This document shows positions 1-64,000 of a stretch of 64,000 bases of DNA, one piece after another. The DNA comes from a virus, in the IMG/VR virus record IMGVR_UViG_3300027749_000112, positions 1 to 64,000 of that record; one strand, written 5' to 3'. Numbering within the stretch: the stretch's first letter is position 1; every line of letters begins with the position of its first letter. A model generated the notes under the pieces. That model searched no databases, had not been told where the DNA came from, and worked only from the letters and a program-made list of their open reading frames with translations. The position numbers and the translations under genes were made by a program.

Positions 1-1630
1 CAAGCAACCAGCTTGCACAGCAAGTTCCGTTGTAGTCGGTTACGCCTCCGCTATAGCAAATCCCATCACATCCCTTATCCCAGCTTGCACAGCAAGCTCC
101 GTTGGCGTCGGTTACGGCTCCGCTATAGCAAAATCCATCGCAACCAAGCAACCAGCTTGCACAGCAAGTTCCGTTGGCGTCGGTTACGGCTCCGCTATAG
201 CAAAACCCATCGCAACCAAGCAACCAGCTTGCACAGCAAGTTCCGTTGGCGTCGGTTACGGCTCCGCTATAGCAAAATCCATCGCAACCAAGCCACCAGC
301 TTGCACAGCAACTTCCGTTACCGTCGGGGAGATCATTGCTACCGCATCCGCAGCCAGCATCAACTACACCGCACTCGCAGTTTTGGGAGCTAGGGCTTGG
401 GACATACGCAGGGTCTTGGCATAACATCTGTGCGTTTGCTAAATATCTTTTACCATCCCACCAACTATAATCAGGAACAGAACCTGTATAAGTAACCCCA
501 GCAGGGATTGGATGAATCGGTTGAGTTGTCCCGAAATGGAACTCGGCAAGATTTAATGGCGTTGCGTAGGGGTCAGTTGCTAGAGTTCCAGAGGAATCTG
601 ACTGAATAGGTGATAAAACAAATACGCTGTCGCCTGAAACTGGCAGGATGTTATATTTGACATAGCTCCAAATTTTACCCATGCCTGGAACCACCTGCTT
701 CCTATACCAATTCCCAGGAAGCCCCGCGTCTGTGGAGTTGTTGAGTGCGCCGATGAAGTAGAGAGTTTGTGGAGGTGGAACTACAGAAACCCAAGCTCCG
801 GAAGACCAAATCTGGCTTTCCCACCTTCCAGTAAAGGGGGTTCCACCAGATGTTATGTTTATATTTGGGTATGTGATAGATCCATTGTTGGTGAATCCAG
901 TTTTTTCAAATGTGCCTCCGCCATTGATAGAGTTGTTGTTGGTAAACCCACTTCCAGTAAACGTGCCTCCGGCGACATAACCGTTGTTGATAAACCCAGT
1001 TCCATTAAACGTGCCGCCGAAAATAACGTCTTCATTGGTAAACCCGCTTCCAGAGAACGTGCCTCCAGAAAGGCACCCGTTGTTGCTAATGGTCATCCCA
1101 CTTCCAGTAAACGTGCCCCCGTTGATAAAGGTTCCACTACTTGTAAGCCCATCTCCAGAGAACGTGCCTCCGTTGATGGCGGACAAGTTGGCGGTAAACC
1201 CATTTCCAGAGAATGTGCCGTCGTTGATAGGGGTTCCATTGCTTGTAAACCCACTTCCAGAGAACGTACCGTCGTTGATGAAAGAGTAGTTGGCGGTAAA
1301 CCCATTTCCAGAGAACGTGCCCCCGTTGATGGTAGTAGAGCCGATGTTTATCCCGCTTCCCGTGAACGTGCCGCCGCTTATGGTAGAGAACAAGACGGCA
1401 ATTCCATTTATGTCACAAGAACCTGTTACTCCTTCCGCACAACCTTGAGAACCTAGTGTGATCCCAAAATCAGTAGCACTAACTAAGTTAGACGCAGAAG
1501 TTGATCCATCTTGTCCAGACCAAGGAATTTCCGTTGGATTACTGCCGCTTCCATCTGCGGCGGTATTCCAGTTAGATAGGGTTTCCCACAGCTCGTCTCC
1601 GCTTGCGTTGGTGTAGTAAAGGTTTGGCAT
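1..1630 (-). CDS. Repeat-rich tail fibre/adhesin-like protein, partial
   Basis: The frame opens at an ATG at 1630 and stays open to the left edge, so about 543 codons are visible and the C-terminus is missing. Residues 1-75 are ordinary. Residues about 75-245 hold nine or more copies of a 16-18 residue Gly-Gly-Thr-Phe repeat, the kind of spacing seen in beta-solenoid fibres. Residues about 245-415 are non-repetitive, and from about 420 a 24-residue cysteine-rich repeat begins. It is the last visible gene of the late tail operon, which suggests a host-contact fibre (inference). The same cysteine motif recurs near the C-terminus of the protein at 2035-4074. No enzymatic motif is visible. Confidence 0.75.
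   Translation of the reverse strand, partial: MPNLYYTNASGDELWETLSNWNTAADGSGSNPTEIPWSGQDGSTSASNLVSATDFGITLGSQGCAEGVTGSCDINGIAVLFSTISGGTFTGSGINIGSTTINGGTFSGNGFTANYSFINDGTFSGSGFTSNGTPINDGTFSGNGFTANLSAINGGTFSGDGLTSSGTFINGGTFTGSGMTISNNGCLSGGTFSGSGFTNEDVIFGGTFNGTGFINNGYVAGGTFTGSGFTNNNSINGGGTFEKTGFTNNGSITYPNINITSGGTPFTGRWESQIWSSGAWVSVVPPPQTLYFIGALNNSTDAGLPGNWYRKQVVPGMGKIWSYVKYNILPVSGDSVFVLSPIQSDSSGTLATDPYATPLNLAEFHFGTTQPIHPIPAGVTYTGSVPDYSWWDGKRYLANAQMLCQDPAYVPSPSSQNCECGVVDAGCGCGSNDLPDGNGSCCASWWLGCDGFCYSGAVTDANGTCCASWLLGCDGFCYSGAVTDANGTCCASWLLGCDGFCYSGAVTDANGACCASWDKGCDGICYSGGVTDYNGTCCASWLL
9..312 (-). repeat. 72-bp in-frame tandem repeat (24-residue Cys-rich unit)
   Basis: The marker string GCTTGCACAGCAA begins at 11, 83, 155, 227 and 299, an exact 72-bp period. 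The second to fourth units are nearly identical, and the outer ones have diverged. Each unit encodes 24 residues with Cys-Cys, Cys-Asp-Gly-x-Cys and Asp-x-Asn-Gly motifs, four cysteines per unit. The array probably continues beyond the left edge. Confidence 0.9.
890..1390 (-). repeat. Degenerate ~51-bp repeat encoding GGTF units
   Basis: On the plus strand a block of the type CCAGAGAACGTGCC returns about every 48-54 bp. On the coding strand it reads Gly-Gly-Thr-Phe-(Ser/Thr)-Gly-x-Gly-Phe, at least nine times. The units differ at many positions, so they are older than the 72-bp array in the same gene. Confidence 0.85.
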
Positions 1631-1640
1631 AGCCTAAAAC

Positions 1641-1934
1641 CTAATCTTGGAACACGCGGGTCAGTGCGCCATTAGCATCATAACTCAGGTCGAGATAATA
1701 GACCTCCGTGCCGTTCTGCTTGAACGTGATGTAGGTCGGCTTGGTTGGATACGAGCTGTTATTATACTGAAAAACGACATCGTTGTAGGGAGGGATTTGT
1801 AGTCCAGAAAGAAACGTGACGGGGAGAGGGTTTTGCGCGGAAGCGGCTACGGGATTCCCCTGCGGATCTAAGAATACCTCAGCATCAGCTCCTACCGGCT
1901 TCGTGAAACCACCTATTGTTGTGATGTCGCTCAT
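1641..1934 (-). CDS. Hypothetical small tail-region protein (97 aa)
   Basis: This 97-residue soluble protein has no signal peptide or membrane segment. It begins Met-Ser-Asp-Ile-Thr-Thr and has a beta-rich, aromatic C-terminal half. It lies between two large cysteine-rich fibre genes and ends 10 bp before the next start. GTTGAC sits 15 nt upstream of its ATG, close to the spacing of the late-gene motif. I do not recognise the family; position suggests a fibre-associated structural protein. Confidence 0.6.
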   Translation of the reverse strand: MSDITTIGGFTKPVGADAEVFLDPQGNPVAASAQNPLPVTFLSGLQIPPYNDVVFQYNNSSYPTKPTYITFKQNGTEVYYLDLSYDANGALTRVFQD

Positions 1935-2034
1935 GACTTATTCAGTCATGTCAACGATAGCTTCATTAGCTCACGGGCAACCCCACTGACCAGTAGCCTC
2001 GTTGTACACGAAGAAGACATCACATCCTCGCATC

Positions 2035-4074
2035 CTACCAACTTTCCCCCCAATACGGGGTGTCAGGGCAGTTATATTGACCAGTAGCGTCGTCGTATAT
2101 CCTGAAACCGCGCCCGCATCCGCAGCCGTACTCAAAATTGAAGCTGTTGCAAACCCCATCGCAATACCATGTCTGTTCGTTATTACAGCAAGTTCCATTA
2201 GCGTCTGCTACAATTCCACTATTACAAACACCATCGCAGCCCCTATCCACATTTGCGCAATCCGCGCATCTAGTATAGCAAGTATATCCACACGAATCGC
2301 CATAGACAGACTCGGGATCTACCCCATAAGGGCAGATGTCTGGATTAACACCACCATCCTGGCACGGCGTCCAGTAATCGCAAGGATTGGGCCACCACGG
2401 GAAATAGCAGTTTGTAGTGCATGCCGTAGTTCCGCAGGCCATATAGTCAACGGGATACTGTCCTGTGTTATAGCAGTTGTTTTGATCAAACCAACCGGAG
2501 GGGCATTCCCCCCCAGAAAGGCAAGGATCAAGCGGTGGCTCGGCGCATTCGTAGCATGTGACCCCCCTGCAGCCAGCAAACTCTATAGGGATTGGGGTAC
2601 TAGATGTGCCATACGGGCAATCCGGCGAGTTGGGGGAGTGGAACCCACCCTGGCATGGACAATCAGACTTGGGTAGGCAACCACCATAGCAAGTGTTGGA
2701 ATAAGTTGAGCAGGCGCAAGAGGGATAGGCAGTTGCCGGATCAACCCCAAAGGTATTTGGCCCATAGCAGTCGCTATCTGTCACAGAGCTATCAGGGCAA
2801 TCACACGGACACTCTGCCGGAACTATGACTGGAGCTGATGTAACGGATCCGTACTTACAGTCTGCCGTGAAGGTATATCTACCTCCCGAACCAGAAACGA
2901 CGCTTACGGCCTTGCCGAAAACTTGATTTTGCCCAGGTAGAAGCATGCAACTACCAAGCCCATGAACACTCACGATCACCCCACCCGATGCCCTGCCGCC
3001 AATGACTGTATCCACCGTTGTGCTCAAGCTAACTGTTATTTCGAGATGCATCACTGCATAGCACGAAGTATCGGATGTCAGGCAGCTATCGGCGCTTTCT
3101 GCGTAAATGGAGAGGGTTGGATATTGCGTTGGTTCCAAGGGAGGGCGCTTTGGCACTTCATTGCCACCGCCACCGCCACCACCACCTGCTGTTCCACCAG
3201 ACCCATCTCCTCCTCCTGGCGGGTTATTCGCTCCACCGCCACCACCAGAACTACCACCAGAACTACCACCTCTGGGTGGATTTGGGTCAGCTCCCAGTTG
3301 TGGTGATGGAATACGCGGTTGCGGGGGGATGACTGGAGCGGCGATAACCAGAACTACTGCCGAATTGCCTTCTGCATCTATAGCTTCAACATTGTAATTG
3401 AGTGACCCATCAGTAGGTTGAGAGTAGCTCCAGTTTCCAGAACTATTGACCAACACAGAATGATCTACCCCATTGATGGTGAGCGTAATGGTGGAGTTGG
3501 GAGTGGCCGTGCCAACGATTGTCAAAATTCCTCCTGCAACTACAGAAGAAGTAATGCCGATCTTAACATCTGTTTGAGAGGAGTATGAGAGATCAATATT
3601 ATAGCTGGCACCGCTGCTAGAGGGTTGGGAGTAGCTCCAGTTTCCAGAACTATTGACCAACACAGAATGATTTACCCCATTGATGGCGAGCGTAATAGTG
3701 GAGTTGGGTGATCCAGTCCCAGAAATCACCAAATTGCCGCCCGTCACGACTACTTGAGTAATCACCGGAGGCGTTGGGAGTGGCGGAATAATCTGACCAG
3801 GATACGCATCGCTTGTCCAATCAGCGGCCCTCAAGTCATCTTCACTAATTTCAACAGGAGACCCTGGAATACTACCTCCATTTGGGCCTATCGAAGCATT
3901 AGCGACTAAGCCAAAGGTTTTAACAACATGATTAGGCGAGCTTTTGACCCAGGCCCCACCAACCCAATAGATCCATCCTGATGACCATGCGGCGCGGCGG
4001 ATAGGGCAACCAGCAAAGCGCGCTTCTCCCCACAGATGCGCGCCAGCAAGTTGTGCTGCCGTTAGGCGCGTCAT
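2035..4074 (-). CDS. Ig-like and cysteine-rich tail fibre protein (679 aa)
   Basis: Residues about 1-60 form a Trp-rich head. Residues about 105-260 contain two copies of a bacterial Ig-like repeat, each with the string VLVNSSGNWSYSQP. A Gly-rich linker follows at about 280-320, then a region of about 350 residues with several dozen cysteines. Its last part repeats the Cys-Asp-Gly-Val-Cys-Asn-Ser and Asp-x-Asn-Gly-Thr-Cys-Cys motifs of the left-edge gene. The ATG overlaps the preceding stop as ATGA, so translation is probably coupled. A disulfide- or metal-stabilised adhesin at the tail tip is the simplest reading, but it is an inference. Confidence 0.75.
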   Translation of the reverse strand: MTRLTAAQLAGAHLWGEARFAGCPIRRAAWSSGWIYWVGGAWVKSSPNHVVKTFGLVANASIGPNGGSIPGSPVEISEDDLRAADWTSDAYPGQIIPPLPTPPVITQVVVTGGNLVISGTGSPNSTITLAINGVNHSVLVNSSGNWSYSQPSSSGASYNIDLSYSSQTDVKIGITSSVVAGGILTIVGTATPNSTITLTINGVDHSVLVNSSGNWSYSQPTDGSLNYNVEAIDAEGNSAVVLVIAAPVIPPQPRIPSPQLGADPNPPRGGSSGGSSGGGGGANNPPGGGDGSGGTAGGGGGGGGNEVPKRPPLEPTQYPTLSIYAESADSCLTSDTSCYAVMHLEITVSLSTTVDTVIGGRASGGVIVSVHGLGSCMLLPGQNQVFGKAVSVVSGSGGRYTFTADCKYGSVTSAPVIVPAECPCDCPDSSVTDSDCYGPNTFGVDPATAYPSCACSTYSNTCYGGCLPKSDCPCQGGFHSPNSPDCPYGTSSTPIPIEFAGCRGVTCYECAEPPLDPCLSGGECPSGWFDQNNCYNTGQYPVDYMACGTTACTTNCYFPWWPNPCDYWTPCQDGGVNPDICPYGVDPESVYGDSCGYTCYTRCADCANVDRGCDGVCNSGIVADANGTCCNNEQTWYCDGVCNSFNFEYGCGCGRGFRIYDDATGQYNCPDTPYWGESW

Positions 4075-5879
4075 GTGCCTAGCAAATTACGGGTAAGGGT
4101 TATAGGGAATGATGGAGTTATTTTTTTGAGAATAACCGGAAGCCCCGCAATCCTGACAGCATGATCGAATCTAATCTCCGCAAGTGCGGAGAATGATGCT
4201 ATAGAATCTTCAGGGCCTTCAAAGACGCTATTCAAGCGCTCTCCTCGAAGCCCAAGATTGATTTCATAATGGCGAACCGTAACATCGCCAAGAGGTGTCC
4301 ATTCACCCGTGCTCTCAAAGATCGTTTCCCCCGTGGAAGGATCCTTCATGACCAGTCGGAGCGTCCCAAGATTTAATACAAGCAAGTTAGGAGTAGATGC
4401 TCCATCGAAGAAGGCTATATCCAGGAGGATGTCTGTATCTGTCTTGAACGAAAACGATGGCGGCGTCAAAATCTGGCCATTTGTGGCATCTATCTTAACC
4501 TCGATTGAGGCAGGATTGTTCCATGCGCCGGCGTAGATAGAAATGGGCAACTCGTAAGCGGCGCTCGATCCAGAGGAGTTGGTTGCCGTAACTGTAGCGA
4601 TCCAAATCCCCTGCACATTTACAGATCCTCCTATGGCTCCCGTTGCCGAATTGGCATAAATTCCAGGAGGCAAATTCGTCCAAGCCCACGAGGTAGGCGA
4701 TTTTGTCGCGCGCGGCTGAAAAATCCATGTGTCATTGATGGGGAATTCAATGACCGAAGAGGAAGAGGAAATGACGGGCACCATGGCGATGGATAGAAAT
4801 GAAGTCGTGACTTGGGCCGATGGTAAGTAGGTCGCGTTTCCATCTTGGCTTGCTGTCAACACTACCGTTCCCTCACCAATCAGTGTGATTGTGTTCCCAT
4901 CAATCAATGCTGGGCCGCTTTGGACGGCAACGGTTACTGGCAGCCCAGAGGATGCGACTGGTGGAGTGATCGTCATCACCGGCGTGTACGGAGGATTAAC
5001 GATGGTGGCAAAGGGAGCAATCGTTTGAGTGAGCTTGCCAACAGAGAAGGATGTCGTGACTTGGGTGGCCGCCGCCAGATTGGCATCTCCTGCTTGGTTA
5101 GCCGCAAGCACGACAGTTCCAGAAGCCCCCGTTAGGGTAATTGTATTGCCACTTATTGTAGCTGGGCCAGATTGGACATTTACCGTAACGGGCAGGCCTG
5201 AGCTGGATGTGGGCAGAATTATCGTGAAAGGGGCAGCTCCTGGCGTCTTGGCTGCGATGGTGGCAAAGGGAGTAATCGTTTGCACTTCATAAAAAAACAT
5301 GGTGGGCCATTCAACGCTCCCTGCGGGTCGGATCGAGCCTCCTGAATCCATCCACCAGTTTATAGCGGATGCGCTAAAGATTGCTGATGGTGACGGGATC
5401 GGATTTGTTGGTACTAATGATCCGTACACGCCGACTGGATTTCCATTATATGAGACTCGCCCACAAGCTAAGGCGCTTCTACAAAATGCTAAACCCGTAA
5501 CTCCAGGAACCTTTACTGCTGCGTCAGCAAAATCAATATCAAGAAGATCATGCCCAACGAGTGTGCTTAAATCAAAATCACTTAACCCATATATGCTTAA
5601 TGCGTTGGGAATCGAAAGGTTTAAGTAAGCTCCAGTAGCAGCATTATTAGAGTAGAATATAACAATTTTCTTCTCTACATCTGCTTGAAGGGTTACTGAT
5701 ATATTTTGATTATATACAAATTGGCTACCATTAGCCCCCGACCCAGCATACCATGCAAAAGTGTCATCTACACTGATGCGTGAAATAGTGTATGTACCAG
5801 CGACAGACGATTTAACGTATAATGGTATTACGGCTGAGAAAAGCGTATCGCCCCTAAAAAGAATGCCAATCTTAGCCAT
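4071..5879 (-). CDS. Ig-repeat tail fibre protein (602 aa)
   Basis: A good Shine-Dalgarno (AGGAG) precedes the ATG. Two tandem repeats begin near residues 220 and 313, each with SSGLPVTV and a QSGPA core ending in Gly-Thr-Val-Val-Leu. A third Ig-like domain near 380-450 has the LPPG...TGAIGG pattern of the putative Ig (He_PIG) family. These are typical of surface and secreted proteins of Verrucomicrobiota and Planctomycetota. The final 150 residues are beta-rich and unrecognised. Stop and next start overlap as ATGA. Likely an adhesin or fibre. Confidence 0.75.
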   Translation of the reverse strand: MAKIGILFRGDTLFSAVIPLYVKSSVAGTYTISRISVDDTFAWYAGSGANGSQFVYNQNISVTLQADVEKKIVIFYSNNAATGAYLNLSIPNALSIYGLSDFDLSTLVGHDLLDIDFADAAVKVPGVTGLAFCRSALACGRVSYNGNPVGVYGSLVPTNPIPSPSAIFSASAINWWMDSGGSIRPAGSVEWPTMFFYEVQTITPFATIAAKTPGAAPFTIILPTSSSGLPVTVNVQSGPATISGNTITLTGASGTVVLAANQAGDANLAAATQVTTSFSVGKLTQTIAPFATIVNPPYTPVMTITPPVASSGLPVTVAVQSGPALIDGNTITLIGEGTVVLTASQDGNATYLPSAQVTTSFLSIAMVPVISSSSSVIEFPINDTWIFQPRATKSPTSWAWTNLPPGIYANSATGAIGGSVNVQGIWIATVTATNSSGSSAAYELPISIYAGAWNNPASIEVKIDATNGQILTPPSFSFKTDTDILLDIAFFDGASTPNLLVLNLGTLRLVMKDPSTGETIFESTGEWTPLGDVTVRHYEINLGLRGERLNSVFEGPEDSIASFSALAEIRFDHAVRIAGLPVILKKITPSFPITLTRNLLGT

Positions 5880-5890
5880 GACTACTCCTA

Positions 5891-6946
5891 TTAACCGAGG
5901 CTGTCCGCCTCTTTAGGGTTCGCCGCCACGTTATAGGCGACATATCCTGATGGGTCGGAGATTTGGTTTTCTATATCGAACTGAGACAGACGAACTCTCA
6001 GCACAAAGTCATCCCCGACCGGAGTAGTTCCTGGGATCAGGTTTGGAGTGCGGGAATAAAGACTTCTAAATCCGCTAATCCCTTCAACGGTTCGCCTGAA
6101 CGTAATGCCAAGTGAATGATCTGTGGTGACATCGGTGATGACCACCTGCTGATCGATTGCTGGAGGAAGGTACTCGTAGGCCTTCAAGTTAGGCCCGATT
6201 GAACCTGGAGACACATCATCAACCCTCTGGCCGAATTCCATAATCACACTCCATACGCACGCGCTTTGAGCGCTGATTGAGCGGAAGGAAAAGACTCGGG
6301 AGAGCTTGAATTGCTCGCCTACTGGTAATCCCTGAAGTGTGAATGGAAACGTATAAATAGTCCTCTCGAAGGCTGTGGGGTAATAAGATGAGGAGGATTG
6401 CGTGTGGATCCACCCGCCCGATCCGCCTCCGCTAGAGGCATCTGAATAGATGACACCATTGGCATCAGCAATCTTGAAAGTGGTGCCGCTTGATTCAGCG
6501 ATACGATACCGAACCCCCGTGCCACTGAAGTTGATTGATTGCCCATTGCTGGTCATGGTCGCGTTTACAAAACCGTGCAGCTCCAGCGTCTCCCCATTGA
6601 TAAAAAAGTGCGGCTTGGCTGTGGTGAAAACTCCCGCTTCAAGGGATACAACCTGATAAGTAAGGCTAGGCTTATTCTTGAGTCGATAGAACCCCATGCC
6701 ATTACTACTGAAGTATTCTCCATTACGGATCGATCCAGCAGGGAAGTTCCCTTGAGCTGGCAGATTGATCGCGTTTCCAGTTGCGTTCTTAAAAAGCAGT
6801 CCGGTAACTTCCTGTGGATTGGGAAGCGTATACACCCCACCCGTCAGGATAATGTCCATTGCGGTTGTCGCATGAACAGCAGGCAACAGCCCCATCGAGG
6901 GCTGAGGTAGCTGTGTGATTTTTGAGAGGCCTCCAGTAAGTAGCAT
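5891..6946 (-). CDS. Hypothetical tail/fibre protein (351 aa)
   Basis: The start codon overlaps the upstream stop by one base (TAATG), so the two genes are translationally coupled. The protein is rich in Gly, Ser and Thr, without membrane segments. The middle part (about residues 125-170) has a run ending in Thr-Phe-Lys-Ile-Ala-Asp-Ala-Asn-Gly, resembling short beta repeats of phage fibre and baseplate proteins. Position between two fibre genes supports a distal-tail role. No domain can be named with certainty. Confidence 0.65.
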   Translation of the reverse strand: MLLTGGLSKITQLPQPSMGLLPAVHATTAMDIILTGGVYTLPNPQEVTGLLFKNATGNAINLPAQGNFPAGSIRNGEYFSSNGMGFYRLKNKPSLTYQVVSLEAGVFTTAKPHFFINGETLELHGFVNATMTSNGQSINFSGTGVRYRIAESSGTTFKIADANGVIYSDASSGGGSGGWIHTQSSSSYYPTAFERTIYTFPFTLQGLPVGEQFKLSRVFSFRSISAQSACVWSVIMEFGQRVDDVSPGSIGPNLKAYEYLPPAIDQQVVITDVTTDHSLGITFRRTVEGISGFRSLYSRTPNLIPGTTPVGDDFVLRVRLSQFDIENQISDPSGYVAYNVAANPKEADSLG

Positions 6947-9543
6947 TATTTTGAGATGGTTAGTTGGCTCGGTGGGACATGGAGACTGAGTTGCCCCGTA
7001 GAAGGAGGATTGCTGTCGGTCTCAAACTCCTTGAGCGCAATCACCAGCACGACATCCCCTGATGGGAATGGAGCACCCGCTTGCTTTACTCCGTAAGAAG
7101 TCAGGGTGGTCTTTGATTCTCCCTCCCCGTCCGGCCTAGATACCGCTAAGGAAAAGGAGCGTGTCTCCCTGGACTGAGAGAAGCTCAGCTCGGTGCTGGC
7201 AAGAACTACAGGAGCCGAGACCAGCGAGGGAGATGCCGGGATCGCCAGAACTTGCAGGGAGTATCGAGCAAATAGATCCGTCTTCAGGGAATCAAAGGTT
7301 GCTGGAGAGAGAAGGGCCGTCGTGCTCCATGAGAACTCCAAGTTCGAACCCGCAGGGAATGCCCTGGAGGAAATGGCGACCCTTGCGATCTCGCGATCCA
7401 TCTCGACGGGATGCCAGAGGGAATCACCCCCAAGATAGACAGGGTAAAAAGTATCCCCATCACTGGCAAAATATCCCCCCGCAGGGATGGCAGCGGCCTT
7501 TCTCCCCAATGAAGAAGGGAGGGTGATGCCACCCGATGTCCGATAGACGGCGGCGGGAGTAATATTGGGGGGAGTGATGGCAGTATAGTTCACGGCGGTT
7601 CCAGCTAAGGCCCTTAGCAGTGTTGGAGGCTGGTTCTTGCGTAATGGCGGCCATGCCACAGGTAGGGCTGCCGTACCCAGGGCGAGAGTCTCCATGACCG
7701 TGATGATAGTCTTAGTGACTGCCGTAGCCCCATGGGCTGCGATCGCCTTGGCCTCTTCAATGGTGGCTCCAGCGGCTGTTGCATCGGCCACCGCTTTCTT
7801 TGCGGCATCGAGTTGGGCTTGGAGTGCGACCAGAGCGGCGGCGTTTGTGGCAAGTTGCTCTTGCAGGTCGGTACCAGGCACCGCAGCCACTGCGCTGGAG
7901 CCTTGATTGGTCATAACCTGAGACGAGATGGAAAGAGGGCTATCTTCTAGGGATGCGTCAGGTAAAATTTCACCGAAAGAGGCCACGCTATTGACGGCAT
8001 TTGGGCTTGCCGACGTGGCTGCAGGCGCGATGACTTGCGATGGAACAAGCGACATCAGGTAGGCAACCATGCCGCCTAATGAATCAAGCGTTGTTTGCAG
8101 GTTTGTTATTTGCGCAATCGTATGTGTATGAGCTTGGAATACAGAGGTCGGCCCCGCTGCGGTAATAACGATAGCAATAGACGATGGGCTTGGTGGTGCC
8201 GCAAAAGCTACCGTGAGCTGGCTGGCGCTATCAAACTCCAGGGTATAATCTTCCCCGATACGCAAAATGGTACCATTGGCTGCATTCTGAAATAGAAGGA
8301 CATTGGAGAGGTTGGCGGTCTGAAGGTTATGGATAACGTGAAAAACAGTCGTCGATCCATCACCTATGGTAGTTGTGTAACTCTGTTGGCCCGTAATGAT
8401 TTGATCCTTGGCGAACGGGACGTAAGTGTTAGTGGGAGGTTTTACCCAATCTATCTGATCAACTGATGCTAGGGCTGGAAAAATCAGGGGCGGCTGAATT
8501 GTTACGTTCGTACTCCAGAGTTTTCTAGTAACGGTTCCTAATGAATGATCAGAAGAGATGTAAAAGTCCGCCTCTGCTTCAAAGGGAATGGTTATATTGG
8601 CTCCAGCAGCATCTCGTAAAGCTGACAGCATCTCCACTGTGCCAAGATCCAGCGTAAAGGTCAGATCACCTGGAGGCGCCGCAAACACTTGTACATTTAG
8701 AAGTGGTAGTGGCTGCGCTGATAATGTTCCGCCAAACTCAATATAGGCCACATTCGAGGTTGGATTTGTGACGATGGCTCTTCCACCTTCTGGGGCAAGC
8801 ATTGCATTGAGCGCATTCTGGAGTTGCGTTGCCCCATCCGTAATGTCCAAGAGGATCGTTTTCTCGAAGTTCCTTCTAAGCTGATAAGTCCCCTGAAAGT
8901 TAGGGTTAATGGTAAGCGACTGAACCTCGTTCCATTTCGTGATGCCATCAGGCGATACACCGCCAGCTTGTACTTCAGCGATCTTTGGAGCCGGAGCTGC
9001 TATAAGCGAAGCGCCATCTGTGAAAGCTAGTGGAGCTTGACGTAATCTGACCTGGTAGAAATTAGAACCAGAAAACTCTTCAGCATCCACAACACCAAAG
9101 CTGATTGGCAGGAGTTTGTTTCCGACGATTGATAAGTTTATTACCGATCCATCTGTGCGGCTCACCATATAGCCGCCTGTTACGCCAGTGCATACGAAAG
9201 GATTTCCTGCAGCAATAGGGAGGGCATTAAGCGCGGAGGCAACAGTAGAGAATGTTGCATCAAAGGGAATGGGGGGCGTTGTATTTTCTGCAGTGGAGAC
9301 GCCACCAGATGCTTTTAGCTGGTAGGTTCCTCTTGTGGGTCGCATATCTTTGTACCCCATGCCGATGCGGACTGCCGCGATCTCGGGGTACACTTGTTGG
9401 TAGCTACCCGTGTATTCAATGAACCTTAGGGAATAGATTTGGCGGCCTCCGGCGGTTAGGGTCGGGAAACTATACGCCGTTCCTGAAGCAGCCTTGCAAA
9501 CTGTGCCTTGATATAAATCGCAGTACAGCAGGGTGGAATCCAT
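6946..9543 (-). CDS. Large distal tail/fibre protein with coiled coil (865 aa)
   Basis: The frame is open further upstream to a TTG at 9573 and an ATG at 9558. ATG 9543 is preferred because it has GGGG/AGG upstream and GTTGAC 15 nt before it. The protein is mainly beta-rich. An alanine-rich helical section of about 60 residues, with repeated Gln-Leu-Asp-Ala-Ala-Lys heptads, lies in the middle (near plus-strand 7700-7850) and probably trimerises the fibre. It is the largest distal-tail gene. No catalytic residues stand out. Confidence 0.7.
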   Translation of the reverse strand: MDSTLLYCDLYQGTVCKAASGTAYSFPTLTAGGRQIYSLRFIEYTGSYQQVYPEIAAVRIGMGYKDMRPTRGTYQLKASGGVSTAENTTPPIPFDATFSTVASALNALPIAAGNPFVCTGVTGGYMVSRTDGSVINLSIVGNKLLPISFGVVDAEEFSGSNFYQVRLRQAPLAFTDGASLIAAPAPKIAEVQAGGVSPDGITKWNEVQSLTINPNFQGTYQLRRNFEKTILLDITDGATQLQNALNAMLAPEGGRAIVTNPTSNVAYIEFGGTLSAQPLPLLNVQVFAAPPGDLTFTLDLGTVEMLSALRDAAGANITIPFEAEADFYISSDHSLGTVTRKLWSTNVTIQPPLIFPALASVDQIDWVKPPTNTYVPFAKDQIITGQQSYTTTIGDGSTTVFHVIHNLQTANLSNVLLFQNAANGTILRIGEDYTLEFDSASQLTVAFAAPPSPSSIAIVITAAGPTSVFQAHTHTIAQITNLQTTLDSLGGMVAYLMSLVPSQVIAPAATSASPNAVNSVASFGEILPDASLEDSPLSISSQVMTNQGSSAVAAVPGTDLQEQLATNAAALVALQAQLDAAKKAVADATAAGATIEEAKAIAAHGATAVTKTIITVMETLALGTAALPVAWPPLRKNQPPTLLRALAGTAVNYTAITPPNITPAAVYRTSGGITLPSSLGRKAAAIPAGGYFASDGDTFYPVYLGGDSLWHPVEMDREIARVAISSRAFPAGSNLEFSWSTTALLSPATFDSLKTDLFARYSLQVLAIPASPSLVSAPVVLASTELSFSQSRETRSFSLAVSRPDGEGESKTTLTSYGVKQAGAPFPSGDVVLVIALKEFETDSNPPSTGQLSLHVPPSQLTISK

Positions 9544-9580
9544 ATTACCTAACCCCATGTCAACCGATCCCAAGGCCTAT

Positions 9581-9805
9581 TTATTGCAGTGGAGCAAGTA
9601 TGAGGTAGGCATCACTTCCAGACATGGCTTTTTGCCAGATCGAGGGAGGGATGGGGTTTACAATAAAAGGCCATGGTGGGTCTAGCGCCAGTTGTGCATT
9701 AGCCTCGTTTGTTGCGGCTGTATTTGCTCGCAGCCTAGCCAGCTTATTGAGCCCGTAGGCATCTGAGGGGAAAGCTGGAGCCGGAGGTCGTATGGTTACA
9801 GGCAT
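9581..9805 (-). CDS. Hypothetical small protein (74 aa)
   Basis: A short proline-rich N-terminus is followed by an Ala/Asn-rich helix and a Trp-Pro-Phe segment. It lies 3 bp after the preceding gene and before the large fibre gene, in tight operon spacing. Family unknown; a minor tail or chaperone role would fit the place but nothing proves it. Confidence 0.55.
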   Translation of the reverse strand: MPVTIRPPAPAFPSDAYGLNKLARLRANTAATNEANAQLALDPPWPFIVNPIPPSIWQKAMSGSDAYLILAPLQ

Positions 9806-9808
9806 GAC

Positions 9809-10756
9809 TTAGATAGTGTAGAAGCTGCCGGCGTTAGCGTTATCATTGGAGACAGCATCAATGATGGCTTGTTCGGCAGACTGAGCTGCCCCATATACCC
9901 CAGCCGCAAAAGTATATCGCCCAATAAACCACGCCAAGAAAGGATCTAGTTTATTCTGTTGGAGATTAAACGGCACGATATTGGGCACCTGATAGCCGAG
10001 ATTCCAAAAACAATTATGCTTAACAAAAGGCATCCACGAATCGTCTAGGTTGGCACTGAAGTGCTCGTCATCTTGGTTCAACGACAAGAAGTAGACTGTT
10101 GCAATTAGGAAAGAATCCGTCCCGTCATCACCATAGGCCCCAGCCACGCGCTCCTCAAGTGTGGCGGTTTTCTTGTCAGGCATAAATGCTCCCGTCATCA
10201 GCCTGACTCGCGATCCGAAGGTATCTACCGATTTTGTGTTGTAGGTGACCGTATAATCTACCAAGTCTCCTGTGACTAGATTTGCAGGTATGTCCACTGC
10301 TACGCTGAATGTGGCCCTAGCTTGCATCACCCATATTTGACAGCTCATGAGGAGCTTCCCAGCAGTTCCTGGGCAGCAACCAGAGGCAACGATCGGCCTG
10401 TCGGTAGTTAGGGAAAGATTGCCCAGAGCTGCACCACTGGTGTTTAAGGTAGACTCATTAGTGGGAACTGCCCCTAGCTGCACGAAGAATGGTGGGATTT
10501 TTGAAACAGCCTGAACTTCGTATATGGGAATATCAGGATTATCGCATAACCCCTGATTTGTGGGCTTGTAGAGAGGATCGACTCCATTCACGAACCCAGG
10601 AGAGATATTGGCCGTCCAGATAGCCGTCGTTTTTCCATCCGGTTTAGTGAAGTTGCTATACTTCATGTTTACCGCCCAAGGGTGAGTGGGCCGCCGCGAC
10701 TTGGGCGGCATATTGTAGACTTTAGTTCGCTGGCTCTCCGTCGTGAGAAGTTTCAT
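9809..10756 (-). CDS. Hypothetical tail-tip/baseplate protein (315 aa)
   Basis: A TTG lies further upstream in frame, but the ATG at 10756 overlaps the preceding stop as ATGA, so it is taken as the start. The protein has a basic N-terminus, a beta-rich body and an aromatic C-terminal third ending in an alanine-rich helix. A Cys-Cys-Pro-Gly segment is present near the middle. There is no signal peptide. Its place after the tape measure and before the fibres suggests a tail-tip component. Confidence 0.65.
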   Translation of the reverse strand: MKLLTTESQRTKVYNMPPKSRRPTHPWAVNMKYSNFTKPDGKTTAIWTANISPGFVNGVDPLYKPTNQGLCDNPDIPIYEVQAVSKIPPFFVQLGAVPTNESTLNTSGAALGNLSLTTDRPIVASGCCPGTAGKLLMSCQIWVMQARATFSVAVDIPANLVTGDLVDYTVTYNTKSVDTFGSRVRLMTGAFMPDKKTATLEERVAGAYGDDGTDSFLIATVYFLSLNQDDEHFSANLDDSWMPFVKHNCFWNLGYQVPNIVPFNLQQNKLDPFLAWFIGRYTFAAGVYGAAQSAEQAIIDAVSNDNANAGSFYTI

Positions 10757-11322
10757 GCAGGAATGATCATGTGGCGCCAAAATGCACGCTGCTTAAATGT
10801 CCCCCATTGATAATCGAAGTAAGAAATCTGGATAAGTCTCCCATCTTTCATAATTACGGCGATGGGATGGAAGTAGGCCGATCCATCGGCCGACGCAATA
10901 TATGGCGAAGTTTGAATTGTGATCGTCATATCGCTCGCTTGAAGGTTTGCCTGAGTTGAGTTTTTAAGACTCCCTGTGGCGGAGTCGATAGTGATGAGGA
11001 TTCCAACCCATGCCCTCCCCTCTTCATCATACTTTGCTTGGCCGTAAATAGATGGTGGCGAGGATTGGCTGTTTCCGTTGATGGGGACAGGATTGGAGCC
11101 AACCACAGGAATTAGTCCGTTGATGTATCCGCGATCAACTTGCACTTGCAGAAAGGCGGAAGTGCCAGCCCCCATGATACCTCCCGTCACAAACCATGCG
11201 CCGCGAGATATTCCCGTTGGTGGAGTATAGAGAATCGTTTCCCCGTTGGCAGATGTTGAGAGCAACCCCTTTCCGGCGATGGGGCGCTGCTTAACTGTAA
11301 TGGGAATGGGATATAAAAACAT
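10753..11322 (-). CDS. Hypothetical tail-region protein (189 aa)
   Basis: The frame extends upstream into the neighbouring gene, but ATG 11322 lies 4 bp after that gene's stop and is the natural start. The protein is beta-rich with repeated Asn-Gly and Ser-Ala turns and a C-terminal segment rich in Tyr, Trp and Phe. No family is recognised. It is coupled to the next gene by an ATGA overlap. Confidence 0.65.
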   Translation of the reverse strand: MFLYPIPITVKQRPIAGKGLLSTSANGETILYTPPTGISRGAWFVTGGIMGAGTSAFLQVQVDRGYINGLIPVVGSNPVPINGNSQSSPPSIYGQAKYDEEGRAWVGILITIDSATGSLKNSTQANLQASDMTITIQTSPYIASADGSAYFHPIAVIMKDGRLIQISYFDYQWGTFKQRAFWRHMIIPA

Positions 11323-11326
11323 GGGA

Positions 11327-12337
11327 TTACCACGATCCTCCTGCGCCTGCGCCACCTGTAGAGCCCCCGCCACCCACGAAACCTGGAGATGCCGATGGGC
11401 TACCTGTTGTGACAGCAGATCCTGCGCCACTGGCACTAGGGGTTTGCAATCCCATTGGCCCACTAGATGAGCCCCCTAGAGCACGGGCTGCGGCTGCACC
11501 TGCTACAGCGGCGCCTGCATAAGATTTAGATGGTGAATTCGCCGTGGGCGTCCAGTTAGGATCGTAGATCGGCTTTGCCCAACCACCAATGCCGCCAGAG
11601 CGCCATGATTCGGTAAGTTCAAGATCCTGACCATGCTGATTAGCAGATGCTTCGGATTTGATCCAGTTTGCGTGATTGCCATCAGCCGCCACGGTAATAA
11701 CAAAAGGGAATTGCGGGGGCGTATCGATATATCCCAAGCCATACAGCTCGTCTAGTGGCAGGGAATTGCCGCTGGTCATCTTGGTGCGTTTCAAGATGGC
11801 CTGGGGAGCGTAGTATGAATCTACTCCGTAAAAAGGATTAAGGTTGCCAAAGTAAGCGCCGGACTTGTCGTACCCAGACCGCTTTCCGCTATAGGTTGGA
11901 TCGAGCGGGGGGAAGATAAGTTGCCCTTGTTGCATCGAGCCGCCGTAGGTACACAGGAATTGTTGGATCTTTGGGTGCGATCCCAATGGCGTTTGAACAA
12001 CTGTAGCGTCCATGCCGTAAATGTAATTTTTATCACCAGCAGGGCGATTGTCATCGGGGGCACATGGCATTCCAGCGAGTCCGGCTTCGTAAACCCACCT
12101 GACCACATAATAACCTTCGGGCATTTTCTGCGCTACCTTACGAACGAGGTGCCAATTAGTAAGAAGCCCTGTTGTAGCATTTGATGGGATCACAGGGTCA
12201 GCACTGGTGTGAGGATTCAATGCCTCAGCAACAAACTGCAGCGTTGCCCTACCTGGAAGGCGGATGGATAGCCTCTCAATCCTTGCCTTTGGCAAGGTTC
12301 CATGGACTACTAATGGGCCTCCGGCTGCTGAACTCAT
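11327..12337 (-). CDS. Tail protein, paralogue of the upstream gene (336 aa)
   Basis: The central part shares an ordered set of motifs with the gene at 12334-13092: HPKI..F...Y, then P.YGV..Y, then LP....LGYI.T.P, then NW, then SG(G/F)GGW and Ile-Tyr-x-Pro. The two are therefore tandem paralogues. This copy has an extra Ala/Gly/Ser-rich tail of about 70 residues. It overlaps its neighbour as ATGA. Function unknown; a paired minor tail or baseplate protein is likely. Confidence 0.7.
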   Translation of the reverse strand: MSSAAGGPLVVHGTLPKARIERLSIRLPGRATLQFVAEALNPHTSADPVIPSNATTGLLTNWHLVRKVAQKMPEGYYVVRWVYEAGLAGMPCAPDDNRPAGDKNYIYGMDATVVQTPLGSHPKIQQFLCTYGGSMQQGQLIFPPLDPTYSGKRSGYDKSGAYFGNLNPFYGVDSYYAPQAILKRTKMTSGNSLPLDELYGLGYIDTPPQFPFVITVAADGNHANWIKSEASANQHGQDLELTESWRSGGIGGWAKPIYDPNWTPTANSPSKSYAGAAVAGAAAARALGGSSSGPMGLQTPSASGAGSAVTTGSPSASPGFVGGGGSTGGAGAGGSW

Positions 12338-13092
12338 GGCGCGTAAATAAGTGGTTCCCAGCCGCCGAAGCCGCTGAGTAGATAGTTTTTCCTTACCACA
12401 AAAGCGTCACCAACCTGAAAAAGTCGCACTCCTGAATAAAGCCAGTTGCGTTTCATATTGGCCCCTGAAGCGGGGATAGTTCCCAGAGCGCCGGCGCCGT
12501 TCACGTCAGGGGGATCGGTAGAAATATATCCCAGCGTCGAAACGAGATCAGCCGGCAGAGCGTCTTTGGCGAAAATATTCTCGTATGAATAGCTGGCCGT
12601 GCTTGCCAGATATGTTTCAACGCCATAGAGGGGCGAGATGTTATTGACTACCGTATTGCCATTGGCTTCCAGCCCCGTGCGACCTCCTCCGGCGCCGTCA
12701 GGATCCGTCTGTTTCCAGACAAGTGTGCCACCATCCCAGCTCTGAAGGTACTTGGAAATGAAATCATTGATTTTTGGGTGAGCCGTTATTGGCTCTTGCT
12801 GAGTCTCTCCATCGATCTCTAGTACTGGAAAATCTGCAGGGAAGAAGAGATCCTTTCTAGCGCTCTGATATGTCCAAACATAGTGCGCTACACCGTCACG
12901 GAATTCGGCCTCAATATCTGTGAGCGGCATGCCAAAAGTTGAGTTTGGCACATAGCTCAACGCCACAGGGAGGTCGTCATTGAGTAGCTGGAAAGTGCCC
13001 AGCATGGTGGAGGTCGCGGTGTATCTATCCTGCTGATAATCCCCCAGCACAATGGAAGCAACCGGCGCTCCTGTTATGGTTTGAAGGCTCAT
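12334..13092 (-). CDS. Tail protein, paralogue of the downstream gene (252 aa)
   Basis: It directly follows the tape measure gene with an ATGA overlap, the usual place of a distal tail protein. The C-terminal 150 residues align by eye with the 336-residue neighbour (HPKI, YGV, LGYI, NW, SGFGGW). The first 90 residues are different. It lacks the Gly/Ser-rich tail. No named family is recognised. Confidence 0.7.
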   Translation of the reverse strand: MSLQTITGAPVASIVLGDYQQDRYTATSTMLGTFQLLNDDLPVALSYVPNSTFGMPLTDIEAEFRDGVAHYVWTYQSARKDLFFPADFPVLEIDGETQQEPITAHPKINDFISKYLQSWDGGTLVWKQTDPDGAGGGRTGLEANGNTVVNNISPLYGVETYLASTASYSYENIFAKDALPADLVSTLGYISTDPPDVNGAGALGTIPASGANMKRNWLYSGVRLFQVGDAFVVRKNYLLSGFGGWEPLIYAP

Positions 13093-15155
13093 TTTTTGGC
13101 GGCTTCTGCAGTGAGTCTCTTTGCCTCTGCTGAGGCTGCTCTTACGTCCTCAAAGCCCTTGGCCGTAGTCTCTTTGATTATCCGAACAAAATCAGCGATG
13201 TGATCAAGCTGCTTTCCGTCCGGCCCTCCAACAACACCTGCAAACCCAGCGCTTCCACCCATCCTGGCGATGTCGCTCATCTGGGGCGCCCCCTGCTCCG
13301 CAATATCGCTTTGGACTCGACTTAGCTTCACTTCGTTCGACGCAAGCAAGGAGGCGTGTTCATTGGTGTAACCCGAGCGACTGAGTTCATCAGTCCTTTT
13401 CCGCAAGGTGATTTTATCTTCAAGATCATCAGCTTCTTTCTTAAAGCCCATCCTAGCATCTTGGTTTGGCGCATACTTTTGCTGGGTTCGTAGGGCTTTG
13501 ATGTTCGTTTCTACCATCATATCCCTAGATCCCTGGCCGTCCTTCGCAGTATTCAGGGCGGCCTTTTGGAAATCATTTAAGGGGCCAGCAGCTTCAGCGC
13601 TTTGATCTATAATTGCTTGAAGTGATTTCTGTCTTTCGAGGCGCTGCTCGATGGCGCGCTGCTCATTTCTTGCATTCTTGAGTTCACTGTATTTTTGCGC
13701 TGACCCATCGACGCTGAGAAACGGATCCCTATCTGGCTTGAAATCTCCCTCCTCATCTTTTCTTCCTCGGCCCAAGAATGTCCCAAATTTATTAGGCAAA
13801 TACGCATCATTCGCCTTCTTAGCCGCGCTCACTCTTTCTTTGGACTTGGCTAGGGCATCTTCTGTGTCCGAAAGCATCCCAGCAATCTGCCCTTGCGCTA
13901 CGGCTTTTGAATCAGCGCTACTTCCTGGAGCAATGGCCGTCTTCAGCGCGTCCGTTTCTTTTGCGTTAAGATCCTGATCCTCCTTGAGTCTGAGTTTTAA
14001 TTCTGCAGGGCCGGCTTGGATAGATTTCCAAAGGTCATAGAATCGAGTAGCTAGGACTGTCAGTTCGGCGGCAAGTATAGTGGTTTTGCCAGCCGCCGTT
14101 CCTATCCAGCTAGTCCATTTAGCGCCGGCCACGGCCATAAGCTGCATGGCCGTGGACACTCCCGCAATAGCTTTGATAGTGGTGTACGCCCACACTGCAA
14201 ACTGACCTCCCGCAAATATCAACCTTCCAACCATTGCCCCCAAAACGGCCACAGCCACTTGCGAGAGAGTGGCGAAGGCCACCTTTAGCGTTTCCAGGAC
14301 AGGCGATGAGGAAAGCAGGTTTGCGATCCCTTCCTTGATTGATTGAATACCCCCTACAACTGGCGCAAAAGCTCCACTGCCAATGTCATTGATGGCTTCC
14401 CTTATCCTTTCAAATGCTATGGAAGCACGGGCTCCGGCCTTTGCCCCTTCTTCAAACATCTTGCCGATCTTAATGTTTTGCGCGTTCTCCATGCCGGCTA
14501 GTTGCGCTTGCAGCCCCTCAAGCGTGCCGGCCAATTCCGCCGATGCCCCCTTGGTTCTCGAAATGTCTTTTTCAAGCACCTTGAGCGAGGACGCGCTATT
14601 TGCTCCGGCTGAAGCAAATCTTTCAATCTGAATGGCTGTGTCTTGGCTGATAACCCCCATGCTAGCCAGTTGAGACGCTGCCTCGCCTGCGCCAGCACCT
14701 CCCCGCTTCAGGCTTTCATACAGGGCTCCAAGTGACGCAGCAACATTCTGAACTGGTGCTCCCGTTGCCGCAGCCGCATCCATGGCCTTGCGAAGGTTGG
14801 CGTTGGAATTGAGAGCGGAGCCCCCAATGCTTTGAAGAACTTTTGATGCTTGTCCAAGCGATGAAAAGGAAAAGGCACTTGAAGAAGAAAGTTTGGCGAT
14901 TTGCTCCACCTTATTTCTGGCAGCCCCAGCCGCCATTCCTATCCCTTCCAGTTGTTTCTGCAGAGCCTGGGCTCCGGCGCTTGCAGACAGCGCTGCCTGC
15001 ATTTTTTGGGCATTCAGAGCGGATCCCGCTAGAGCCTTTGCAAATTGCCATGCTCCGTACTCCAGCGCCGCCAAAGGGCCGATGGTATCCTTAATCATGG
15101 CGCCAGCGGAAGCTAGCATGCTCCCTGGAGCGGTTTTATCTCTATCGTCAGCCAT
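13089..15155 (-). CDS. Tape measure protein (688 aa)
   Basis: This long protein is rich in Ala, Gly and Ser, with predicted coiled coils at about 40-250 and 400-680 and hydrophobic segments near 290-380. That pattern is typical of siphovirus tape measure proteins, which set tail length and enter the host membrane at DNA ejection. It follows a possible assembly-chaperone gene and precedes tail-tip genes, as expected. ATG 15155 overlaps the upstream stop by 8 bp. An earlier ATG at 15209 would lie deeper in the upstream gene. GTTGAC sits exactly 16 nt upstream of the chosen ATG. Confidence 0.88.
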   Translation of the reverse strand: MADDRDKTAPGSMLASAGAMIKDTIGPLAALEYGAWQFAKALAGSALNAQKMQAALSASAGAQALQKQLEGIGMAAGAARNKVEQIAKLSSSSAFSFSSLGQASKVLQSIGGSALNSNANLRKAMDAAAATGAPVQNVAASLGALYESLKRGGAGAGEAASQLASMGVISQDTAIQIERFASAGANSASSLKVLEKDISRTKGASAELAGTLEGLQAQLAGMENAQNIKIGKMFEEGAKAGARASIAFERIREAINDIGSGAFAPVVGGIQSIKEGIANLLSSSPVLETLKVAFATLSQVAVAVLGAMVGRLIFAGGQFAVWAYTTIKAIAGVSTAMQLMAVAGAKWTSWIGTAAGKTTILAAELTVLATRFYDLWKSIQAGPAELKLRLKEDQDLNAKETDALKTAIAPGSSADSKAVAQGQIAGMLSDTEDALAKSKERVSAAKKANDAYLPNKFGTFLGRGRKDEEGDFKPDRDPFLSVDGSAQKYSELKNARNEQRAIEQRLERQKSLQAIIDQSAEAAGPLNDFQKAALNTAKDGQGSRDMMVETNIKALRTQQKYAPNQDARMGFKKEADDLEDKITLRKRTDELSRSGYTNEHASLLASNEVKLSRVQSDIAEQGAPQMSDIARMGGSAGFAGVVGGPDGKQLDHIADFVRIIKETTAKGFEDVRAASAEAKRLTAEAAKK

Positions 15156-15969
15156 ACCCCTTCGGCCTTTCGTCAACATTAGAAACAACCCTGCTCCAAT
15201 ACTGCACATCTGCCTTGGCGTGGGCTAACTCAGGGGATATGCCCGGATGCTCAGCTAGAACTTCCTGTGCAATAGCATCGATGGATGCTGCTCGTTTTAC
15301 TAGGTGCCTCTCAAAGCGCATCTGATCAGTCGGCGTCCAGATTTCCGACTTACCTCCCTCCATCTGATAGAAGACCGTATTCATCCAATAAAGCTCACCG
15401 ATGCCCATATTCCATGCTTCTTTGGATGAGCGGCCGGCGGACTTGCAGTAATAGGCAACAGCCTCTAGCGAGTCATCGATCTGACGGTCGGCCCCCTCGC
15501 CCATGGCAGCCTCTGCATTGGCTCCCCTTGCTTTATTCAGGTCGCCCTCGTCCTGAGTGATGGCGTAGAGGGCTTCGTAGGCTTCGGCAAGTCGCTGCTT
15601 CGATGTCGCGCAGGAACTCCAGAGCTTAGGCGGAGAGTAGTAATCGTTCAGATACTTCGTGAACTTAACCATCTCGCGATCCCACCTGGTTCCGATGTGG
15701 CAGATGTTCCACCATAATTGCCACCAACCAGGCATCTTTGCGGATGGCAGCTTGGCTGGATGAGGGTACTCGCTTTGGCACACTTGAACCGCAAGCCAGA
15801 GATCCCAGTTGCCGGCCCCGCCTAGGAGGATCTTAGAGTTTACCCATTCAAGCTGGAGCTTATGCCAGGACGAGAAAGCTTTGAGCCTCTTTCCTAGAAT
15901 CGCGTGGGACTGAGAGTGCAGAAAGGCTTCTGCAAACCTCTCATCAAAGAGGTAGGTACGCTCCTCCAT
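15148..15969 (-). CDS. Probable tail assembly/chaperone-position protein (273 aa)
   Basis: It lies between the tail proteins and the tape measure, where phages encode tail assembly chaperones, but at 273 residues it is longer than usual and no frameshift site is seen. It has Trp-rich helices in the N-terminal half and a helical, charged C-terminus. The start is odd: TCCTCC-TTTAT-GGAGGA forms a perfect stem around the ATG, placing the start codon in a small hairpin and a GGAGGA just inside the gene. The role rests on position only. Confidence 0.6.
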   Translation of the reverse strand: MEERTYLFDERFAEAFLHSQSHAILGKRLKAFSSWHKLQLEWVNSKILLGGAGNWDLWLAVQVCQSEYPHPAKLPSAKMPGWWQLWWNICHIGTRWDREMVKFTKYLNDYYSPPKLWSSCATSKQRLAEAYEALYAITQDEGDLNKARGANAEAAMGEGADRQIDDSLEAVAYYCKSAGRSSKEAWNMGIGELYWMNTVFYQMEGGKSEIWTPTDQMRFERHLVKRAASIDAIAQEVLAEHPGISPELAHAKADVQYWSRVVSNVDERPKGYG

Positions 15970-15978
15970 AAAGGAGGA

Positions 15979-16344
15979 TTAAGCACCACCGCCACCACCA
16001 CCACTACCACCGCCGGACTCGACTGCTTTTCCAGTAACGCTAGCTTTGGCGAAATCTTCAGCCGTAGCCTTGAGGTTGGAAGAAACGATCTTTCCAGAGA
16101 TTCCGGCAACGGTTATGGCGCCAGAAAGGGCCGGAGGCGCAAACGTGCTGACATATCCGGTGGCGGAAAGGGTTCCCACTTTCTTGCCAATTAGCATTGC
16201 CTTGAGTTCACCTTGGCCGTCCTTAGCCTGAACGATTGTCTTAAATTCGACTTCAGCCGATGACGACGTGACTTCGCTGAGGCCAGCTACGGTAGCCGTA
16301 TTGCCAACGGCCGCGCTTGTTCCTGCAATAGTAGTGAGAGCCAT
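15979..16344 (-). CDS. Tail tube-like protein (121 aa)
   Basis: It is a beta-rich protein with a C-terminal run of glycines. The central pattern, L.IG..V...S.TGY followed by G..G.I and EDF.K, matches the next gene upstream (16349-16720), so the two look like tandem paralogues. Position before the tape measure and after the tail terminator fits a major tail or tail tube protein. Which of the two forms the tube cannot be decided from sequence. Confidence 0.65.
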   Translation of the reverse strand: MALTTIAGTSAAVGNTATVAGLSEVTSSSAEVEFKTIVQAKDGQGELKAMLIGKKVGTLSATGYVSTFAPPALSGAITVAGISGKIVSSNLKATAEDFAKASVTGKAVESGGGSGGGGGGA

Positions 16345-16348
16345 GAGA

Positions 16349-16720
16349 TTAGAGGGTAGGAGCGCCTAGTCCTTCGTAAGTGACCTTGGTGAAGTCTTCG
16401 TTGGACTGAGAGGTGCTGATTTTTGTTGGATAGATATTGCCAAGCCCAGCGACTGGGTGAGTGAAGGTGCCGGAAGAAGTTAGGTCGCCAAAAGCAGCGG
16501 TGGCGCTTCCGTATCCGGTAACAGATACCTTCTGGATTTCTCCGCCAATCAAGACATCATCAAGGGCGCCATCGGAAGTCATGTGATCGATTTGGATCGA
16601 ATACTCGCGGTCGGCAGTGAACTCGATTACGTCAATGCCAGCGGGGCCGGTTGCGGTTGCTCCATTATTGACGCCAAAGGCCCAATTTTTAGTTCCGAGC
16701 TTAGAAATTGCAGTTGCCAT
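16349..16720 (-). CDS. Tail tube-like protein (123 aa)
   Basis: The frame is open to a TTG at 16741, but the ATG at 16720 is a better start and has GTTGAC exactly 16 nt before it. It shares an IG...TGY...G.G.I...EDF.K pattern with its downstream neighbour. The protein is small, soluble and beta-rich, as expected for a siphovirus tail tube protein. It follows the tail terminator-like gene by 21 bp. Confidence 0.65.
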   Translation of the reverse strand: MATAISKLGTKNWAFGVNNGATATGPAGIDVIEFTADREYSIQIDHMTSDGALDDVLIGGEIQKVSVTGYGSATAAFGDLTSSGTFTHPVAGLGNIYPTKISTSQSNEDFTKVTYEGLGAPTL

Positions 16721-16741
16721 ACCTCTTGATGGGTTCGTCAA

Positions 16742-17143
16742 CTACAACGCTGACGCCCCAACCTTCAGCTCCAGGATCTCTGCGCGAGAACGGGACGCAA
16801 CCTCAGAGCGTTGTGCTGGGAAGGAGCTTCCATAGATCAGAAGGGTTGCGCTTTCGTAGCCATTTAGGGGCTCACCTGCAGTTGTGGCCCAATCATGCAG
16901 GATTCGCACTGCCCCCTGTGCCCATGACACAGGATAGCCGTCCACGGGAGCCACTACACGAAGCTCTAAAGAGACAAGGAAGCGTGACCCCCTAGGATCA
17001 GCATTGCCAGCAACGACGCTGACATAGCGATCTGGACGCTCGGCATCGGCGGCCCCAGCAAAGGTTGGAACATCGAGTATTCCAGCGTTATTCAGAAATG
17101 CCGCCAACTCGCCCTCCAATGCAGCTCGTACATCAAGGCTCAT
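16742..17143 (-). CDS. Tail terminator-like protein (133 aa)
   Basis: It starts with a helix (Ala-Ala-Leu-Glu-Gly-Glu-Leu-Ala-Ala-Phe-Leu), then has beta strands and a second helix with a Trp-Ala. That is the general build of lambda gpU-like tail terminators, which cap the tail tube and join it to the head. Its position, between a head-tail protein and the tail proteins, is as in lambda. The assignment rests on order, size and pattern. ATG overlaps the upstream stop by one base. Confidence 0.6.
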   Translation of the reverse strand: MSLDVRAALEGELAAFLNNAGILDVPTFAGAADAERPDRYVSVVAGNADPRGSRFLVSLELRVVAPVDGYPVSWAQGAVRILHDWATTAGEPLNGYESATLLIYGSSFPAQRSEVASRSRAEILELKVGASAL

Positions 17144-17496
17144 TAGAATTCAGCTCTCCCAGTGCCGGCCGTGGACTCGCAATGGAGAGCGAGCGTGCTG
17201 CCAAGGTTCTTCATGAAGACGATACGGAAGACCCCTGGTGATGCCCCTAGATTGATCGTGACCGGCATCCCGACCGAAAGGCCTCCCCATGCGGCTCCTG
17301 CAGTCAGGTCGGAAAGGCGAACCTCTACCCGTAGGGACTCAGTACGCGAGATGCCTCCATATTGGTCTACCTGCTGCCCTTTGGATTCAGGAGACACAAC
17401 ACCGGTCACTGCATGCGTGCCGACCAGGATGGCCTCTCCGCACTCAGCAAAGGCCGAGTCATCAGACAAGGCAAGGGCTGCATCGAAGGGGCTCAT
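17143..17496 (-). CDS. Head-tail connector-like protein (117 aa)
   Basis: This beta-rich protein starts Met-Ser-Pro-Phe-Asp-Ala-Ala-Leu-Ala and has Phe-Ala-Glu-Cys-Gly-Glu-Ala near residue 15, a pattern often seen in small gpFII-like head-tail joining proteins. It is the first gene after the terminator and tRNA downstream of the capsid gene. It therefore needs read-through or its own promoter. GTTGAC lies 17 nt before the ATG. Confidence 0.6.
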   Translation of the reverse strand: MSPFDAALALSDDSAFAECGEAILVGTHAVTGVVSPESKGQQVDQYGGISRTESLRVEVRLSDLTAGAAWGGLSVGMPVTINLGASPGVFRIVFMKNLGSTLALHCESTAGTGRAEF

Positions 17497-17524
17497 ATTC
17501 TCTTACCCCTTTCGTCAACAGGCA

Positions 17525-17561
17525 CGAAAAAGCCCTCCGGTTACTAGAACCAGAGGGCTTA
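17525..17561 (-). terminator. Rho-independent terminator after capsid/tRNA
   Basis: On the minus strand AAGCCCTC-T-GGTT, a CTAG loop, then AACC-G-GAGGGCTT form a stem of about 12 pairs with one mismatch, followed by TTTTT. It lies downstream of the capsid gene and tRNA, so it can end the head-gene transcript or attenuate transcription into the tail genes. Confidence 0.85.
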
Positions 17562-17583
17562 ATCTATGCGACCTACACAAAAG

Positions 17584-17657
17584 TGACAGAGGTTGGATTT
17601 GAACCAACGGCCTTCACGGTATGAGCGTGACGAGCTACCAGGCTGCTCTACTCTGTG
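17584..17657 (-). tRNA. tRNA-Met (anticodon CAT)
   Basis: The minus strand folds as a cloverleaf: acceptor CACAGAG/CTCTGTC with a C:C mismatch at the first pair, D-stem GAGC/GCTC, anticodon stem TCACG/CGTGA with loop CTCATAC, and T-stem GTTGG/CCAAC with loop TTCAAAT. The anticodon is CAT. The first-pair mismatch and the D-arm resemble initiator tRNA, but the three G:C pairs of initiators are absent in the anticodon stem. CCA is not encoded. A lysidine-modified Ile tRNA is an alternative. It lies between the capsid stop and a terminator. Confidence 0.88.
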
Positions 17658-17670
17658 TTAATTGTTCAGT

Positions 17671-18627
17671 TTAGGCCCACTGAGTACCGATCAGGTATCC
17701 AGCATTTGGGTTGATGATCTTGGTGACACGGTTGCTGCGAACGCGGATTTTGTCTCCACGGCGAGCCTCGTCACGATACTGATCAGTAGTGAAGAGACCG
17801 CCTTCGCTATCTCCGTCCCAGATGATCGTGCGACCAACACCGCCGGCCATGAAGTCTCCACCCTGGACATCTCCAAGGAACATGTAGTTATTGCCCCAGA
17901 CAGGGAGGATGTTCGTCTTGCCCTTAATGGCGTTGTCGTAAGTCTTGCGAGCCACGATGACGTTAGGGATGCCGAAAGCATCTCCGAGCACCTGAGTGGT
18001 GATATTCGATCCACCCTGAGTCGTGTTCAGGAAGCCATACAGATAGGTCTGCATGAGCTTGCTGCGCTTGATGCGGTTGAAGAGAGAGAGTGAGAGAACA
18101 AGGGTGTTCGGGGTCTCACCAACGCTCGACAGGGACTCAAGAGCCGCATTGATGTCCTGGGGAACGTCAATGGTGTTCAGATTAGCCTCGGTGTATGCGA
18201 CCGAACCGTTGGTGGCCGTGAACTGAGAGGGATCCATGATCGTCTGAGCACAGGCAAGCTCGTAATCAAGCATCACCTTCTGCATGCAGAAATCTGCAGT
18301 GATCATCTCGGCGTCGAAGAAGTCTTTCATCTCCTTCTTAACCTTGTCGTCCACACGCTTCTCGTGGCCGTACTCAGAAGTCGTGTAGCTGTCCCACTCG
18401 AAGGACTCGTCGCTCTCGTTGTAAGTACCGGTAGCGTTGCGGAGCTGGCTCTGATTCTTCAGAAGCTCACCCTTGGCGATACGGAACTTAGGATAACGGC
18501 CGACTTCCTTTGGGCTGTCATAGACAGGGAGGAGGAGCTGACCGATATAGTGCTCTTTCTGATGCACGGCCTCCATGAGGAGAGTGCTGATGTCCTGACG
18601 AGGTACTGAATCTGTTGTATTGAACAT
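17671..18627 (-). CDS. Major capsid protein (318 aa)
   Basis: Length, position after a decoration-like gene, and composition fit a major capsid protein of the HK97 fold, in the lambda gpE-type group. Residues about 60-110 form a charged helical stretch like the E-loop and spine-helix region. The C-terminal third has beta segments and a basic end. The gene precedes a tRNA and a strong terminator, in keeping with high expression. A weak AGGAAA lies upstream of the ATG. Confidence 0.8.
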   Translation of the reverse strand: MFNTTDSVPRQDISTLLMEAVHQKEHYIGQLLLPVYDSPKEVGRYPKFRIAKGELLKNQSQLRNATGTYNESDESFEWDSYTTSEYGHEKRVDDKVKKEMKDFFDAEMITADFCMQKVMLDYELACAQTIMDPSQFTATNGSVAYTEANLNTIDVPQDINAALESLSSVGETPNTLVLSLSLFNRIKRSKLMQTYLYGFLNTTQGGSNITTQVLGDAFGIPNVIVARKTYDNAIKGKTNILPVWGNNYMFLGDVQGGDFMAGGVGRTIIWDGDSEGGLFTTDQYRDEARRGDKIRVRSNRVTKIINPNAGYLIGTQWA

Positions 18628-18656
18628 TGTAGTGTTTTCCTAGTTGAGTTGATTGA

Positions 18657-19016
18657 TTAGATGAACAAGACGCGAATCTGGCCGCCTCCATTGCTGCCTG
18701 CAGGAGCGGACTCCCAGGCGATTGCGACCGAAGCACCAGTTGTCTTCTTGACAAGCGTTCCGTTGGCGGACTGCTCAAGCAGATCGCCGGATGCGATTGC
18801 CGTTGCGTTTCCGACCTGAGCGAAGGAAAGACCATTGGCTTTAGTGAGGAACACTGCGGCAGCAGCACCGGTGACGGCGCCACGGACAAGGGTTCCGATG
18901 ACTAGATCAGAAGCACCTGCGACATCGACGCCGGTAGCAGTGATCTTGAGGAGGACTCCCTCTTTCCCCGAAAGGTCAGAAGCAGCGATTGCAGAAACAA
19001 CAGTATTGTAGTTCAT
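18657..19016 (-). CDS. Capsid decoration-like protein (119 aa)
   Basis: It is a small, beta-rich, Ala/Gly/Val-rich protein just before the major capsid gene, the position of lambda gpD. Its pattern of short strands with Gly-Val-Leu-Leu-Lys and Ile-Ala-Ser-Gly-Asp is like head-stabilising or DUF2190-type proteins. No signal peptide. Assignment is from order and composition. Confidence 0.65.
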   Translation of the reverse strand: MNYNTVVSAIAASDLSGKEGVLLKITATGVDVAGASDLVIGTLVRGAVTGAAAAVFLTKANGLSFAQVGNATAIASGDLLEQSANGTLVKKTTGASVAIAWESAPAGSNGGGQIRVLFI

Positions 19017-19040
19017 GGTTTTTTTATTTGGGGTTGAGGA

Positions 19041-19835
19041 TTAGAGAGAACGGCCTTCGTTCTTCATGGAGAGATACTTGGCGTGGGCCTCGGGGCTCTC
19101 CTTGTGAGCGAGGCGGATTGCCTCGGCTGCGGTTTTGCCGTTCGCTTTATGCTTAATGACAGTCTTCTCGAACTCGGTGATGTCCTCGTTGGAGTTGCTG
19201 AAAACAGCTTCTCCAGTTGCAGAGAATGCAACGGGGCGGGTTCCGGTACGAAGGGCGTGGGCCTGGGCGTCGCAACGAGTTGCGAGCTTGGCATTCAGCT
19301 CTTTGAGTGAGGCGTTCTCGCTGGAAAGCTCGGTGAGCTTGCCTTCGATGGCGGCGAAATGATGCTCGATGAGTGCGTTCTCACTTGCGGCGTCTTCGCG
19401 ATCGAAGCGGGAAGAGAGTTCACGAACTGCACCTTGGAGGGCGGAGAACTCACCGGAAGCTGCACCAACTGCGGCGCCTGCTTCGGCTGGAGCACCTTCA
19501 CCTTCTGCAGCCTCTTCGGCTGGAGTCTCGGACTCTTCGTGACCATTGAGAGCTTCGGCCTGGAGGCCGTGGATGCCAGCAGCGTCCTCTTCGGAGATGT
19601 GACCCTCCTGGACAAGCGTGGCGATCTGCTCATGAGTGAGGGTCAGAAGATCCTCAATGGTGATGTCTTCGTCCTGCTCGTTCTGCTCATCCTGGGGAGC
19701 CTCTTGCAAGGCCTCCTGAAGCTGGGCGTTGAGTTGCTCCTGCGCTTCAAGGCGGCCCTGAAGAGAGGTGAGTTGCGCGAGCACGTCCTGGAGGGAGGGC
19801 TCGGCTTGGATAGCTGGGTTGTTAGTAGTGCTCAT
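19041..19835 (-). CDS. Nested scaffold protein from internal start (264 aa)
   Basis: An in-frame ATG at 19835 (Met-Ser-Thr-Thr-Asn-Asn) falls at the boundary between the protease domain and the Gln/Glu-rich coiled coil. Starting there would give a protease-free scaffold, as Nu3 is made inside lambda gene C. The sequence just upstream has no classical Shine-Dalgarno, though GTTGAC lies 24 nt before. This is an inference from domain layout. Confidence 0.4.
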   Translation of the reverse strand: MSTTNNPAIQAEPSLQDVLAQLTSLQGRLEAQEQLNAQLQEALQEAPQDEQNEQDEDITIEDLLTLTHEQIATLVQEGHISEEDAAGIHGLQAEALNGHEESETPAEEAAEGEGAPAEAGAAVGAASGEFSALQGAVRELSSRFDREDAASENALIEHHFAAIEGKLTELSSENASLKELNAKLATRCDAQAHALRTGTRPVAFSATGEAVFSNSNEDITEFEKTVIKHKANGKTAAEAIRLAHKESPEAHAKYLSMKNEGRSL

Positions 19836-20345
19836 GTGAGTTTCATTTAGGTGTGACGTGTCAACGGAGGAGCTGAATACCGCCTCCAGTAATCCGTTCG
19901 GATTCGCAGCGGGATTCGCCACGACATCCACGGAAATTAGCTCCTTACAACGAGCGGCCGTCTTGCCGTCAGCCCTCTTCTCATCATCGCCCATGAAGGC
20001 GGCAGAGAGGCCGATGCACTCAGGCATACGGGTAGCAAGTTCAATGGCCTGCTCGTATTGGGCGTGTGATTTGAGGAGATGCCAGTCACCCAAGAGGCGG
20101 TTGCCCTCGATGTGGAAATCCGAGAGGTAGCCGCAAACTGCGTCGGCTCCGCTCCGGTGATTCCACTTGACCGGCACCTTACCCATCTTCTGGGCGCATT
20201 CCTTGAGCTGAGTCAGCGTCTTCATGTCCACTTCGAGGTCATGCCCTCGTGCCGTAACGCCGCCCGTTATGATCGATACGTCATGGATGACGCCTGAGAG
20301 GGAATCAACACGACCAATAAGCTGCTGAAAAAACTTTGCTTCCAT
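19041..20345 (-). CDS. Prohead protease fused to scaffold (434 aa)
   Basis: Residues about 1-160 look like a prohead serine protease: KWNHRSG near residue 60 supplies a likely catalytic His, and Ile-Gly-Leu-Ser-Ala-Ala-Phe near 111 the likely nucleophile Ser. From about 180 on the chain is Gln/Glu-rich and coiled-coil, as in scaffolds. This protease-plus-scaffold layout is known from lambda C/Nu3. The ATG at 20345 is preferred over an upstream in-frame TTG and has GTTGAC exactly 16 nt before it. Confidence 0.75.
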   Translation of the reverse strand: MEAKFFQQLIGRVDSLSGVIHDVSIITGGVTARGHDLEVDMKTLTQLKECAQKMGKVPVKWNHRSGADAVCGYLSDFHIEGNRLLGDWHLLKSHAQYEQAIELATRMPECIGLSAAFMGDDEKRADGKTAARCKELISVDVVANPAANPNGLLEAVFSSSVDTSHLNETHMSTTNNPAIQAEPSLQDVLAQLTSLQGRLEAQEQLNAQLQEALQEAPQDEQNEQDEDITIEDLLTLTHEQIATLVQEGHISEEDAAGIHGLQAEALNGHEESETPAEEAAEGEGAPAEAGAAVGAASGEFSALQGAVRELSSRFDREDAASENALIEHHFAAIEGKLTELSSENASLKELNAKLATRCDAQAHALRTGTRPVAFSATGEAVFSNSNEDITEFEKTVIKHKANGKTAAEAIRLAHKESPEAHAKYLSMKNEGRSL

Positions 20346-20380
20346 GCCCAAAGGGGCATGCGTCAACTGGCTACCCAGCG

Positions 20381-20929
20381 CTAGGACTGGTTACTAAGCG
20401 CCCGCTTGAGCGCGCTATGGTGATGAATGGCGTCGGCAAGCTCTCCAATAGCGGTGCCTACTAATGCAGGTGCGATCGGATTGCCTACCGGTGCTCCAAG
20501 CACGGCTCCGGCACCGGCCCCAATGTACTTCCCAGCATTGCGCTTTAGGTGCGCTGCAACTCCCTCTCCTTTCTTGAGGCGAACCATAACATCATTGCCT
20601 AGCGTACCGGCTTCAATGCCATCATAGGCCTTAGCAAACTCCTTGGCCTCGCATTTAGCCGAAAGCTCTACGAGAAGCCGCAGGAAGTCATTGCCCATCA
20701 TGGTCGAGGATCCAGGTGAACTATTCGGCACTGTAGTTTCGACGCCACGGGCGACATTGCCTTTGCGGCGGATCCTATCCATTACCGGCGAGACTTGGGA
20801 TTGCTCCACCTGTTTACGCTGCTGGATGATGGCTGGATTGTAGGCTGCCTGCATGGTGCCCGACCCGATACCATCACCGGCTTCTGGGGAGAACTGACCT
20901 TCGGGGTTGCGGGGGCGGGAATCAGCCAT
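20381..20929 (-). CDS. Putative internal virion/ejection protein (182 aa)
   Basis: It begins with Arg-Asn-Pro-Glu-Gly-Gln-Phe and contains LLVELSAKCEAKEF near residue 84; both motifs have counterparts in two other large proteins of this operon. The C-terminal half has a glycine-zipper segment (Gly-Ala-Gly-Ala-Gly-Ala-Val-Leu-Gly) that could insert into membranes. Such proteins are often packaged in the head and ejected with DNA. That role is an inference. Confidence 0.6.
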   Translation of the reverse strand: MADSRPRNPEGQFSPEAGDGIGSGTMQAAYNPAIIQQRKQVEQSQVSPVMDRIRRKGNVARGVETTVPNSSPGSSTMMGNDFLRLLVELSAKCEAKEFAKAYDGIEAGTLGNDVMVRLKKGEGVAAHLKRNAGKYIGAGAGAVLGAPVGNPIAPALVGTAIGELADAIHHHSALKRALSNQS

Positions 20930-20955
20930 GGCAGTATGTTTGCTGGAATTGGAAA

Positions 20956-22212
20956 TTAGATGGCTGCGGCGACCTTGCCGGCGCCAGCGATGAATCCCTT
21001 AATACGAGAGGCTAGGCCTCCAACCTTCCTGCCGGCGACGTTGCCGAACTTTCCGGCTGCGGCAGCATTGGTCGATTCGCTCGCGATACCTGGATAAGAG
21101 GCGGGATTAAGGCCGGCTCCGAAACCGGATTTCACGTCTTTTCCAAAAGCTCCGTAAGCGTCAGATGTTTTTCCGCCAATTACGCCGTAAGAGTTCTTGA
21201 TCGCATTGTTCGCAAGGGCGGCGCCTCCAACCACTCCGCCGGCAACTGCCACATCAGCGGCAAGCCCCGTAGGGTTGGCCTCTGTCTTCACTCCTGCGAA
21301 TTGGCCGTTAGGGTTGTATGAAGGCACCTGCTTGGTCGGGCTAAAGAAGCCAAGCTCGATCTTACGGGACAGCTCGGTTGCGCGGTCGAGCGCGGATAGT
21401 AAATGCTTATTGTCGCGGATCTCTTGCGCTGACCATTTGCGAAGGGAGCGCATGTGCGCTTCAGCGTCTTCTGTCAGGTGATGGCCTGGAGCGCCAGCGG
21501 AAGTCCCCCAAAACTTGTTCATTGCCTTGCGCACATTCTTGGCGTTACCGCGAAGAGCTGGAGTTGTCGTTCCCTCCACCCCGATATTGGCGAGGAGAGA
21601 GCCCTCGTGGGTGATTGGGATGATCTTTTTTAGCGCAGGGATGGCGAAGTCTCCCCGAGCAAGCTCTTTAGCGCGGTCGAGGGCGGACAGATTGGTTTGA
21701 TCCTGATTATCGGCGATACGCTTGCGGTTGGATTCCCGTGCCCACTTGTATCCTCCGGCCGTACCTAAACCAATGCCAGCCAATCCGCCAATGACCGCGC
21801 CTTTGAGGGCGCGATTTTGAATTATCATCGGGGAAAGCATCAAGTCGCGCCCTGCTCGTTTTGCAAGTTTTTGCTCGATACCATGAGCCGCATAAGAGGC
21901 GCCGGCTCCTATGCCCGCTCCTACTTGGGAGCCAGCAATTATGCCGACATTTTGTTTTGTTCCATCAGTAAACGCATCTCGCTTGCGGTAAACCTGACCA
22001 GCCGCCCTGGCCTCGCCGGCGTTTTTTAAAGACACGGGAATCGCCGCTGGGCCACCCCCAATAGTCATATTGATGCCAACTGCTCGGGCCGAATTTCCTT
22101 CAGGAGTCTGACCCTTTTGGCGGGCAAGCTCTTGGGCTGTGATGGGAATGCCGGAAAATTCTTTAGTAGTGCAACGGGCGGAAAGTTCGACAAGGCGTTG
22201 AATGGGATTCAT
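20956..22212 (-). CDS. Putative internal virion/ejection protein (418 aa)
   Basis: The ATG at 22212 has GTTGAC exactly 16 nt upstream; an in-frame TTG at 22233 is less likely. It opens with RLVELSARCTTKEF, and later has two LSALDRA.ELxR motifs, one followed by a Tyr-Asn-Pro-Asn-Gly-Gln-Phe box. Several glycine-zipper segments (such as Gly-Ala-Gly-Ile-Gly-Ala-Gly-Ala) alternate with charged helices. The layout matches the 182- and 1,184-residue proteins. Membrane-active internal head proteins are the best guess. Confidence 0.65.
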   Translation of the reverse strand: MNPIQRLVELSARCTTKEFSGIPITAQELARQKGQTPEGNSARAVGINMTIGGGPAAIPVSLKNAGEARAAGQVYRKRDAFTDGTKQNVGIIAGSQVGAGIGAGASYAAHGIEQKLAKRAGRDLMLSPMIIQNRALKGAVIGGLAGIGLGTAGGYKWARESNRKRIADNQDQTNLSALDRAKELARGDFAIPALKKIIPITHEGSLLANIGVEGTTTPALRGNAKNVRKAMNKFWGTSAGAPGHHLTEDAEAHMRSLRKWSAQEIRDNKHLLSALDRATELSRKIELGFFSPTKQVPSYNPNGQFAGVKTEANPTGLAADVAVAGGVVGGAALANNAIKNSYGVIGGKTSDAYGAFGKDVKSGFGAGLNPASYPGIASESTNAAAAGKFGNVAGRKVGGLASRIKGFIAGAGKVAAAI

Positions 22213-22233
22213 ACCCAACCGCCGGCCCGTCAA

Positions 22234-22680
22234 CTAGGTTGCGAACCTCTTCCTGAAGTAATAGACATCGCTACCAACGTACTTCACGGGAGGTGCGTAG
22301 AGCTTAAATCCGCATGTGATGAGAGAATTCGCAGAGGCAAGATTCCAATCCATGGCATAGGTGACGATTGCCTTGAATCCCATCCTGGTTGCCATATTGA
22401 TGCGCGACTTGATCAGCTTCTTCTGGATGCCATTGCCTCGATGGGCCTTCAGGACGCCAGAGCGAACCATGTAGGCCATGTCCTTATGGCAATCCATGAC
22501 TGCGGCCCTCATGGCGGCATAGGCTATTGCTTTGCCGTCATCGTCACGGGCTATCCACCACCAAGAATCCTTGAGATCAACTTTGGGGGATCCTGCAAAG
22601 ATGATCTTATCAAGGCGTACTACCTCCTTCTGCACCGATGCCGGCATGTGATCGGGTGATGCTTCGCATCGGATCTTCAT
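22234..22680 (-). CDS. GNAT family N-acetyltransferase (148 aa)
   Basis: The acetyl-CoA binding motif A is clear: VRSGVLKAHRGNGIQKKLI near residues 72-90 (pattern R/Q-x-x-G-x-G/A). N-terminal strands and a C-terminal Asn-Ser-Leu-Ile-Thr-Cys-Gly-Phe region complete the fold. The substrate is unknown. Lying among head genes, it may modify a host or virion protein. The downstream gene starts 21 bp after its stop. Confidence 0.8.
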   Translation of the reverse strand: MKIRCEASPDHMPASVQKEVVRLDKIIFAGSPKVDLKDSWWWIARDDDGKAIAYAAMRAAVMDCHKDMAYMVRSGVLKAHRGNGIQKKLIKSRINMATRMGFKAIVTYAMDWNLASANSLITCGFKLYAPPVKYVGSDVYYFRKRFAT

Positions 22681-22704
22681 GGCGGCAAAGAGATGTAAGC
22701 AAAA

Positions 22705-22956
22705 TCACTTGAGGCGAAAGAAAGATGTCATTCGCCCTTTCTGCTTCTCAGTGCGCATCTCAACCAATCCTAATTGAACCTTTCGTCGTAAACGCTTATC
22801 AACTGAATCCCTCGTAGACCCTTCCGCTGCAGCAACGGCAGTTGATGTGAACCATCCATCGTCAGCCATTTCATCTTGGCTAACGCCACCTATCTCTCTC
22901 GCTAAAGCGGAAAGGGCGGACTCTCTTATTTCATGCGCGGATGGGCGTGGTTTCAT
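22705..22956 (-). CDS. Winged-helix DNA-binding-like protein (83 aa)
   Basis: The frame is open further upstream within the phosphoesterase gene, but ATG 22956 (Met-Lys-Pro-Arg-Pro-Ser) gives a compact protein overlapping that gene by 26 bp. Its pattern, a helix, then STAVAAAEGSTRDSVDKRLR, then a Gly-Leu-Val-Glu-Met-Arg turn and a basic wing, suits a winged helix-turn-helix. It may regulate late genes or act in packaging. Confidence 0.55.
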   Translation of the reverse strand: MKPRPSAHEIRESALSALAREIGGVSQDEMADDGWFTSTAVAAAEGSTRDSVDKRLRRKVQLGLVEMRTEKQKGRMTSFFRLK

Positions 22957-23764
22957 TGGGCGTGTAGGTAATAGGAATGACTGCTGGCAATCCGCCTTCT
23001 GGGGTGGCTGACCAATCCAGCATGGTGACTCCACAAGAGCAGATGGAATCGCCCACGACCTTGTGGCCGTAGCGGGTTAGCACCTGCCAAGCCGGCGTGA
23101 CGATAAAGAGCCCCCTGCCGTCAGAGTAGTGACCACCCGTATGGCGATGGCCTCTTGCATAGACCTGAGGGACGCGATGCCCGGATCTAGCATAGTTCTG
23201 GCGAGCATTGCCCATGGTGATGGACATGGCGCCTGCCTCTAGGTACGCCCTTGAAGAGGTAGCCATGTGATGGGCGACATCGATCAATGTGCCGTTCACC
23301 TCGATTAGGGCCTTGTCGCCGCACCATTCACCCTTGAGCTGGGCACAGATCATCTTCTCGAAGTCGCCAACATGACACTCTGTACCCGCGATGAAGAAAC
23401 GTCGCGTGGCTGCCGCTGCAAGTTTTGAAAGTAAAACTACCGCAGCGGCCGCATGTTCGGTGTTCTTGGAAACCACGATTTCCGTTGTGCCATGATGCCG
23501 ACCCTCCAGAAGGTCTCCATTGCAGATGAGGTAGAAGGGGCGACCTGCAAAGTGACTGAGAACTTTCTCTTCCATGTCTTGCCAGCAATCCCACAGCCAG
23601 CGCTGATGGAGATTGTTCCCTATACCAACGGTGTTGCCGGTATCGGTTTCGCAGTTATCGGGCCAGACAGCGACGGCGCTACCGCAATGGGTATCAGAGA
23701 TAAAGACTACCCCTGGCTGTTGATGGATTTTGGAAATTTCGACTACAGCCTTCTTTTTTTTCAT
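22931..23764 (-). CDS. Calcineurin-like metallophosphoesterase (277 aa)
   Basis: All the metal-ligand blocks are visible in order: Ile-Ser-Asp-Thr-His-Cys-Gly (about 22-28), Asn-Gly-Asp (about 83), Gly-Thr-Glu-Cys-His in the usual GN(H/E) position (about 115), His-His (about 152) and Gly-His-Arg-His-Thr-Gly (about 205). Phage members of this family are widespread but their substrates are mostly unknown. The gene lies between the large head-associated gene and a winged-helix gene, all on one transcript. Confidence 0.85.
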   Translation of the reverse strand: MKKKKAVVEISKIHQQPGVVFISDTHCGSAVAVWPDNCETDTGNTVGIGNNLHQRWLWDCWQDMEEKVLSHFAGRPFYLICNGDLLEGRHHGTTEIVVSKNTEHAAAAVVLLSKLAAAATRRFFIAGTECHVGDFEKMICAQLKGEWCGDKALIEVNGTLIDVAHHMATSSRAYLEAGAMSITMGNARQNYARSGHRVPQVYARGHRHTGGHYSDGRGLFIVTPAWQVLTRYGHKVVGDSICSCGVTMLDWSATPEGGLPAVIPITYTPNETTPIRA

Positions 23765-23798
23765 AAAAATTAGGGTGCAGTCTTATTTTTATCAGCTT

Positions 23799-26700
23799 CT
23801 AGGCTATCTCTCGCTCAACGATATGCAGTCCCTTGCGGCGAATTTCTTCAACGGCATCTCCGTGATGTCCGGTGGGGTAAGAAGTAGATTGATACCTAGG
23901 CCCTTTTGCAGCGGCGGCAACGGGCTTCCCTTTGAGATCGAAGATCCCTTTTCCTGCATTCTTGAAAGGATTGATCGGGAGGCCTGCGTGTGCGCGTGCT
24001 CCAACGATGCCTGCGCCAACACCGGCGGCTCCAACAGCGCCAGCGGCAACCTTTAGAAGAAGCTCGCGGTTCTCCTTTTTCTCATGCCAATCCTTTTCAC
24101 GACGAACTCGAGGCCTGGAGCCTGGAGCGAAAACTCGGGCGCTACGGCCGCGAGGGTCGCGAACATCCCATCCATTGTATTCGGCCCACTGATCAAAAAG
24201 CCTGACTCCGTACTTCTTTCCGAGATCGTCGGCTTTCTTGACTAGCGGTAAGATATGTTTGCGGCCAACTGCGGTGTCCTTAGTCACTTTAGCTGCTCCG
24301 TATAGAGCGGCAGCCCCAGCGGCAGCGCCTACTGTATTCTTGAACCAAGCCTTCTCCCACTCACGTTTGCGGGGGCGACCGGCTGCATCGCGATCGCGTG
24401 GGTTACCAGCAATGACAGATGTGGCGTCACCCACGATTCCCGAGCCTCGACCGCCCCAGCGGTGGATGGCCTTTCCTTGGTTGTAAAATCCCTGAATGGA
24501 TTGACGCACAGGGACTGCAGTTCCCGCATCGTCATCAAGCCCTAGCTTCTCTCGGACAGGATTACGCCATCTGCCTTGAGAGTTTCGGGTCTGGTCAGAA
24601 TAACCGAATTCTTTGAGTAATCCCTGAACCTGAGATTGAAAAGTCTTGGGTTTTTGCTCTTGGATCGCATTCACGGTATCCACTTCCTGCCCCTCATCGG
24701 CAGCGTGCGTTCCGCCTATGATTGCTCCTGCTCCAGCACCGGAAAGTGCCGCTGCTGGAAGCGATGCATTCTTTACGAAAGCTGCTGGGCGCCAGGTCTT
24801 AGCTAGACTGCCAAGATTCAAGCCCGCTGCTTTTGCAATACGAGGAGCCTTGCGGGCCGCCAAGACGCCGGCGGTTCCGAGAACTCCACCGGCAATAGCT
24901 CCGCCAAGGGCAGCACGTTTCATGATAGGTGCCCCCTCTCCCTCTTGGGGATGCCCAAGGATTTGTGTTCCAATCGCTGTCCCGCCACCAGCTAGGGCTC
25001 CTCCTAGCAATGCTCCCTTACCAATGCTCGCCGCCGTACCCGCAAGAGTTGAACCAATCTTTAGTCCAGGGATCGCTCCAAGGACTACTCCTGATCCTGC
25101 GCCTAGAAGGGCTGCCTTGAGGGCTGGATGGATGTTTGTTTTAGGGTCAGCCTTCTCGATGGCCGCAAATAGCTTGGCCTTCTTGGCCGCAAGGATGGCA
25201 GCCGCTGCTGCTCCACCTGCTGCGGGCACGGTCTCTGCGGTCTTGGCCCAACGAGGGCGGTCTCCGTAAATGTCACGCTTGTGGTCGGTAACGGCGCGCA
25301 CACCGAGCACTGATGCCCCGCCTGCGGCAGCTCCAAGGGCTGCTCGGATACCAATCCCTAATTTCTTAGACGGCACCAGGGCTCCTGTAACTGCGCCAGC
25401 TACACCAGCGTTGCGCATATTGTGATCGCGACGATCAAGGTCAGACTCACGGATCTGCTTGATAAAGCGATCATGAGCCACGCGCCCATTGAGTGGAATT
25501 CCATCCTCGTCCGTCTGGAGCGAGAATTCATTTAGCTCTGGAATCATTGGTGAGTTGTCGCTTGGGCAGAACACAACCTGTTGCTGAACTCGGTGATAGG
25601 ACTTTTCAAATCCGCACTGAGGGCAGTAATAAACACGGGAGCGAGAAAACTCCTTGAGCTGGGCCTTGAGATTGGCCGAGAGAGCCCACTTTGGGCGGGT
25701 TTTTAGCTGCTCGACCGGCGCATTGAATCCAGAGACAAACGATTGCTTGGCGTTCTTGATTCGGGTCATCAGAGAATCGCCTGGCTTACTAAGCGGGGTT
25801 GCGGCTAGTCCTGCCTTCCATCCAGCATGGGTTTCCTTTGCCGTGTTTACGGGATCCAAGATGTTATGGACGGCTCCCTTGGCACTCTTGTAGAGCTTGC
25901 CCATATCAGAAGATGGGGCGACGGCATGGGCCGCCTGCTCTCCGGTCACCTTCAAATGGGAGGCAGCAAGGGTGGCTTGATCGAGGGCCGCATTGACTTT
26001 GCTGGAGATGGCAGGTGCATGCTCACGAACCGCAGATGTTATTGCCTTGGCAGCACCGCGAGCTTTGAACCCTGCGTACCCTGCGGCACCGAGAACGCCA
26101 AGGCCGCCAGCCAGAAGGGCACCGTCGCGAGCCTTGGAGAGGCCATCACGCTTTTCGCGGATCACGGTATCAAATTCGGTAGGGGCTGCGTTGGCTTCCT
26201 TCCAGCGGGCATGGGCGGATTTGAACTTTTCCTTCTCACCCTTGGTAAGGTTGGGGTTTTTGGCGATCTCACGAATGTCCTTGGCGTAGGCCTTACCCTT
26301 AGCCTTGAAAGCTCCCTTGGCTTCTTTAGCGGCCTGCGCTTGGGCCTCTTGCACTACACCCTCGCGGGCGATCTTAGCATTGCGCTGTGCGGTGACTACG
26401 CGATTGACGGCGTTGCGAGCTGTCTCGTTCCTCGCGGCTTTGCCGGCCACGCCTCGTAGGGCGAGAGCCCCAATCCCTGCACCTGCTGCGATGCCAGCAC
26501 CTAGGATGCCTGTCTTGATAAACTCCCGACGCTCGCTGGAGTCGGGCTGAGTTGCATAATCGTGAGGGAGCTGAAAGTTCTTCAAGGCCATACCCAAGGT
26601 CGGGTGCGTCAACGCGCCTTCTAACCACTTGGTTAGGCCAAGGGTTTTCCTTCCTTTGTTGGTGCTCTCAATCGTTCCTGAGATCAATTTGCCGATCCGC

Positions 26701-27353
26701 GCGCCGATGGGCATTGATTTATCTGGAGCCTTCGGCCCCAGTAACTGCTTGCTATAAGCCGTAAATTCTTCACCGGCCAACTTGGCTACGGTATCGGCAG
26801 TGCCGCCACGGCGCTGCTGGAGGATGCTATGGACGATCTCGTGCCGCCTCAGTGCCTTTCGGGCTACTGATGGGTTTGCATACGATCTGACGACTCGTCC
26901 AACAGACCCTGTAGAATCTGACAGCTTACTCGTCGGGGAGAGATTGATGATGCCGCCCCTTGCGATGTTCTTAGGCTTAACTCCGGCTGCACCTGCCGCA
27001 TCGATGTAGTAACTTCGCAGGGAGTTGCCAGACTTGGCAGAAGCCTTTTTAACATTTTTCTGAACATCGGATGGGTTTAGGTAGGACGCTAATTTATCAG
27101 CACGGGTTTCATCAAGAATCCCAGGGCGAATATACCCGTCTGGCAGCATGCCCGCAAACTCTTTCGCCGGCCGTTGGTAGATATGAACAAGCCTTGATGC
27201 TTCCTCTCTCAACTTGGGCGTCACGCTGTATGGAACATCTGGATTAAATCGAATGTCATGAATCTTGATGGCCTCATGTTCGGCAAGGCCCCTGACGCTT
27301 TTGGCATACTTAAATGCGATTTCGTGAGCCTTCTGCAGAGGAGTGATCTTCAT
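23799..27353 (-). CDS. Giant HExxH/glycine-zipper virion protein (1184 aa)
   Basis: Residues 1-254 form a separate domain with HEIVH near 170, the zinc-binding motif of metallopeptidases. At Met255 a GTTGAC-N16-ATG element occurs in frame, and about 20 residues later follows Glu-Arg-Arg-Glu-Phe-Ile-Lys and a Gly/Ala helix, like a twin-arginine signal. The remaining 900 residues have many glycine-zipper segments, a zinc ribbon (Cys-Pro-Gln-Cys near 578, Cys-Pro near 594), and LLKEFGYSDQTRNSQGRW, related to motifs in the 182- and 418-residue proteins. The start overlaps the portal stop (ATGA). Likely an ejected internal head protein with protease activity; a fusion of two genes is possible. Confidence 0.7.
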   Translation of the reverse strand: MKITPLQKAHEIAFKYAKSVRGLAEHEAIKIHDIRFNPDVPYSVTPKLREEASRLVHIYQRPAKEFAGMLPDGYIRPGILDETRADKLASYLNPSDVQKNVKKASAKSGNSLRSYYIDAAGAAGVKPKNIARGGIINLSPTSKLSDSTGSVGRVVRSYANPSVARKALRRHEIVHSILQQRRGGTADTVAKLAGEEFTAYSKQLLGPKAPDKSMPIGARIGKLISGTIESTNKGRKTLGLTKWLEGALTHPTLGMALKNFQLPHDYATQPDSSERREFIKTGILGAGIAAGAGIGALALRGVAGKAARNETARNAVNRVVTAQRNAKIAREGVVQEAQAQAAKEAKGAFKAKGKAYAKDIREIAKNPNLTKGEKEKFKSAHARWKEANAAPTEFDTVIREKRDGLSKARDGALLAGGLGVLGAAGYAGFKARGAAKAITSAVREHAPAISSKVNAALDQATLAASHLKVTGEQAAHAVAPSSDMGKLYKSAKGAVHNILDPVNTAKETHAGWKAGLAATPLSKPGDSLMTRIKNAKQSFVSGFNAPVEQLKTRPKWALSANLKAQLKEFSRSRVYYCPQCGFEKSYHRVQQQVVFCPSDNSPMIPELNEFSLQTDEDGIPLNGRVAHDRFIKQIRESDLDRRDHNMRNAGVAGAVTGALVPSKKLGIGIRAALGAAAGGASVLGVRAVTDHKRDIYGDRPRWAKTAETVPAAGGAAAAAILAAKKAKLFAAIEKADPKTNIHPALKAALLGAGSGVVLGAIPGLKIGSTLAGTAASIGKGALLGGALAGGGTAIGTQILGHPQEGEGAPIMKRAALGGAIAGGVLGTAGVLAARKAPRIAKAAGLNLGSLAKTWRPAAFVKNASLPAAALSGAGAGAIIGGTHAADEGQEVDTVNAIQEQKPKTFQSQVQGLLKEFGYSDQTRNSQGRWRNPVREKLGLDDDAGTAVPVRQSIQGFYNQGKAIHRWGGRGSGIVGDATSVIAGNPRDRDAAGRPRKREWEKAWFKNTVGAAAGAAALYGAAKVTKDTAVGRKHILPLVKKADDLGKKYGVRLFDQWAEYNGWDVRDPRGRSARVFAPGSRPRVRREKDWHEKKENRELLLKVAAGAVGAAGVGAGIVGARAHAGLPINPFKNAGKGIFDLKGKPVAAAAKGPRYQSTSYPTGHHGDAVEEIRRKGLHIVEREIA

Positions 27354-29101
27354 TTCACTTTAGGCGTCTTGGATGGCATGGTCGGTGCTGGGGCGACCGG
27401 CTGGGGAGTGGGCTCATCTGGCACCATCTTCTCAACCTCGGACTTCTTGAGGCCGTAGAGCTGGATGATGGAGGCGACCGCACTTGCTCGATCCATCTTG
27501 CCTTCACCAACTTGCTTGAGGATCTCCAGGAGGGGCTTGGCGTCCACCTGAGCTTCGACAAGACCGGCAGGGGGAGCTGGAGGTGGCTCGTTCATGGCCG
27601 CAAGGAGTTGGGAAGGGTTGTTGAGGCGGTTGGTGAGGAGTTCGATCGGAACGCCTGTCTCAGATGCCACCTGCTGCATGTAGGTGATCTCGCTGGCAGA
27701 TTTGCGGACGACTTTCTCAAACGTGCTGCCTCTCTCTGCGATGATGTCGCTGGCATTGATGATGCCGGCCGACAGCTCCTGCATTTTGGCGGCCATGTCG
27801 TTGCCATAGTCGCCAGTGAGGGTGGCACCAAAGGCCCAGCGGCCTTTCTTCCAAAGGGGGTGAGATGGCAGGATGCCGGCAGCGATAGCGCTTCCCAGTA
27901 CCGTATTGCGGACAGGGTTGAGCCATGTGCGAGAGATGAGGTTTTGGTTGCGGACGATGCCGCGCATGGCTTGCGCTACCTCGATGCGGCTGCCATGGCC
28001 TCCTAGTTCGGAGATGTCGTGCAGGAAGCCGTAGGGATACCCGTTCTGTGTACCAGCGCAGATTTCCCTGATCATCGTCTGCACGAGCGAGAGGAAGGCT
28101 CCATTTGGCCGGTTGGTTCCAGGTGCAAACTGTACCTCGTCGCCTTGGTTGAGCCGCAAGACTTTGGCGATCTCCATGCTGATCGTGCCAGGGCCAGCAT
28201 TTGGCGTGTTGCCAGGAGAGCCAGGGGTTGCCCCACCCGTCACGCCATTCCAGGCGTTGGGATCCGACATGTTATAGGGATCAGCCTGACGCACAAAGCC
28301 AGCATGCCCCACTTGCCATTTAGCAGCTTGCTTCTCGGCCTCGTAGATTTCGTAGAGGTCGCGCGCTGGCGCAATGGCAGTCGCAAGTGCTGTCACGCCG
28401 CGATACTGATCTACTCGCTGGGGATCCATCAGGTGCAGGAACTGAGCCGCCGGCACGTCGCGATCAAATGTGTACTGAGATGTAAGCCTGTTCCTGTTGT
28501 AGATCGAATACTCCGTAGGCGCTCCATTGTCGTCGATCGTGATCCCTCCGATCTTGTTCTTCTCCGTCGTCTCGGCAGGGTTGAGTACGTTACCAATGCG
28601 ATCAGCCTCGATCGGCTGGATGCGGACAGATCGAGCGTCGCTCGGATCGACGTTCAGCATGTTCCAGCCGTGGTCGCCATCCACAAGCTGTGACCAGAAC
28701 CCCATCCAGCAGAGTTCGGAGAGGGAATGCCGGCCGGTTATGTCGGCGGCCTCGGCCCATTCCGCCATGTAGTCCTGATAGATGCCATCGATCGTATCGT
28801 CGCCGGTCGAGGAGACATACTGAACTTGATCGACGGTATACTGGACGATCTTGGAGACGATCCCCTTTAGGAGGCCGAAGTTGCGGACGACATCACGGGC
28901 ATCCCACATGAGCAAGACGCGATCCCGATTGGAGCGCCGGTTCTCGGGAGAGCCATTCTTAGAGGCGCCCCCTGAGTAGCCACGCTTGACGCCAGGGGTA
29001 GCGGCATCATAGCCAAACATCTTCAGGCGTTGGCGAGCCATGACCCTACCAACAGCGGCTTCGGGGTTAAAAACTGCGACGGCGCGATCGAGAAAATTCA
29101 T
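27350..29101 (-). CDS. Portal protein, lambda gpB family (583 aa)
   Basis: Length and sequence fit lambda-type portals: a basic N-terminus with a Tyr-Ser-Gly-Gly-Ala segment, a Val-Asp-Gly-Asp-His-Gly-Trp-Asn core, and Gln-Phe-Leu-His-Leu followed by Gln-Tyr-Arg-Gly-Val-Thr, a conserved portal block. The last 60 residues are Pro-rich. The portal forms the dodecameric DNA channel. The preceding gpW-like gene and an overlap of ATGA with the next gene fit the lambda order. Confidence 0.88.
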   Translation of the reverse strand: MNFLDRAVAVFNPEAAVGRVMARQRLKMFGYDAATPGVKRGYSGGASKNGSPENRRSNRDRVLLMWDARDVVRNFGLLKGIVSKIVQYTVDQVQYVSSTGDDTIDGIYQDYMAEWAEAADITGRHSLSELCWMGFWSQLVDGDHGWNMLNVDPSDARSVRIQPIEADRIGNVLNPAETTEKNKIGGITIDDNGAPTEYSIYNRNRLTSQYTFDRDVPAAQFLHLMDPQRVDQYRGVTALATAIAPARDLYEIYEAEKQAAKWQVGHAGFVRQADPYNMSDPNAWNGVTGGATPGSPGNTPNAGPGTISMEIAKVLRLNQGDEVQFAPGTNRPNGAFLSLVQTMIREICAGTQNGYPYGFLHDISELGGHGSRIEVAQAMRGIVRNQNLISRTWLNPVRNTVLGSAIAAGILPSHPLWKKGRWAFGATLTGDYGNDMAAKMQELSAGIINASDIIAERGSTFEKVVRKSASEITYMQQVASETGVPIELLTNRLNNPSQLLAAMNEPPPAPPAGLVEAQVDAKPLLEILKQVGEGKMDRASAVASIIQLYGLKKSEVEKMVPDEPTPQPVAPAPTMPSKTPKVK

Positions 29102-29346
29102 CAGTTGATTCCGTTGGAAAAGTCAGGGACGGCGTAGTTAGGGGATCCTCTGAAGCGCCACTCATTCCGCACCCTGGTAGCGGCATGGAGGCGGTTCGTG
29201 ACCAGCATCAGATCCTTGGTGTGGGACTTCTCACCGACCGACTGAGAAGTATAAAGGGTTGCCTGTTGCTTCAGCAGAGTGATCTCTGCCTGCAACTCCT
29301 CACCGGAATACTGCCGGTAAATTTCCATCCATTCGGTCGATGCCAT
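29101..29346 (-). CDS. Head-tail joining protein, gpW-like (81 aa)
   Basis: ATG 29346 starts Met-Ala-Ser-Thr-Glu-Trp; the frame stays open upstream but without a better start. It is a helical 81-residue protein with Leu-Leu-Lys-Gln-Gln-Ala and a Phe-Arg-Gly-Ser end, placed just before the portal, like lambda W. GTTGAC is exactly 16 nt before the ATG. As first gene of the late operon it should lie near the late promoter. Confidence 0.65.
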   Translation of the reverse strand: MASTEWMEIYRQYSGEELQAEITLLKQQATLYTSQSVGEKSHTKDLMLVTNRLHAATRVRNEWRFRGSPNYAVPDFSNGIN

Positions 29347-29389
29347 ACTTGCAACACCGGCAGTCAACGGACGGACGAGAAAACCGGAC

Positions 29390-29407
29390 GGATCGGCCGG
29401 CCGATCC
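29390..29407. promoter_or_regulatory. 18-bp perfect palindrome in divergent region
   Basis: GGATCGGCC is followed directly by its reverse complement GGCCGATCC. It lies 44 bp upstream of the first late gene, a likely place for an operator of a dimeric regulator. Two-fold symmetry is seen; the binding protein is unknown. Confidence 0.55.
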
Positions 29408-29489
29408 CGGCTCCTGGGGGAGATTCTTCCTGGGAACACCGAAAATGTTAGGCCGGCCCTGGCACCACCTTTTTACTGCGGATGAGGTG

Positions 29490-29519
29490 ATATACATACT
29501 TAGGAATAAGTATGTATAT
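29490..29519. promoter_or_regulatory. Inverted repeat, 13-bp perfect arms
   Basis: ATATACATACTTA, a GGAA loop, and TAAGTATGTATAT are perfectly complementary. It is AT-rich, lies between the divergent late and plus-strand units, and has no T-run after it. An operator or origin element fits better than a terminator. Confidence 0.6.
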
Positions 29520-29525
29520 GGGAGA

Positions 29526-29735
29526 TTGAAGAAGTGAATTGATTTTCCCTTATTAGTAGATGAAAGGGATTGAAAATAATTAAAAGGAAAGGTTGAAGAA
29601 GTGAATTGATTTTCCCTTATAGATGAAGGAAAGAAGATTGATAATTTCTTCAGAAAAAATCTGAAGAAGTGAATTGATTTTCCCTTATAGATGAAGAGAA
29701 AAAGGATTGATAAATGATCTTTTTTCCCTTATTTT
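29526..29735. repeat. Three iteron-like repeats, 67-68 bp apart
   Basis: TGAAGAAGTGAATTGATTTT followed by CCCTTAT begins at about 29527, 29594 and 29662. Each copy is followed by a degenerate AGATGAAG and GATTGA block. A partial fourth copy (TTTTTTCCCTTAT) lies near 29720. The stretch is AT-rich and ends just before the gene at 29744. Iterons of this kind are typical of replication origins or repressor-binding clusters. It is the only stretch of over 300 bp without a gene. Confidence 0.75.
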
Positions 29736-29743
29736 AAAACCCT

Positions 29744-30628
29744 ATGAAAACACAAATTCAGTTCACAAATTCAACCTATAACAAGGAAAGCATGGATAAG
29801 GCTTTCAAGTACTTAAATGCTCCGGATGAGAAATCCGGAATCCTAGTAAATGCAATAATTGCAAGGTTGGAAAATCCCGATTCTCTCCTCACTGGCAATC
29901 TGATAAAGGGAGAGAATCAATCAGAAAATCAGCGGATTTCTGATAAGATAAAACGGGTCAGAGAATCCAAAAAAGGATTGATCTTTAGAGAAAAGCACAA
30001 AGGGAATTTCACAAAAGGTCAAAGCAAGAATGCGAGAATGAAGAGAATGCTTTCACTTGAAGACAAGCAAGATGTTGCGCAAACGATTTTTGCCATGCTT
30101 GCAAGTGGGATTGACCCGCAAAAATACTACACTCAGAAAATCCAAGAAACCGGAGAAGAGAAAGAGGTGCTTGGACTGTATTTACTTTTTCGGGCTTGCA
30201 GAAAAGCAATCCGTATCAACGGAGGCAATCACGATATAAGTAAAGCGGAAAGCATTGATAATATGACAGAATTTGACTTGGATAATATGATTGATGTCAA
30301 TGCGCATCCTGAAGAGCAAATCATGGGAAGGCTCGATTTGAGCGATCAACTCGAGGCAATGCGCAAATTGTGCAAAGTAGCCTTTGAAAATGATCAATCT
30401 CGCCAAAAGGCGCAAAAGTACAAGAGCGCATTAGCAAAAATCGAAGCAATCGAAGCAGGTTTTAACCTGCTTTCAGAAAAAGTGATAGTTGCGAAAAATG
30501 CTACTGCAAGAATCAACGAAAACACAAGGTTTCTGGAATATCTGAAAGCAGGAGCGCAAAAAATCAATGCTGAAGAACTGGAAGACGCTTCCCACTCTAT
30601 GAAAATGGCGATGACGAAATTATTCTAA
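29744..30628 (+). CDS. Hypothetical protein next to iterons (294 aa)
   Basis: This charged, mostly helical protein is rich in Lys, Asn and Gln and more AT-rich than its neighbours. A basic segment near residues 65-105 could bind nucleic acid. There is no membrane segment. It stands alone between the iteron cluster and a strong terminator, which would suit an initiator or regulator that binds the repeats. That is inference; I do not recognise the family. Confidence 0.7.
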   Translation: MKTQIQFTNSTYNKESMDKAFKYLNAPDEKSGILVNAIIARLENPDSLLTGNLIKGENQSENQRISDKIKRVRESKKGLIFREKHKGNFTKGQSKNARMKRMLSLEDKQDVAQTIFAMLASGIDPQKYYTQKIQETGEEKEVLGLYLLFRACRKAIRINGGNHDISKAESIDNMTEFDLDNMIDVNAHPEEQIMGRLDLSDQLEAMRKLCKVAFENDQSRQKAQKYKSALAKIEAIEAGFNLLSEKVIVAKNATARINENTRFLEYLKAGAQKINAEELEDASHSMKMAMTKLF

Positions 30629-30651
30629 AAAATCATAGGGAAAGCAAAACG

Positions 30652-30683
30652 GCCCTAGGCGGGAAACTGCCTAGGGCTTTTTT
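30652..30683 (+). terminator. Rho-independent terminator
   Basis: GCCCTAGGC, an 8-nt loop, GCCTAGGGC, then TTTTTT. It lies 23 bp after the stop of the 294-residue gene and isolates that gene as a single transcription unit. Confidence 0.92.
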
Positions 30684-30723
30684 GTGCCCTGAAAGCACCA
30701 TCTAAGAAAAAAAACATCCAATT

Positions 30724-31149
30724 ATGAAAATTCAATCCATCCGAAAAATTCACAATCCATCGGTTGCTCTGATGGATAACGCAAGGGAAGCCGCCCCTGC
30801 ATGGAGCGCAAAAGACGACAAGCGTGCCGCCCTTGAAAAGCGTGCCGCTTTACTTGTCCCTAAAATCCCACCAGCGGGACAAGGGAAAATCGTCGGCCTT
30901 CCCTACCGGCCGCATGGCCCTGGCCCCTTTGCAATCATTGCCAGCAAGACTCATGTAGTCACGCCTGGCCGGTATGTAAATTCCACCGGCTCGCATAGCA
31001 AGCGCGGATACCATACTCCCTCCCGTCTCTATACGGCCGGAGTTCCTTTGTGCCATCGCAAAGATGAAGGCGTCTTTGTGACGCTCGAAAAATCAGTCGC
31101 TCCTATTGATTGGAGCGGAAAAAGACTGGAGCCATTTATTGCAGGGTAA
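30724..31149 (+). CDS. Hypothetical basic protein (141 aa)
   Basis: This basic, Pro/His-rich protein has a central Pro-His-Gly-Pro-Gly-Pro-Phe segment and no membrane segment. It is a single-gene unit, with a terminator 40 bp upstream and another 14 bp downstream. No Shine-Dalgarno is seen; the leader is CATCCAATTATG. Family not recognised. Confidence 0.65.
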   Translation: MKIQSIRKIHNPSVALMDNAREAAPAWSAKDDKRAALEKRAALLVPKIPPAGQGKIVGLPYRPHGPGPFAIIASKTHVVTPGRYVNSTGSHSKRGYHTPSRLYTAGVPLCHRKDEGVFVTLEKSVAPIDWSGKRLEPFIAG

Positions 31150-31162
31150 AATCCTCAAAAGA

Positions 31163-31188
31163 GGGCGATTAAATTCGCCCTTTTTTTT
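31163..31188 (+). terminator. Rho-independent terminator
   Basis: GGGCGA, loop TTAAAT, TCGCCC, then eight T. An A-run upstream allows extra pairing. It ends the 30724 transcript and insulates the long plus-strand operon that follows. Confidence 0.9.
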
Positions 31189-31231
31189 GAGACCTCTATC
31201 CGTCCAAACACTTTTGGTGTCCCTAACAATT

Positions 31232-31426
31232 ATGCAAATCAAAATCAGCAAACAAGTTAGCCAAACTCTTTATTACGAACTGGAAAGCGGCAAGGGGGGG
31301 TCACTGACATCTTCCAGCCTGACCAATGAGGCCATCACTTCCTATCTGGAAGAGAAAGTGGACGAGGACGGATCGCCCGTCAAAAGCGCTGTCCTGCACA
31401 CCTTAACAGAGGAAACCATAATCTAA
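31232..31426 (+). CDS. Hypothetical small protein (64 aa)
   Basis: The frame runs upstream through the terminator, so ATG 31232 (Met-Gln-Ile-Lys-Ile-Ser) is the realistic start. Leader CCTAACAATTATG lacks a Shine-Dalgarno. The protein is short and mixed alpha/beta with an acidic helix near the C-terminus. It is the first gene of the small-gene operon. Family unknown. Confidence 0.6.
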   Translation: MQIKISKQVSQTLYYELESGKGGSLTSSSLTNEAITSYLEEKVDEDGSPVKSAVLHTLTEETII

Positions 31427-31427
31427 T

Positions 31428-31604
31428 ATGGACACTTACAAAATCATTCGCTTTTACGAAAAAGACTATCCATCGGAAACGATGGCCGAAGGGCTAACCC
31501 TAAAAGAAGCCAAGGCCCATTGCCAAGATCCTGAAACCAGTAGCCGAACAGCAACATGTGTCGGCCACAAGGGGGCATGGTTCGACGGGTTCGAAAAGGA
31601 GTAA
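31428..31604 (+). CDS. Small conserved phage protein (58 aa)
   Basis: The sequence starts Met-Asp-Thr-Tyr-Lys-Ile-Ile-Arg-Phe-Tyr and has LTLKEAKAHCQDPETSSRTA, with Trp-Phe-Asp-Gly near the end. This pattern, EEA..HC.DPETSS followed by WFDG, is a widely found short phage family of unknown function. It begins one base after the preceding stop. Confidence 0.75.
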   Translation: MDTYKIIRFYEKDYPSETMAEGLTLKEAKAHCQDPETSSRTATCVGHKGAWFDGFEKE

Positions 31605-31608
31605 ATCT

Positions 31609-32025
31609 ATGAAACGCAACTACGAAATCGACGACACGCTAAAAGAGCGTGCTGATGGAGCTATCGACGAGGTGAAGGATGAACTCCTTCGCTATCTGAA
31701 AGAGAATCCCGATACGGATTCCCTCCCCTGCCTCAACAATGACCTCGACTACTCGGGGGCAATTCACGAGATCGTGGACACTTCCGTACCGGTCTACAAC
31801 AGCGAGATCGCCGACACCTGGTATCTGCACTCCAACGACCTGGAGGAGGCCTATGAGAACGCCGGCGTCGGGGACAATCCGAGGGAGAACGACGGGATGG
31901 CCGCCATCTACTTCTACATCATGGACAAGGTTCAGGAGTGGTACAACGACCACGCCGAAGATGTCTTTGAGGAGTGGCTCGAAGCCAACCCTATTAAGGA
32001 AGACGAGGAGGAGGTTGAGGCATGA
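31609..32025 (+). CDS. Hypothetical acidic protein (138 aa)
   Basis: ATG 31609 follows the previous stop by 4 bp, behind AAGGAGTAA, one of few good Shine-Dalgarno sites in this operon. The protein is strongly acidic with a Glu-rich end and helical C-terminal half (Gln-Glu-Trp-Tyr-Asn-Asp-His). It overlaps the next start by 4 bp. It may be a DNA mimic or a host-factor inhibitor, but only charge suggests this. Confidence 0.7.
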   Translation: MKRNYEIDDTLKERADGAIDEVKDELLRYLKENPDTDSLPCLNNDLDYSGAIHEIVDTSVPVYNSEIADTWYLHSNDLEEAYENAGVGDNPRENDGMAAIYFYIMDKVQEWYNDHAEDVFEEWLEANPIKEDEEEVEA

Positions 32026-32258
32026 AGACTTACGACGCTGAAATTGATGGCAAAAAAATAGCCTTTTGCGAAGAAACGGACTTCCTAGTTCAGGTGGGGC
32101 GATGGAAAGGGAGCTATCAAACTCGATACTCATTTAAGGGGAACCTTGCACAAGCCGTCCTATACTATCGTGGAATTAACATAGGCAACGGATACAAAAA
32201 AAGGCTTCTAATGCCCTCCTGCTCAAAGCGTCCCGTCTTGGCGCGATCATTTTCATGA
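32022..32258 (+). CDS. Hypothetical protein (78 aa)
   Basis: It starts Met-Lys-Thr-Tyr-Asp-Ala-Glu-Ile-Asp-Gly-Lys-Lys, has a central pattern Ala-Gln-Ala-Val-Leu-Tyr-Tyr-Arg-Gly-Ile-Asn-Ile-Gly and a basic end. It is coupled to both neighbours by ATGA overlaps. The short fold with Gly-Asn-Gly is seen in several small phage proteins. No function can be given. Confidence 0.65.
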   Translation: MKTYDAEIDGKKIAFCEETDFLVQVGRWKGSYQTRYSFKGNLAQAVLYYRGINIGNGYKKRLLMPSCSKRPVLARSFS

Positions 32259-32353
32259 CACCTGATCATTATCGGCTAATTCGGCTCACCTGCATCCTGG
32301 GCTTTATGCTGACGGCGCTGGCCGTCCGAATTTCTTATCTAATTACTAACTAA
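32255..32353 (+). CDS. Tiny single-span membrane protein (32 aa)
   Basis: ATG 32255 overlaps the previous stop (ATGA) and the stop precedes the next ATG by one base, so the frame fits the operon exactly. The hydrophobic stretch from Leu12 to Ile28, preceded by Arg residues, is one membrane segment. Tiny phage membrane proteins often affect superinfection or the host envelope; here this is only a possibility. Confidence 0.55.
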   Translation: MTPDHYRLIRLTCILGFMLTALAVRISYLITN

Positions 32354-32354
32354 T

Positions 32355-32603
32355 ATGAGCATAGAAATCGCAAAGTGGAAAACAAAAGGCAAGGACTTTT
32401 TGGATCTATTTAACACCTATCTGGAACATCCAGAAAAAGGACAGATTTACCAATATGTCGGCAACGGGTGCGGAGGATGCTTTTTTGCATCTACTGACCA
32501 AGAAGCCATTGAGCACATGGAGCGGTCATGGGGATACCCAGGCGGCGCAGGGCAAGCAACCGCCCTGCGATCCGACCGCCCATCACTAAAAAGAATTAAA
32601 TGA
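32355..32603 (+). CDS. Hypothetical protein (82 aa)
   Basis: It has a Tyr-Val-Gly-Asn-Gly-Cys-Gly-Gly-Cys-Phe-Phe-Ala core (residues 33-44), possibly metal-binding, then a helix and a basic end. It overlaps the next start by 4 bp. Family unknown. Confidence 0.6.
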   Translation: MSIEIAKWKTKGKDFLDLFNTYLEHPEKGQIYQYVGNGCGGCFFASTDQEAIEHMERSWGYPGGAGQATALRSDRPSLKRIK

Positions 32604-33091
32604 AATACCAAGTCATCGTTGGGAATATCGGGACAGTCTTTGATGGCGACGACCTGAAAAATGCTAAAAGCACATTCAAGGTGTATGTCGAGCAATCGAA
32701 GTCGGAGTTCGGAAGGGCTTCTGGCGAGGATGTTTGCATGATGTCCGATGGCGAAATCGTCAAAGAGCATCAAGCGCGGCCAACTCCCCCCGTCTTACCA
32801 ACAATCAAAGATTTATCAGCCCTCATAGTAGAGCTGAAAAAACAAATAGGCGACGAGTATCGCGCCTATGACGACTGCGATGAGGATGATGTCACCCCAT
32901 CCATGCTCCTGACTATTGGAGCCGACGGCAAGGGGCGCGACTCCTGGGGCTGGCAAACGGGAGACAATTCCTACACCGGCGGGGCTTATGGATACGCCAA
33001 CTGGGCGGTTACAGCCCTCGATCGTCGCTGCAACTCAAAGGAAGTGGCGCGAGGCCTGATCGAGCAACTTGAAAACCTAATTTACGAATGA
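32600..33091 (+). CDS. Hypothetical protein (163 aa)
   Basis: The N-terminal 60 residues look like a small alpha/beta domain (Met-Lys-Tyr-Gln-Val-Ile-Val-Gly-Asn). A Pro-rich linker follows, then a second domain with Asp-Asp-Cys-Asp-Glu-Asp-Asp and Gly-Trp-Gln-Thr-Gly-Asp-Asn-Ser-Tyr-Thr-Gly-Gly. Similar Trp-Gly-x-Gln-Thr-Gly-Asp strings occur in other small phage proteins. It overlaps both neighbours by 4 bp. No function known to me. Confidence 0.65.
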   Translation: MKYQVIVGNIGTVFDGDDLKNAKSTFKVYVEQSKSEFGRASGEDVCMMSDGEIVKEHQARPTPPVLPTIKDLSALIVELKKQIGDEYRAYDDCDEDDVTPSMLLTIGADGKGRDSWGWQTGDNSYTGGAYGYANWAVTALDRRCNSKEVARGLIEQLENLIYE

Positions 33092-33300
33092 AAGACCTGA
33101 CAAACTCAATCACTTATGCGGTTCGTTTCCTAAATAATATGTACGGCAAGGGGACGGTCACTGAAGTAGGCCTATTCTTCAACGGAGGCGGATTCTTTGT
33201 TCGGGAAAGCTATGGCTGCAAGCCTGAGAGGCGGTTGTTCCGACTCTCTAAAAACGGAAAGAGCGTCATTGCCCTTGATCATCAAAAACACCTTATATGA
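33088..33300 (+). CDS. Hypothetical protein (70 aa)
   Basis: A short protein with a helix (Tyr-Ala-Val-Arg-Phe-Leu-Asn-Asn-Met-Tyr) followed by strands with Gly-Gly-Gly-Phe-Phe-Val-Arg. ATGA overlaps at both ends show it is part of a tightly coupled run. Family unknown. Confidence 0.6.
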   Translation: MKDLTNSITYAVRFLNNMYGKGTVTEVGLFFNGGGFFVRESYGCKPERRLFRLSKNGKSVIALDHQKHLI

Positions 33301-33896
33301 AAAATACTGACCCTACAAAAGTATCGGCATCGCTGCCGATGTTCCCTGGATTTTACAACTCCATCCTCGATCACGCTATTGATTCCGAGATCGCGTCCGA
33401 GCAATGCGAAACTGGCGAGGAATATGACGCCATCATGGAGCGCTACGATATGGGCGATGCCATGAAAGCCATCTCGAAAGACTGGTCATGGGCCTACGCT
33501 CGCCGCACCGGCATCTCGATGGAGTTCGAGGAAGTCACAAGCCCAAAGGAATACAACTTCACGACCGACCGATGCTTTGTCCTGATTCCAGTCGATGAGA
33601 TCGAGCGCGTCGCCAAGGAGGTGGATGAGACCGTACTGAGAAAGGTGCTGAAGGACATGTTCACCTCTTACGATGGATTCATGTCGTTCTACTCAAATTC
33701 CTTGGAACATGAGGAGTGGCAAGCGCCCGTGAGTGAGTGGGATCACAACCAACTCCAAGCCCTGCTCTTAGCCCATCTATTGACGACCGATCCTGACATC
33801 ACGAGGGACGAACTAGAGATGGAAATGTACGAGGCTTCTTACGAGGGCGCCTATGCGGGATGGATCAAAGACCGCCCAGAAGTTTTAGCCGCCTAA
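33297..33896 (+). CDS. Conserved phage protein of unknown function (199 aa)
   Basis: It has the start pattern LPMFPGFYNSIL, the block Ser-Pro-Lys-Glu-Tyr-Asn-Phe-Thr-Thr-Asp-Arg (near residue 80) and an acidic C-terminus. These two blocks recur in unannotated phage and plasmid proteins that I recognise by pattern but cannot assign. No catalytic motif is seen. The gene overlaps its predecessor by 4 bp. Confidence 0.7.
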   Translation: MKNTDPTKVSASLPMFPGFYNSILDHAIDSEIASEQCETGEEYDAIMERYDMGDAMKAISKDWSWAYARRTGISMEFEEVTSPKEYNFTTDRCFVLIPVDEIERVAKEVDETVLRKVLKDMFTSYDGFMSFYSNSLEHEEWQAPVSEWDHNQLQALLLAHLLTTDPDITRDELEMEMYEASYEGAYAGWIKDRPEVLAA

Positions 33897-33916
33897 CACC
33901 CAACCCAATACCAACA

Positions 33917-34282
33917 ATGCAAACTGAAGCAACTAACGCGATCGTCACGGCGATCATCAATGCCCTAGCAGATGCGGTTTATATCCGTGTGGATGAGAAA
34001 CTGAAGCAAGCGGAGTCTGTCATGCCCGATCACTTGGACATGGAGAAGCTCATCCGCCGATTCGAGGATCTTGAGAGCAACCTCTCCGATGTTAAAGAGA
34101 AGGCCCAGGACGCTTACGATAAAGCCGATGAGTTGGACGGAAAGCTCGATGATGTCGATCTGTATGATCTGTCACGCATTGATGTTAGCGAGCTTGTGAC
34201 CGAGGAGGACATTCCCTCACTCGTCCGCGAGGCCCTCTGTTCCATCCTACCCACCTTAGTGATCCAAGAGAAGAAGCACTAA
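33917..34282 (+). CDS. Acidic coiled-coil protein (121 aa)
   Basis: ATG 33917, behind the leader CCAACAATG, avoids overlap with the preceding gene; an earlier in-frame start at 33860 would not. The protein is acidic, with a coiled coil at about 35-85 (Asp-Leu-Glu-Ser-Asn-Leu-Ser-Asp-Val-Lys). It may dimerise. Function unknown. Confidence 0.65.
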   Translation: MQTEATNAIVTAIINALADAVYIRVDEKLKQAESVMPDHLDMEKLIRRFEDLESNLSDVKEKAQDAYDKADELDGKLDDVDLYDLSRIDVSELVTEEDIPSLVREALCSILPTLVIQEKKH

Positions 34283-34294
34283 CCGATTCATTTT

Positions 34295-34555
34295 ATGACT
34301 ACTACTGCACTTAATGAGGAGGATCAGGAGACTGATCGGCCAACCAACACCTCGTTTGTGAATGACTTCATGAACTGGGGATCACCAATGAACCAAGTCT
34401 GGCTCATGGAGGCCTGCCATCGCTATGCCGCACAGCTCGTCGATAACAAAGAGCAAGTTCTGAAAGACATGGAAGGCGCATTCATCAGCGGCCCAGCTTG
34501 GGTGGCGTGCGCCGAGAAGTGGCAGAAAGATCACAAGGAGACATTTGAATCATGA
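34295..34555 (+). CDS. Hypothetical protein (86 aa)
   Basis: A helical protein with an Asn-Trp-Gly-Ser-Pro-Met-Asn-Gln core and Gly-Pro-Ala-Trp-Val. It starts 12 bp after the preceding gene behind an AT-rich leader and overlaps the next by 4 bp. No family recognised. Confidence 0.6.
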   Translation: MTTTALNEEDQETDRPTNTSFVNDFMNWGSPMNQVWLMEACHRYAAQLVDNKEQVLKDMEGAFISGPAWVACAEKWQKDHKETFES

Positions 34556-35118
34556 GCATCATTGTAGAAACCGAAGTCTTTGATCTCGCGGAGCTAAAAG
34601 AGAAGCATCCTGAAGGATACGAGAGGGCTTTCGAGGATTATCAAAAAAAGACATGGGAATGGGAGACTCCATGTATTGAAGAAACCTTCAAGAGTATTGA
34701 GTCCGTTATCGAGGCGTCTGGATTTTCCATGAGAAATTGGAGTCTTGGTAACAGCAGTAATCGAAGCCAAGACATATCGCTCCGAGAAAATTATTATCTC
34801 GACGATCTGGCCGGCCATAAGGCGCTGGCACACTTTCTAAAGGTGCTCATCAAGCATGGGTACGAACGCCCTAAGCACTTCAAAGAAATGCAGTTCCCAG
34901 GCGTCTGCGGATTTACCGGCTACTGCTTTGACGATGATTGTGCCGAGGCCGTCTGGAAGGATCTCTTGTCGGGATCTTCCCTGAGAGAAGCCCTTTCGGG
35001 TCTCGATTTTGTATATGCCAAGCAGATGGATGCTGAAGAGGAATATCAGCGCAGTGAGGAGTCCTTCGAGTGCTGGGCTGACGGAATGACCTTCACTGCC
35101 GAGGGAGAAGAATTTTAA
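34552..35118 (+). CDS. Hypothetical protein (188 aa)
   Basis: It is a soluble acidic protein. Its middle third has aromatic and Cys residues (Val-Cys-Gly-Phe-Thr-Gly-Tyr-Cys-Phe-Asp-Asp-Asp-Cys). The first 40 residues are helical and charged. The Gly-Phe-Thr-Gly-Tyr-Cys-Phe-Asp-Asp pattern occurs in small phage early proteins of unknown function. Coupled to the upstream gene by 4 bp overlap. Confidence 0.65.
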   Translation: MSIIVETEVFDLAELKEKHPEGYERAFEDYQKKTWEWETPCIEETFKSIESVIEASGFSMRNWSLGNSSNRSQDISLRENYYLDDLAGHKALAHFLKVLIKHGYERPKHFKEMQFPGVCGFTGYCFDDDCAEAVWKDLLSGSSLREALSGLDFVYAKQMDAEEEYQRSEESFECWADGMTFTAEGEEF

Positions 35119-35128
35119 CCAACCAATT

Positions 35129-35233
35129 ATGAGCGACCCACTATCAGAAGATCCAGAGGACGGCCCTGAGCCGCAAGATAATCAAGTGTGGATCTCCGCT
35201 TGCGACCTAAACGCCAATTACTCGAACGAATAA
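35129..35233 (+). CDS. Tiny acidic protein (34 aa)
   Basis: The ATG follows the leader AACCAACCAATTATG, almost identical to that of the next gene, and the stop lies 10 bp before the next ATG. It is rich in Asp, Glu and Pro. The position in the operon and the repeated leader argue that it is real. Confidence 0.5.
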   Translation: MSDPLSEDPEDGPEPQDNQVWISACDLNANYSNE

Positions 35234-35243
35234 CCAACCAATT

Positions 35244-35612
35244 ATGACAACACTGACCGACAACGAAACACTCGACCGACATATCAACCAGGCCGGCATC
35301 ACGACCGGCCCCGCCAAGCTGGATCTCATCCGCAAGGCTTGCGAGCTGCGAGGCCTTCCGCTCTTCAAGGACGATGGGAGTAGCAGCCCTGTTGCCAAGG
35401 TGAAGCTCTTCGATCCCACGGGATCGTGGACATGGTATCTCTCCGAGTGGGATGGAAAGAACGAAGCCTTCGGCCTTGTCGACGGATTCGAGAAGGAACT
35501 CGGATACATCGACCTTCAGGAACTCTCCGAGCTCAGGGGAAAGCTAGGTATCGGCATTGAAGTCGATGTCTGGTGGACGCCCGAGGCATTGGAGGAACTA
35601 CAGAAATCATGA
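35244..35612 (+). CDS. DUF2958 family protein (122 aa)
   Basis: The pattern Lys-Leu-Phe-Asp-Pro-Thr-Gly-Ser-Trp-Thr-Trp-Tyr, followed by Phe-Gly-Leu-Val-Asp-Gly, then Glu-Leu-Gly-Tyr-Ile and Trp-Trp-Thr-Pro, is that of DUF2958. This family is common on plasmids and phages, often next to antirestriction genes. Its biochemical role is unknown. Leader AACCAACCAATTATG, no Shine-Dalgarno. Confidence 0.85.
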   Translation: MTTLTDNETLDRHINQAGITTGPAKLDLIRKACELRGLPLFKDDGSSSPVAKVKLFDPTGSWTWYLSEWDGKNEAFGLVDGFEKELGYIDLQELSELRGKLGIGIEVDVWWTPEALEELQKS

Positions 35613-36010
35613 GCAATCCATTCACTCTCTGGCAAGAAACCGACGATCATATCGATTATGAGGCCGCCCTGGAGTTGCCGGCCCTGCCTAATGGTCAGGA
35701 GTGTTCGGTAGTTGTTCGCCTCACGCTAAATAAATCCAGTAACGAGGCCTACACGAGCGTCACTTACGAAACCGAGGGTGCGCACATGAGAATCAGCGAT
35801 GACTCATTTCCTGAAGATACCTTCCGAAGCATCGTCGGCATGGAACCGACACGAGAGCGAAAACTGGAAATCCAAAAAGCTGAGTTGCTAGAAGCACTGC
35901 AGGACTGCTTGGCCCTAATAGTAAACGGCCCCGAGGGATCTCAAGATTATCAAGAACGAGTCGAATCACAGGCTCGTGCCGCAATTGCCAAGGCAACAAC
36001 CAACTCCTAA
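35609..36010 (+). CDS. Hypothetical protein with AIAKAT tail (133 aa)
   Basis: ATG 35609 overlaps the preceding stop (ATGA). The N-terminal part is beta-rich. The C-terminal 45 residues (Leu-Leu-Glu-Ala-Leu-Gln then Ala-Ala-Ile-Ala-Lys-Ala-Thr) resemble the end of the HTPGPW proteins at 36016 and 39996. This suggests a shared helical module moved between genes. Function unknown. Confidence 0.65.
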   Translation: MSNPFTLWQETDDHIDYEAALELPALPNGQECSVVVRLTLNKSSNEAYTSVTYETEGAHMRISDDSFPEDTFRSIVGMEPTRERKLEIQKAELLEALQDCLALIVNGPEGSQDYQERVESQARAAIAKATTNS

Positions 36011-36015
36011 CACCT

Positions 36016-36330
36016 ATGCCCACACAACACACACCTGGCCCTTGGAAAGTGGCCGAGGCATTCATCAACAATCAACCCAACCGCCTCTTTGTTAGCGAGG
36101 GGAAGTGGGGCGGCAAGAACATTGCGGATTTAGGAGAGGCAGACGAAGCGAACAATGCAAACGCACGACTCATCGCCGCCGCACCCGAACTGCTGGCCGC
36201 TTTGCAGTCCCTCATCCAGTACCTCCCCGAAGAGGACATTTACTATGAGGATGCGTCTTCGTATCGGCAGATTCAACGAGCCGTCGAAAGAGCCGAGGCC
36301 GCAATCGCCAGGGCAACCCAGCAACCCTGA
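36016..36330 (+). CDS. HTPGPW/NARLIAAAPELL family protein (104 aa)
   Basis: Starts with His-Thr-Pro-Gly-Pro-Trp, has ANARLIAAAPELLAAL near residue 48 and ends Ala-Ile-Ala-Arg-Ala-Thr-Gln-Gln-Pro. This is a very widespread phage family with no established function. A paralogue lies at 39996-40310. The leader is CCTAACACCTATG. Confidence 0.85.
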   Translation: MPTQHTPGPWKVAEAFINNQPNRLFVSEGKWGGKNIADLGEADEANNANARLIAAAPELLAALQSLIQYLPEEDIYYEDASSYRQIQRAVERAEAAIARATQQP

Positions 36331-36338
36331 ACACCTAT

Positions 36339-36692
36339 ATGAACGAAAAGACTTACACCCAAGAAGAAGCCGAGGAGATGGACGAGCTTATCCATATACT
36401 CAGGCCAGCTCACATGAGGGCTATAGAGTGGATGGATCAGAATCAGGCTCGCACCTACCGCCTCATCCATTGCGTTGAGACAATGATGGAAGCTGGAGAA
36501 GACAACGCTCTTTGGGCTTATCACAGAGACCAGACCCGCAAAGCCATCGCGGAGATGCTGAAGGACGACATGAACGATGCCGAAGGACGGCGTGTGATCG
36601 CCAAGGCAACTCAACAACCCGACGAAAAGTTAATCGACTCGGGTTTCTGCCCTGCTGATCCGTACAAGGTCAAAGCAACCCAACAACCCTGA
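36339..36692 (+). CDS. Hypothetical protein with doubled KATQQP (117 aa)
   Basis: An acidic helical body (Glu-Glu-Met-Asp-Glu-Leu-Ile) is followed by Val-Ile-Ala-Lys-Ala-Thr-Gln-Gln-Pro and, 24 residues later, a second Lys-Ala-Thr-Gln-Gln-Pro at the very end. The same peptide ends the preceding gene. The DNA GCAACCCAACAACCCTGAAC is thus repeated at gene ends here. Function unknown. Confidence 0.65.
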   Translation: MNEKTYTQEEAEEMDELIHILRPAHMRAIEWMDQNQARTYRLIHCVETMMEAGEDNALWAYHRDQTRKAIAEMLKDDMNDAEGRRVIAKATQQPDEKLIDSGFCPADPYKVKATQQP

Positions 36693-36696
36693 ACCT

Positions 36697-36918
36697 ATGA
36701 GCAAACGCAAACCACTAACAGCAGATAGACTTATTAAGAATCTGCAGAATATCTGCGATGCACAAAATGTAGATCCTAAGAAGGTAATTATTATGTATCG
36801 CCGCACTATGGATAGCGATCCCATGCCCGTGACATTCGCTGGCGAGGATCTCTTCGACTCAGAGACCAACAGCGTCCTGGAGAGCATCATCCTCTGCAAT
36901 GACCCAAGGGAACCCTGA
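36697..36918 (+). CDS. Hypothetical protein (73 aa)
   Basis: A small alpha/beta protein with a basic start (Ser-Lys-Arg-Lys-Pro-Leu), Lys-Lys-Val-Ile-Ile-Met-Tyr-Arg-Arg and an acidic end. It lies 4 bp after the previous gene behind CCCTGAACCTATG. Family unknown. Confidence 0.6.
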   Translation: MSKRKPLTADRLIKNLQNICDAQNVDPKKVIIMYRRTMDSDPMPVTFAGEDLFDSETNSVLESIILCNDPREP

Positions 36919-36922
36919 ACCC

Positions 36923-37081
36923 ATGAACCCAACCGAACTTAATACCCTCCTGCGACCTTACATCCAGCGCCAACAAGCGCGGAAGGATCGGGAGCGTGAA
37001 TTCTTAATCGCCTCCGCCCTTGTCCTGGCCCTTCTGACCGCAGCCTTCTCCCTTACCTTCGCCTTCGCACTCAACCATTAA
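36923..37081 (+). CDS. Small membrane protein (52 aa)
   Basis: ATG 36923 (Met-Asn-Pro-Thr-Glu-Leu) is preferred to an overlapping upstream ATG. A basic helix (Arg-Gln-Gln-Ala-Arg-Lys-Asp-Arg-Glu-Arg-Glu) precedes one long hydrophobic segment to the C-terminus, giving an N-in single-span topology. It may anchor a partner; function unknown. Confidence 0.6.
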   Translation: MNPTELNTLLRPYIQRQQARKDREREFLIASALVLALLTAAFSLTFAFALNH

Positions 37082-37087
37082 GATGTC

Positions 37088-37282
37088 ATGAAACGATCCA
37101 ACCGAAGGTTAATTAACCGGCTGAATAAAGCCGCTCGTTACCGAAGGTGGGACGAACTGGCAACCGCAAACAAAACCCGTTGCAGGGTGTGGATTGCAAA
37201 ACTCAATAACCACTGGGTTATTGGAAGCAAGGCACGGGAAGATGAATCGCAAACCACAAATCAATTAAAATTGAAACTATGA
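37088..37282 (+). CDS. Small basic protein (64 aa)
   Basis: It is strongly basic, with Arg/Lys-rich helix RRLINRLNKAARYRR near the N-terminus, suited to nucleic-acid binding. It overlaps the next start by 4 bp. Family unknown. Confidence 0.6.
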   Translation: MKRSNRRLINRLNKAARYRRWDELATANKTRCRVWIAKLNNHWVIGSKAREDESQTTNQLKLKL

Positions 37283-37749
37283 AGACCTATACATCCAAAG
37301 CAGGGGGCAAGCTCCTGTACTCCCATCCATCCGACGAGCGCCGTGATGCCTGCGGGCGCGTTCATCTTTTTAGCGGATACGCCGAAGTGTATCTGACCCA
37401 GGATGAGCTGGAGGCATTTGAAGAGCAGTCCGGCATCCAGATTGATTCTGACCAACTGCCATCCAGCCGCATCCAGCAAATCGTTCAATACTTGCACGAG
37501 AACGATCTACTGGAGGGGGATCCTATAGCCTACCCTTCAGATCACCCCGAATACATCGGGGACATTATTACTGACGCCTTGTTGCGCTCCGCTATGAAGC
37601 ACGGCCTCGGCACGACCTACGAGATGTTGCGCTCTGCTGTGCGCGCCTTTGCGGCTGAATACGACAAGACCAAAGAGGAGATCGACGCCCTTCCTGAGCC
37701 AAACCAAGAGATTCTCAACGCAATCATCACAACACTTTGCCGCGAATAA
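37279..37749 (+). CDS. Hypothetical protein (156 aa)
   Basis: The first half contains a Leu-Thr-Gln-Asp-Glu-Leu-Glu-Ala-Phe helix. The second half (Asp-Ala-Leu-Leu-Arg-Ser-Ala onward) is helical and acidic. There is no membrane segment. Coupled to the upstream gene by 4 bp. Function unknown. Confidence 0.65.
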   Translation: MKTYTSKAGGKLLYSHPSDERRDACGRVHLFSGYAEVYLTQDELEAFEEQSGIQIDSDQLPSSRIQQIVQYLHENDLLEGDPIAYPSDHPEYIGDIITDALLRSAMKHGLGTTYEMLRSAVRAFAAEYDKTKEEIDALPEPNQEILNAIITTLCRE

Positions 37750-37767
37750 CCCAACCAACCCGACGCA

Positions 37768-38031
37768 ATGAAGAACCGAACCACCACCACCCACCAGGAA
37801 GGTAGCCATGAGATTAACATCTCAAGGACTGACGGCGTACCCTACGCCTTCGAGATTTATCACAAGGACACTACCAATGACGCCGGCTATCACGCCGAAG
37901 GCTGCCTTGAAGTCATTGAGGGGAAACTTGAGGACTACGACGGCGTGTATTGCCTCCCCAATGCTGTCGCCAAGATCCTGCGCGCCGAAGGGATCTTTGT
38001 GTCGGACGACTGCCTCTCAATCACCCATTAA
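37768..38031 (+). CDS. Hypothetical protein (87 aa)
   Basis: A small protein with beta strands in the first 45 residues and Tyr-Asp-Gly-Val-Tyr-Cys-Leu-Pro-Asn-Ala-Val followed by a helix. The leader CCAACCAACCCGACGCAATG is A/C-rich without Shine-Dalgarno. Family unknown. Confidence 0.6.
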   Translation: MKNRTTTTHQEGSHEINISRTDGVPYAFEIYHKDTTNDAGYHAEGCLEVIEGKLEDYDGVYCLPNAVAKILRAEGIFVSDDCLSITH

Positions 38032-38034
38032 ATC

Positions 38035-38493
38035 ATGACCACCAAAACCCTCTCCTTTCAGTCACCCCCAAATCGTGCCATGGTGAAAGCCATGAATACG
38101 ATCAGCCACATCTCAGCCTATAGACTGCCATACGACCGGTCATTCTGGTGCTTTGATGACGCCCGATTCGGGCTCAAGGAGGAATTGTTTCTCAATGGCG
38201 CCTCTGACTTTATCTCGCGTATCGTCGGGGATTCCTGCGAAAAGGCCGGCCTTATCTTTTCCACAAAGCCATTCCCAGGTCAGAATGCCGTCTTGATTTC
38301 AGAGTGGTCTGGCATCCTCCCTGACGAAAAAGGATGCGCTTATCACGGGATGTATCCAACCGAGCAGCCAGGAGACCCTTATCTTCCTAGTACCGTGGAT
38401 GAGGAGCTATGGCTATGCCCTGCCATGTGCCATTACTTCGGCACTGATAAGGCGCCCGACCGGATCTACGCCAAGATCACTCCTGCTTCTTAG
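38035..38493 (+). CDS. Hypothetical conserved phage protein (152 aa)
   Basis: It has a pattern Phe-Trp-Cys-Phe-Asp-Asp-Ala-Arg-Phe-Gly-Leu-Lys-Glu-Glu-Leu-Phe and later Trp-Leu-Cys-Pro-Ala-Met, known to me from uncharacterised phage proteins (possibly DUF6717). No catalytic motif is certain. Its last 17 bp overlap the end of a gene on the opposite strand. Confidence 0.65.
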   Translation: MTTKTLSFQSPPNRAMVKAMNTISHISAYRLPYDRSFWCFDDARFGLKEELFLNGASDFISRIVGDSCEKAGLIFSTKPFPGQNAVLISEWSGILPDEKGCAYHGMYPTEQPGDPYLPSTVDEELWLCPAMCHYFGTDKAPDRIYAKITPAS

Positions 38494-39034
38494 GCGGCAA
38501 GAGGAGGTGTTGTCCGAAAGCACCACCAGACCGATAGCGAAAACCGCTCTTGGCTGCACCCTTGATGTAGTGCTGATTGAGTTTTTCAACATCTACAATT
38601 CCTGGCTCACCTTCAGAGGCCATCGGTAGTGGGTCATACTTGAGTCGCGTCTTATTCTTTGCGTGATGACGCATTAGAAAATCCGAAAGGTTAGAGGCGC
38701 TCTTGCCTCCAGTGAATGTCCCCCGAAGGGCAGGTCGATCCTCGAATGGAAGCTCTTCAAACCCGGGTTTCTTTATTGGGACGTGGATCATTCCGATCTC
38801 CGTATATGGCTTTCTCCGTTGTCCATGATAACTGCGTTTAGGATCTACTTTGTTGTAGTTCGTCCACGTCCCAAGTTTTGGATCTTTCACAACCGTCGTC
38901 ATCTTAACTCCCTGTGCTGCCGCTCCATCCTTCAAATGTTCCCCTGTGGCAACGATAAATTTGTAGCCATTTGCAAGCGTTCCGCCTTTCAACGCAAACT
39001 CTACACATCTCTCCAATCGCTCCATGAAATCCAT
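38477..39034 (-). CDS. Antisense-oriented orphan gene (185 aa)
   Basis: This is the only minus-strand gene in the plus-strand block. ATG 39034 (Met-Asp-Phe-Met-Glu-Arg) is chosen; longer forms add only four residues. The protein is basic, with Gly-Thr-Phe-Thr-Gly-Gly-Lys-Ser (resembling but not matching a P-loop) and a Leu-Leu-Leu-Pro-Pro-Lys-Lys end. It converges with the preceding gene (17-bp overlap) and diverges from the next, 24 bp away. Separate control is likely, as in inserted moron genes. Family unknown. Confidence 0.6.
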   Translation of the reverse strand: MDFMERLERCVEFALKGGTLANGYKFIVATGEHLKDGAAAQGVKMTTVVKDPKLGTWTNYNKVDPKRSYHGQRRKPYTEIGMIHVPIKKPGFEELPFEDRPALRGTFTGGKSASNLSDFLMRHHAKNKTRLKYDPLPMASEGEPGIVDVEKLNQHYIKGAAKSGFRYRSGGAFGQHLLLPPKKQE

Positions 39035-39058
39035 ACTAACTACCAACAGGTCAACTTT

Positions 39059-39274
39059 ATGACGACAGACACACCACCGAAAAAGATCCGCATCTGCGGG
39101 ATCACCAACACTGCCGGCATCAAAAAATACGCCTTTGATGTCCTAGCTGATAAAGGGCGTCTCCAATTCACGCAAGTGAGCAAGGAGTTTACCGACCGAG
39201 CCGAGGCGCATCTGCGCTCCTGGATCCGCAATGAGCTTCACATGCACCCAGCAATGGGGAAGACAATCCGATGA
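39059..39274 (+). CDS. Hypothetical protein (71 aa)
   Basis: ATG 39059 (Met-Thr-Thr-Asp-Thr-Pro-Pro) is the realistic start; the long frame upstream is antisense to the minus-strand gene. The protein is basic and alpha/beta, with a C-terminal helix. It overlaps the next start by 4 bp. Family unknown. Confidence 0.6.
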   Translation: MTTDTPPKKIRICGITNTAGIKKYAFDVLADKGRLQFTQVSKEFTDRAEAHLRSWIRNELHMHPAMGKTIR

Positions 39275-39474
39275 GCCTATCCATTCCACAGATTATTGAA
39301 TGCGCGTCTTTACGGGGATTCTCACTAGGAGCCGACGACGCCATGGACATTATCCAGTTTGCTAAGGCCGGCGAATCGGCTGAAAGCGCAACGTGCGAGT
39401 GGCTTTTGATTAACGAAACCTGTGACCCCAACTTAGAAGTGAAGTTCGGATTGCCAGCCAGTACATTTGCATGA
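39271..39474 (+). CDS. Hypothetical protein (67 aa)
   Basis: A short helical protein with Ala-Ser-Leu-Arg-Gly-Phe-Ser-Leu-Gly-Ala-Asp-Asp-Ala and one Cys-Glu-Trp. Coupled on both sides by 4 bp overlaps. No family recognised. Confidence 0.6.
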   Translation: MSLSIPQIIECASLRGFSLGADDAMDIIQFAKAGESAESATCEWLLINETCDPNLEVKFGLPASTFA

Positions 39475-39764
39475 GCTTTCAACCCACCAACGACATCAGG
39501 CTCACCGCCTCCGAATTCAACAAGCGCAACGGATGGGACATAAATGCAGCCATCGAGCTTGCCCAGGAAGTCCTCACCGATACCAACGCTCATCAGGAGC
39601 GCCGGTATCTGGATAATGGCGAGGAGATGTGGGCTGTCCTCATGAAGGTCTATGAGGATATGTGCCCCTACGAAGCACGGGATCAGGATGAAGAGGAAAT
39701 ATACGATCGCGTCGCTGATGTGATTCGCAAAGTTAAACCCAATTATGATGAGCCAGATTTATGA
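39471..39764 (+). CDS. Hypothetical acidic protein (97 aa)
   Basis: An acidic helical protein with Phe-Asn-Lys-Arg-Asn-Gly-Trp-Asp near the start and Asp-Gln-Asp-Glu-Glu-Glu in the second half. Overlaps the next frame by about 20 bp, unusual in this otherwise exact operon and so a sign that the next gene may start later. Family unknown. Confidence 0.55.
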   Translation: MSFQPTNDIRLTASEFNKRNGWDINAAIELAQEVLTDTNAHQERRYLDNGEEMWAVLMKVYEDMCPYEARDQDEEEIYDRVADVIRKVKPNYDEPDL

Positions 39765-39999
39765 GTACGCAACCCCACACCACAATCCGATGAGCCCTCA
39801 AGACAAGAAGCACTACGAGAAGAACTTCAAGCGCATGCACACGCGCGAGCATGAACAATGCAAAGACGAATTGTTCAGGACGATCGGCCTCTTCTACGGA
39901 ACCATCCGTGGAATGAAGGCGGATATTCATGATCCCGACATGGTTCAGGATCTTGAGAGTGCAGTGGAAGAATTAGATTTAACTTATTCCAAGTTATGA
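39745..39999 (+). CDS. Hypothetical protein (84 aa)
   Basis: Three in-frame ATGs (39745, 39748, 39790) are possible; the last removes the overlap with the preceding gene. The protein is His/Lys-rich in the first half (Lys-Lys-His-Tyr-Glu-Lys-Asn-Phe) and acidic at the end. Overlaps the next gene by 4 bp. Family unknown. Confidence 0.55.
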   Translation: MMSQIYEYATPHHNPMSPQDKKHYEKNFKRMHTREHEQCKDELFRTIGLFYGTIRGMKADIHDPDMVQDLESAVEELDLTYSKL

Positions 40000-40310
40000 A
40001 AGCAACTCACACGCCTGGCCCTTGGGGAGTCCTAGACGAACCTGGACACCCGCCACTCATCACCGCTTGGAATGATGCGGATGGCAGCACCGACGACATT
40101 GCAGAAGTTTTTGAGGAAACTACTCAGTCCTTTGCAAACGCTCGACTCATCGCCGCCGCACCCGAACTGCTGGCTGCGTTAAGGGGTGCTCGTGATTTCA
40201 TTCTCGGCTTCCGTGAAGACGAGGCTCCAGCCGGACTTCTTGACGAAGTTAAATCCGCCATTGCCAAAGCAACGCGAGCTGACCCCTTTTTAACCCCCAA
40301 AGAATCCTAA
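39996..40310 (+). CDS. HTPGPW/NARLIAAAPELL family protein, second copy (104 aa)
   Basis: It shares His-Thr-Pro-Gly-Pro-Trp at the start and ANARLIAAAPELLAAL in the centre with the gene at 36016, and ends with a related Ala-Ile-Ala-Lys-Ala-Thr stretch. The central residues between differ strongly. A duplicated gene with divergent middle suggests two related roles. No function is established for the family. Confidence 0.85.
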   Translation: MKATHTPGPWGVLDEPGHPPLITAWNDADGSTDDIAEVFEETTQSFANARLIAAAPELLAALRGARDFILGFREDEAPAGLLDEVKSAIAKATRADPFLTPKES

Positions 40311-40332
40311 GACAAAAACCAAGAAATAATTT

Positions 40333-40734
40333 ATGAAAACAACAACTAAACCCAAGTATCGCTGGAAACTAGCCTTCGGAAACCCCGACAAGGATCACTC
40401 TTACTGGCTTGACCAGGACAGCGGACGCATCTCCCTCAAGGATGAGTCCGGAGACCTGCCACACCAGGCCGACGATGGAGTTCTATGGTTAGACAAGAAC
40501 AGGTCTCTGGTCGCCCATCGGCATGACGGGAAAACCTATGTCTCTATCCCGCTTACGAGTGAGAAGAATAACGAGGAGACCAGCTCAATCACCAGCGTCT
40601 CTAAGGCTATCCGCCTAGCCGAACGCTTCCACATGAAGCTCGTCTTCAAGGATGTGTTTGCGATGGAGCTGAAGGCCCATCCACTGATAAGCGCCGCCCG
40701 CAAGGGCGAGGACTTAGTAATCTCGTTCTCCTGA
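40333..40734 (+). CDS. Hypothetical protein (133 aa)
   Basis: The first 75 residues are beta-rich (Ser-Tyr-Trp-Leu-Asp-Gln-Asp-Ser-Gly-Arg), the rest holds a long helix (Lys-Ala-Ile-Arg-Leu-Ala-Glu-Arg-Phe) and a strand end. It follows a 22-bp gap with AAATAATTTATG and no Shine-Dalgarno. Family unknown. Confidence 0.6.
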   Translation: MKTTTKPKYRWKLAFGNPDKDHSYWLDQDSGRISLKDESGDLPHQADDGVLWLDKNRSLVAHRHDGKTYVSIPLTSEKNNEETSSITSVSKAIRLAERFHMKLVFKDVFAMELKAHPLISAARKGEDLVISFS

Positions 40735-40747
40735 TCCCAACAACACT

Positions 40748-41062
40748 ATGCCACTAACAACCGAAGACCTAGCCAACCGAGTAAACATCGACGACTGGGA
40801 GCCGAATCTCGACCCGTCTGAGTACGCAGATGAGGCGCGAAGGTACGATACCTACGGCACAGACCTTGCCGAAGTTCAAGCCGCCGACCCGAAACACGTC
40901 TGGACGTGTATCTCCTGCGATACCTGCGACCGATGCGACGAGGCGCTGCAGCCCGACTGTGACTGCACCCCGCTCCGAATTGTGGCGGGACTTCACTACG
41001 TCAATCGTGAGTATTACATCATCACCAAGAAGCCCTGGGTCACTGGGCATGAGTGGGAGTAA
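40748..41062 (+). CDS. Cysteine-rich small protein (104 aa)
   Basis: Between residues 53 and 76 lie Cys-x-x-Cys-Asp-x-Cys-x-x-Cys, then Cys-Asp-Cys, a likely zinc-binding cluster. The flanks are acidic. Leader CCCAACAACACTATG. It may be a regulator or adaptor. Family not recognised. Confidence 0.65.
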   Translation: MPLTTEDLANRVNIDDWEPNLDPSEYADEARRYDTYGTDLAEVQAADPKHVWTCISCDTCDRCDEALQPDCDCTPLRIVAGLHYVNREYYIITKKPWVTGHEWE

Positions 41063-41130
41063 CCCTAGTATTTATGACCCGAAAACAAACCCCAGTAATG
41101 CCTCGCATTCACCTACAAAACCAACCAACA

Positions 41131-41583
41131 ATGCCCAAGCGTACAACACGCATCTATATGCCCGAACCTGAACTGACGCCCGAACAAGAACAACATAGAA
41201 TGGAGCTTCTCATCCTTGCCGCCGAAGCCTCTGGCATCGGGTCGAACAAGTCTCTCGATCAAGTCCTTCGTGAAGCGGAGGAGAAGTGCATTGGCAACCC
41301 GCCGGCGCCCAACCTCCACGGTGAATGCCCTGGTGAGGAAGTGTATGTGGCAGTTCCGGTATGCGTGAAAGACGCGATCCGCGATGCCGTGGAAGCTGGG
41401 CGCCTTCCCATGGAAACCCCTTTCATCACATGGATGGAGAAGAAGGTTGCCGAGTTCAATCTAGTTGATCCTGATTGCATCGCCGCCAGTCACAGCATCT
41501 TTAATACCGGCAAGAGTTGGTCGTTCTGCCCAGAGATTGCCGACATCTGCACCGGATTCACCTACTACCCACCTGAGAAATGA
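41131..41583 (+). CDS. Hypothetical protein (150 aa)
   Basis: ATG 41131 follows CCAACCAACAATG, the leader type of this operon; an in-frame ATG at 41074 would add 19 residues and is possible. The protein has a Pro-rich start, a central helix and a Cys/Trp-containing second half (Trp-Ser-Phe-Cys-Pro-Glu). No family recognised. Confidence 0.6.
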   Translation: MPKRTTRIYMPEPELTPEQEQHRMELLILAAEASGIGSNKSLDQVLREAEEKCIGNPPAPNLHGECPGEEVYVAVPVCVKDAIRDAVEAGRLPMETPFITWMEKKVAEFNLVDPDCIAASHSIFNTGKSWSFCPEIADICTGFTYYPPEK

Positions 41584-41804
41584 ACATCCACCTAACCAAG
41601 CTACAACTCGAAGCGCTCCAAACATTTGAACCCCAGGAAGGCACATGGGAAGGAGCTGCTGGACACGAACAAGTCGAAACCTTCGTCGCTGATGAGATTA
41701 AGCTCCGTACCGGCCTTAATGTCTCTGTTCAGCTCTTCCGAGAAAACGGGGAGCACCTGCAGGGTGATGAGCGCAGTGGGACAATGCTGATCACTCGAAT
41801 CTAA
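41580..41804 (+). CDS. Hypothetical protein (74 aa)
   Basis: Small alpha/beta protein with Ala-Gly-His-Glu-Gln-Val-Glu and a C-terminal strand pair (Thr-Met-Leu-Ile-Thr-Arg-Ile). ATGA overlap with the preceding gene. Family unknown. Confidence 0.55.
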   Translation: MNIHLTKLQLEALQTFEPQEGTWEGAAGHEQVETFVADEIKLRTGLNVSVQLFRENGEHLQGDERSGTMLITRI

Positions 41805-41807
41805 AAT

Positions 41808-41999
41808 ATGAACCCTACATTCAAATTAAAAGTAACGCGCCTCGTTGCCGGCAAGGAGGAATCGGATTTTGTGCGCACAAAGTACGGAAAGATCCGAGAG
41901 ATGAACCAGCAAGAGCTGGATGAGGAACTCTCCAACCAAAACCGCATCATGTACCAATGGGAGTCCGAACTGCCGACGCTGGAGGTGCAATCATGCTAA
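41808..41999 (+). CDS. Hypothetical small protein (63 aa)
   Basis: A charged protein with Lys-Leu-Lys-Val-Thr-Arg-Leu-Val-Ala-Gly-Lys-Glu and a Gln/Glu-rich helix. It starts 3 bp after the preceding gene and overlaps the next by 7 bp. Family unknown. Confidence 0.55.
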   Translation: MNPTFKLKVTRLVAGKEESDFVRTKYGKIREMNQQELDEELSNQNRIMYQWESELPTLEVQSC

Positions 42000-42286
42000 A
42001 AGACAACTACACCAGCGACACTCTTGTTCTCCCGCCGCCCCTGGAAATCACCCAGTCTCAGATGCGCAAAATGCTCACTGAGCTGAATCTTGATACGGAG
42101 GGTTGCCGCCAAAGTGTCCGATTGCATCGGAGATATAAACTTCATTACAAGGCTCCATATATTCACGTTTATGATCCTGACGAACCAGAGCGCGTTGCTA
42201 GGTTTCTGGTTCAGGCAATGGCCTTGGCTGAGTTCCATGGGGAAGTAAAACTGAAAAACTCGCCGATAAATAAAAATATAAAATGA
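41993..42286 (+). CDS. Hypothetical protein (97 aa)
   Basis: ATG 41993 lies 7 bp inside the previous gene and starts Met-Leu-Lys-Asp-Asn-Tyr. The middle part is basic and His/Tyr-rich (Arg-Leu-His-Arg-Arg-Tyr-Lys-Leu-His-Tyr). Overlap of 4 bp with the next gene. Family unknown. Confidence 0.6.
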   Translation: MLKDNYTSDTLVLPPPLEITQSQMRKMLTELNLDTEGCRQSVRLHRRYKLHYKAPYIHVYDPDEPERVARFLVQAMALAEFHGEVKLKNSPINKNIK

Positions 42287-42561
42287 AACCCAACACAACA
42301 ACCCGCAAGCGATCCACCACCCCGCGAAAACCCAAGGCAGAAAAAGTTGCCGAGCCCAAGCTAGAGACTCTCGCGCCGGCGATAGTGGAGGAAGACCTCA
42401 GCAAGCTATATCGCGGTATTGGGCTTCTCCTAGTATCTGTCCCTCTCCTTCTCCAGGGACACAAGAATGCCGGCCCCACCCTCCTCGAAGGAGCCATGAA
42501 TATCATCGATCATATCATTCCTGATATGCCGAAAGAGGTACTTGCAAAGGTAACCGGTTGA
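42283..42561 (+). CDS. Hypothetical protein, last of plus operon (92 aa)
   Basis: The first 20 residues are a Lys/Arg/Thr/Pro-rich tail, suited to nucleic-acid binding. A hydrophobic stretch Gly-Ile-Gly-Leu-Leu-Leu-Val-Ser-Val-Pro-Leu-Leu-Leu near residue 46 may be buried or membrane-bound. Last gene before the convergent junction. Confidence 0.6.
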   Translation: MKPNTTTRKRSTTPRKPKAEKVAEPKLETLAPAIVEEDLSKLYRGIGLLLVSVPLLLQGHKNAGPTLLEGAMNIIDHIIPDMPKEVLAKVTG

Positions 42562-42805
42562 CCTGCCCAGCAAAAATCGGGGGAAGCATTGAGGGGGGAA
42601 AAGTGTGGCTGAAACGATAAGCCATACGGATTACCAGCGACCTGAACTTCCTCCGACCTTTTGTTAATAAAACGAATGCGAATTCTTAACAGACACTACA
42701 GTGGATAGCGCCCGATACATCAGGCAAGTGTAGTGAGTTATAGCTTGATGTTTCATCGACACGTTCCTGAAACGTGTACACGAAACGGGTTTTTATCAAC
42801 ACGAC
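42562..42805. other. Convergent intergenic region with hairpins
   Basis: The plus-strand operon and the terminase gene end here, tail to tail. A stem ACACGTT/AACGTGT (42759-42777, 5-nt loop) and a looser inverted repeat CACTACA/TGTAGTG (42694-42735) are visible, without strong T-runs. They may act as a two-way terminator. No open frame of note is present. Confidence 0.45.
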
Positions 42806-44662
42806 TCACTCCACCAATTCCTCGACCTTGAAAGCTGCTGGCACGTTCGCCAGATCCGCATCGTCCTGTATCACTCCCCCACTCTGGCCCATGACCAACT
42901 GCATGCTCTCGCAATCGAATAAGTGGTTATCCCTCCTCACGCGCTTCCAGTAATACGTCATCCTCCCCGTGATCCGATTCACCTTCACCTCCCTCCGCTC
43001 TGAGTTGAGCTGATGGATGTAATCCTTGGAGATTGTATTCGGGACATGCCACCTAGCGGGATCCGCATACCGCATGACCTCCAAGCGATCCTTGATCCGA
43101 TCGTTGCTCCAGAAAATGAACATCGCCTTGTTGTTCTGCTCGCTCTGCAGCACCGTGCCCAAGTGAGGGTCGCGGTATTGAACCGGCGAGTATTCCTTGA
43201 GTACCCGCTGCCCCCTACCCTGACTATGAGTAAAACCACCCTTGTCGCTTCCCCATAATCCACGCCACCCATTCTTTACCAGGAGGGCGCTGACCATATT
43301 CGGTCTGTGAGCCATATCTAGCCCCACCCTCCTAGCCTCCACGCCAAAGTCGATCTGGAGCTTTTCCAGTTCTTCCGGTGTCTCCACCCTGCCCTCATAC
43401 AGCAACCAACTTTGCTGGCCTCCCTCAAACTTAGGATTGCTCCAGCTCCGAATCACAACCCAGAAGTGATTCTCCTGAACATCCACCGTCATGATGTTGA
43501 TCTTGTCGCTAGGCAACTGAGCCGTCACATACCCCGTTGTGCTGATTGGCTCGTTGTCGATGCTCTGCTCGTCATCATACGGCTCTGCTAGCGTCGAGTT
43601 GATGAATGCCTGTCTTCGAGTCATGCTCGTCTTTGACTGGATCCATTTCACGGCCAAGATCCCCCATTGGCATTCCTTCAGCGGAGCATACAGCGAGTTC
43701 AGGTGATAGCTGCGCCGGCCAAGCAAAGCGTTAGGATTCGTGGGGATCCATTCTCCCTGCTGCAGCATGTCCAGCTTCTGGTGATCCAAAATCTTTCCAT
43801 CACACTCCTGGCACCGGTAGTAGGTATTCCTCCTGACCTTTTCCTCGTCCCAGTCGCCATTCGTTTTGCTCTCGCTGGCGTCCTCATTCCACCACCTGAC
43901 CTGACCCCACTTTAGTGCAATCATCTTTTTGCAGTGAGGGCAGGGCAAATGAAAATACCTTTGATCTCCCCTCTCAAACTCTTGCCAGATTTCTCCAAAC
44001 TTTGTCGTCGGAGTCGAAGTTTTGACCCGCAGCGGGTAAGGAAAAGTTTTTGTTCGCTCCTCGGCATTCTGTAGGGCGCCGGCTTCCCTAGTGCTTTTCT
44101 GCCCCAGCTTATCCGTCTCATCAACCAGGAGGAGTCCGCATGGACGTGACGCCAAATTTGCAGGACTGTTACTGCCGGCGAAGGTCAAAATTGCCCGATC
44201 AAAGTATTGCTCTAAAATCTTGAAGTACATCCGATCTGTACTCTTTTGTTTTTTCAGCGGGGCAATCGAGTCTATGAATGGGATCCACCGGCTCTTGGAA
44301 AAGCTCTCAGCAAGGTCAGTGTTGGGCATCACCCACAACGCATTCATTGGGTCGTTGCAAAGTTTCCAAGCCGCCCCTCCCATGACCGTCAGCGTTTTCC
44401 CCACCTGCGTTCCAAAACACAGAACTAAATCCGTCACCTGCTTGTCCTGAAAACAGTTAAGTGGCTCCCTTACATAGGGGCGCGAAGATGTGTTGAATTG
44501 CCCTGGAGAACTACTCTCCCTCTCCGACAAGTACGCATTTTCCTCCAGCCACTCCCAGACACTGAGCGGCGGGGGTGACGAGAGAGTCTCAAACATCGCA
44601 CTCTCAACGCGATGGATGGAATCTGGATCGTCTATCGGTAACTCTTGGAGGGGATGGCTCAA
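42806..44662 (-). CDS. Terminase large subunit, GpA family (618 aa)
   Basis: An ATPase domain with Gly-Thr-Gln-Val-Gly-Lys-Thr near residue 84 (Walker A) and Leu-Leu-Leu-Val-Asp-Glu near 177 (Walker B), a zinc ribbon (Cys-Pro-His-Cys near 243, Cys-Gln-Glu-Cys near 285), and a C-terminal nuclease beginning near Thr-Val-Asp-Val-Gln-Glu. This layout is that of lambda gpA terminases, which cut and pump DNA. The start is a TTG coupled to the previous stop (TTGA); an ATG at 44596 is the alternative. It lies far from the portal. Confidence 0.92.
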   Translation of the reverse strand: MSHPLQELPIDDPDSIHRVESAMFETLSSPPPLSVWEWLEENAYLSERESSSPGQFNTSSRPYVREPLNCFQDKQVTDLVLCFGTQVGKTLTVMGGAAWKLCNDPMNALWVMPNTDLAESFSKSRWIPFIDSIAPLKKQKSTDRMYFKILEQYFDRAILTFAGSNSPANLASRPCGLLLVDETDKLGQKSTREAGALQNAEERTKTFPYPLRVKTSTPTTKFGEIWQEFERGDQRYFHLPCPHCKKMIALKWGQVRWWNEDASESKTNGDWDEEKVRRNTYYRCQECDGKILDHQKLDMLQQGEWIPTNPNALLGRRSYHLNSLYAPLKECQWGILAVKWIQSKTSMTRRQAFINSTLAEPYDDEQSIDNEPISTTGYVTAQLPSDKINIMTVDVQENHFWVVIRSWSNPKFEGGQQSWLLYEGRVETPEELEKLQIDFGVEARRVGLDMAHRPNMVSALLVKNGWRGLWGSDKGGFTHSQGRGQRVLKEYSPVQYRDPHLGTVLQSEQNNKAMFIFWSNDRIKDRLEVMRYADPARWHVPNTISKDYIHQLNSERREVKVNRITGRMTYYWKRVRRDNHLFDCESMQLVMGQSGGVIQDDADLANVPAAFKVEELVE

Positions 44663-44877
44663 TCTAGTACCAGGTCGTTGTCGTGAATGAGATCGTTCAG
44701 ATGCTTCCGAGTAGCAATCAGAGCCTCATGAGCGTCCTCAAAAGTATGCCCGTACTTGATCCAGTTGCGGAGTTCTCCCTCTAGCTCCTGAAGGCAGTAT
44801 CGAAAAGTTCCTCCATTGATGGCGTTGTAATGTTCGGTCTGCTCGTCCGGTAGATTAAATTCGAGTGTAGCTTTCAT
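44659..44877 (-). CDS. Small conserved phage protein (72 aa)
   Basis: It begins Met-Lys-Ala-Thr-Leu-Glu-Phe-Asn-Leu-Pro-Asp-Glu-Gln and has Leu-Gln-Glu-Leu-Glu-Gly-Glu-Leu-Arg-Asn-Trp-Ile-Lys-Tyr-Gly, a pattern frequent in uncharacterised phage genes. Translation is coupled to the terminase TTG start. Function unknown. Confidence 0.7.
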   Translation of the reverse strand: MKATLEFNLPDEQTEHYNAINGGTFRYCLQELEGELRNWIKYGHTFEDAHEALIATRKHLNDLIHDNDLVLD

Positions 44878-45008
44878 TTAATTAGAATGTTGTAGGCGAA
44901 TTTCAGCATTACGATAGTGAAGGATGAAAGTAGCCCCAGAAGGATGAGAAGCATCCAGCCCATGACTAAGTGACCGACGATTATCGTGAGTTTATCTTGC
45001 CAGTTCAT
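44874..45008 (-). CDS. Small membrane protein (44 aa)
   Basis: ATG 45008 (Met-Asn-Trp-Gln-Asp-Lys) overlaps the preceding stop by 4 bp, so the longer upstream frame is not needed. A hydrophobic stretch of about 25 residues makes one membrane segment. Coupled to the next gene as ATGA. Function unknown. Confidence 0.6.
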   Translation of the reverse strand: MNWQDKLTIIVGHLVMGWMLLILLGLLSSFTIVMLKFAYNILIK

Positions 45009-45610
45009 TTGTTGGTTTTTTTGAAACGCTCCATAGCGTCTTGGTAATAAGTCGGGCAATAAACACGGATTACGTTTAGGCAATCCTCTGTGAGTTTGGA
45101 TAGCCTATCGACTTCGGCCTCGTGCTTTCCTTCCATTTCCTCGGCTTCGTATGATTTGCCTTTCCAAAACTCAACATCGGCTTCTGCTTTCTTTGCTCGT
45201 TCTTGCTCTCGTTTTGCATGAGTGCCGTAGTCCCAAGCATCTAGCTCTTTTTTAAGCCTCTCAACCTCGGCCTCTGCTTTCTCGGCTCTTTCCCTGCAAG
45301 GATGAGGGCCGAGGATGTGTTCGTAACCATCCCACGAAAGCCCAGCAATTGTGCCTCGCAACGTGTTGATGTGGACTGCAGATGGATCTTTTAGGAGTGT
45401 CTTAATGTGTTCAATCTCTGCTTCTGCTTTCTCGGCTCGTTCTCTCCACTCGTTCCGTTCCTCGATCTCACAGCAAAGCGAGGATCGTGCAGGATGGCAT
45501 CCCTTGGTGTGGTAAGTGCCGCAGACATACCAAGTGCGGTTTCCTTCTGTATTGTTTTCCATACTGCCGCAATGAGGACATACATCAGTTCGTGGTGTGT
45601 CGGTGGTCAT
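45005..45610 (-). CDS. Zinc-ribbon/coiled-coil protein (201 aa)
   Basis: ATG 45610 opens a zinc-ribbon start (Cys-Pro-His-Cys, then Trp-Tyr-Val-Cys and Cys-Cys). It is followed by repeats of Arg-Glu-Arg-Ala-Glu-Lys-Ala-Glu-Ala-Glu that make a long coiled coil. Proteins with this repeat are common in phages and have no set function. An earlier frame start lies in the terminase small-subunit gene and is unlikely. Confidence 0.65.
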   Translation of the reverse strand: MTTDTPRTDVCPHCGSMENNTEGNRTWYVCGTYHTKGCHPARSSLCCEIEERNEWRERAEKAEAEIEHIKTLLKDPSAVHINTLRGTIAGLSWDGYEHILGPHPCRERAEKAEAEVERLKKELDAWDYGTHAKREQERAKKAEADVEFWKGKSYEAEEMEGKHEAEVDRLSKLTEDCLNVIRVYCPTYYQDAMERFKKTNK

Positions 45611-45611
45611 A

Positions 45612-46304
45612 TTAAGCGGTAGCATATCCCTTCTGGCCCTCAGCAATCGCCAGCTCGATCTCTTTCCGAATCGCGGCCTCGGCCAGGATGTCATTTTGCG
45701 GGTTTGCCAAAATTGCTGCATTTCTGGGGCAAGCCCGTAATCTGGACAAAAACGGCCCCCATACACGATTTATGATGCCACGGGCCGCATCATGAGTAAT
45801 GAGCGTTCCTTTCTCCTTTTGGATCTGCATGACCCTCTTCTCGGTATCCATCCGGTTCGACTGAGCTTTGTTATATGCGTTGATTGCGGTCAGGAGTTTC
45901 CCTGGCATTCCGCTCAACCGCTCTACTTCTTCGGCGCAATGCCTCTCAATCCGAATCGCTTGCTTTAGGCTCCCCTCAATCGTCGAGACATCGATCCGGC
46001 TACTCCTTTCCTTTTGCATCCTCTTCTGCTGCTCTTCATAGTTCGCAAGTGACTTCTCCTCATACTCTTGCTTTATACTCTTTACGTCAGGCGCAGCGTC
46101 TTTCGTGCGGTATCCGACGCCCCTTGGAGAGTTTGCATCTCTCCACTCGGTAGCTTTTAATATCAAATCCTCTATGCTTTGGCCCTCACTTAGCGTTACT
46201 GGGCATCCCTTTTTCCTGCATGCGTAGACATAAGTTCGGCTCGTGCCCCAGGCGGCAGCGATTGAGGGAACCGGACTTAGTGTGGTTTCTGCTAATGTGC
46301 TCAT
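45612..46304 (-). CDS. Probable terminase small subunit (230 aa)
   Basis: The N-terminal 40 residues, with SIAAAWGTSRTYVYACRKKG and a Pro-Val turn, look like the winged helix-turn-helix of lambda Nu1 that binds cos. The rest is a charged helical region of the kind that oligomerises, ending in a short helical tail. It lies upstream of the large subunit with three small genes between. The assignment is by position and domain pattern. Confidence 0.65.
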   Translation of the reverse strand: MSTLAETTLSPVPSIAAAWGTSRTYVYACRKKGCPVTLSEGQSIEDLILKATEWRDANSPRGVGYRTKDAAPDVKSIKQEYEEKSLANYEEQQKRMQKERSSRIDVSTIEGSLKQAIRIERHCAEEVERLSGMPGKLLTAINAYNKAQSNRMDTEKRVMQIQKEKGTLITHDAARGIINRVWGPFLSRLRACPRNAAILANPQNDILAEAAIRKEIELAIAEGQKGYATA

Positions 46305-46421
46305 GATGTGTAATTTATGAAATAAATAATGTTATTAAAGATAAGATGACTATGCTATAAGCAGACCTATTGATTTGCTATTACAAAGAGATTCCTTGCC
46401 CACCATGGTGGATGACATCTC

Positions 46422-46700
46422 TCATTGGTCAGAGTTAGGGTCATGTGTAATAGAGTGTAACTGCCCGTTACAGATGCGATCATAACATTCAGACGTTAGT
46501 GCCTCATCTACCCATGCAGCGAGGCGCTTGGTCTCATGCATCTCGACTGCCTTGCCGGCCTCGATAAGGCAACGAGCAAGCCCATTACATCGTTCATGCT
46601 TAAAGGTAGTGATCAATTCTCGATTGATTCTCACCTCATAATTACGTTCCCCATGTGGATCAGACGCATCGCCCCCTCCTATGTTAATTATGGAGATCAT
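46422..46700 (-). CDS. Conserved phage protein (92 aa)
   Basis: It begins Met-Ile-Ser-Ile-Ile-Asn-Ile-Gly-Gly and has Arg-Asn-Tyr-Glu-Val-Arg-Ile-Asn-Arg-Glu, then Cys-Asn-Gly-Leu-Ala-Arg-Cys-Leu, a repeated pattern in many phages (function unknown). A perfect 12-bp palindrome CCACCATGGTGG (46400-46411) lies in the 117-bp gap downstream, before terminase, perhaps an operator. Confidence 0.7.
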   Translation of the reverse strand: MISIINIGGGDASDPHGERNYEVRINRELITTFKHERCNGLARCLIEAGKAVEMHETKRLAAWVDEALTSECYDRICNGQLHSITHDPNSDQ

Positions 46701-46930
46701 AACATCAACTCATTATCGAGCGTCTTCAGCGCATCCGTAGCCGCTGCGAACGCTGCATAGTTCGAGTAGTTCGAGTAATCTCTAGGGAATGAGGATTGCT
46801 CGAACATGCGAGCAATCTCCATGGCCTTATCTCTCTGCTTCTCAATCGCAGTGATTTTGTCGCGAAGCCTAAGCAACTCGAAGAGAGGTGCTTCCCCGCT
46901 TGGGCCAAAGTTGATGTTGCCTACATTCAT
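46697..46930 (-). CDS. Hypothetical protein (77 aa)
   Basis: A helical protein with a coiled-coil-like middle (Leu-Arg-Asp-Lys-Ile-Thr-Ala-Ile-Glu-Lys-Gln-Arg-Asp-Lys) and a Tyr-Ser-Asn-Tyr repeat. ATGA overlaps on both sides. Family unknown. Confidence 0.6.
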   Translation of the reverse strand: MNVGNINFGPSGEAPLFELLRLRDKITAIEKQRDKAMEIARMFEQSSFPRDYSNYSNYAAFAAATDALKTLDNELML

Positions 46931-47142
46931 GGCTTTTTTTTCCTTGTGCTGTTGTTGTACCGGACACTTTCCGCATTCTGGCGACTATCCACTATGCCCC
47001 TATCAGCGAAAAATCGACTGCATGCCCTACAGACCTCGGCAAACAATCGGGCATAGTAATTGTACTCCTGGGTCGCCTCCCTAGCCGTGTGCTCCCACTT
47101 GCTATGAGGCGTGTAGTTGCGGTAATAATCAGGCTTCTTCAT
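46927..47142 (-). CDS. Hypothetical protein (71 aa)
   Basis: ATG 47142 (Met-Lys-Lys-Pro-Asp-Tyr-Tyr) follows the preceding stop by 5 bp; the longer frame would overlap it. Tyr-rich start, Cys-Arg-Ala-Cys in the middle and a basic tail (Arg-Lys-Lys-Lys-Pro). Possible nucleic-acid binding. Family unknown. Confidence 0.55.
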   Translation of the reverse strand: MKKPDYYRNYTPHSKWEHTAREATQEYNYYARLFAEVCRACSRFFADRGIVDSRQNAESVRYNNSTRKKKP

Positions 47143-47147
47143 GCTGA

Positions 47148-47372
47148 TTAGATAAACAGGGCTTTGATCCATCCGGTTGCCTGAAGGAGCGCTTTAAAAG
47201 CGGGATTCATTGGATGGGCATCAACCATACTAGCCAGCTCGTAGTTGTCCTTACGGCAGGGGCCGCAAATACGAGGTGTATCAACTGCAGTTGTACGGCG
47301 TTTGTTACCGCAGGAGAGGCAGGTATAGGAGCGTGAGCGTTTGGGTGATACCTTGGGTTGCTTTTTTTTCAT
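47148..47372 (-). CDS. Zinc-ribbon protein (74 aa)
   Basis: A Lys/Arg-rich start is followed by Cys-Leu-Ser-Cys-Gly-Asn-Lys-Arg-Arg and Cys-Gly-Pro-Cys, two CxxC pairs of a zinc ribbon. It could bind DNA or RNA as a small regulator. Lies in the early leftward operon. Confidence 0.65.
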   Translation of the reverse strand: MKKKQPKVSPKRSRSYTCLSCGNKRRTTAVDTPRICGPCRKDNYELASMVDAHPMNPAFKALLQATGWIKALFI

Positions 47373-47390
47373 GGGATTCTTATTTGATGG

Positions 47391-47699
47391 TTATTTGATG
47401 ACCGACTTTAAGTGTGCCAGAGCTATAATGGCTTGTTTCTCTTCCGAGTATCCCTCCTCGTCTTCGAGGAAGCGTTGGGATTGCTCGCGGTGCTGCAAAT
47501 GGTATCGGAGAAGGGATTCGAGCTTGTCGGCAATCGCAAGAGCACTGTCACGTTGCTTCCGTGCTAGGCAAGCCGGACGCTTGCATTGTGGGCCGCAAGA
47601 ATGGATGCCGGCAGCCCACAGGTTATCCATTTCCTCTTTGAGATCCTTTAACTCGATCTCCAGCTTACGGACAAGCGCCTCAGAAGTGTCAGCCTTCAT
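47391..47699 (-). CDS. Coiled-coil protein with Cys cluster (102 aa)
   Basis: ATG 47699 overlaps the preceding stop by 4 bp. A coiled coil (Val-Arg-Lys-Leu-Glu-Ile-Glu-Leu-Lys-Asp-Leu) precedes a Cys-Gly-Pro-Gln-Cys-Lys-Arg-Pro-Ala-Cys cluster and a second coiled coil. Structural or regulatory role, unknown. Confidence 0.6.
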   Translation of the reverse strand: MKADTSEALVRKLEIELKDLKEEMDNLWAAGIHSCGPQCKRPACLARKQRDSALAIADKLESLLRYHLQHREQSQRFLEDEEGYSEEKQAIIALAHLKSVIK

Positions 47700-47884
47700 T
47701 CTTTGTTCCTCCATTCGTTCTCCTCCATCGGCTTTTCGGGCCGGCAAAATCCGATGTCGTAGAAGCCCATGGCGAGCATGTCCTGAATGGTAAGGGTTGG
47801 ATCGACAAACCGGCTCTCGCCCTTGCTGTTCACGAACTCGATGGCGTTGGGGCGCCTCAATGGGTAGGCAATGTCTGGTGTCAT
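47696..47884 (-). CDS. Hypothetical small protein (62 aa)
   Basis: A short protein with Phe-Val-Asn-Ser-Lys-Gly-Glu-Ser-Arg and Met-Gly-Phe-Tyr-Asp-Ile-Gly-Phe-Cys. Linked by ATGA overlaps to both neighbours. No family recognised. Confidence 0.6.
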   Translation of the reverse strand: MTPDIAYPLRRPNAIEFVNSKGESRFVDPTLTIQDMLAMGFYDIGFCRPEKPMEENEWRNKE

Positions 47885-48006
47885 GTTAATGTTATATCTT
47901 TATGGCCGCAGCGGACGCATTGAATAAGATTCATGTTTTGGTGCCAACGCTTCATGATCCACAGATGTCCAGATACAAAGCATTGAATTTTGTTAAAGAT
48001 GTTCAT
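47881..48006 (-). CDS. Tiny zinc-ribbon protein (41 aa)
   Basis: The frame fits exactly between two genes, with ATGA overlaps at both ends (48006 and 47884). It reads Met-Asn-Ile-Phe-Asn-Lys-Ile-Gln-Cys, then Gly-His-Leu-Trp, then Cys-Val-Arg-Cys-Gly-His. One Cys plus His at the start and a CxxC-Gly-His at the end form a plausible zinc ribbon. Confidence 0.65.
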   Translation of the reverse strand: MNIFNKIQCFVSGHLWIMKRWHQNMNLIQCVRCGHKDITLT

Positions 48007-48659
48007 TTCTCAATCCCTTCGCATTGGGCGATACAGCGAGCATAGCCACATATATCAACGATATTATCACGTTTAGGCGTATTGACGTGACGAGCTATCT
48101 TGGTCAATAACATCATAAAGCCTGTATCGACGGCATTGATGGGGGCTGTAGTGTCCTGCCTGATGCCAAGGTATGAGTTCCATAGGGATGCTAGGCGATC
48201 AAAGTTCACCAAGGGATGTCCATAATCCCTCTGACGATCCCCACTTGTGATGCGGGCTGCCTCTTCAAGAATGGATTCTGGTTCAGGACTTTTCTCCAAC
48301 ATGGGATTCTCAGCAATCATCAAGGGGGTCTGATATACGACATGTAAGCCGATCCACTTGGCTACTGCCAACTCTGCCGTAGCACCCTTGGATTGCTGCC
48401 AGCCATCCAGCATGAAGATGGCGTCACATCCAGCAATGGCCTCCACATCGCGAACTGCCACGCGAGCTAGGAAGGCCCTATCGATGGCGTCTGGCGGAAG
48501 TGACTCGACATCGGGGTTGTGTTCGCGATCGATGTCTGCAGGTGAGATGGCTACATCCCATCCGATCTCCTCTAGCCATTTTTTGGCTAGGTCGAAGGCT
48601 GGGAAGTTGTATTTTTCGTAGCCGCGCATGGGGCCGGCGATATAGATGGATTTGTGCAT
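48003..48659 (-). CDS. DUF4406 + DUF6378 fusion protein (218 aa)
   Basis: ATG 48659 starts Met-His-Lys-Ser-Ile-Tyr-Ile-Ala-Gly-Pro-Met-Arg-Gly, the mark of DUF4406, related to nucleoside 2-deoxyribosyltransferases. The second half, from Ile-Leu-Glu-Glu-Ala-Ala-Arg-Ile-Thr-Ser-Gly-Asp-Arg-Gln to Asn-Thr-Pro-Lys-Arg-Asp-Asn, is DUF6378, a phage domain of MazG-like helical build. The fusion suggests a role in nucleotide metabolism. Whether it is active is unknown. Confidence 0.85.
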   Translation of the reverse strand: MHKSIYIAGPMRGYEKYNFPAFDLAKKWLEEIGWDVAISPADIDREHNPDVESLPPDAIDRAFLARVAVRDVEAIAGCDAIFMLDGWQQSKGATAELAVAKWIGLHVVYQTPLMIAENPMLEKSPEPESILEEAARITSGDRQRDYGHPLVNFDRLASLWNSYLGIRQDTTAPINAVDTGFMMLLTKIARHVNTPKRDNIVDICGYARCIAQCEGIEK

Positions 48660-48684
48660 TGTGTAGGGTTGTAGGGTTGGTAGG

Positions 48685-49203
48685 TTACAGATTGATTTCG
48701 TACACCTGAATCTCTGTGCGCTCGTCAATTCTGGGGCACTTTTGTTGGTGAAACTCCATGGTTACAGCGGCGGGATTGTCATCGGTTATCAGTTCTGCTC
48801 TCCTGATGGCGTCGATAAGAAACTTGCAGCCGCCGGCAAAATTGTCGGCGTCGAGAAGTCTGCTGGAATACCTGGTGATGATAAGGCGGTATGGGGGCGC
48901 CTTGGGCTCCAGGAGGGCCGCATTCTTCGTTTTCCCCTTAGCCTTGGGCTTTACGGCTCCATATCCCTTCTCGACCTCCACAGCGCCGCCTGCGCCTCCG
49001 CCTTGGCTTTTTGGATTACTGACCAGTGCTTTCGTAGCAGTTGGTTCAGGGAGGGTGTCAGGTAGCCGGTTAGTACGAGGCTGTGTTTGAGAGTATACTG
49101 AGGTGGGTTTGTTAGTGTCATTAGTAAGGTGGGGTGAGTCATAACTTCCATCGGGATTTTTTGAGAAGCCCATGGATTGCAGTTGGTCGTGAGTTAAAGT
49201 CAT
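48685..49203 (-). CDS. RusA-like Holliday junction resolvase (172 aa)
   Basis: The C-terminal half holds the acidic active site: Leu-Leu-Asp-Ala-Asp-Asn-Phe (near residue 118) and Ile-Thr-Asp-Asp-Asn-Pro (near 139), typical of RusA endonucleases, which resolve branched DNA before packaging. The first 90 residues are a Pro/Gly/Ser/Lys-rich extension, longer than usual. It lies downstream of the primase-helicase. Confidence 0.82.
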   Translation of the reverse strand: MTLTHDQLQSMGFSKNPDGSYDSPHLTNDTNKPTSVYSQTQPRTNRLPDTLPEPTATKALVSNPKSQGGGAGGAVEVEKGYGAVKPKAKGKTKNAALLEPKAPPYRLIITRYSSRLLDADNFAGGCKFLIDAIRRAELITDDNPAAVTMEFHQQKCPRIDERTEIQVYEINL

Positions 49204-49215
49204 AATAAATAGGTC

Positions 49216-49334
49216 TGCGGAGTTTGCGGAGTTTTAGGGGGTCAATCAGCATCCTCTATATAGAAACCCTTTTTTTAATACCTCTCTACTTTGATAAGTT
49301 GTGAAAAGTATTGTGAAACTCCGCAAACTCCGCA
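49216..49334. repeat. 19-bp inverted repeat of GCGGAGTTT units
   Basis: TGCGGAGTTTGCGGAGTTT at 49216-49234 is repeated in reverse complement at 49316-49334, with 81 bp between. Each arm is itself two copies of GCGGAGTTT. The gap after the primase gene is thus a palindromic element, perhaps a structured RNA or mobile repeat. Confidence 0.7.
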
Positions 49335-49464
49335 CTTTTTGGGTGTTTTTGGGTGTTTTGGGGTTGATGGGTTGGTAAAAAGGAAGAAATGTCCGGTCGG
49401 CAAGCATGGTCGAAATTCCAACGCTGGCCGGATTTTCTGAAGTTAAGTATGTAAAGCAGTTCAT
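49246..49464 (-). CDS. Doubtful small frame downstream of primase (72 aa)
   Basis: ATG 49464 follows the primase stop by 4 bp. The coding stretch runs over one arm of the inverted repeat, which gives Val-Arg-Ser-Leu-Arg-Ser-Phe. Composition is unremarkable, so it could be a real small gene or an open frame over a repeat element. Confidence 0.3.
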   Translation of the reverse strand: MNCFTYLTSENPASVGISTMLADRTFLPFYQPINPKTPKNTQKVRSLRSFTILFTTYQSREVLKKGFLYRGC

Positions 49465-49468
49465 GGGA

Positions 49469-51883
49469 TTAGATAAGATCCGAGTCCTCATATCTCTCAT
49501 CCTTTAACTTGAGCGCCATGACCATCGGATGCTTGTTCCTATCTGGCTTAATAACATAGTCTCTTTCCTCCATTACTTTTCGTATCTTTCTTGTACCATT
49601 ATAGCGGGGAGTTTCGCTGTTCCTTTCGCACCAAGCCTTATAGGCTTGTGAGAGACGCTCGATCTTGACGGCGGCTAGGACATCATTATCGGTACACTCG
49701 GAAAGGAATGTGCCGAACTGATCGCTCTCCTCACGATACTCTCGGGTCGCCTCGACAACCTGCTCTGGGGCACAGAGTCCAATGTCACGGGATTCGATCA
49801 ATCCCCTTATAGCCCAGTTAAGGATCCCGGCTGCCTCACGCGAGAATTCGGTCATCAGCTCATGACGTGGCCGGCGCTCGCTCTCCTTAATGGTGACAAG
49901 GAATGGGATGGCATTTACACGGCGCCATATACCCTCATCAGTACCCTTGACCTCTGGCTTGTGGTTACCCATGAGCCAGAGCTTGTGGGTGGGAATGAAG
50001 ACATAGGGATTCTCGAAGGGGCGACGAGCATTGATGGCGTCTCCTCCGGTAATGGCTTTTACCTGAGAATCTTGCAGAGTACGTCCCTCGGGAATCTCAT
50101 CGGTGAGGACGACACGCTTTCCCTCCATGGATGCCTTATGGTAATCGAAGTTGCTATCCGACTTGGCGGCCAAGAGGGCAGCGATCGGCACAGTAGTCAT
50201 CAGGTCTCCCAGGAGGATCTTGAGGACACCAAAGAAGGTGGATTTGCCATTGGCTCCCTTTCCGTAGGAGAAGAACAGGGCGTCATGGTTTACAAGGCCG
50301 GTAAGGCTGTATCCAATGGCCCTTGCTAGATACTGCTGGGTCTCTACGTCAGGGATGAAGCGATCGAGGAAGGCATCCCACATGGGGCACTCTGCCTCGA
50401 CATCGAAGGTGATAGGACTACGAACAGTGGCATTGTCTACAGGACGATGCTCACGGAAAAGACCTTCCTTGAAGTCTAGGGTGCCATTCTCGACGACAAG
50501 GATCTCAGGGTTCGAGTCGAAGTCGGTAGCTGGGAGCGCGAGATGGCGCAGGGCAAACTTCTCAACGCAAGTGACGTAGCTCCAATCGGCCAGTGATTTG
50601 ACACGAGCTTGGATAGTGCTGATCTCCTTCTCGCGCGGATCCTTCTTAGCATCCGGTGGGGGATTGGCTGCAATCTCGTCATGGATAGATGAGATGACCG
50701 ACTTGTAGAGGGAAGATAAGGTTTCGCTGATGTCCCAAGGAGTGCTGTTCGACGCATCGCGGCGCCAGATACCATCACAATAGATCATCCACATCTTGGC
50801 ATGGATATTCCACACACGATGTCCAGTTCTGAGTTCACACCATAGGGCGGCATCTCCAATCTGGCCGTTGCGATAGGCAGTCATGATACGCTCGCGGGTG
50901 ACTTCGATCGTGACCGGCTCTAGGTCATCTTCGGCATCATCCTTATGGAAGGGTGAACGCTCAGAGTCAGCGAATCGGATACGGCCAGCCCATCGCCGGC
51001 GTCTATAGGCTTCCTTGGCATCAAAGCCATGCTCGGCTGCCATCATGGCAAGGGTGCCTACACCGATCTGGGCTAGGCGAGCTTTGTGCTTGCTGACATA
51101 TTCTCCATCCCTCTCTTCTGGTGACCAGGCATTGAGTAGCATGGCGCCTTCGAGCATGGGGAGGACTGACCAGACGGCTGATGCGATCCGCAGCCATGTG
51201 TCATAGTCTGGGCGCGACGGGATATAGTTGAGCATCTCCTTGATGTCCTCGGCCGTGCTTTCAATGGGAGGATGCCAAGTGGAAGCCTCGACCTCTACCT
51301 GATCAGGGACAGGCAGAACGGTGTAAGAGTCAGAGACTTCTGCAAGGGGGTCATGCGAGACGAAGCAGAGACGCATGGGATCCTTGGTCGCCTTGTCGAG
51401 GCGTAGGTTATGCTTGTCTTTGAAGTAGAGTTCGGCAGCGAACCATGAGTCCTTGTGACGGGTGGGATCGATCTGGACGACAGCCTTGAGGCCCTGACCG
51501 GATGGGCCAACGAAGACGGCACAGATATAGGGATCATTGATGAGGGACTCGCGCATCGCCATGGCGGTCTCGGGATCATCAAGAATAGGGTTGTCGGCTA
51601 GATCGAAGTCAGCCTGGAGCCAACCTGAGTGAGTGATCGACTTGGCCTCCGGCGAGAGTTCTCTGGCGCGCGAGAGGCAATGACAGGAGATCGTCACTGC
51701 TGGCAGTAGGCGTTTCTTGGCGTCATATCGGACACGATCATCGCGGCGAATATGTTCACGAAGCGGCGTGATTATTGATGCCCATTTCCCCTTGATAACA
51801 TCATCAAGGAATGAGGAGAGAGGGATAGCTTTGTCGGGCTCGCTAGCGAGGGCCGATGGGAAGATTGAGATAAGGGACTGCAT
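49469..51883 (-). CDS. Primase-helicase, PrimPol + SF3 (804 aa)
   Basis: Residues about 1-200 look like the VirE-N/BT4734-like primase domain, about 215-285 like PriCT-2 (Leu-Asn-Tyr-Ile-Pro-Ser-Arg...Trp-Leu-Arg-Ile-Ala), and the C-terminal half is a D5/P4-type superfamily 3 helicase with GKGANGKST near 537 and Val-Val-Leu-Thr-Asp-Glu-Ile-Pro near 591. Such proteins prime and unwind at phage origins. It is the main replication protein here, next to the Pif1-like helicase. Confidence 0.9.
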   Translation of the reverse strand: MQSLISIFPSALASEPDKAIPLSSFLDDVIKGKWASIITPLREHIRRDDRVRYDAKKRLLPAVTISCHCLSRARELSPEAKSITHSGWLQADFDLADNPILDDPETAMAMRESLINDPYICAVFVGPSGQGLKAVVQIDPTRHKDSWFAAELYFKDKHNLRLDKATKDPMRLCFVSHDPLAEVSDSYTVLPVPDQVEVEASTWHPPIESTAEDIKEMLNYIPSRPDYDTWLRIASAVWSVLPMLEGAMLLNAWSPEERDGEYVSKHKARLAQIGVGTLAMMAAEHGFDAKEAYRRRRWAGRIRFADSERSPFHKDDAEDDLEPVTIEVTRERIMTAYRNGQIGDAALWCELRTGHRVWNIHAKMWMIYCDGIWRRDASNSTPWDISETLSSLYKSVISSIHDEIAANPPPDAKKDPREKEISTIQARVKSLADWSYVTCVEKFALRHLALPATDFDSNPEILVVENGTLDFKEGLFREHRPVDNATVRSPITFDVEAECPMWDAFLDRFIPDVETQQYLARAIGYSLTGLVNHDALFFSYGKGANGKSTFFGVLKILLGDLMTTVPIAALLAAKSDSNFDYHKASMEGKRVVLTDEIPEGRTLQDSQVKAITGGDAINARRPFENPYVFIPTHKLWLMGNHKPEVKGTDEGIWRRVNAIPFLVTIKESERRPRHELMTEFSREAAGILNWAIRGLIESRDIGLCAPEQVVEATREYREESDQFGTFLSECTDNDVLAAVKIERLSQAYKAWCERNSETPRYNGTRKIRKVMEERDYVIKPDRNKHPMVMALKLKDERYEDSDLI

Positions 51884-51884
51884 A

Positions 51885-52100
51885 TTATTGAACTGCTGGA
51901 GTAGGCTTGGCTTGGGATGCCTTGATGGATTCGTAAAGGGCTAGGAGCTTCGGCTCCTGTTGGATGATTATCTCGGGTGCGCGGAGGCCGATGAGTTCGA
52001 TGGTCTCGGAAAGGATGAGGATGGCTTGATCTCGCTGGCTCTTCATGAGGCTTAGGGTCTCAAGGAGGGCGTTGAAGTTCTTTTCGGAGAAGGCAGTCAT
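51885..52100 (-). CDS. Hypothetical helical protein (71 aa)
   Basis: Almost fully helical, with Leu-Ser-Leu-Met-Lys-Ser-Gln-Arg-Asp-Gln-Ala-Ile-Leu-Ile and a Glu-rich body. It lies one base before the primase gene and likely is co-translated; a small replication adaptor is possible but unproven. Confidence 0.55.
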   Translation of the reverse strand: MTAFSEKNFNALLETLSLMKSQRDQAILILSETIELIGLRAPEIIIQQEPKLLALYESIKASQAKPTPAVQ

Positions 52101-52104
52101 GGGA

Positions 52105-52326
52105 TTAGTAATCGCGGGCTTCGAGGCGCCGCTTCTGGCATTGAGTCTTGTGCTCGTAGAGGTCGTTCATATTGCCGGCAAAGGTGCCTTGCCTGATGCT
52201 CAGGGGATTGCCGTTGAGTCTGCCGCCGCCGATGTCGTGGTAATTGGGAAGGATGACTACCTTCTCCATCATCTGGGGCAGGTAATAGGTTGGGCCGTAG
52301 TAGCCTGAAGTACGGCGCCCGTTCAT
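52105..52326 (-). CDS. Hypothetical protein (73 aa)
   Basis: ATG 52326 overlaps the helicase stop (ATGA), so the longer frame is not used. It has Arg-Arg-Thr-Ser-Gly-Tyr-Tyr-Gly-Pro-Thr-Tyr-Tyr near the start and a basic tail. Family unknown. Confidence 0.55.
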   Translation of the reverse strand: MNGRRTSGYYGPTYYLPQMMEKVVILPNYHDIGGGRLNGNPLSIRQGTFAGNMNDLYEHKTQCQKRRLEARDY

Positions 52327-53735
52327 AAAGCGCGGTAGAAGCCGATAGCCTCTGGAGAGACATGGATGCCCTTGATCCATTCTTTTAGGTAGAGGCCAGC
52401 GAGGGATTTGAGTCGGGATAGGGCGACATAGGCTTGTCCAGGCTCGCGAGCGGCGCGGATGTCGATCACGGCAGAGTCAAGGGTGAGGCCTTGGCTCTTG
52501 TGAATGGTCATTGCGTAGGCCGGCCTGAGGGGAATTTGCTCCATACTGGCGGAGTCTTCCCGCTGGGGGTCGAACGTCCATTTACGAGGCTCCAGCATGA
52601 TCTCTGTCCCATTGTCAAGTGCCACCTCGACGCATCGCTCGTTCCAATCTGTTACAGCCCCAAGCTGCCCGTTTACAGCCGCTAGCTCGCTATGCTCGTT
52701 GATGATATTGGCGGTGACCATGACACGGGCACCGGCCTTGAGTTTTAGGATATGGGGAGTGATGGAGTTCTTGCGGAGGAAGTCCGTCTCATGCTCCGCC
52801 CCTGAGAACGTGGCATTGAAGATGGTCTCTGGCCCCTCGATCTCTCCGATCTGATACTCGTTCCACTTGTCCACTTGGACGTTGTGCGTCATGAGGCGGA
52901 TTATCTTGCGATCGGTGAACATCTTGACTCGGGAGGCAAGGACATCGGCTACTGCCTGGGAGATGCGACCCTCTCGGAAGTTGTTGAGCGCCTCGATGAA
53001 GATTGGCTCGTCTTGGCGATGGATGTTGGTCAGGTAGGCGTTGCGAAAGCCGCCGCCATGCCATGACTTCGACAGGAAGGCCCAATCGTAGAGGCCGGTC
53101 TTGGAGACGGGCGGGAGCTGTAGGAAATCGCCGACGAGCACCATCTGGATACCGCCAAATGGCATCTCAGAGCTGCGGATCTTGCGGAAGTGGAAGTCGA
53201 GATAGTCGAGAAGGCGCCCTGGGAGCATAGAGACCTCATCAATGACAAGGCATTCTGCGTACTGAACGCGCCTGAAAGCATTGCCACGAGAACGCGACAT
53301 GTTGTTACTCAGGAAGGCGAAGTAATGCTCGAAGGACTGACCTGGGGCTGGGCCTAGGGCTATACCGGCCCATCGATAGATCGTATGAGCTGGCAGCCCC
53401 ATGCCGGCCTTCTCGCGGAACTGATCCTGCAAGTTGAGGGCCGCGATGCCGGTTGTGGCGCAGACATCGACCCGCTGATACGCTTGGCCGATGAAAGCGA
53501 TGAGGGTGGCGGATTTGCCCGTGCCAGCCATGCCGGTTAGGAAGACATTGCCTCCGCCTTGCATGAGATCGATGGCGCGTTGCTGGCCGGCGTCTGGTCT
53601 AAAAGTCTTCGACGGTGGCGTTGAAGAAGTGGATAAGGGTCGCGATGTCTGCGACTTCTTGTAGGTCTGATCCGTTAAGCCAGCCCATGTTGTGGGCGGC
53701 TCTAAGGTTGCGAGCGATGCGGTGAGATTCTTCAT
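52323..53735 (-). CDS. Pif1-like DNA helicase (470 aa)
   Basis: Motifs appear in order: Q motif (Pro-Asp-Ala-Gly-Gln-Gln near 50), Gly-Met-Ala-Gly-Thr-Gly-Lys-Ser near 67 (Walker A), Val-Ile-Asp-Glu-Val-Ser-Met-Leu near 165, Gly-Asp-Phe-Leu-Gln-Leu-Pro-Pro-Val near 203, and Ile-His-Lys-Ser-Gln-Gly-Leu-Thr near 413. That is a Pif1/RecD2-type superfamily 1 helicase, 5'-3'. The first 45 residues look like non-coding sequence in this frame, while another frame reads better there (see 53599-53904). The real start may be displaced. Confidence 0.88.
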   Translation of the reverse strand: MKNLTASLATLEPPTTWAGLTDQTYKKSQTSRPLSTSSTPPSKTFRPDAGQQRAIDLMQGGGNVFLTGMAGTGKSATLIAFIGQAYQRVDVCATTGIAALNLQDQFREKAGMGLPAHTIYRWAGIALGPAPGQSFEHYFAFLSNNMSRSRGNAFRRVQYAECLVIDEVSMLPGRLLDYLDFHFRKIRSSEMPFGGIQMVLVGDFLQLPPVSKTGLYDWAFLSKSWHGGGFRNAYLTNIHRQDEPIFIEALNNFREGRISQAVADVLASRVKMFTDRKIIRLMTHNVQVDKWNEYQIGEIEGPETIFNATFSGAEHETDFLRKNSITPHILKLKAGARVMVTANIINEHSELAAVNGQLGAVTDWNERCVEVALDNGTEIMLEPRKWTFDPQREDSASMEQIPLRPAYAMTIHKSQGLTLDSAVIDIRAAREPGQAYVALSRLKSLAGLYLKEWIKGIHVSPEAIGFYRAL

Positions 53736-53904
53736 CTTCCGTTAAAAGGGTTGGCCTGGTGAGGGGCAGTTGAGGAGCGGGAGCTTGAGGAGTAGGATCG
53801 GCTTTGGTAGGCCCTGTGGCTTTACGGCGATCCACCCTTGGGCGGCTATTGGATCGATCACGATCCCGAGATCCGTGTCGAACGAGTGCAGTGAGCGAAA
53901 CCAC
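53599..53904 (-). other. Alternative-frame segment with protein-like C-terminus
   Basis: In the frame shifted against both neighbours, codons from about 53810 to 53599 read Leu-Thr-Glu-Asp-Glu-Glu-Ser-His-Arg and on to Ala-Asp-Ile-Ala-Thr-Leu-Ile-His-Phe-Phe, a normal helical protein end. The neighbouring genes at 53742 and 52323 share one frame and read poorly across this stretch. It may be the true end of the 53742 gene by -1 frameshift, or a pair of sequence errors. Confidence 0.45.
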
Positions 53905-54143
53905 TGCAGGGCGTCTTCGGCACTGCCCTGTGGCGGGTAATCCATTGGGAATGTCTCCCCCAGTTGAGTGTTCCCCAGCTCGCGGGGAGCTGGGGGTAAG
54001 ACTTTTGGGGCTAACTCATCCAGCGTGTACTTGATGGAGGCAGCCATCTTTGCCTTCTCGTCGGAGGCGCGGATAACTACTCCAGAAGACGGAGGGACTG
54101 CGGCTGCAGCTTTTGCAGCCATGATTTCGGCTAGGGTTGGCAT
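53742..54143 (-). CDS. Hypothetical protein, possible frameshift (133 aa)
   Basis: ATG 54143 gives Met-Pro-Thr-Leu-Ala-Glu-Ile. Up to Gly-Trp-Ile-Ala-Val-Lys-Pro-Gln-Gly-Leu-Pro the protein looks natural; the last 20 residues (Leu-Leu-Leu-Lys-Leu-Pro-Leu-Leu) look like read-through in the wrong frame. A -1 shift near 53810 would continue into the segment ending at 53599. Function unknown. Confidence 0.6.
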   Translation of the reverse strand: MPTLAEIMAAKAAAAVPPSSGVVIRASDEKAKMAASIKYTLDELAPKVLPPAPRELGNTQLGETFPMDYPPQGSAEDALQWFRSLHSFDTDLGIVIDPIAAQGWIAVKPQGLPKPILLLKLPLLNCPSPGQPF

Positions 54144-54148
54144 GGCCG

Positions 54149-54445
54149 TTATTTCTCCTGCCAATCCCCGCAGTAATCATCGTGGACGACCATGGGCCAT
54201 AGCGCACGAGGCTGATCGGGAGCCGTCTCTTCGGTTACGGTCGGCCTCGGGGCGAATCGATGGCAGGAGAAGTAAGCGTCTCCCGTCTTGCCGTCAGCCC
54301 ACAGGCAAGTGCAGCACATGGTCATGAGGCGCGGCTTCTTAACCCATGTGACAAACTTCCCGTCCTGATCAACCTCCTTGCCGTAATGCATGAGTTCGGG
54401 AGTAAGAACGATACTGTTGTTTGGATCTTTTAATGCGTGTTTCAT
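54149..54445 (-). CDS. Cys-rich conserved phage protein (98 aa)
   Basis: ATG 54445 (Met-Lys-His-Ala-Leu-Lys). Cys-Cys-Thr-Cys, Cys-His and a C-terminal Asp-Asp-Tyr-Cys-Gly-Asp-Trp form a probable zinc site; the ending is common to a family of uncharacterised phage proteins. It lies 5 bp before the next gene. Confidence 0.65.
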   Translation of the reverse strand: MKHALKDPNNSIVLTPELMHYGKEVDQDGKFVTWVKKPRLMTMCCTCLWADGKTGDAYFSCHRFAPRPTVTEETAPDQPRALWPMVVHDDYCGDWQEK

Positions 54446-54462
54446 AGAATCGTGGTTAGGGA

Positions 54463-54579
54463 TCACTTAACGTCTCCAGTACAGATGCAATGGAGGTTGC
54501 GGAGGTATCTCCCCCATCGGTTCCAACAGACGTTGCAGCAACCATCTGCTGGGGTTTGCGGCTTATTGAGAGGTCTCAT
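54463..54579 (-). CDS. Tiny Cys-rich protein (38 aa)
   Basis: An ATG at 54579 follows the preceding stop by 10 bp and the frame ends 17 bp before the next ATG. It has Cys-Cys-Asn-Val-Cys-Trp-Asn-Arg-Trp and later Cys-Ile-Cys, as in small zinc ribbons. It fits the operon but has little other support. Confidence 0.45.
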   Translation of the reverse strand: MRPLNKPQTPADGCCNVCWNRWGRYLRNLHCICTGDVK

Positions 54580-54589
54580 AAGTGTTGGA

Positions 54590-54889
54590 TTAGTAATCGA
54601 ATTGAGGGATCCGACTTGGGATCATCACGGGGATGATCTTCCTGCCCGTTAGTGAGCAAGGGCGCCTGTCGCACTCGACAAGCCGGCCCTTCTTCTTCAG
54701 GCCGTTGACTCGACCTGAGACGGCATTGATTGCGATCCCTGTCAGATTACTCAGTTCCTTGAGTGAATAGTTCCACGAAGGCTTGATGACATGGAGAATG
54801 GCTTCCTCCTGATTGGCGAGCTGACCTTCACCGCGAAGGGAAGCGTATGACTCATGAGAACTGCTGCGGACGTTTGTGTGTAGGCGCAT
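54590..54889 (-). CDS. Winged-helix DNA-binding protein (99 aa)
   Basis: Residues about 25-75 give a helix, a turn and a recognition helix (Ser-Leu-Lys-Glu-Leu-Ser-Asn-Leu-Thr-Gly-Ile-Ala-Ile-Asn-Ala-Val-Ser-Gly-Arg) followed by a Gly-Arg-Leu-Val wing. A transcription regulator of the early operon is likely. Confidence 0.65.
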   Translation of the reverse strand: MRLHTNVRSSSHESYASLRGEGQLANQEEAILHVIKPSWNYSLKELSNLTGIAINAVSGRVNGLKKKGRLVECDRRPCSLTGRKIIPVMIPSRIPQFDY

Positions 54890-54894
54890 GGTTT

Positions 54895-55641
54895 TTAGTA
54901 GTCGTATTTCTCGACCTTGATTACGGGAGCATTGCGAACGACGGCTGATGCTTCAGACCAAATGCGGAGTCCTGGGATGGGCTTGCCATTGGTCGTCTTG
55001 ATGATTGCGCGGATGGCCGCGCTGGATGGCTCGATGACGCATAGGTCAGGACGTGCGGCGTAGAGGGCTTCCACATCGCTCACCTCGAACTTCCAAGTGG
55101 AGCGGGTTGTGATGTTGTCTACTCGCGGCCCTTGGGCGGCTATGAGTGCCAGTTGGCTCTCGGCAATCTTGTCGGCTGCCTCGGCGCGCGCGGCATCTGC
55201 TGCCTCTGCATCGCCGGCCTCTACGGCTGCGCGCTGCTTCTTCTGCATCTCGATCATGGCCTCGTTTTGGGCATGAGCTGCTATCTCCTTCTCCTTCTCC
55301 GCCTTGCGGCGGTTCGCCTCTTGATGAGCACCTATCATGGAAGACAGACGGCCGGCCTCATCTTCGAGGGGCATCAGGTAATCCTTGGCGATCGAGTCAA
55401 TACGACGAGAGACTTCGAGAACCGGCGCTTTGACTTGCTTGCGCGAGTCTTCAATGGAGCGAGTGAGGCTCTTGATGGCAGTCAGTGCGGAGGCCGCATT
55501 GTCCAGATCGGTCACATTCTCAATGACCGTGATAGATTCGGCCGTGGTGAGAGCCACCGCCCGCGCATTATACGCAGACGGGGCTAACTCGACCTCGGGT
55601 TGTGGCAGGGAGCCACAAACGATGATCTCTAGGCTGTTCAC
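54895..55641 (-). CDS. Coiled-coil phage protein (248 aa)
   Basis: The start is a GTG coupled to the previous stop (GTGA); the upstream frame lies inside the previous gene. The protein has an Ala/Glu/Lys-rich coiled coil at about 70-170, then a conserved Trp-Lys-Phe-Glu-Val-Ser-Asp-Val-Glu-Ala-Leu end, which I know from siphovirus proteins near single-strand DNA-binding genes. Probably involved in recombination or replication. Confidence 0.65.
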   Translation of the reverse strand: MNSLEIIVCGSLPQPEVELAPSAYNARAVALTTAESITVIENVTDLDNAASALTAIKSLTRSIEDSRKQVKAPVLEVSRRIDSIAKDYLMPLEDEAGRLSSMIGAHQEANRRKAEKEKEIAAHAQNEAMIEMQKKQRAAVEAGDAEAADAARAEAADKIAESQLALIAAQGPRVDNITTRSTWKFEVSDVEALYAARPDLCVIEPSSAAIRAIIKTTNGKPIPGLRIWSEASAVVRNAPVIKVEKYDY

Positions 55642-55958
55642 AGGGAAAATTCCTCCTGTGCTGGATTCTTGACCGAGCACTCAGCCTCATCAGATGTCTT
55701 CTGAGAGAAGGAGAGCTTGGCATGCAGGTCGCGGTTAGCTCCTGAGTGATCTAACTTGAGCGAGATGGAGACGCTTCCGGTGCCATCTTCACTACGAGCG
55801 ATCGTTGTGAGGATGCCGTGCCAGTTGCTATCCAGAAGTTCTGCAATCAGCGTTTGGGCTGTCTGCAATTCCTTGGTGTTGAACTCCTGCGCCAGAAGCG
55901 CAGGAGTTATATCAACCTTCTCCCCTGTGGGGGACGTGATGGATACGGTGGTAGACAT
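55638..55958 (-). CDS. Hypothetical protein (106 aa)
   Basis: ATG 55958 opens Met-Ser-Thr-Thr-Val-Ser-Ile one base after the preceding stop. The protein has a Gly-Thr-Gly-Ser-Val-Ser-Ile-Ser-Leu-Lys strand pair and acidic end. Lies between two probable recombination genes. Family unknown. Confidence 0.6.
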   Translation of the reverse strand: MSTTVSITSPTGEKVDITPALLAQEFNTKELQTAQTLIAELLDSNWHGILTTIARSEDGTGSVSISLKLDHSGANRDLHAKLSFSQKTSDEAECSVKNPAQEEFSL

Positions 55959-55959
55959 C

Positions 55960-56709
55960 TTAGTAAGGAGATGACTCCGTTCCGATGGCTTCGACCGCCA
56001 GCTTGAGAGCCGCAGCGAGACGCTTATCGTCGGCCGTTGGCTTCTTGTTGGCCGTGTGAGATGGCAACCAATTCTCGTTGAGCTTGGTGATGGCCTCGGC
56101 ATCGAGATCGCGCATCTCTACTCCCGAGTGCTGACCAACGTGCACCTTCACCTTCGTCCAATCGGAGCCGGCAGCGGTATCGTCGATCGACTCGACAGAT
56201 GCCATGCCTTCGGACGGCTTTGCAGCACCGCGATAGGCAGTGCCTTCGCCGCCCTGATCCACCTTGGCCTCCTTGTCCTTCTTGCGGGTGAACTTACCTG
56301 TCGCTGCCATGGGCTCGCCCTTGTGGGGAGTACAGGCGGCGATGTTGGCATAGACCTTTTCGCCCACTTCCTCGTGGACGATCGTAAGGCTAGCGTTCTT
56401 GCCGATGAAGGCCTCGGTATCGAGTTCCTTCTCTTCGGCGGCAGTGAGGTCGCGGCCATTCCACTGGCGCAGGAACTTCCTGAATGATGCCTTCTCATTA
56501 AGGCTAGGTGTGAATCCCCTGCTCCAGATGAGCTGCTTACTACCATCCTTGCGGAGCGGCGCATTGGTCTCGAAGACCAGGCGGAACTCTTCCTTCGGGC
56601 CAAAGTTCGTCTGGCGTGTTGTCGGCGGGGTGACATCGACGCAGACCCCGATAAAGGTTCCGTCGTCGTGTGGGAGGAAATCCCCTCCTCCTGATGTGCT
56701 TAGTTTCAT
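55960..56709 (-). CDS. Probable single-strand DNA-binding/replication protein (249 aa)
   Basis: The first 140 residues resemble DUF669-like phage ssDNA-binding proteins: Asp-Asp-Gly-Thr-Phe-Ile-Gly-Val-Cys-Val-Asp, Pro-Lys-Glu-Glu-Phe-Arg-Leu-Val-Phe-Glu-Thr, Trp-Ser-Arg-Gly-Phe-Thr-Pro-Ser, and Phe-Arg-Lys-Phe-Leu-Arg-Gln-Trp-Asn-Gly. The C-terminal part is charged and disordered, as in SSBs. A helper of the Pif1-like helicase is likely. An AAGGAAA lies upstream. Confidence 0.7.
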   Translation of the reverse strand: MKLSTSGGGDFLPHDDGTFIGVCVDVTPPTTRQTNFGPKEEFRLVFETNAPLRKDGSKQLIWSRGFTPSLNEKASFRKFLRQWNGRDLTAAEEKELDTEAFIGKNASLTIVHEEVGEKVYANIAACTPHKGEPMAATGKFTRKKDKEAKVDQGGEGTAYRGAAKPSEGMASVESIDDTAAGSDWTKVKVHVGQHSGVEMRDLDAEAITKLNENWLPSHTANKKPTADDKRLAAALKLAVEAIGTESSPY

Positions 56710-56785
56710 AGTGTTGCGTTGCGTTTCCTTGTGTTATGCTCTGAGCCGGTTTTTCCCGACATGGGCGTTTTGTTGTTCTGCTAAA

Positions 56786-56805
56786 CTCGGGCTACTTAAC
56801 CCGAG
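56786..56805 (-). terminator. Hairpin with weak T-run
   Basis: CTCGGG, an 8-nt loop, CCCGAG, followed on the minus strand by TTTAG. It lies at the end of the small gene at 56792-56950. The T-run is short, so attenuation rather than full termination is likely. Confidence 0.4.
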
Positions 56806-56950
56806 AAATTGGTTTAATTGGGAAGGCCGTGGATCGAATCTTCAGCCCTGTTTTCCGCTGCAGGTCAGCCCTCTCAAACCCTGTTATGCGCTTGTATCCA
56901 TCCCACATCCGAGTGAACCAAGCCGGTTGTTTTGAGGGCGTCACTGACAT
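56792..56950 (-). CDS. Small basic protein (52 aa)
   Basis: ATG 56950 is 7 bp after the preceding stop. The protein has Trp-Phe-Thr-Arg-Met-Trp-Asp-Gly-Tyr-Lys-Arg and a basic end. The stop lies inside the hairpin. A real gene is plausible but not certain. Confidence 0.45.
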   Translation of the reverse strand: MSVTPSKQPAWFTRMWDGYKRITGFERADLQRKTGLKIRSTAFPIKPISRVK

Positions 56951-56957
56951 CGGGTAA

Positions 56958-57194
56958 TTAGGCCTCCTGATAGAGGTGGAACTCTTCGTCCTCACAAAGA
57001 TCAGTGTAGGTGTCGTAATTGTCCAAGGCGTCCTGGACGAATTCCGAAACGATTCCGTTTACATAGCCTCCAGCCATCTGGAGGGTGGATAGGGCGACGG
57101 CGAGGTCACGGGCAATGACTTCTAGGTCGAATTCCGCGTCGCAGATGATGTCTTCGACTTCGATAGGGGGTGCGGGTTTTGATTTGCAGCTCAT
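56958..57194 (-). CDS. Hypothetical acidic protein (78 aa)
   Basis: ATG 57194 (Met-Ser-Cys-Lys-Ser-Lys-Pro) follows the preceding stop by 5 bp; the longer frame overlaps it. Leader CCAACCAAGTAAACACCATG, no Shine-Dalgarno. The protein is acidic and helical, with Leu-Cys-Glu-Asp-Glu-Glu-Phe near the end. Family unknown. Confidence 0.6.
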   Translation of the reverse strand: MSCKSKPAPPIEVEDIICDAEFDLEVIARDLAVALSTLQMAGGYVNGIVSEFVQDALDNYDTYTDLCEDEEFHLYQEA

Positions 57195-57199
57195 GGTGT

Positions 57200-57856
57200 T
57201 TACTTGGTTGGTTTGGTGTTGGACTGACGAAAGAGAAGCTCCTGCTTGACGGCTTCGATGGTGGAGTGGACTTTCTCCACATCGGCCACCCAGCGAGTAA
57301 GCACGTCGGTGGGCCAGGTCTTGATGGCCTGGGTGCCGCCAACCTTGTTCTCCCAGCGCTCCCATTGGTTCACCATGCCGTGATAGTTCACGATGCCGCT
57401 CCCGCGACCTGATAGCTCTGCAATCTCCTCCTTGGTGATGATGCGGCCGGCCTCGATGGAACGCTTTAGCTCCATGGCGTTGAGCTTGTGATCAAGGGAC
57501 TGTTGGAGCCATCCGGTCTGATCGTAGGTGGATAGGCGGGATACGACGAAGTAGTGTTCGGCGGTCAGGCTTGGATGGCGCAATCCTTTGGGCACGGTGG
57601 CTATGCCAAGGGCCTTGCTGACCTCGACTGGCGATATGTCGATCTCGACGAAGACACCCTGCAGCTCTTCGAGCATGTCTTTGCGATGGGCGAACTCCAG
57701 AATGTCAGCCAAAGCGATCGAGCTGATATTCTCCCATGCTGCGAAGTTGCGTAGGAATGAGCTGATCTCATCGATTGTCGTCTCCTCTGGGATGACGACT
57801 TGGTTCTTTTCCCATTTAAGGATGGGGGCGTTATTGCCGAGTAGGGACAGTTCCAT
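57200..57856 (-). CDS. Hypothetical early protein (218 aa)
   Basis: ATG 57856 starts Met-Glu-Leu-Ser-Leu-Leu-Gly-Asn-Asn-Ala-Pro-Ile-Leu-Lys-Trp-Glu. A longer frame start lies within the previous gene. The chain is mostly helical with charged segments; near the C-terminus is Trp-Val-Ala-Asp-Val-Glu-Lys-Val-His. It overlaps the upstream gene by 26 bp. Its place between replication and control genes suggests a regulator or replication accessory, which is inference. Confidence 0.65.
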   Translation of the reverse strand: MELSLLGNNAPILKWEKNQVVIPEETTIDEISSFLRNFAAWENISSIALADILEFAHRKDMLEELQGVFVEIDISPVEVSKALGIATVPKGLRHPSLTAEHYFVVSRLSTYDQTGWLQQSLDHKLNAMELKRSIEAGRIITKEEIAELSGRGSGIVNYHGMVNQWERWENKVGGTQAIKTWPTDVLTRWVADVEKVHSTIEAVKQELLFRQSNTKPTK

Positions 57857-58538
57857 AAGATTTCTTTCTCCAGTGTTTTGTTTTTTGAGCCTCGCTATAC
57901 GCTTGGCAGGTTTTCTCATCTCGCATGTGGCTACCACCAAGCAGCCCCAGCTCTCTCTTCCATCGATTTGCTACCTTGCTAACGGCCTGACGGCTCAGTC
58001 CGTGCTTGCGAGCCCATGAGTCCATGGAGCCCATCCCGTAAACGAGTGCCAGGTCAGCGGCATAAGCGAGGCCGGCGGCAGTGAGGCGGACGTTGGAGTC
58101 TCTTAGAAAAACCCCTGCAAATGTCACAATCAGAGACGCCTTGCTGGTCGTGGCCTCACGGGCCAGAAGCGCCTCATGCCACATACCCACCTTGACGACG
58201 ACATCGCGTGGCACTCCCATCTCCAGCAGCTCGTCTAGCTTGGTATCGACTGCGGCAGCCATGTCTGGGCGCTCGCAAGCAAGGGAGGAATCAGCGGCAT
58301 CCTTGGTGATGCCCATCATCATGCGGTGAGACCCAGTGACGGCCTTGTGCTCTTCGATTTCGGGGGCTACATGGCGCATGGCACCAGAGCGAAGTAATTT
58401 GGAGCGCTCCTCGGGAGTGAGGGCAGCCTCGAAGCGCTCAAATTCGATGGCATAGAGGGCGTTGGAATGGATCACATGCGTCTCATAATCGCCCGTAGGG
58501 ATTTCCATCTCCTCCTCATCCATGTAATCGTCGTTCAT
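57831..58538 (-). CDS. HTH protein (235 aa)
   Basis: The C-terminal part has Met-Asp-Ser-Trp-Ala-Arg-Lys-His-Gly-Leu-Ser-Arg-Gln-Ala-Val-Ser-Lys-Val, a helix-turn-helix with a recognition helix, followed by a basic end. The first 130 residues are acidic and helical. It lies 2 bp after the excisionase-like gene and may control the early operon. Confidence 0.7.
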   Translation of the reverse strand: MNDDYMDEEEMEIPTGDYETHVIHSNALYAIEFERFEAALTPEERSKLLRSGAMRHVAPEIEEHKAVTGSHRMMMGITKDAADSSLACERPDMAAAVDTKLDELLEMGVPRDVVVKVGMWHEALLAREATTSKASLIVTFAGVFLRDSNVRLTAAGLAYAADLALVYGMGSMDSWARKHGLSRQAVSKVANRWKRELGLLGGSHMRDEKTCQAYSEAQKTKHWRKKSYGTVPTRQ

Positions 58539-58540
58539 GG

Positions 58541-58738
58541 TTAGGCAGAAAGGTTGGCCTCAAAGAGGGCGTCCAGATCGGTGGACTTGAAACGGGTGAC
58601 CCCCCTCCCCTTGCCGGCCGGCTTGATCTTGTAGGTCTTGATGATTCCGGCATCTACCCAGCGGCAGATGGTGGACTTTCCGACTTTCGCCCATGCAGCG
58701 GCTTCGTCGCGGGTGAGCCAGGGTGATTGGATCGCCAT
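58541..58738 (-). CDS. Excisionase-like MerR/HTH_17 protein (65 aa)
   Basis: ATG 58738 is used, since the longer frame covers the preceding gene. Leu-Thr-Arg-Asp-Glu-Ala-Ala-Ala-Trp-Ala-Lys-Val-Gly-Lys-Ser-Thr-Ile-Cys-Arg-Trp is the helix-turn-helix of small excisionases, and Gly-Arg-Gly-Val-Thr-Arg-Phe-Lys forms the wing. It lies about 0.8 kb from the integrase, fitting an Xis-type directionality factor. Confidence 0.75.
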   Translation of the reverse strand: MAIQSPWLTRDEAAAWAKVGKSTICRWVDAGIIKTYKIKPAGKGRGVTRFKSTDLDALFEANLSA

Positions 58739-58742
58739 ACTA

Positions 58743-58901
58743 TTAAGCAGCAAGTTCCTTGATGAGGAGTTCGCGGATGAGACCTGAAAGACTACGCCCT
58801 TGCTGGGCGGCATGCTTGCGGGCGCTGCGTTGAAGGGGAAGTGGGAGGCTGATGCCAGTCGTCTTAGACTTCTTGTGGTCGGGTAGCTTCGGATTCGCCA
58901 T
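58743..58901 (-). CDS. Ribbon-helix-helix protein (52 aa)
   Basis: ATG 58901 to TAA 58743, ending 4 bp before the Xis-like start. It has a Lys-rich start, the strand KTTGISLPLPL and helices Ala-Arg-Lys-His-Ala-Ala-Gln-Gln-Gly-Arg-Ser-Leu-Ser and Ile-Arg-Glu-Leu-Leu-Ile-Lys-Glu-Leu. This is the MetJ/Arc type fold. It diverges from the RHH gene at 59013 across three inverted repeats. Confidence 0.75.
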   Translation of the reverse strand: MANPKLPDHKKSKTTGISLPLPLQRSARKHAAQQGRSLSGLIRELLIKELAA

Positions 58902-59012
58902 ACACAACGGATAACAACCCTTGTGTAGGGTTGTCTAGGTGAATCTAAGGGTTTCCATTAGATTCCCAACTATTGACAATAGTTATTGAAGTGCGAAAAT
59001 ATCCTTGCAAAG
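58902..59012. promoter_or_regulatory. Lysogeny-switch region: three operators and a promoter
   Basis: Three inverted repeats lie in 111 bp: ACAACCC/GGGTTGT (58914-58934), GAATCTAA/TTAGATTC (58941-58965) and the 17-bp palindrome AACTATTGACAATAGTT (58968-58984). On the plus strand TTGACA (58973-58978) lies within the last palindrome, with AAATAT 18 nt further (58997-59002) as the -10, just before the ATG at 59013. An RHH repressor bound to the palindrome would block this promoter. No clear minus-strand promoter was found. Confidence 0.75.
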
Positions 59013-59261
59013 ATGAGTGCCAAGAAAGATCCCAGCCAAAGAGCTATTCCGCTGACCATATCTCTTCCCCAATGGCTCTGGGAGAAGATTGACGCGCAAG
59101 GAGAACCAGGAAGCCTGACTACAGGCCGATCTGCAATCGTAAGACTAATCTTGGAGAAATCAGTTGAGGGCGATTACTACGAAGTGACTTCTCCAGATCC
59201 AGGCGCAAAAAAAGCGCCTTCCGTGAAAAAGAAGGCGCCTTATCGGGCTAAAAAATCCTAG
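59013..59261 (+). CDS. Ribbon-helix-helix repressor-like protein (82 aa)
   Basis: ATG 59013 is chosen; upstream TTG at 58986 is not needed. It carries Ile-Pro-Leu-Thr-Ile-Ser-Leu-Pro-Gln-Trp-Leu-Trp and a Gly-Arg-Ser-Ala-Ile-Val-Arg-Leu-Ile-Leu-Glu-Lys helix of the RHH fold, with a Lys-rich tail. It is the only plus-strand gene in this region and likely autoregulates from the palindrome overlapping its -35. Confidence 0.75.
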   Translation: MSAKKDPSQRAIPLTISLPQWLWEKIDAQGEPGSLTTGRSAIVRLILEKSVEGDYYEVTSPDPGAKKAPSVKKKAPYRAKKS

Positions 59262-59267
59262 CTGGAT

Positions 59268-59471
59268 CTATCTGCGGAAGTATTCCGCGAGGATTGATTG
59301 GATGTATTCGTTGAGTTCCTGCCCGTTATTGATGGCAGCATTTCGTGTCTTTAGGAGCAAGGGCTCAGGAAGGGAGATTCGTTTGGCAACACCATCCTTG
59401 GTGTTTATACCGCTGGTTTTTTTGGCAAGTGAGATGGAACGAGTAATGTTGTGAGAGGGGTGGTTTTGCAT
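59268..59471 (-). CDS. Ribbon-helix-helix protein (67 aa)
   Basis: ATG 59471 starts Met-Gln-Asn-His-Pro-Ser-His. Lys-Arg-Ile-Ser-Leu-Pro-Glu-Pro-Leu-Leu-Leu-Lys-Thr-Arg-Asn forms the strand and helix of an RHH domain. It is convergent with the gene at 59013-59261, 6 bp apart. A TTGACT lies 39 bp upstream of its start, possibly a -35. Confidence 0.7.
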   Translation of the reverse strand: MQNHPSHNITRSISLAKKTSGINTKDGVAKRISLPEPLLLKTRNAAINNGQELNEYIQSILAEYFRR

Positions 59472-59553
59472 AGGGGAAATCTGAGGGGTTGGAGTACCTG
59501 AAAATACCACCCCCAAGTCAACACCTTAAACACTTTTATAGTTATATTGTATA

Positions 59554-60579
59554 TCACAAGGCCCAGTAGCGGGAGGCCTCATCGCGTGTCACTCGATTTG
59601 CATAATCGCGGTACACTTCATCGGCACTCGTGTGGCCCATCTGGTAGGCTGTCTTATCGCCGCTTTTGTACTGCGATAAATGGAAGCTGGCAAAAGAATG
59701 CCTCAGAGCGTTGTGCGGCCAGCGTTTAAGACCTAAGGCATCGAGAACTTTTTTCCTTTCTTTATCCCAGGCAGTACGTTTGACCTTTTCTTTAAGTAGC
59801 CCCTTGCCTCTGGGCATGTGGCGGCTCAGGGCTGGGTAAATCGTCATCGATCGAGGACGCGCTGCTTCCCCTTGCTTAGAATCCTCGTAGCGCACATTGA
59901 TTTCCTTGCGCTTGTAATCGAAGGCCTCGTGACTCATGCGCTCAAACTCAATGGTTCTCATGCCGCAAAAGGCTCCCGCTACCACCCAGCTCTTGAAGAA
60001 ACTCTTCAGGGGGAGGGCGAGAATGATCTCCATCTGCTCGACGGAAAAGATCGGCAGTCGCACTCCCCTCTTCTTCTTGGGCGGCGGGTCACGGAAGGGA
60101 TTGATGGGTTGGAGGTCGCGCATGGTTCCCCAGTTGAAAAAAGTGCGGCCGGCGCAAAAAACATTAAAAATCCCCCGAGTCTCCAAATTGGGCAGACTTT
60201 TAATCCAATCATCTCCCATGCGTGGGGTGAGTTCCTTGGGGTCGAGCGAGCCGAAACGCCCGTTCACATAACCTAGTCCCCAGGTAAGCACCTTAAGATT
60301 GCCCTTAGTGGCGTCATTCTCGCGCATAGCGAGGTAGGCGGCGATGAGTCCTGAGATCGTGTTGCCCGACTGCTGGGGGCCGTCAGGGATGCGGGTGCCT
60401 CTTCCTTGCTCCATTTCCCCAGCAATGGTTGCGGATGCCAGCAGGGCATCGCTTTGGTTCTTAAAAAAGCGCCGCTGCCGTGTTCCGGCAACCGAAGCGG
60501 GGAGGTCAATAACCCACCTGCCGGCATGGGGTTGGTAGAAGGGGGCGAACGAGTGCTTGCGAGGGCGACCTTTGCTCAT
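59554..60579 (-). CDS. int: Tyrosine recombinase/phage integrase (341 aa)
   Basis: ATG 60579 is preferred to an in-frame TTG at 60597. Catalytic Arg I lies in Gly-Met-Arg-Thr-Ile-Glu-Phe-Glu (about 208), the HxxR block in His-Asn-Ala-Leu-Arg-His-Ser-Phe-Ala-Ser (about 286), Gly-His-Thr-Ser-Ala at about 315, and a Tyr in Val-Tyr-Arg-Asp-Tyr-Ala at about 320. An N-terminal SAM-like region is present. With the Xis-like gene and the tRNA fragment 118 bp upstream, it forms an attachment module. A TTGACT lies 28 bp before the start. Confidence 0.92.
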   Translation of the reverse strand: MSKGRPRKHSFAPFYQPHAGRWVIDLPASVAGTRQRRFFKNQSDALLASATIAGEMEQGRGTRIPDGPQQSGNTISGLIAAYLAMRENDATKGNLKVLTWGLGYVNGRFGSLDPKELTPRMGDDWIKSLPNLETRGIFNVFCAGRTFFNWGTMRDLQPINPFRDPPPKKKRGVRLPIFSVEQMEIILALPLKSFFKSWVVAGAFCGMRTIEFERMSHEAFDYKRKEINVRYEDSKQGEAARPRSMTIYPALSRHMPRGKGLLKEKVKRTAWDKERKKVLDALGLKRWPHNALRHSFASFHLSQYKSGDKTAYQMGHTSADEVYRDYANRVTRDEASRYWAL

Positions 60580-60697
60580 AAAAGTACCATTGCCCAAATT
60601 GGCAGAAAGTCAACAAATGCCCCGTTACCCCATTTTACCCCATCCTTGTCTAAGGGCTTAAATACTAGCTCTGCGGGTTTTTCCATGACAGAGAAAA

Positions 60698-60740
60698 TGG
60701 CTCCAGCGGTAGGACTCGAACCTCCTATCCTACAGAGAAG
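60698..60740 (-). other. Attachment site: 3' end of a tRNA gene
   Basis: The minus strand reads TAGGAGGTTCGAGTCCTACC followed by GCTGGAGCCA: a T-arm (loop TTCGAGT), acceptor strand, discriminator G and CCA of a tRNA. No matching 5' half (TCCAGCG) occurs nearby. A 3' tRNA fragment just upstream of an integrase is the hallmark of attP or of one prophage end. The T-stem has one mismatch. The amino acid cannot be read, as the anticodon is absent. Confidence 0.8.
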
Positions 60741-60859
60741 CTAGTACGATATTGCCCAAAGTCAGGCACAAAATCAAAGATAATGGCTTGGGGCGACATG
60801 GAATCATGTGGGTACTCTACGTCCCACTCGCCGACCTTGGCAAGGAAAAGAGACCTTCC

Positions 60860-61522
60860 TCAGTCGTACCTCAGACCCTTGAAGATTGGTGCATGAGGGA
60901 CTCCCTTTTCCGTCTTACGATTGTAGGCAATCGTGGCTGGCATCCCTATCGGGTTATCCTTTACGACATGGGATGGTGCCTGCACCTTGAATCCCCTCCC
61001 CTGGGCGTCTTGCACATGGAGGATCCCATGGGCTTTTCCATGTTTGGCGTGGGTGACTTGGAATTCTTCATCTTGTAGCGGCTTGCGCTTGAGAAGCTCT
61101 CCATCGGGCGTCTGGATAACCTGCCCCTCGAAGCCAGCGTTAAGCGCAGCCGAGTAATGTTCATCTGCCTCACCCTGAGTTCGCACGCGAGCCGCATGGA
61201 TATGGGAGATATTGCCGCCGGCACGAGGCTTGGGCTGGTTGGTTGGGTGTAGATGAAAGTCTAACTCCCCCTTGCCGCTCTTGAGATCGGATACGATATG
61301 TTCTAGGGGCGCCCCATGCCGGTAGAGTTCTCCATGCAACTCGGATTGCGGGTGCCGCTGAAAGTGAGACTTGAGGCGCTCAATGAGATGGGGCTGAGTT
61401 CCAATACTGATGCCTGCCTTAGAGTAAAGCCCGTCCTTAGTGGCCCTTGCGTAGACGCCATCGAGCTTTGGTGAGACAAGGCTTCCAGGCTGTATGGGGT
61501 CGGATTCGGAATGTGTCTTCAT
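60860..61522 (-). CDS. Small ATP-dependent DNA ligase (220 aa)
   Basis: Ligase motifs are present: Pro-Lys-Leu-Asp-Gly-Val-Tyr-Ala-Arg-Ala (motif I, Lys near 20), Leu-His-Gly-Glu-Leu-Tyr (III), Phe-Glu-Gly-Gln-Val-Ile (IV) and Leu-Leu-Lys-Arg-Lys (V). The last 60 residues, with Ile-Gly-Met-Pro-Ala-Thr and Gly-Val-Pro-His-Ala-Pro-Ile-Phe-Lys-Gly, are the OB domain. At 220 residues it is a minimal LigE/phage form. It would seal nicks in replication or in circularised phage DNA. Confidence 0.82.
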   Translation of the reverse strand: MKTHSESDPIQPGSLVSPKLDGVYARATKDGLYSKAGISIGTQPHLIERLKSHFQRHPQSELHGELYRHGAPLEHIVSDLKSGKGELDFHLHPTNQPKPRAGGNISHIHAARVRTQGEADEHYSAALNAGFEGQVIQTPDGELLKRKPLQDEEFQVTHAKHGKAHGILHVQDAQGRGFKVQAPSHVVKDNPIGMPATIAYNRKTEKGVPHAPIFKGLRYD

Positions 61523-61523
61523 G

Positions 61524-61691
61524 TTAATCGTGTTGGTAAGCTCGTTGGATTGATTTTGGCTCAGTGACTAGGAAAAGGCAGATGGCAATGTCTCGTGGTG
61601 TGGCATCTCCTGAGTGCAGCATGCGGGCGAGGATGCGCACTGTTTCGTACACCTTTTTGGTGTCTTTGCAGTGGTGGCATTTCTCATTCAT
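61524..61691 (-). CDS. Small Cys-His protein (55 aa)
   Basis: An ATG at 61691 lies just after the preceding stop and the frame ends one base before the ligase ATG. It starts Met-Asn-Glu-Lys-Cys-His-His-Cys-Lys-Asp, a zinc-knuckle-like cluster, followed by a helical body (Val-Arg-Ile-Leu-Ala-Arg-Met-Leu). Operon fit supports it. Confidence 0.6.
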   Translation of the reverse strand: MNEKCHHCKDTKKVYETVRILARMLHSGDATPRDIAICLFLVTEPKSIQRAYQHD

Positions 61692-61693
61692 GG

Positions 61694-62218
61694 CTAGCTG
61701 ATGGGTGGGCCGAAGTTTGGGGTGATTACTAGGGACGGAGGATCGGCTTCTGGATCTGAAACCCCAAGGATCTTGGCGGCGCCCAGGATTCGGAAGCTGA
61801 CGTTCAATCTTCCTGCCTTTAGCTTACCGCCTAATGCCTTGAAGGCGGCTTGCGTTAAATCGATGGCAGCAGTGGCTTGCGGAGGCGCCGAAGGGCCTAA
61901 GTCGATCAGTTTCACATGCACATCTATGCCGGTATCGGCACTGGTCACCACAACACTGGTAAACCATGGTAGCTTGGGAATAGGGCTCCCTGCACAGGGA
62001 TTGTGATGGGAGCGGCCGTAATCCATAGGAAGGGCGCAACCCATCATTTGCGGGTTTGACTTGGTGCTCATGCCGCTAGCGGTAGAACCATCGTCTATGG
62101 GATCATCACTACCGCCAAACCATGTGGCATGTACTCCTGTGACAACAAGGTCATTGCCATCTATGGTTGCAGGCCATGGGTAGCGAGCCCCAGTGAGTAT
62201 GTTGTTGTGTCGGCTCAT
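61694..62218 (-). CDS. Double-psi beta-barrel (RlpA-like) lysis protein (174 aa)
   Basis: Thr-Trp-Phe-Gly-Gly and Thr-Ala-Ser-Gly, Gly-Cys-Ala-Leu-Pro, Val-Lys-Leu-Ile-Asp-Leu-Gly-Pro-Ser, and Ala-Ile-Asp-Leu-Thr-Gln-Ala-Ala-Phe-Lys-Ala-Leu-Gly follow the order of the RlpA/expansin-like double-psi barrel, with a central Asp in IDLGP. Such domains act on peptidoglycan. There is no signal peptide. With a holin-like and a spanin-like gene next to it, a cell-wall-active endolysin role is likely. Confidence 0.7.
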   Translation of the reverse strand: MSRHNNILTGARYPWPATIDGNDLVVTGVHATWFGGSDDPIDDGSTASGMSTKSNPQMMGCALPMDYGRSHHNPCAGSPIPKLPWFTSVVVTSADTGIDVHVKLIDLGPSAPPQATAAIDLTQAAFKALGGKLKAGRLNVSFRILGAAKILGVSDPEADPPSLVITPNFGPPIS

Positions 62219-62454
62219 GGAACCTTATTGTCGATGGAATCTCCCCACTTGATTAGCGCGCCTAAAAGAACTGGGAGGCCTCCCATGAATACGGCAAATG
62301 CTGAGTCGATCATGGGGCAGGATCCGGTGTAAATAAGCCTCCAAGTGACAGCGTTGATGAAGATACAGACAGATAGGACTACCAGACTAAGGAGTACGCG
62401 AAGGATCGACGCATTGCCGCTACGTCCAGAAAAAGCGGAGATCCAAAAGTTCAT
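62215..62454 (-). CDS. Holin-like membrane protein (79 aa)
   Basis: ATG 62454 overlaps the preceding stop (ATGA), and the stop overlaps the next start. Two hydrophobic segments (about residues 17-36 and 47-65) with short charged ends match a class II-like holin. Its place between a spanin-like gene and the DPBB gene supports a role in membrane permeation. Confidence 0.65.
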   Translation of the reverse strand: MNFWISAFSGRSGNASILRVLLSLVVLSVCIFINAVTWRLIYTGSCPMIDSAFAVFMGGLPVLLGALIKWGDSIDNKVP

Positions 62455-62843
62455 AGCGCAAAACGCCAAGTTGTTTTTAATCCGATATACCCGGCTACAC
62501 ATAAGATTCCCGAAAGTGCGATCAAACGCCATGTCCACAACTCTTTCAGGGCTTTTTGATGCTTGCCTTGAAAATAGAGAACATCGTTTTGTGCCTTGGA
62601 GAGATCCTGAGCTTGCTGATCAACCTGGACTTCGTAGGCAGTGATGGCAGATTCAAGGTTGCTAATAGCCTTTTGGCCTTCTGGACTAGCGAGAGGCACA
62701 AGTGGCTTGAGTCGTTCGATGGAAGACCGCACGGCCACCACGGAAGGTGCAACGTAGCGAGCTTTTTCTTGGTGGGCGCAACCTAAAGTCGTAAGTGCGA
62801 TAGCTAAAGTCGCAAGCGCGAGAGTTAAAGTCGTATGCTTCAT
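62451..62843 (-). CDS. Unimolecular spanin-like lipoprotein (130 aa)
   Basis: The N-terminal signal ends Leu-Thr-Thr-Leu-Gly-Cys, a lipobox with Cys22, so the N-terminus would be anchored in the outer membrane. A long coiled coil (about 35-100) follows, and a hydrophobic segment Trp-Arg-Leu-Ile-Ala-Leu-Ser-Gly-Ile-Leu near the C-terminus would sit in the inner membrane. That is the layout of a u-spanin, as in phage T1 gp11. It couples to both neighbours by 4 bp overlaps. Confidence 0.8.
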   Translation of the reverse strand: MKHTTLTLALATLAIALTTLGCAHQEKARYVAPSVVAVRSSIERLKPLVPLASPEGQKAISNLESAITAYEVQVDQQAQDLSKAQNDVLYFQGKHQKALKELWTWRLIALSGILCVAGYIGLKTTWRFAL

Positions 62844-63124
62844 TTTCTCTGGATGAGCGTGTCCTCTATCCTTTTGGTGCGCTCGTTGATCTGAGTCAGC
62901 GTGGCGATGGCTGCCGCTAATAGCTCGCGCCTTTGGGCGGCATCATTGCGAAGCTCGACAATCTGAGCATCGTGAACTTTATCATAAGCCTCCAGGCGAT
63001 CTACCCGCGCCGGCATCCCCAGATATATGGTGAGAAATGCAATGATCGCGCAAAACCCGCCGCCGCCACCAAGTAGCGCAGAGAAAAAAAGAGGCGCGTT
63101 GTTCTTAGGTGTAGGTTCGCTCAT
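62840..63124 (-). CDS. Membrane protein with coiled coil, XhlA/holin-like (94 aa)
   Basis: A Gly-rich hydrophobic segment (about residues 12-35) is followed by a coiled coil (Val-Asp-Arg-Leu-Glu-Ala-Tyr-Asp-Lys). Such proteins occur at the start of lysis cassettes and may be a holin partner or antiholin. Overlap of 4 bp with the spanin-like gene. Confidence 0.55.
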   Translation of the reverse strand: MSEPTPKNNAPLFFSALLGGGGGFCAIIAFLTIYLGMPARVDRLEAYDKVHDAQIVELRNDAAQRRELLAAAIATLTQINERTKRIEDTLIQRK

Positions 63125-63158
63125 GATATGGTGAAAAGTTTTGAAACCCCAGACAGCT

Positions 63159-63183
63159 CACGCCCCACTATTAGTAGGGCGTG
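63159..63183. other. Strong hairpin upstream of lysis genes
   Basis: CACGCCC and GGGCGTG, with an inner ACTA/TAGT, make a long near-perfect stem between the gene at 63196 and the next. No T-run follows on either strand, so an RNA processing or translation-control hairpin is more likely than a terminator. Confidence 0.55.
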
Positions 63184-63195
63184 GCTATCGTGAGA

Positions 63196-63390
63196 TTACT
63201 TGGCGAAGCGGACGTTCAGGACACCGGAGCCGTTAGGCTGAATGGTGACATTCACGGCGATGGCCTTGTCCAGGGAGTCACCTTCAGGCAAGGAGATCAC
63301 GGGAGCGACGGCAGCAATCAAGGCAGCCACATCATCGGCAGCGAGTGAAGCAGATGCGGTGACGGGCGAGGGAGTTAGTTTGATAGGCAT
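63196..63390 (-). CDS. Hypothetical small protein (64 aa)
   Basis: A short protein with a Pro/Thr start, an Ala/Val-rich helix and a strand end (Val-Thr-Ile-Gln-Pro-Asn-Gly-Ser-Gly-Val). It precedes the hairpin at 63159. Function unknown; may be a tail or lysis adaptor. Confidence 0.55.
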   Translation of the reverse strand: MPIKLTPSPVTASASLAADDVAALIAAVAPVISLPEGDSLDKAIAVNVTIQPNGSGVLNVRFAK

Positions 63391-63408
63391 TGTTGTTTTG
63401 TCCGGTTT

Positions 63409-63516
63409 TTAGTCAGTTGGACTCGTCTGTTTTCTTGCCTTGGCGGGGCCGTTCATCCCGACCGCTTTGCGGTAAGGGCTAGGGTTGTCCGTTGTTGGCT
63501 GGAAATTCGTTACCAT
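63409..63516 (-). CDS. Doubtful tiny frame (35 aa)
   Basis: ATG 63516 overlaps the end of the preceding gene by 7 bp. It is rich in Pro, Thr and Asn without a clear motif. Only its tight position supports it. Confidence 0.3.
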   Translation of the reverse strand: MVTNFQPTTDNPSPYRKAVGMNGPAKARKQTSPTD

Positions 63517-63758
63517 TTTGGGGGAGTTGCGGCACAAGAAGCTGATCGGAAGCCCGTTTTCGCTTCCATATTGCAACCGCAGAGAAGGCATCTGCCGTTG
63601 TCGTAGTAGTCGCACGGAATACAGATCGAAAGACGAGCGTGTTGTTCGTCTGCCGTGACGGGATCTTGTCCGTTGAGGATAGCCCCAGCCTCGGCTACGA
63701 GAGCCGCGCCGAACGAGGCAATCTGAGCGGTGATCGGTGGAGGTGTTGTGGTGGTCAT
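63510..63758 (-). CDS. Cys-rich phage protein (82 aa)
   Basis: The last 45 residues contain Cys-Ile-Pro-Cys, then Arg-Cys-Leu-Leu-Cys-Gly-Cys, then Ala-Ser-Cys-Ala, followed by a Pro-Pro-Lys-Trp end. This zinc-ribbon with a short helical start is frequent in uncharacterised phage proteins near tail-fibre or lysis genes. It overlaps the preceding gene by 4 bp. Confidence 0.7.
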   Translation of the reverse strand: MTTTTPPPITAQIASFGAALVAEAGAILNGQDPVTADEQHARLSICIPCDYYDNGRCLLCGCNMEAKTGFRSASCAATPPKW

Positions 63759-64000
63759 AATTGAATAAAGGGCGGGAGGCCGATGAGTTGGCCTATGTTG
63801 ATTGGAGGCACTTCGACATTTCCCCCGCCACCGACGCTAAGTTTCTGCCATCCGTAGCCGAGACTCGGGCGACCACCTACAGTCCATCCACCCGTACTGA
63901 CTAGAAGCCATAGGAATCCGTCCTCGCTAATAACATCTCCTTGGTAGTAGTTGGCGTAGTTGTCCCACTCCTTTGGAGCGTTCGGACTAACAAGCACTCC
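63755..64000 (-). CDS. Partial CDS, tail or fibre-like (5' end beyond window)
   Basis: The frame remains open to the right edge; a GTG at 63997 is a possible start but the gene may extend further. Trp-Asp-Asn-Tyr-Ala-Asn-Tyr-Tyr-Gln-Gly-Asp-Val and a later Trp-Leu-Leu-Val-Ser-Thr resemble short carbohydrate-binding (CBM5/12-like) modules in fibre proteins. The similarity is weak. Confidence 0.5.
   Translation of the reverse strand, partial: GVLVSPNAPKEWDNYANYYQGDVISEDGFLWLLVSTGGWTVGGRPSLGYGWQKLSVGGGGNVEVPPINIGQLIGLPPFIQL

Follow-up and report, generated by a model that had tools for sequence, protein, structure and literature searches.

GTTGAC, a hexamer repeated ahead of late genes in an uncultivated virus genome, is probably the box by which a phage-specific late promoter is recognised; RNA synthesis would start about 12-18 bp downstream and give mostly near-leaderless late mRNAs. 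The DNA itself shows that the element exists, is conserved, keeps a set spacing, occurs ahead of non-coding genes, follows terminators and is avoided on the opposite strand.

The window, a stretch of 64,000 nucleotides, is part of a 65,199-bp virus record (IMGVR_UViG_3300027749_000112). Its late arm (1-29.4 kb, minus strand) carries genes for a portal (PHROG 21, E 7e-42), a major head protein (PHROG 1005), a scaffold-like protein and tail proteins. The plus-strand arm (29.7-42.6 kb; 29744-42561) consists mostly of unknown genes and was taken as early; these genes are mostly devoid of a Shine-Dalgarno (SD) sequence, their leaders being rich in A and C, for example CCAACCAATT-ATG. A second minus-strand arm contains a GpA-type terminase gene, primase/helicase genes and an integrase-like gene, and the phage is therefore probably temperate. 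Megablast of positions 15000-25000 of the window against a phage collection gave no match. The sole relative found in a cellular genome was located on a contig from a metagenome-assembled genome (MAG) that is labelled Akkermansia, so that the host probably belongs to the Verrucomicrobiota; the phages of the family are uncultivated.

Nine minus-strand copies of GTTGAC shortly before an ATG had been listed in the preliminary description, and all coordinates and spacings were verified (N16 six times, N15 twice, N17 once). The N16 copies are located at 29363..29368 (ATG 29346, an 81-aa gene upstream of the portal gene and the first late gene), 26608..26613 (ATG 26591), 22229..22234 (ATG 22212, where the box begins at the upstream gene's stop codon), 20362..20367 (ATG 20345, a 434-aa protein read as prohead protease plus scaffold), 16737..16742 (ATG 16720) and 15172..15177 (ATG 15155, a long, probable tape-measure gene, the box lying within the end of the upstream gene). 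The N15 copies are found at 9559..9564 (ATG 9543) and 1950..1955 (ATG 1934), and the N17 copy at 17514..17519 (ATG 17496), directly after an intrinsic terminator. As had been remarked, one box lies inside an open frame: that of the in-frame internal ATG 26591, a predicted nested start within the 1184-aa ORF 23799-27353. The product of this ORF has an H-E-x-x-H stretch N-terminally and a glycine/alanine-rich C-terminal part. Two further minus-strand sites were added: an N15 box at 39050-39055 before ATG 39034 of an ORF antisense to early genes, and an N18 box at 60609-60614 before ATG 60590 of the integrase-like gene. The plus strand of the window contains no such GTTGAC-ATG site. A more widely spaced minus-strand box (N24) is present at 19860..19865 inside the protease/scaffold gene, before the in-frame ATG 19835 (a predicted separate scaffold start).

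Other details were revised. The spacing of exactly 16 nt is a real, fixed spacing whose range is in fact 15-18. GGGT directly before the ATG, reported for four of the six N16 sites, was present at three (15155, 22212 and 26591), the remaining ones reading GGGC, AGGT and AAGT. An in-frame TTG, thought possibly meaningful, occurs at all six N16 sites and at none of the N15 or N17 sites; since N16 spacing automatically places a TTG in frame 21 nt upstream, it is no evidence for an alternative start.

Chance as the origin of the spacing was ruled out by shuffling, by comparison of hexamers and by counts in 17 records. That the motif exceeds chance, as had been proposed, was borne out by 1000 dinucleotide shuffles of the late region: nine GTTGAC-N15-17-ATG sites were observed against a mean of 0.22 and a maximum of 4, and six N16 sites against 0.07 per shuffle. 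Relatives were gathered by portal searches, resulting in 33 viral loci. Absence of the motif from related phages, which would have spoken against it, was not seen: all 13 records of the first set (the window record and 12 relatives) contain it, located on the late strand, and so does every portal-bearing record checked, nearly always on that strand only. When all hexamers were compared in the first five genomes, GTTGAC was by a wide margin the one most tied to an ATG at 15-16 nt (38/91, p = 1e-31), the runner-up being its own overlap TTGACG. In 17 related phage records, 157 of the 269 late-strand copies have an ATG at gap 15-17 (base rate 5.4%), and 52 copies lie on the opposite strand. One-base variants show no enrichment in these records and are hardly tolerated, only A or C in the first position being weakly so. 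At individual genes, the box is present in relatives at the gene start corresponding to ATG 29346, at the same place and in frame for ATG 26591 (G003, G004 and L016) and at ATG 20345 (G003, G004 and G014); at ATG 19835 both the GTT GAC codons and the N24 spacing are retained.

Sequence logos displayed GTTGAC followed by a spacer with almost no features, then a G-run and, ahead of the ATG, a pyrimidine, with no information upstream of GTTGAC. Only a weak signal, present at 38% of linked sites, the G-run fits the GTTGAC anchor about as well as the ATG anchor, which makes placement of the transcription start site (TSS) uncertain. ATGs opening frames of at least 60 codons are absent at gaps 12-14 and number 34, 48, 24 and 14 at gaps 15-18, an onset that is expected if a start codon cannot precede the RNA start. 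A hairpin in the spacer between GTTGAC and ATG, strong in a few sites, was rejected, its mean energy being no better than that of a half-swap control (-3.41 versus -3.30, sd 0.18). At nested sites the codons are fixed to GTT GAC; a protein-level motif there (L-T-x4-G-M; V-D) was discarded as a general cause, since N15, N16 and N17 shift the frame.

The signal is not derived from the host, given its lack of start linkage in Verrucomicrobiota genomes: the motif was not enriched in the MAG carrying the prophage relative (44 matches versus 37 in the control), and GTTGAC was not start-linked in four other genomes. As expected of a late promoter, it is over-represented ahead of late genes, on their strand, and absent from host genes.

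Five phages carry a conserved non-coding RNA of approximately 150 nt: G016 (L135, about 6253-6410), G024 (L134, from 3492), G017 (L132), G018 (L133) and L136. Its ends are complementary (GAGGCG...CGCCTC), and a T-run is present in three. An Rfam search with this RNA gave no match above threshold, and it has apparently not been described so far. GTTGAC marks the left boundary of the homology without variation, some 16 nt ahead of the RNA body, and the flanks further left are mostly unrelated among the five phages. The sequence GTTGAC-N12-GGGGA stands in front of an initiator-like tRNA gene in G008. The box is thus found upstream of non-coding genes (the RNA in five phages, the tRNA in one) as well as coding genes. 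It also stays in place where start codons move. For the gene of ATG 16720 the gap is 16 in the window and 22, 32, 33 and 35 in four relatives, most of these longer-gap versions having SD-like leaders; in terminase-small-subunit genes, the box is kept while the start shifts from gap 15 to 38. Standing before non-coding RNA, a tRNA and genes with an ATG 22-35 nt away, GTTGAC most likely acts on transcription, and its initial reading as a start-codon element was abandoned.

The best surviving alternative is still a translation-initiation element, in which GUUGAC in the mRNA would be bound by a phage protein, rRNA or another RNA and, replacing the SD, recruit ribosomes to an AUG 15-18 nt further on. 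Tight ATG/GTG spacing, the lack of an SD in motif genes and the initiator-like tRNA-Met encoded by several phages agree with such an element, which we nevertheless regard as unlikely, because the box is also found ahead of a non-coding RNA and a tRNA, remains where the AUG moves away and is avoided in antisense DNA, and because the Verrucomicrobiota 16S 3' tail is normal and contains no GUCAAC. SD or rRNA pairing was rejected likewise, the 16S 3' end being the usual GGATCACCTCCTTTCTA; the original view that the motif is no SD therefore holds, complementarity to the 16S tail at 5-10 nt from the AUG being absent. In two of the genomes examined, GTCAAC does occur within the 16S, in an internal stem.

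CAT-anticodon tRNA genes were observed at differing places in six phages of the clade: 17583-17657 in the window (17583..17657, minus strand; tRNA-Met(CAT), initiator-like), 19809-19883 in L023, 7653-7725 in L029, 4892-4962 in L097, 1162-1232 in L084 and 9261-9331 in L102. In several of them position 1-72 is unpaired (C-C in the window, C-A in G008), a hallmark of initiators. These tRNAs are possibly linked to leaderless translation.

Terminators directly precede 11 of 182 linked boxes, compared with 7 of 759 other starts (p = 1e-4), and in 6 of the 11 the T-run touches GTTGAC. In the window, an intrinsic terminator (17525..17557, minus strand; hairpin of -15.7 kcal/mol followed by a T-run) ends a few nt upstream of the box at 17514..17519. 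Where a box follows a terminator so closely, transcription of the next gene should start within approximately 22 bp, unless the RNA polymerase (RNAP) is antiterminated; antitermination could let upstream transcription pass the terminators and counts against the promoter reading.

Orientation was analyzed by codon shuffling. On the opposite strand, GTTGAC is depleted in late genes, where it is antisense (31 versus 88 expected, ratio 0.35), and in early genes, where it is sense (7 versus 25, ratio 0.28), the lowest ratios among the non-palindromic words tested. Corresponding ratios for the late strand are 0.76 in late genes and 1.19 (38 versus 32) in early genes. Avoidance in antisense DNA cannot come from a translation signal, as ribosomes do not see that DNA, whereas a promoter firing against late transcription would be selected against. 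Palindromic relatives of GTTGAC are also avoided in some hosts, and only the orientation bias was therefore taken as evidence of avoidance. Separately, the HincII-type words GTCGAC and GTTAAC were 3-6 fold below the codon-shuffle expectation in the 17 phage records; one of them is also avoided in some host genomes, and this may reflect restriction.

Cleavage of late transcripts at GUUGAC by a phage or host nuclease, which would generate short-leader mRNAs and the 5' ends of the non-coding RNA and tRNA, would cover all three kinds of site alike. Opposite-strand avoidance and the placement right after terminators are left without an account by such processing, and we give it slightly less credence than a translation element.

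That GTTGAC is a classical -35 box of sigma70 whose -10 has gone unseen is very improbable: TTGAC equals the -35 core, yet the -10 (approximately 17 bp after TTGACA) would coincide with the start codon or lie past it, placing the RNA start within the gene, the logos contain no -10 signal and the pattern is absent from host genes. The earlier judgement that this is not a normal sigma70 promoter, its -10 falling on the start codon, is thereby upheld. Equally improbable is a polar mark on the DNA that serves replication, packaging or segregation and lies near starts by accident, which would suit the strong strand bias (269 versus 52 copies) and the ParB-like gene yet gives no reason for the exact 15-18 nt spacing or the position at the non-coding RNA edge.

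For the late promoter that we favor, the form would be GTTGAC, about 12 bp that are A/T-rich near the end, a G-run and Y or A. RNA is predicted to start roughly 12-18 bp past the box, on the G-run or on the A of the start codon. As the box stands 15-18 bp ahead of the start codon, the 5' ends of most late structural mRNAs would coincide with the AUG or lie a few bases from it; such ends are suggested by the gap histogram and the terminator-abutting sites, and these messages would be translated as leaderless. In a minority of late genes the leader would be longer and include an SD-like stretch. The box may also drive the non-coding RNA, the tRNA and nested proteins (scaffold and others), the in-frame boxes of ATG 26591 and of the protease/scaffold gene (N24) giving separate scaffold-type products. 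Expression of the late genes would consequently be divided among many small units, with no single long operon.

A phage protein would redirect host RNAP to read the box. A candidate recognition factor is a 235-aa protein with a C-terminal helix-turn-helix (HTH; 57831..58538, minus strand), and its putative partner is a ParB/Noc-like HTH protein encoded by an overlapping gene (57200..57856, minus strand), the pair spanning 57.2-58.5 kb. The model of the 235-aa protein was of low confidence (pLDDT 62) and a fold search with it gave no significant match; for the ParB/Noc-like protein (pLDDT 80), Foldseek probabilities reached 1.0 at an E of 0.13. The overlapping genes are conserved in ten records, including the divergent G008, whereas seven records, mostly partial ones, lack at least one of the two. 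Co-occurrence makes the pair a candidate and only a lead, since a 40.6-kb record with both genes has a single GTTGAC site. A T7-like RNAP (PF00940) gave no match in 11 records, the control genomes being equally silent, and Sigma70_r2 was not found in the same number of records, so that a recognisable phage sigma factor of the phiEco32 type was not seen. Matches to region-4/GerE-like HTH were below the cut-off and occurred in four records, not in the window. Small LuxR/GerE-like HTH proteins were rejected as the factor, being present in five records only and none in the window.

Short bipartite late promoters are already known from AR9 and phage 7-11. Those of AR9 (AACA-N6-TA/G; PMC5312081) likewise combine an upstream box with a start-site dinucleotide, are spread through the late genes and are in some cases inside ORFs, with possible N-terminally truncated products; AR9 differs in being a jumbo phage with its own multisubunit RNAP, in its shorter box-to-start spacing and in having mapped start sites. 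The phiKZ late consensus is also very short (TATG, G being the TSS, as reported in PMC5312081), but is recognised by the phage nvRNAP and lacks an upstream GTTGAC box. In the sections of PMC8948821 consulted, the late promoters of phage 7-11 (GTAAtg-N16-aCTA) are bipartite, used by host RNAP with a phage factor and directed opposite to early transcription; they differ by a recognisable phage sigma and a TSS 6-9 bp from the promoter element, and those sections contain no start-codon link. According to the same sections, the gp36 promoters of phiEco32 (tAATGTAtA) resemble GTTGAC in having a single highly conserved box with a TSS a few bp downstream, and differ in sequence and in the presence of a phage sigma. 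The GTTGAC promoter is set apart by its sequence, its start-codon link and the lack of a recognisable polymerase or sigma. A literature search retrieved no paper on the motif, which does not prove that none exists, and little on transcription in Verrucomicrobiota phages.

In its fullest form the proposal is tentative and, in our estimate, has perhaps a one-in-several chance of being right as a whole: temperate phages whose late messages, mostly leaderless, come from a minimal promoter made up of GTTGAC and a G-run at the start site, to which an unrecognised HTH/ParB-like factor of two proteins, rather than a sigma, directs host RNAP (no phage polymerase being used), and which encode an initiator-like tRNA of their own for these messages. 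If the promoter reading is true, this late promoter would be unusually compact, consisting of a six-base box with the RNA start on or beside the start codon, and would suggest that the factor recognising it has no detectable resemblance to any known sigma factor. It would also predict late mRNAs without leaders and virion proteins from nested starts, and would correct where genes begin throughout the phage family.

Follow-up and report, generated by a model that had tools for sequence, protein, structure and literature searches.

The iteron plasmids P1 and F carry repeats upstream of rep and in some cases downstream of it too, and rep is autoregulated. In PLE, a phage satellite of Vibrio, three semi-palindromic iterons of ~30 bp and the DNA-binding domain of RepA co-vary and are exchanged as a module, and iterons and RepA work only as cognate pairs (PMC8263062). 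A similar example is the O protein of lambdoid phages with its iterons (PMC7466680). Here we describe a locus of a group of tailed phages that, on the sequence evidence, is best read as a module of this iteron type, consisting of repeats and a protein predicted to bind them. Its most probable function, to which we give slightly less than an even chance, is that of a phage replication origin with its initiator.

The window, i.e., the whole stretch of DNA analysed (64,000 bases), corresponds to bases 1–64,000 of a 65,199-base virus record, and comes from an uncultivated tailed phage with a lambda-type portal and a GpA-type terminase. Among known phages, the best-listed matches to its portal and terminase have only about 22–30% identity, which places it in a group that has no close cultured members among the collections searched. 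Relatives were collected from IMG/VR through portal and terminase searches; they are metagenomic contigs, representing few genomes, some of them mutually close (G011, G018, and G019 are one phage type). G002 and G006 are probably complete circles, since they carry end repeats of 127 and 123 bp, respectively. The record of the window phage has a 72-bp tandem repeat of one coding region in or near both of its ends (window 1–327; record 64174–64527), so that it was probably interrupted within a repetitive gene and lacks little of the genome. It also encodes a tyrosine integrase (window 59554–60597, minus strand; phrog_1, E 2e-16), not detected in the relatives read, and as an integrase carrier this phage may be temperate. 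A D5-type primase and a Pif1 helicase are found in the window phage (49469–53735) and in G006, and a DnaG-like primase in G002 and others, with G002 (29026–40433) also having a topoisomerase-like protein; replication modules are exchanged within the group. Two overlapping genes (window 57200–58538, minus strand) are present in six of seven relatives, with 40–67% identity and no Pfam match, and in one of them an HTH-like motif was recognised by eye, making it a possible further initiator or regulator. Scans of genome contigs with the 294-aa protein and the inverted repeat described below gave no host. The early genes (window 29744–42561, plus strand) are mostly devoid of an evident Shine-Dalgarno sequence before the start codon, and this scarcity may help to place the host.

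The features of the control region are collected in Table 1. Everything that the initial annotation had named here was recovered, namely an 18-bp palindrome, an inverted repeat with 13-bp arms, three 27-bp repeats, and a 294-aa orphan gene. The divergent layout was confirmed as well, and in the relatives the genes on the circular map diverge chiefly from this point, with the exception of isolated ORFs that a simple ORF caller put on the other strand. The three exact copies of the 27-mer are spaced by 67 and 68 bases, and an 18-base repeat core, allowing up to three mismatches, gave three matches, against 0.04 expected in shuffles. The 294-aa ORF has 39.7% GC, compared with 52.7% for the rest, and no match to its product was found in Pfam, PHROGs, NCBIfam, PADLOC, or phage or plasmid records, nor any significant match among PDB sequences, in agreement with its earlier description as an AT-rich gene of no known family. 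The 18-bp palindrome had also been made a component of the model, from which we drop it: as it occurs in the window phage only and is absent from every relative, it is probably outside the conserved machinery, to which the 13-bp-arm repeat and the array belong.

Table 1. Features of the control region and its surroundings, in positions of the window.
Feature	Position	Strand	Remarks
Portal protein gene	27350..29101	-	Leftward structural module; Phage_portal_2 E 8.9e-45; phrog_21 E 7e-42
82-aa conserved gene	29101..29346	-	Between control region and portal; leftward unit; ATG at 29346
18-bp perfect palindrome GGATCGGCCGGCCGATCC	29390..29407	.	Sole perfect 18-bp palindrome in the 65-kb record
Inverted repeat	29490..29519 (arms 29490-29502/29507-29519)	.	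13-bp arms, 4-bp gap; conserved in the group
Direct-repeat array	29527..29715	+	Period 68, 2.8 copies (TRF)
Repeat copy 1, 27-bp core	29527..29553	+	Exact TGAAGAAGTGAATTGATTTTCCCTTAT
Repeat copy 2	29594..29620	+	Exact TGAAGAAGTGAATTGATTTTCCCTTAT
Repeat copy 3	29662..29688	+	Exact TGAAGAAGTGAATTGATTTTCCCTTAT
Promoter-like TTGATA-17-TATTTT	29707..29735	+	Just 3' of the array; not above chance in scan
Partial fourth copy TTTTCCCTTATT	29722..29733	+	
Slot gene, 294 aa	29744..30628	+	Orphan family; proposed array binder
Intrinsic terminator	30651..30678	+	3' of slot gene; single-gene unit
Next gene, 141 aa	30724..31149	+	Counterpart inside exchanged cassette in relatives
Terminase large subunit (TerL)	42806..44662	-	GpA type; context
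Likely terminase small subunit	45612..46304	-	Directly upstream of TerL; HTH-like N-terminus by eye; context

The promoter-like element that follows the array would give a nearly leaderless transcript of the slot gene. Its spacing is similar, by eye, in G002, G006, and G029, and all promoter assignments made here are matches to a consensus that were not above chance in a scan. On the leftward side, the 82-aa gene, which is also listed as a 112-aa GTG ORF extending to 29439, has 52–81% identity in the relatives. A GTTGAC motif is present ~18–20 bases before its ATG in the window (about 29364–29370) and in G002, G003, G006, G015, and G029, a position too near the start for a normal −35 box. GGACGG hexamers close to the inverted repeat are not enriched genome-wide.

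In the relatives, the place of the 294-aa gene, here called the slot, is likewise situated between the portal operon and early genes of the opposite strand. Moving away from the portal operon, the order is the 82-aa gene, the inverted repeat, the direct-repeat array, and then an opposite-strand gene, which usually starts at CCTATG and is followed, wherever looked at, by a hairpin with a T-run. The slot is occupied in every genome where it was read. When aligned with the relatives, the inverted repeat has 12-bp arms around a 6-bp centre, and it takes the form TTTAGTT-ATACAT-AACTATGTTTA or ATATACTT-ATGTAT-AAGTATGTATAT. Two degenerate forms of it, searched against 2.9 million viral contigs, gave 5 and 5 matches, all from this group, and those read in sequence were all at the slot locus. 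The search of bacterial genomes returned three matches, in Clostridium records, which look like chance.

The arrays have two to six copies per relative, identical or nearly so within a phage, and their sequence differs between phages. Period and copy number are 68 bp × 2.8 in the window, 56 × 3 in G003, 56 × 2.9 in G006, 89 × 2.1 in G015, 48 × at least 3.9 in G019/G011, 67 × at least 3.9 in G009, 36 × at least 3.4 in G005, 77 × 3.1 in G017, 42 × 6.2 in G021, 37 × 2.6 in G023, and 42 × at least 4 in G022; the contigs of G005, G009, G011, and G022 end inside the array, and their true copy numbers may be higher. A 24-bp core on the same strand, ACGnnnnAnnCCCTTAnnAATnGA, is common to all ten main-group arrays, with a score of 219.5 compared with 156.4 ± 4.5 for simple shuffles, over a small number of genomes, and with its weakest fit in G009. 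When the arrays of G017 and of the G021 type were included, a shared 24-bp pattern again scored above shuffles, on mixed strands and weakly for those members, and we place no reliance on it. The repeat cores are partly palindromic. Across 14 genomes, and allowing up to six mismatches, the core is confined to the array, the sole exception being an additional copy located at the extreme 3' end of the slot gene of G006, and the reversed-sequence control gave none.

In G021, G022, and G023 the array is located beyond the terminator of the slot gene, i.e., downstream of the gene. The slot genes of these three phages are about 89–93% identical in DNA, and their array units agree mainly in GAAGGAAA and TATCAAA, pointing to these as the constrained part of the repeat. 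In all eight genomes analysed for AT-rich DNA, the slot holds a 50-bp segment among the 0.22% most AT-rich. In most main-group phages, the k-mers of the gene are nearer to its own array than to the remaining genome, a resemblance that may reflect only the deviating base composition of the cassette.

Homologues of the 294-aa protein were found in the same place in seven other phages, with 21–42% identity to the window copy. The slot protein diverges faster than its neighbours (55–73% identity for the portal and 63–76% for TerL), and the repeats and the slot gene evolve fast together. Two other families occupy the slot elsewhere, one encoding 307 aa in G017 and one 347 aa in G021 and G023, while the slot gene of G022 was read from a 318-aa downstream part. 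By profile comparison, the G017 and G021 slot proteins have no similarity to the 294-aa family, though they may be its remote homologues. No fewer than three gene families that share no detectable similarity occur in the slot.

The strongest evidence that the array and the slot gene form a cognate pair comes from the comparison of G017 with G019, where a single, well-resolved exchange is apparent. Identity between the two genomes is 98.0% as far as G017:17895/G019:17277, some ten bases beyond the inverted repeat, and is back at 98.3% from G017:19900/G019:19070 onwards, with no similarity detected by blastn over the 2,004 and 1,792 bp between the junctions. The replaced segment, of ~2 kb, comprises the array, the slot gene, and the next gene, and the inverted repeat stays outside it. 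Because the next gene travels with the other two elements, the functional unit may include it as well. Given sites that lie only beside their own gene, the co-divergence of sites and gene, and their joint exchange, we infer that the slot protein is most simply a site-specific DNA-binding protein for the array.

The initial annotation had offered two functions for this region, a replication origin with the 294-aa product as initiator or a regulator-binding array. The part shared by both proposals, an array with an adjacent cognate protein, is upheld by the co-divergence, by the placement of the repeats in 14 genomes, and by the cassette exchange. Between origin and regulator, the usual markers did not decide: no DnaA box is present in eight slots, GC skew was uninformative, coding-strand GC skew included, and neither an initiator family nor an initiator fold was recognised, with nothing matching in Pfam, PHROGs, NCBIfam, PDB sequences, plasmids, or phages and with weak structural matches only.

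We put the origin and initiator first because the locus combines the iteron-origin signature of PLE and of lambdoid O with AT-rich slots. As in iteron replicons, multiple direct repeats adjoin the gene, an AT-rich segment is present, and protein and repeats co-vary. In addition, an array downstream of the terminator, as in G021, G022, and G023, fits iterons better than it does a promoter or a leader. In the proposed arrangement, the conserved inverted repeat would be followed by iterons acting as binding sites for the protein of the adjacent gene, and then by this gene with its own promoter and terminator. Assembled on the repeats next to the AT-rich stretch, the slot protein would open this DNA and recruit whatever replisome the phage carries, and it would also control its own expression. 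Points against an origin are the lack of a known initiator family and of a DnaA box, the uninformative skew, and replisome genes that are far from the slot and change independently of it, and an array directly adjoining the putative promoter of the slot gene would suit an autoregulator equally well.

The chief rival, which ranks close behind the origin and which we regard as a real possibility though a less probable one, is a local transcription switch. Here the slot protein would be a DNA-binding regulator (a repressor, an activator, or an atypical sigma-like factor) that acts only at the array and controls its own gene together with the divergent early and late units, like a lambdoid heteroimmunity region. 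Such a switch would be well placed at the main divergence point of the genome, with the array just upstream of the promoter-like element of the slot gene, and immunity regions are also exchanged as repressor-plus-operator cassettes. However, no repeat copies are found at other operons, and one branch has its array on the far side of the gene's terminator.

The possible sigma-like character of the slot protein comes from AlphaFold models, which are helical apart from short strands and have a mean pLDDT of 47.6 for the window protein (3 sequences) and 65.2 for the L007 protein (8 sequences). In VIA-align comparisons with the PDB, the few rows for the N-terminal half include bacterial sigma factors in both models, with Z of 4–5, a range that the tool rates as uninformative. 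These rows comprise sigma-28 (1rp3, Z 5.0), SigI6 (8i24, Z 4.3), and AlgU (6in7, Z 4.2), from a low-confidence model, and further sigma factors (8dy9, 8x6g, 8gzg, 7xya, and 6omf) with the other model, also of low confidence. A sigma-like motif recognised by eye, DKQDAAQxVF..FRAxRxLLR, agrees with these N-terminal rows. Against this, Foldseek with the same models gave nothing below E 0.6, Pfam Sigma70_r2 (PF04542) had no match in seven genomes, with control genomes positive, and AlgU scored no better than shuffles against the slot-family profile. Given the negative Sigma70_r2 and local-profile searches and fold matches too weak to rely on, we do not assign the slot protein to the sigma factors, though it may have a sigma-like fold. 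Genome-wide sigma promoters fit less well, the repeat core being confined to the slot with none at other operons.

The remaining explanations are all much less probable than an origin or a switch. A centromere-like or DNA-organising array with its binding protein, serving neither as origin nor in promoter control, is improbable: local repeats, a cognate protein, and a flexible array position would also fit a partition or segregation site, but no partner ATPase was noticed in the annotated segments, which are a partial annotation. More improbable still is a packaging site, with the inverted repeat as cosN, the array as cosB, and the slot gene as terminase small subunit. In its conserved symmetric site and in its variable repeats and neighbouring gene, the locus does resemble lambda-type cosN/cosB/Nu1, and the phage has a GpA-type TerL. 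However, the obvious small subunit is the gene immediately upstream of TerL, whose start is HTH-like and which is conserved with 44–60% identity in seven of seven full relatives, whereas the slot gene forms a unit by itself, some 12 kb away from TerL and on the other strand; with a better candidate preceding TerL, the assignment of the slot gene to a cos system was rejected.

A module of the type III toxin–antitoxin kind, in which the array would be transcribed and its RNA repeats would bind the slot protein, is very unlikely. The tandem repeats do adjoin a cognate gene, and several units fold better than shuffles, but the opposite strand folds about as strongly, as expected of DNA dyads, and there is no folding in G002 and G009. 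Type III antitoxins consist of multiple RNA repeats (PMC8860590). Moreover, the terminator in the window is 3' of the gene and not between array and gene, the slot protein is predicted to be helical, and the slot is filled in every genome read, unlike an accessory trait; the terminator position and the strand-symmetric folding led us to discard this module. Finally, a recombination site for the integrase was dismissed, because the window phage alone carries this enzyme, and so was the inverted repeat as a tyrosine-recombinase core site, as the window integrase has no tblastn match in the other genomes.

Taken more broadly, we tentatively suggest, with confidence well short of even, that a single slot hosts at least three undescribed families of DNA-binding initiators or switch proteins, each with its private iterons, swapped beside a fixed inverted repeat, which may be a shared docking or opening element. 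If so, the slot would be a specificity locus that diversifies in phage genomes like an incompatibility or immunity system, and it would provide a natural series of matched pairs of DNA sites and proteins, from undescribed protein families at one genomic position, which could be used to study the joint change of initiators or regulators with their sites. It also suggests a pressure on the group, exerted by competitors, satellites, or defence, for its central control region to change in specificity, and it supplies a testable candidate origin in phages that have no cultured members among the collections searched.

Compared with known systems, the locus shares with lambdoid immunity regions the exchange of a regulator and its operators as a cassette at a divergent control region, but the repeats here are direct arrays confined to one place and the slot proteins match no repressor family. 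As in the iteron plasmids P1 and F, the repeats precede the gene and in some cases follow it, and the gene is predicted to be autoregulated, whereas the slot has no Rep family match and no DnaA box. What it has in common with lambdoid O and its origin is a phage-encoded protein accompanied by a few direct repeats and by nearby AT-rich DNA (PMC7466680); in contrast, the iterons here lie outside the gene, the slot protein has no similarity to O, and no adjacent helicase loader was recognised. Relative to PLE RepA and its origin, the slot protein has no detected RepA_N domain, the whole protein varies and not the DNA-binding domain alone, several families without detectable similarity fill the slot, and the conserved inverted repeat remains outside the exchanged segment. 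Nevertheless, the two systems are alike in their three semi-palindromic iterons of ~30 bp, in their cognate specificity, here predicted, and in the exchange of the module between otherwise similar elements.
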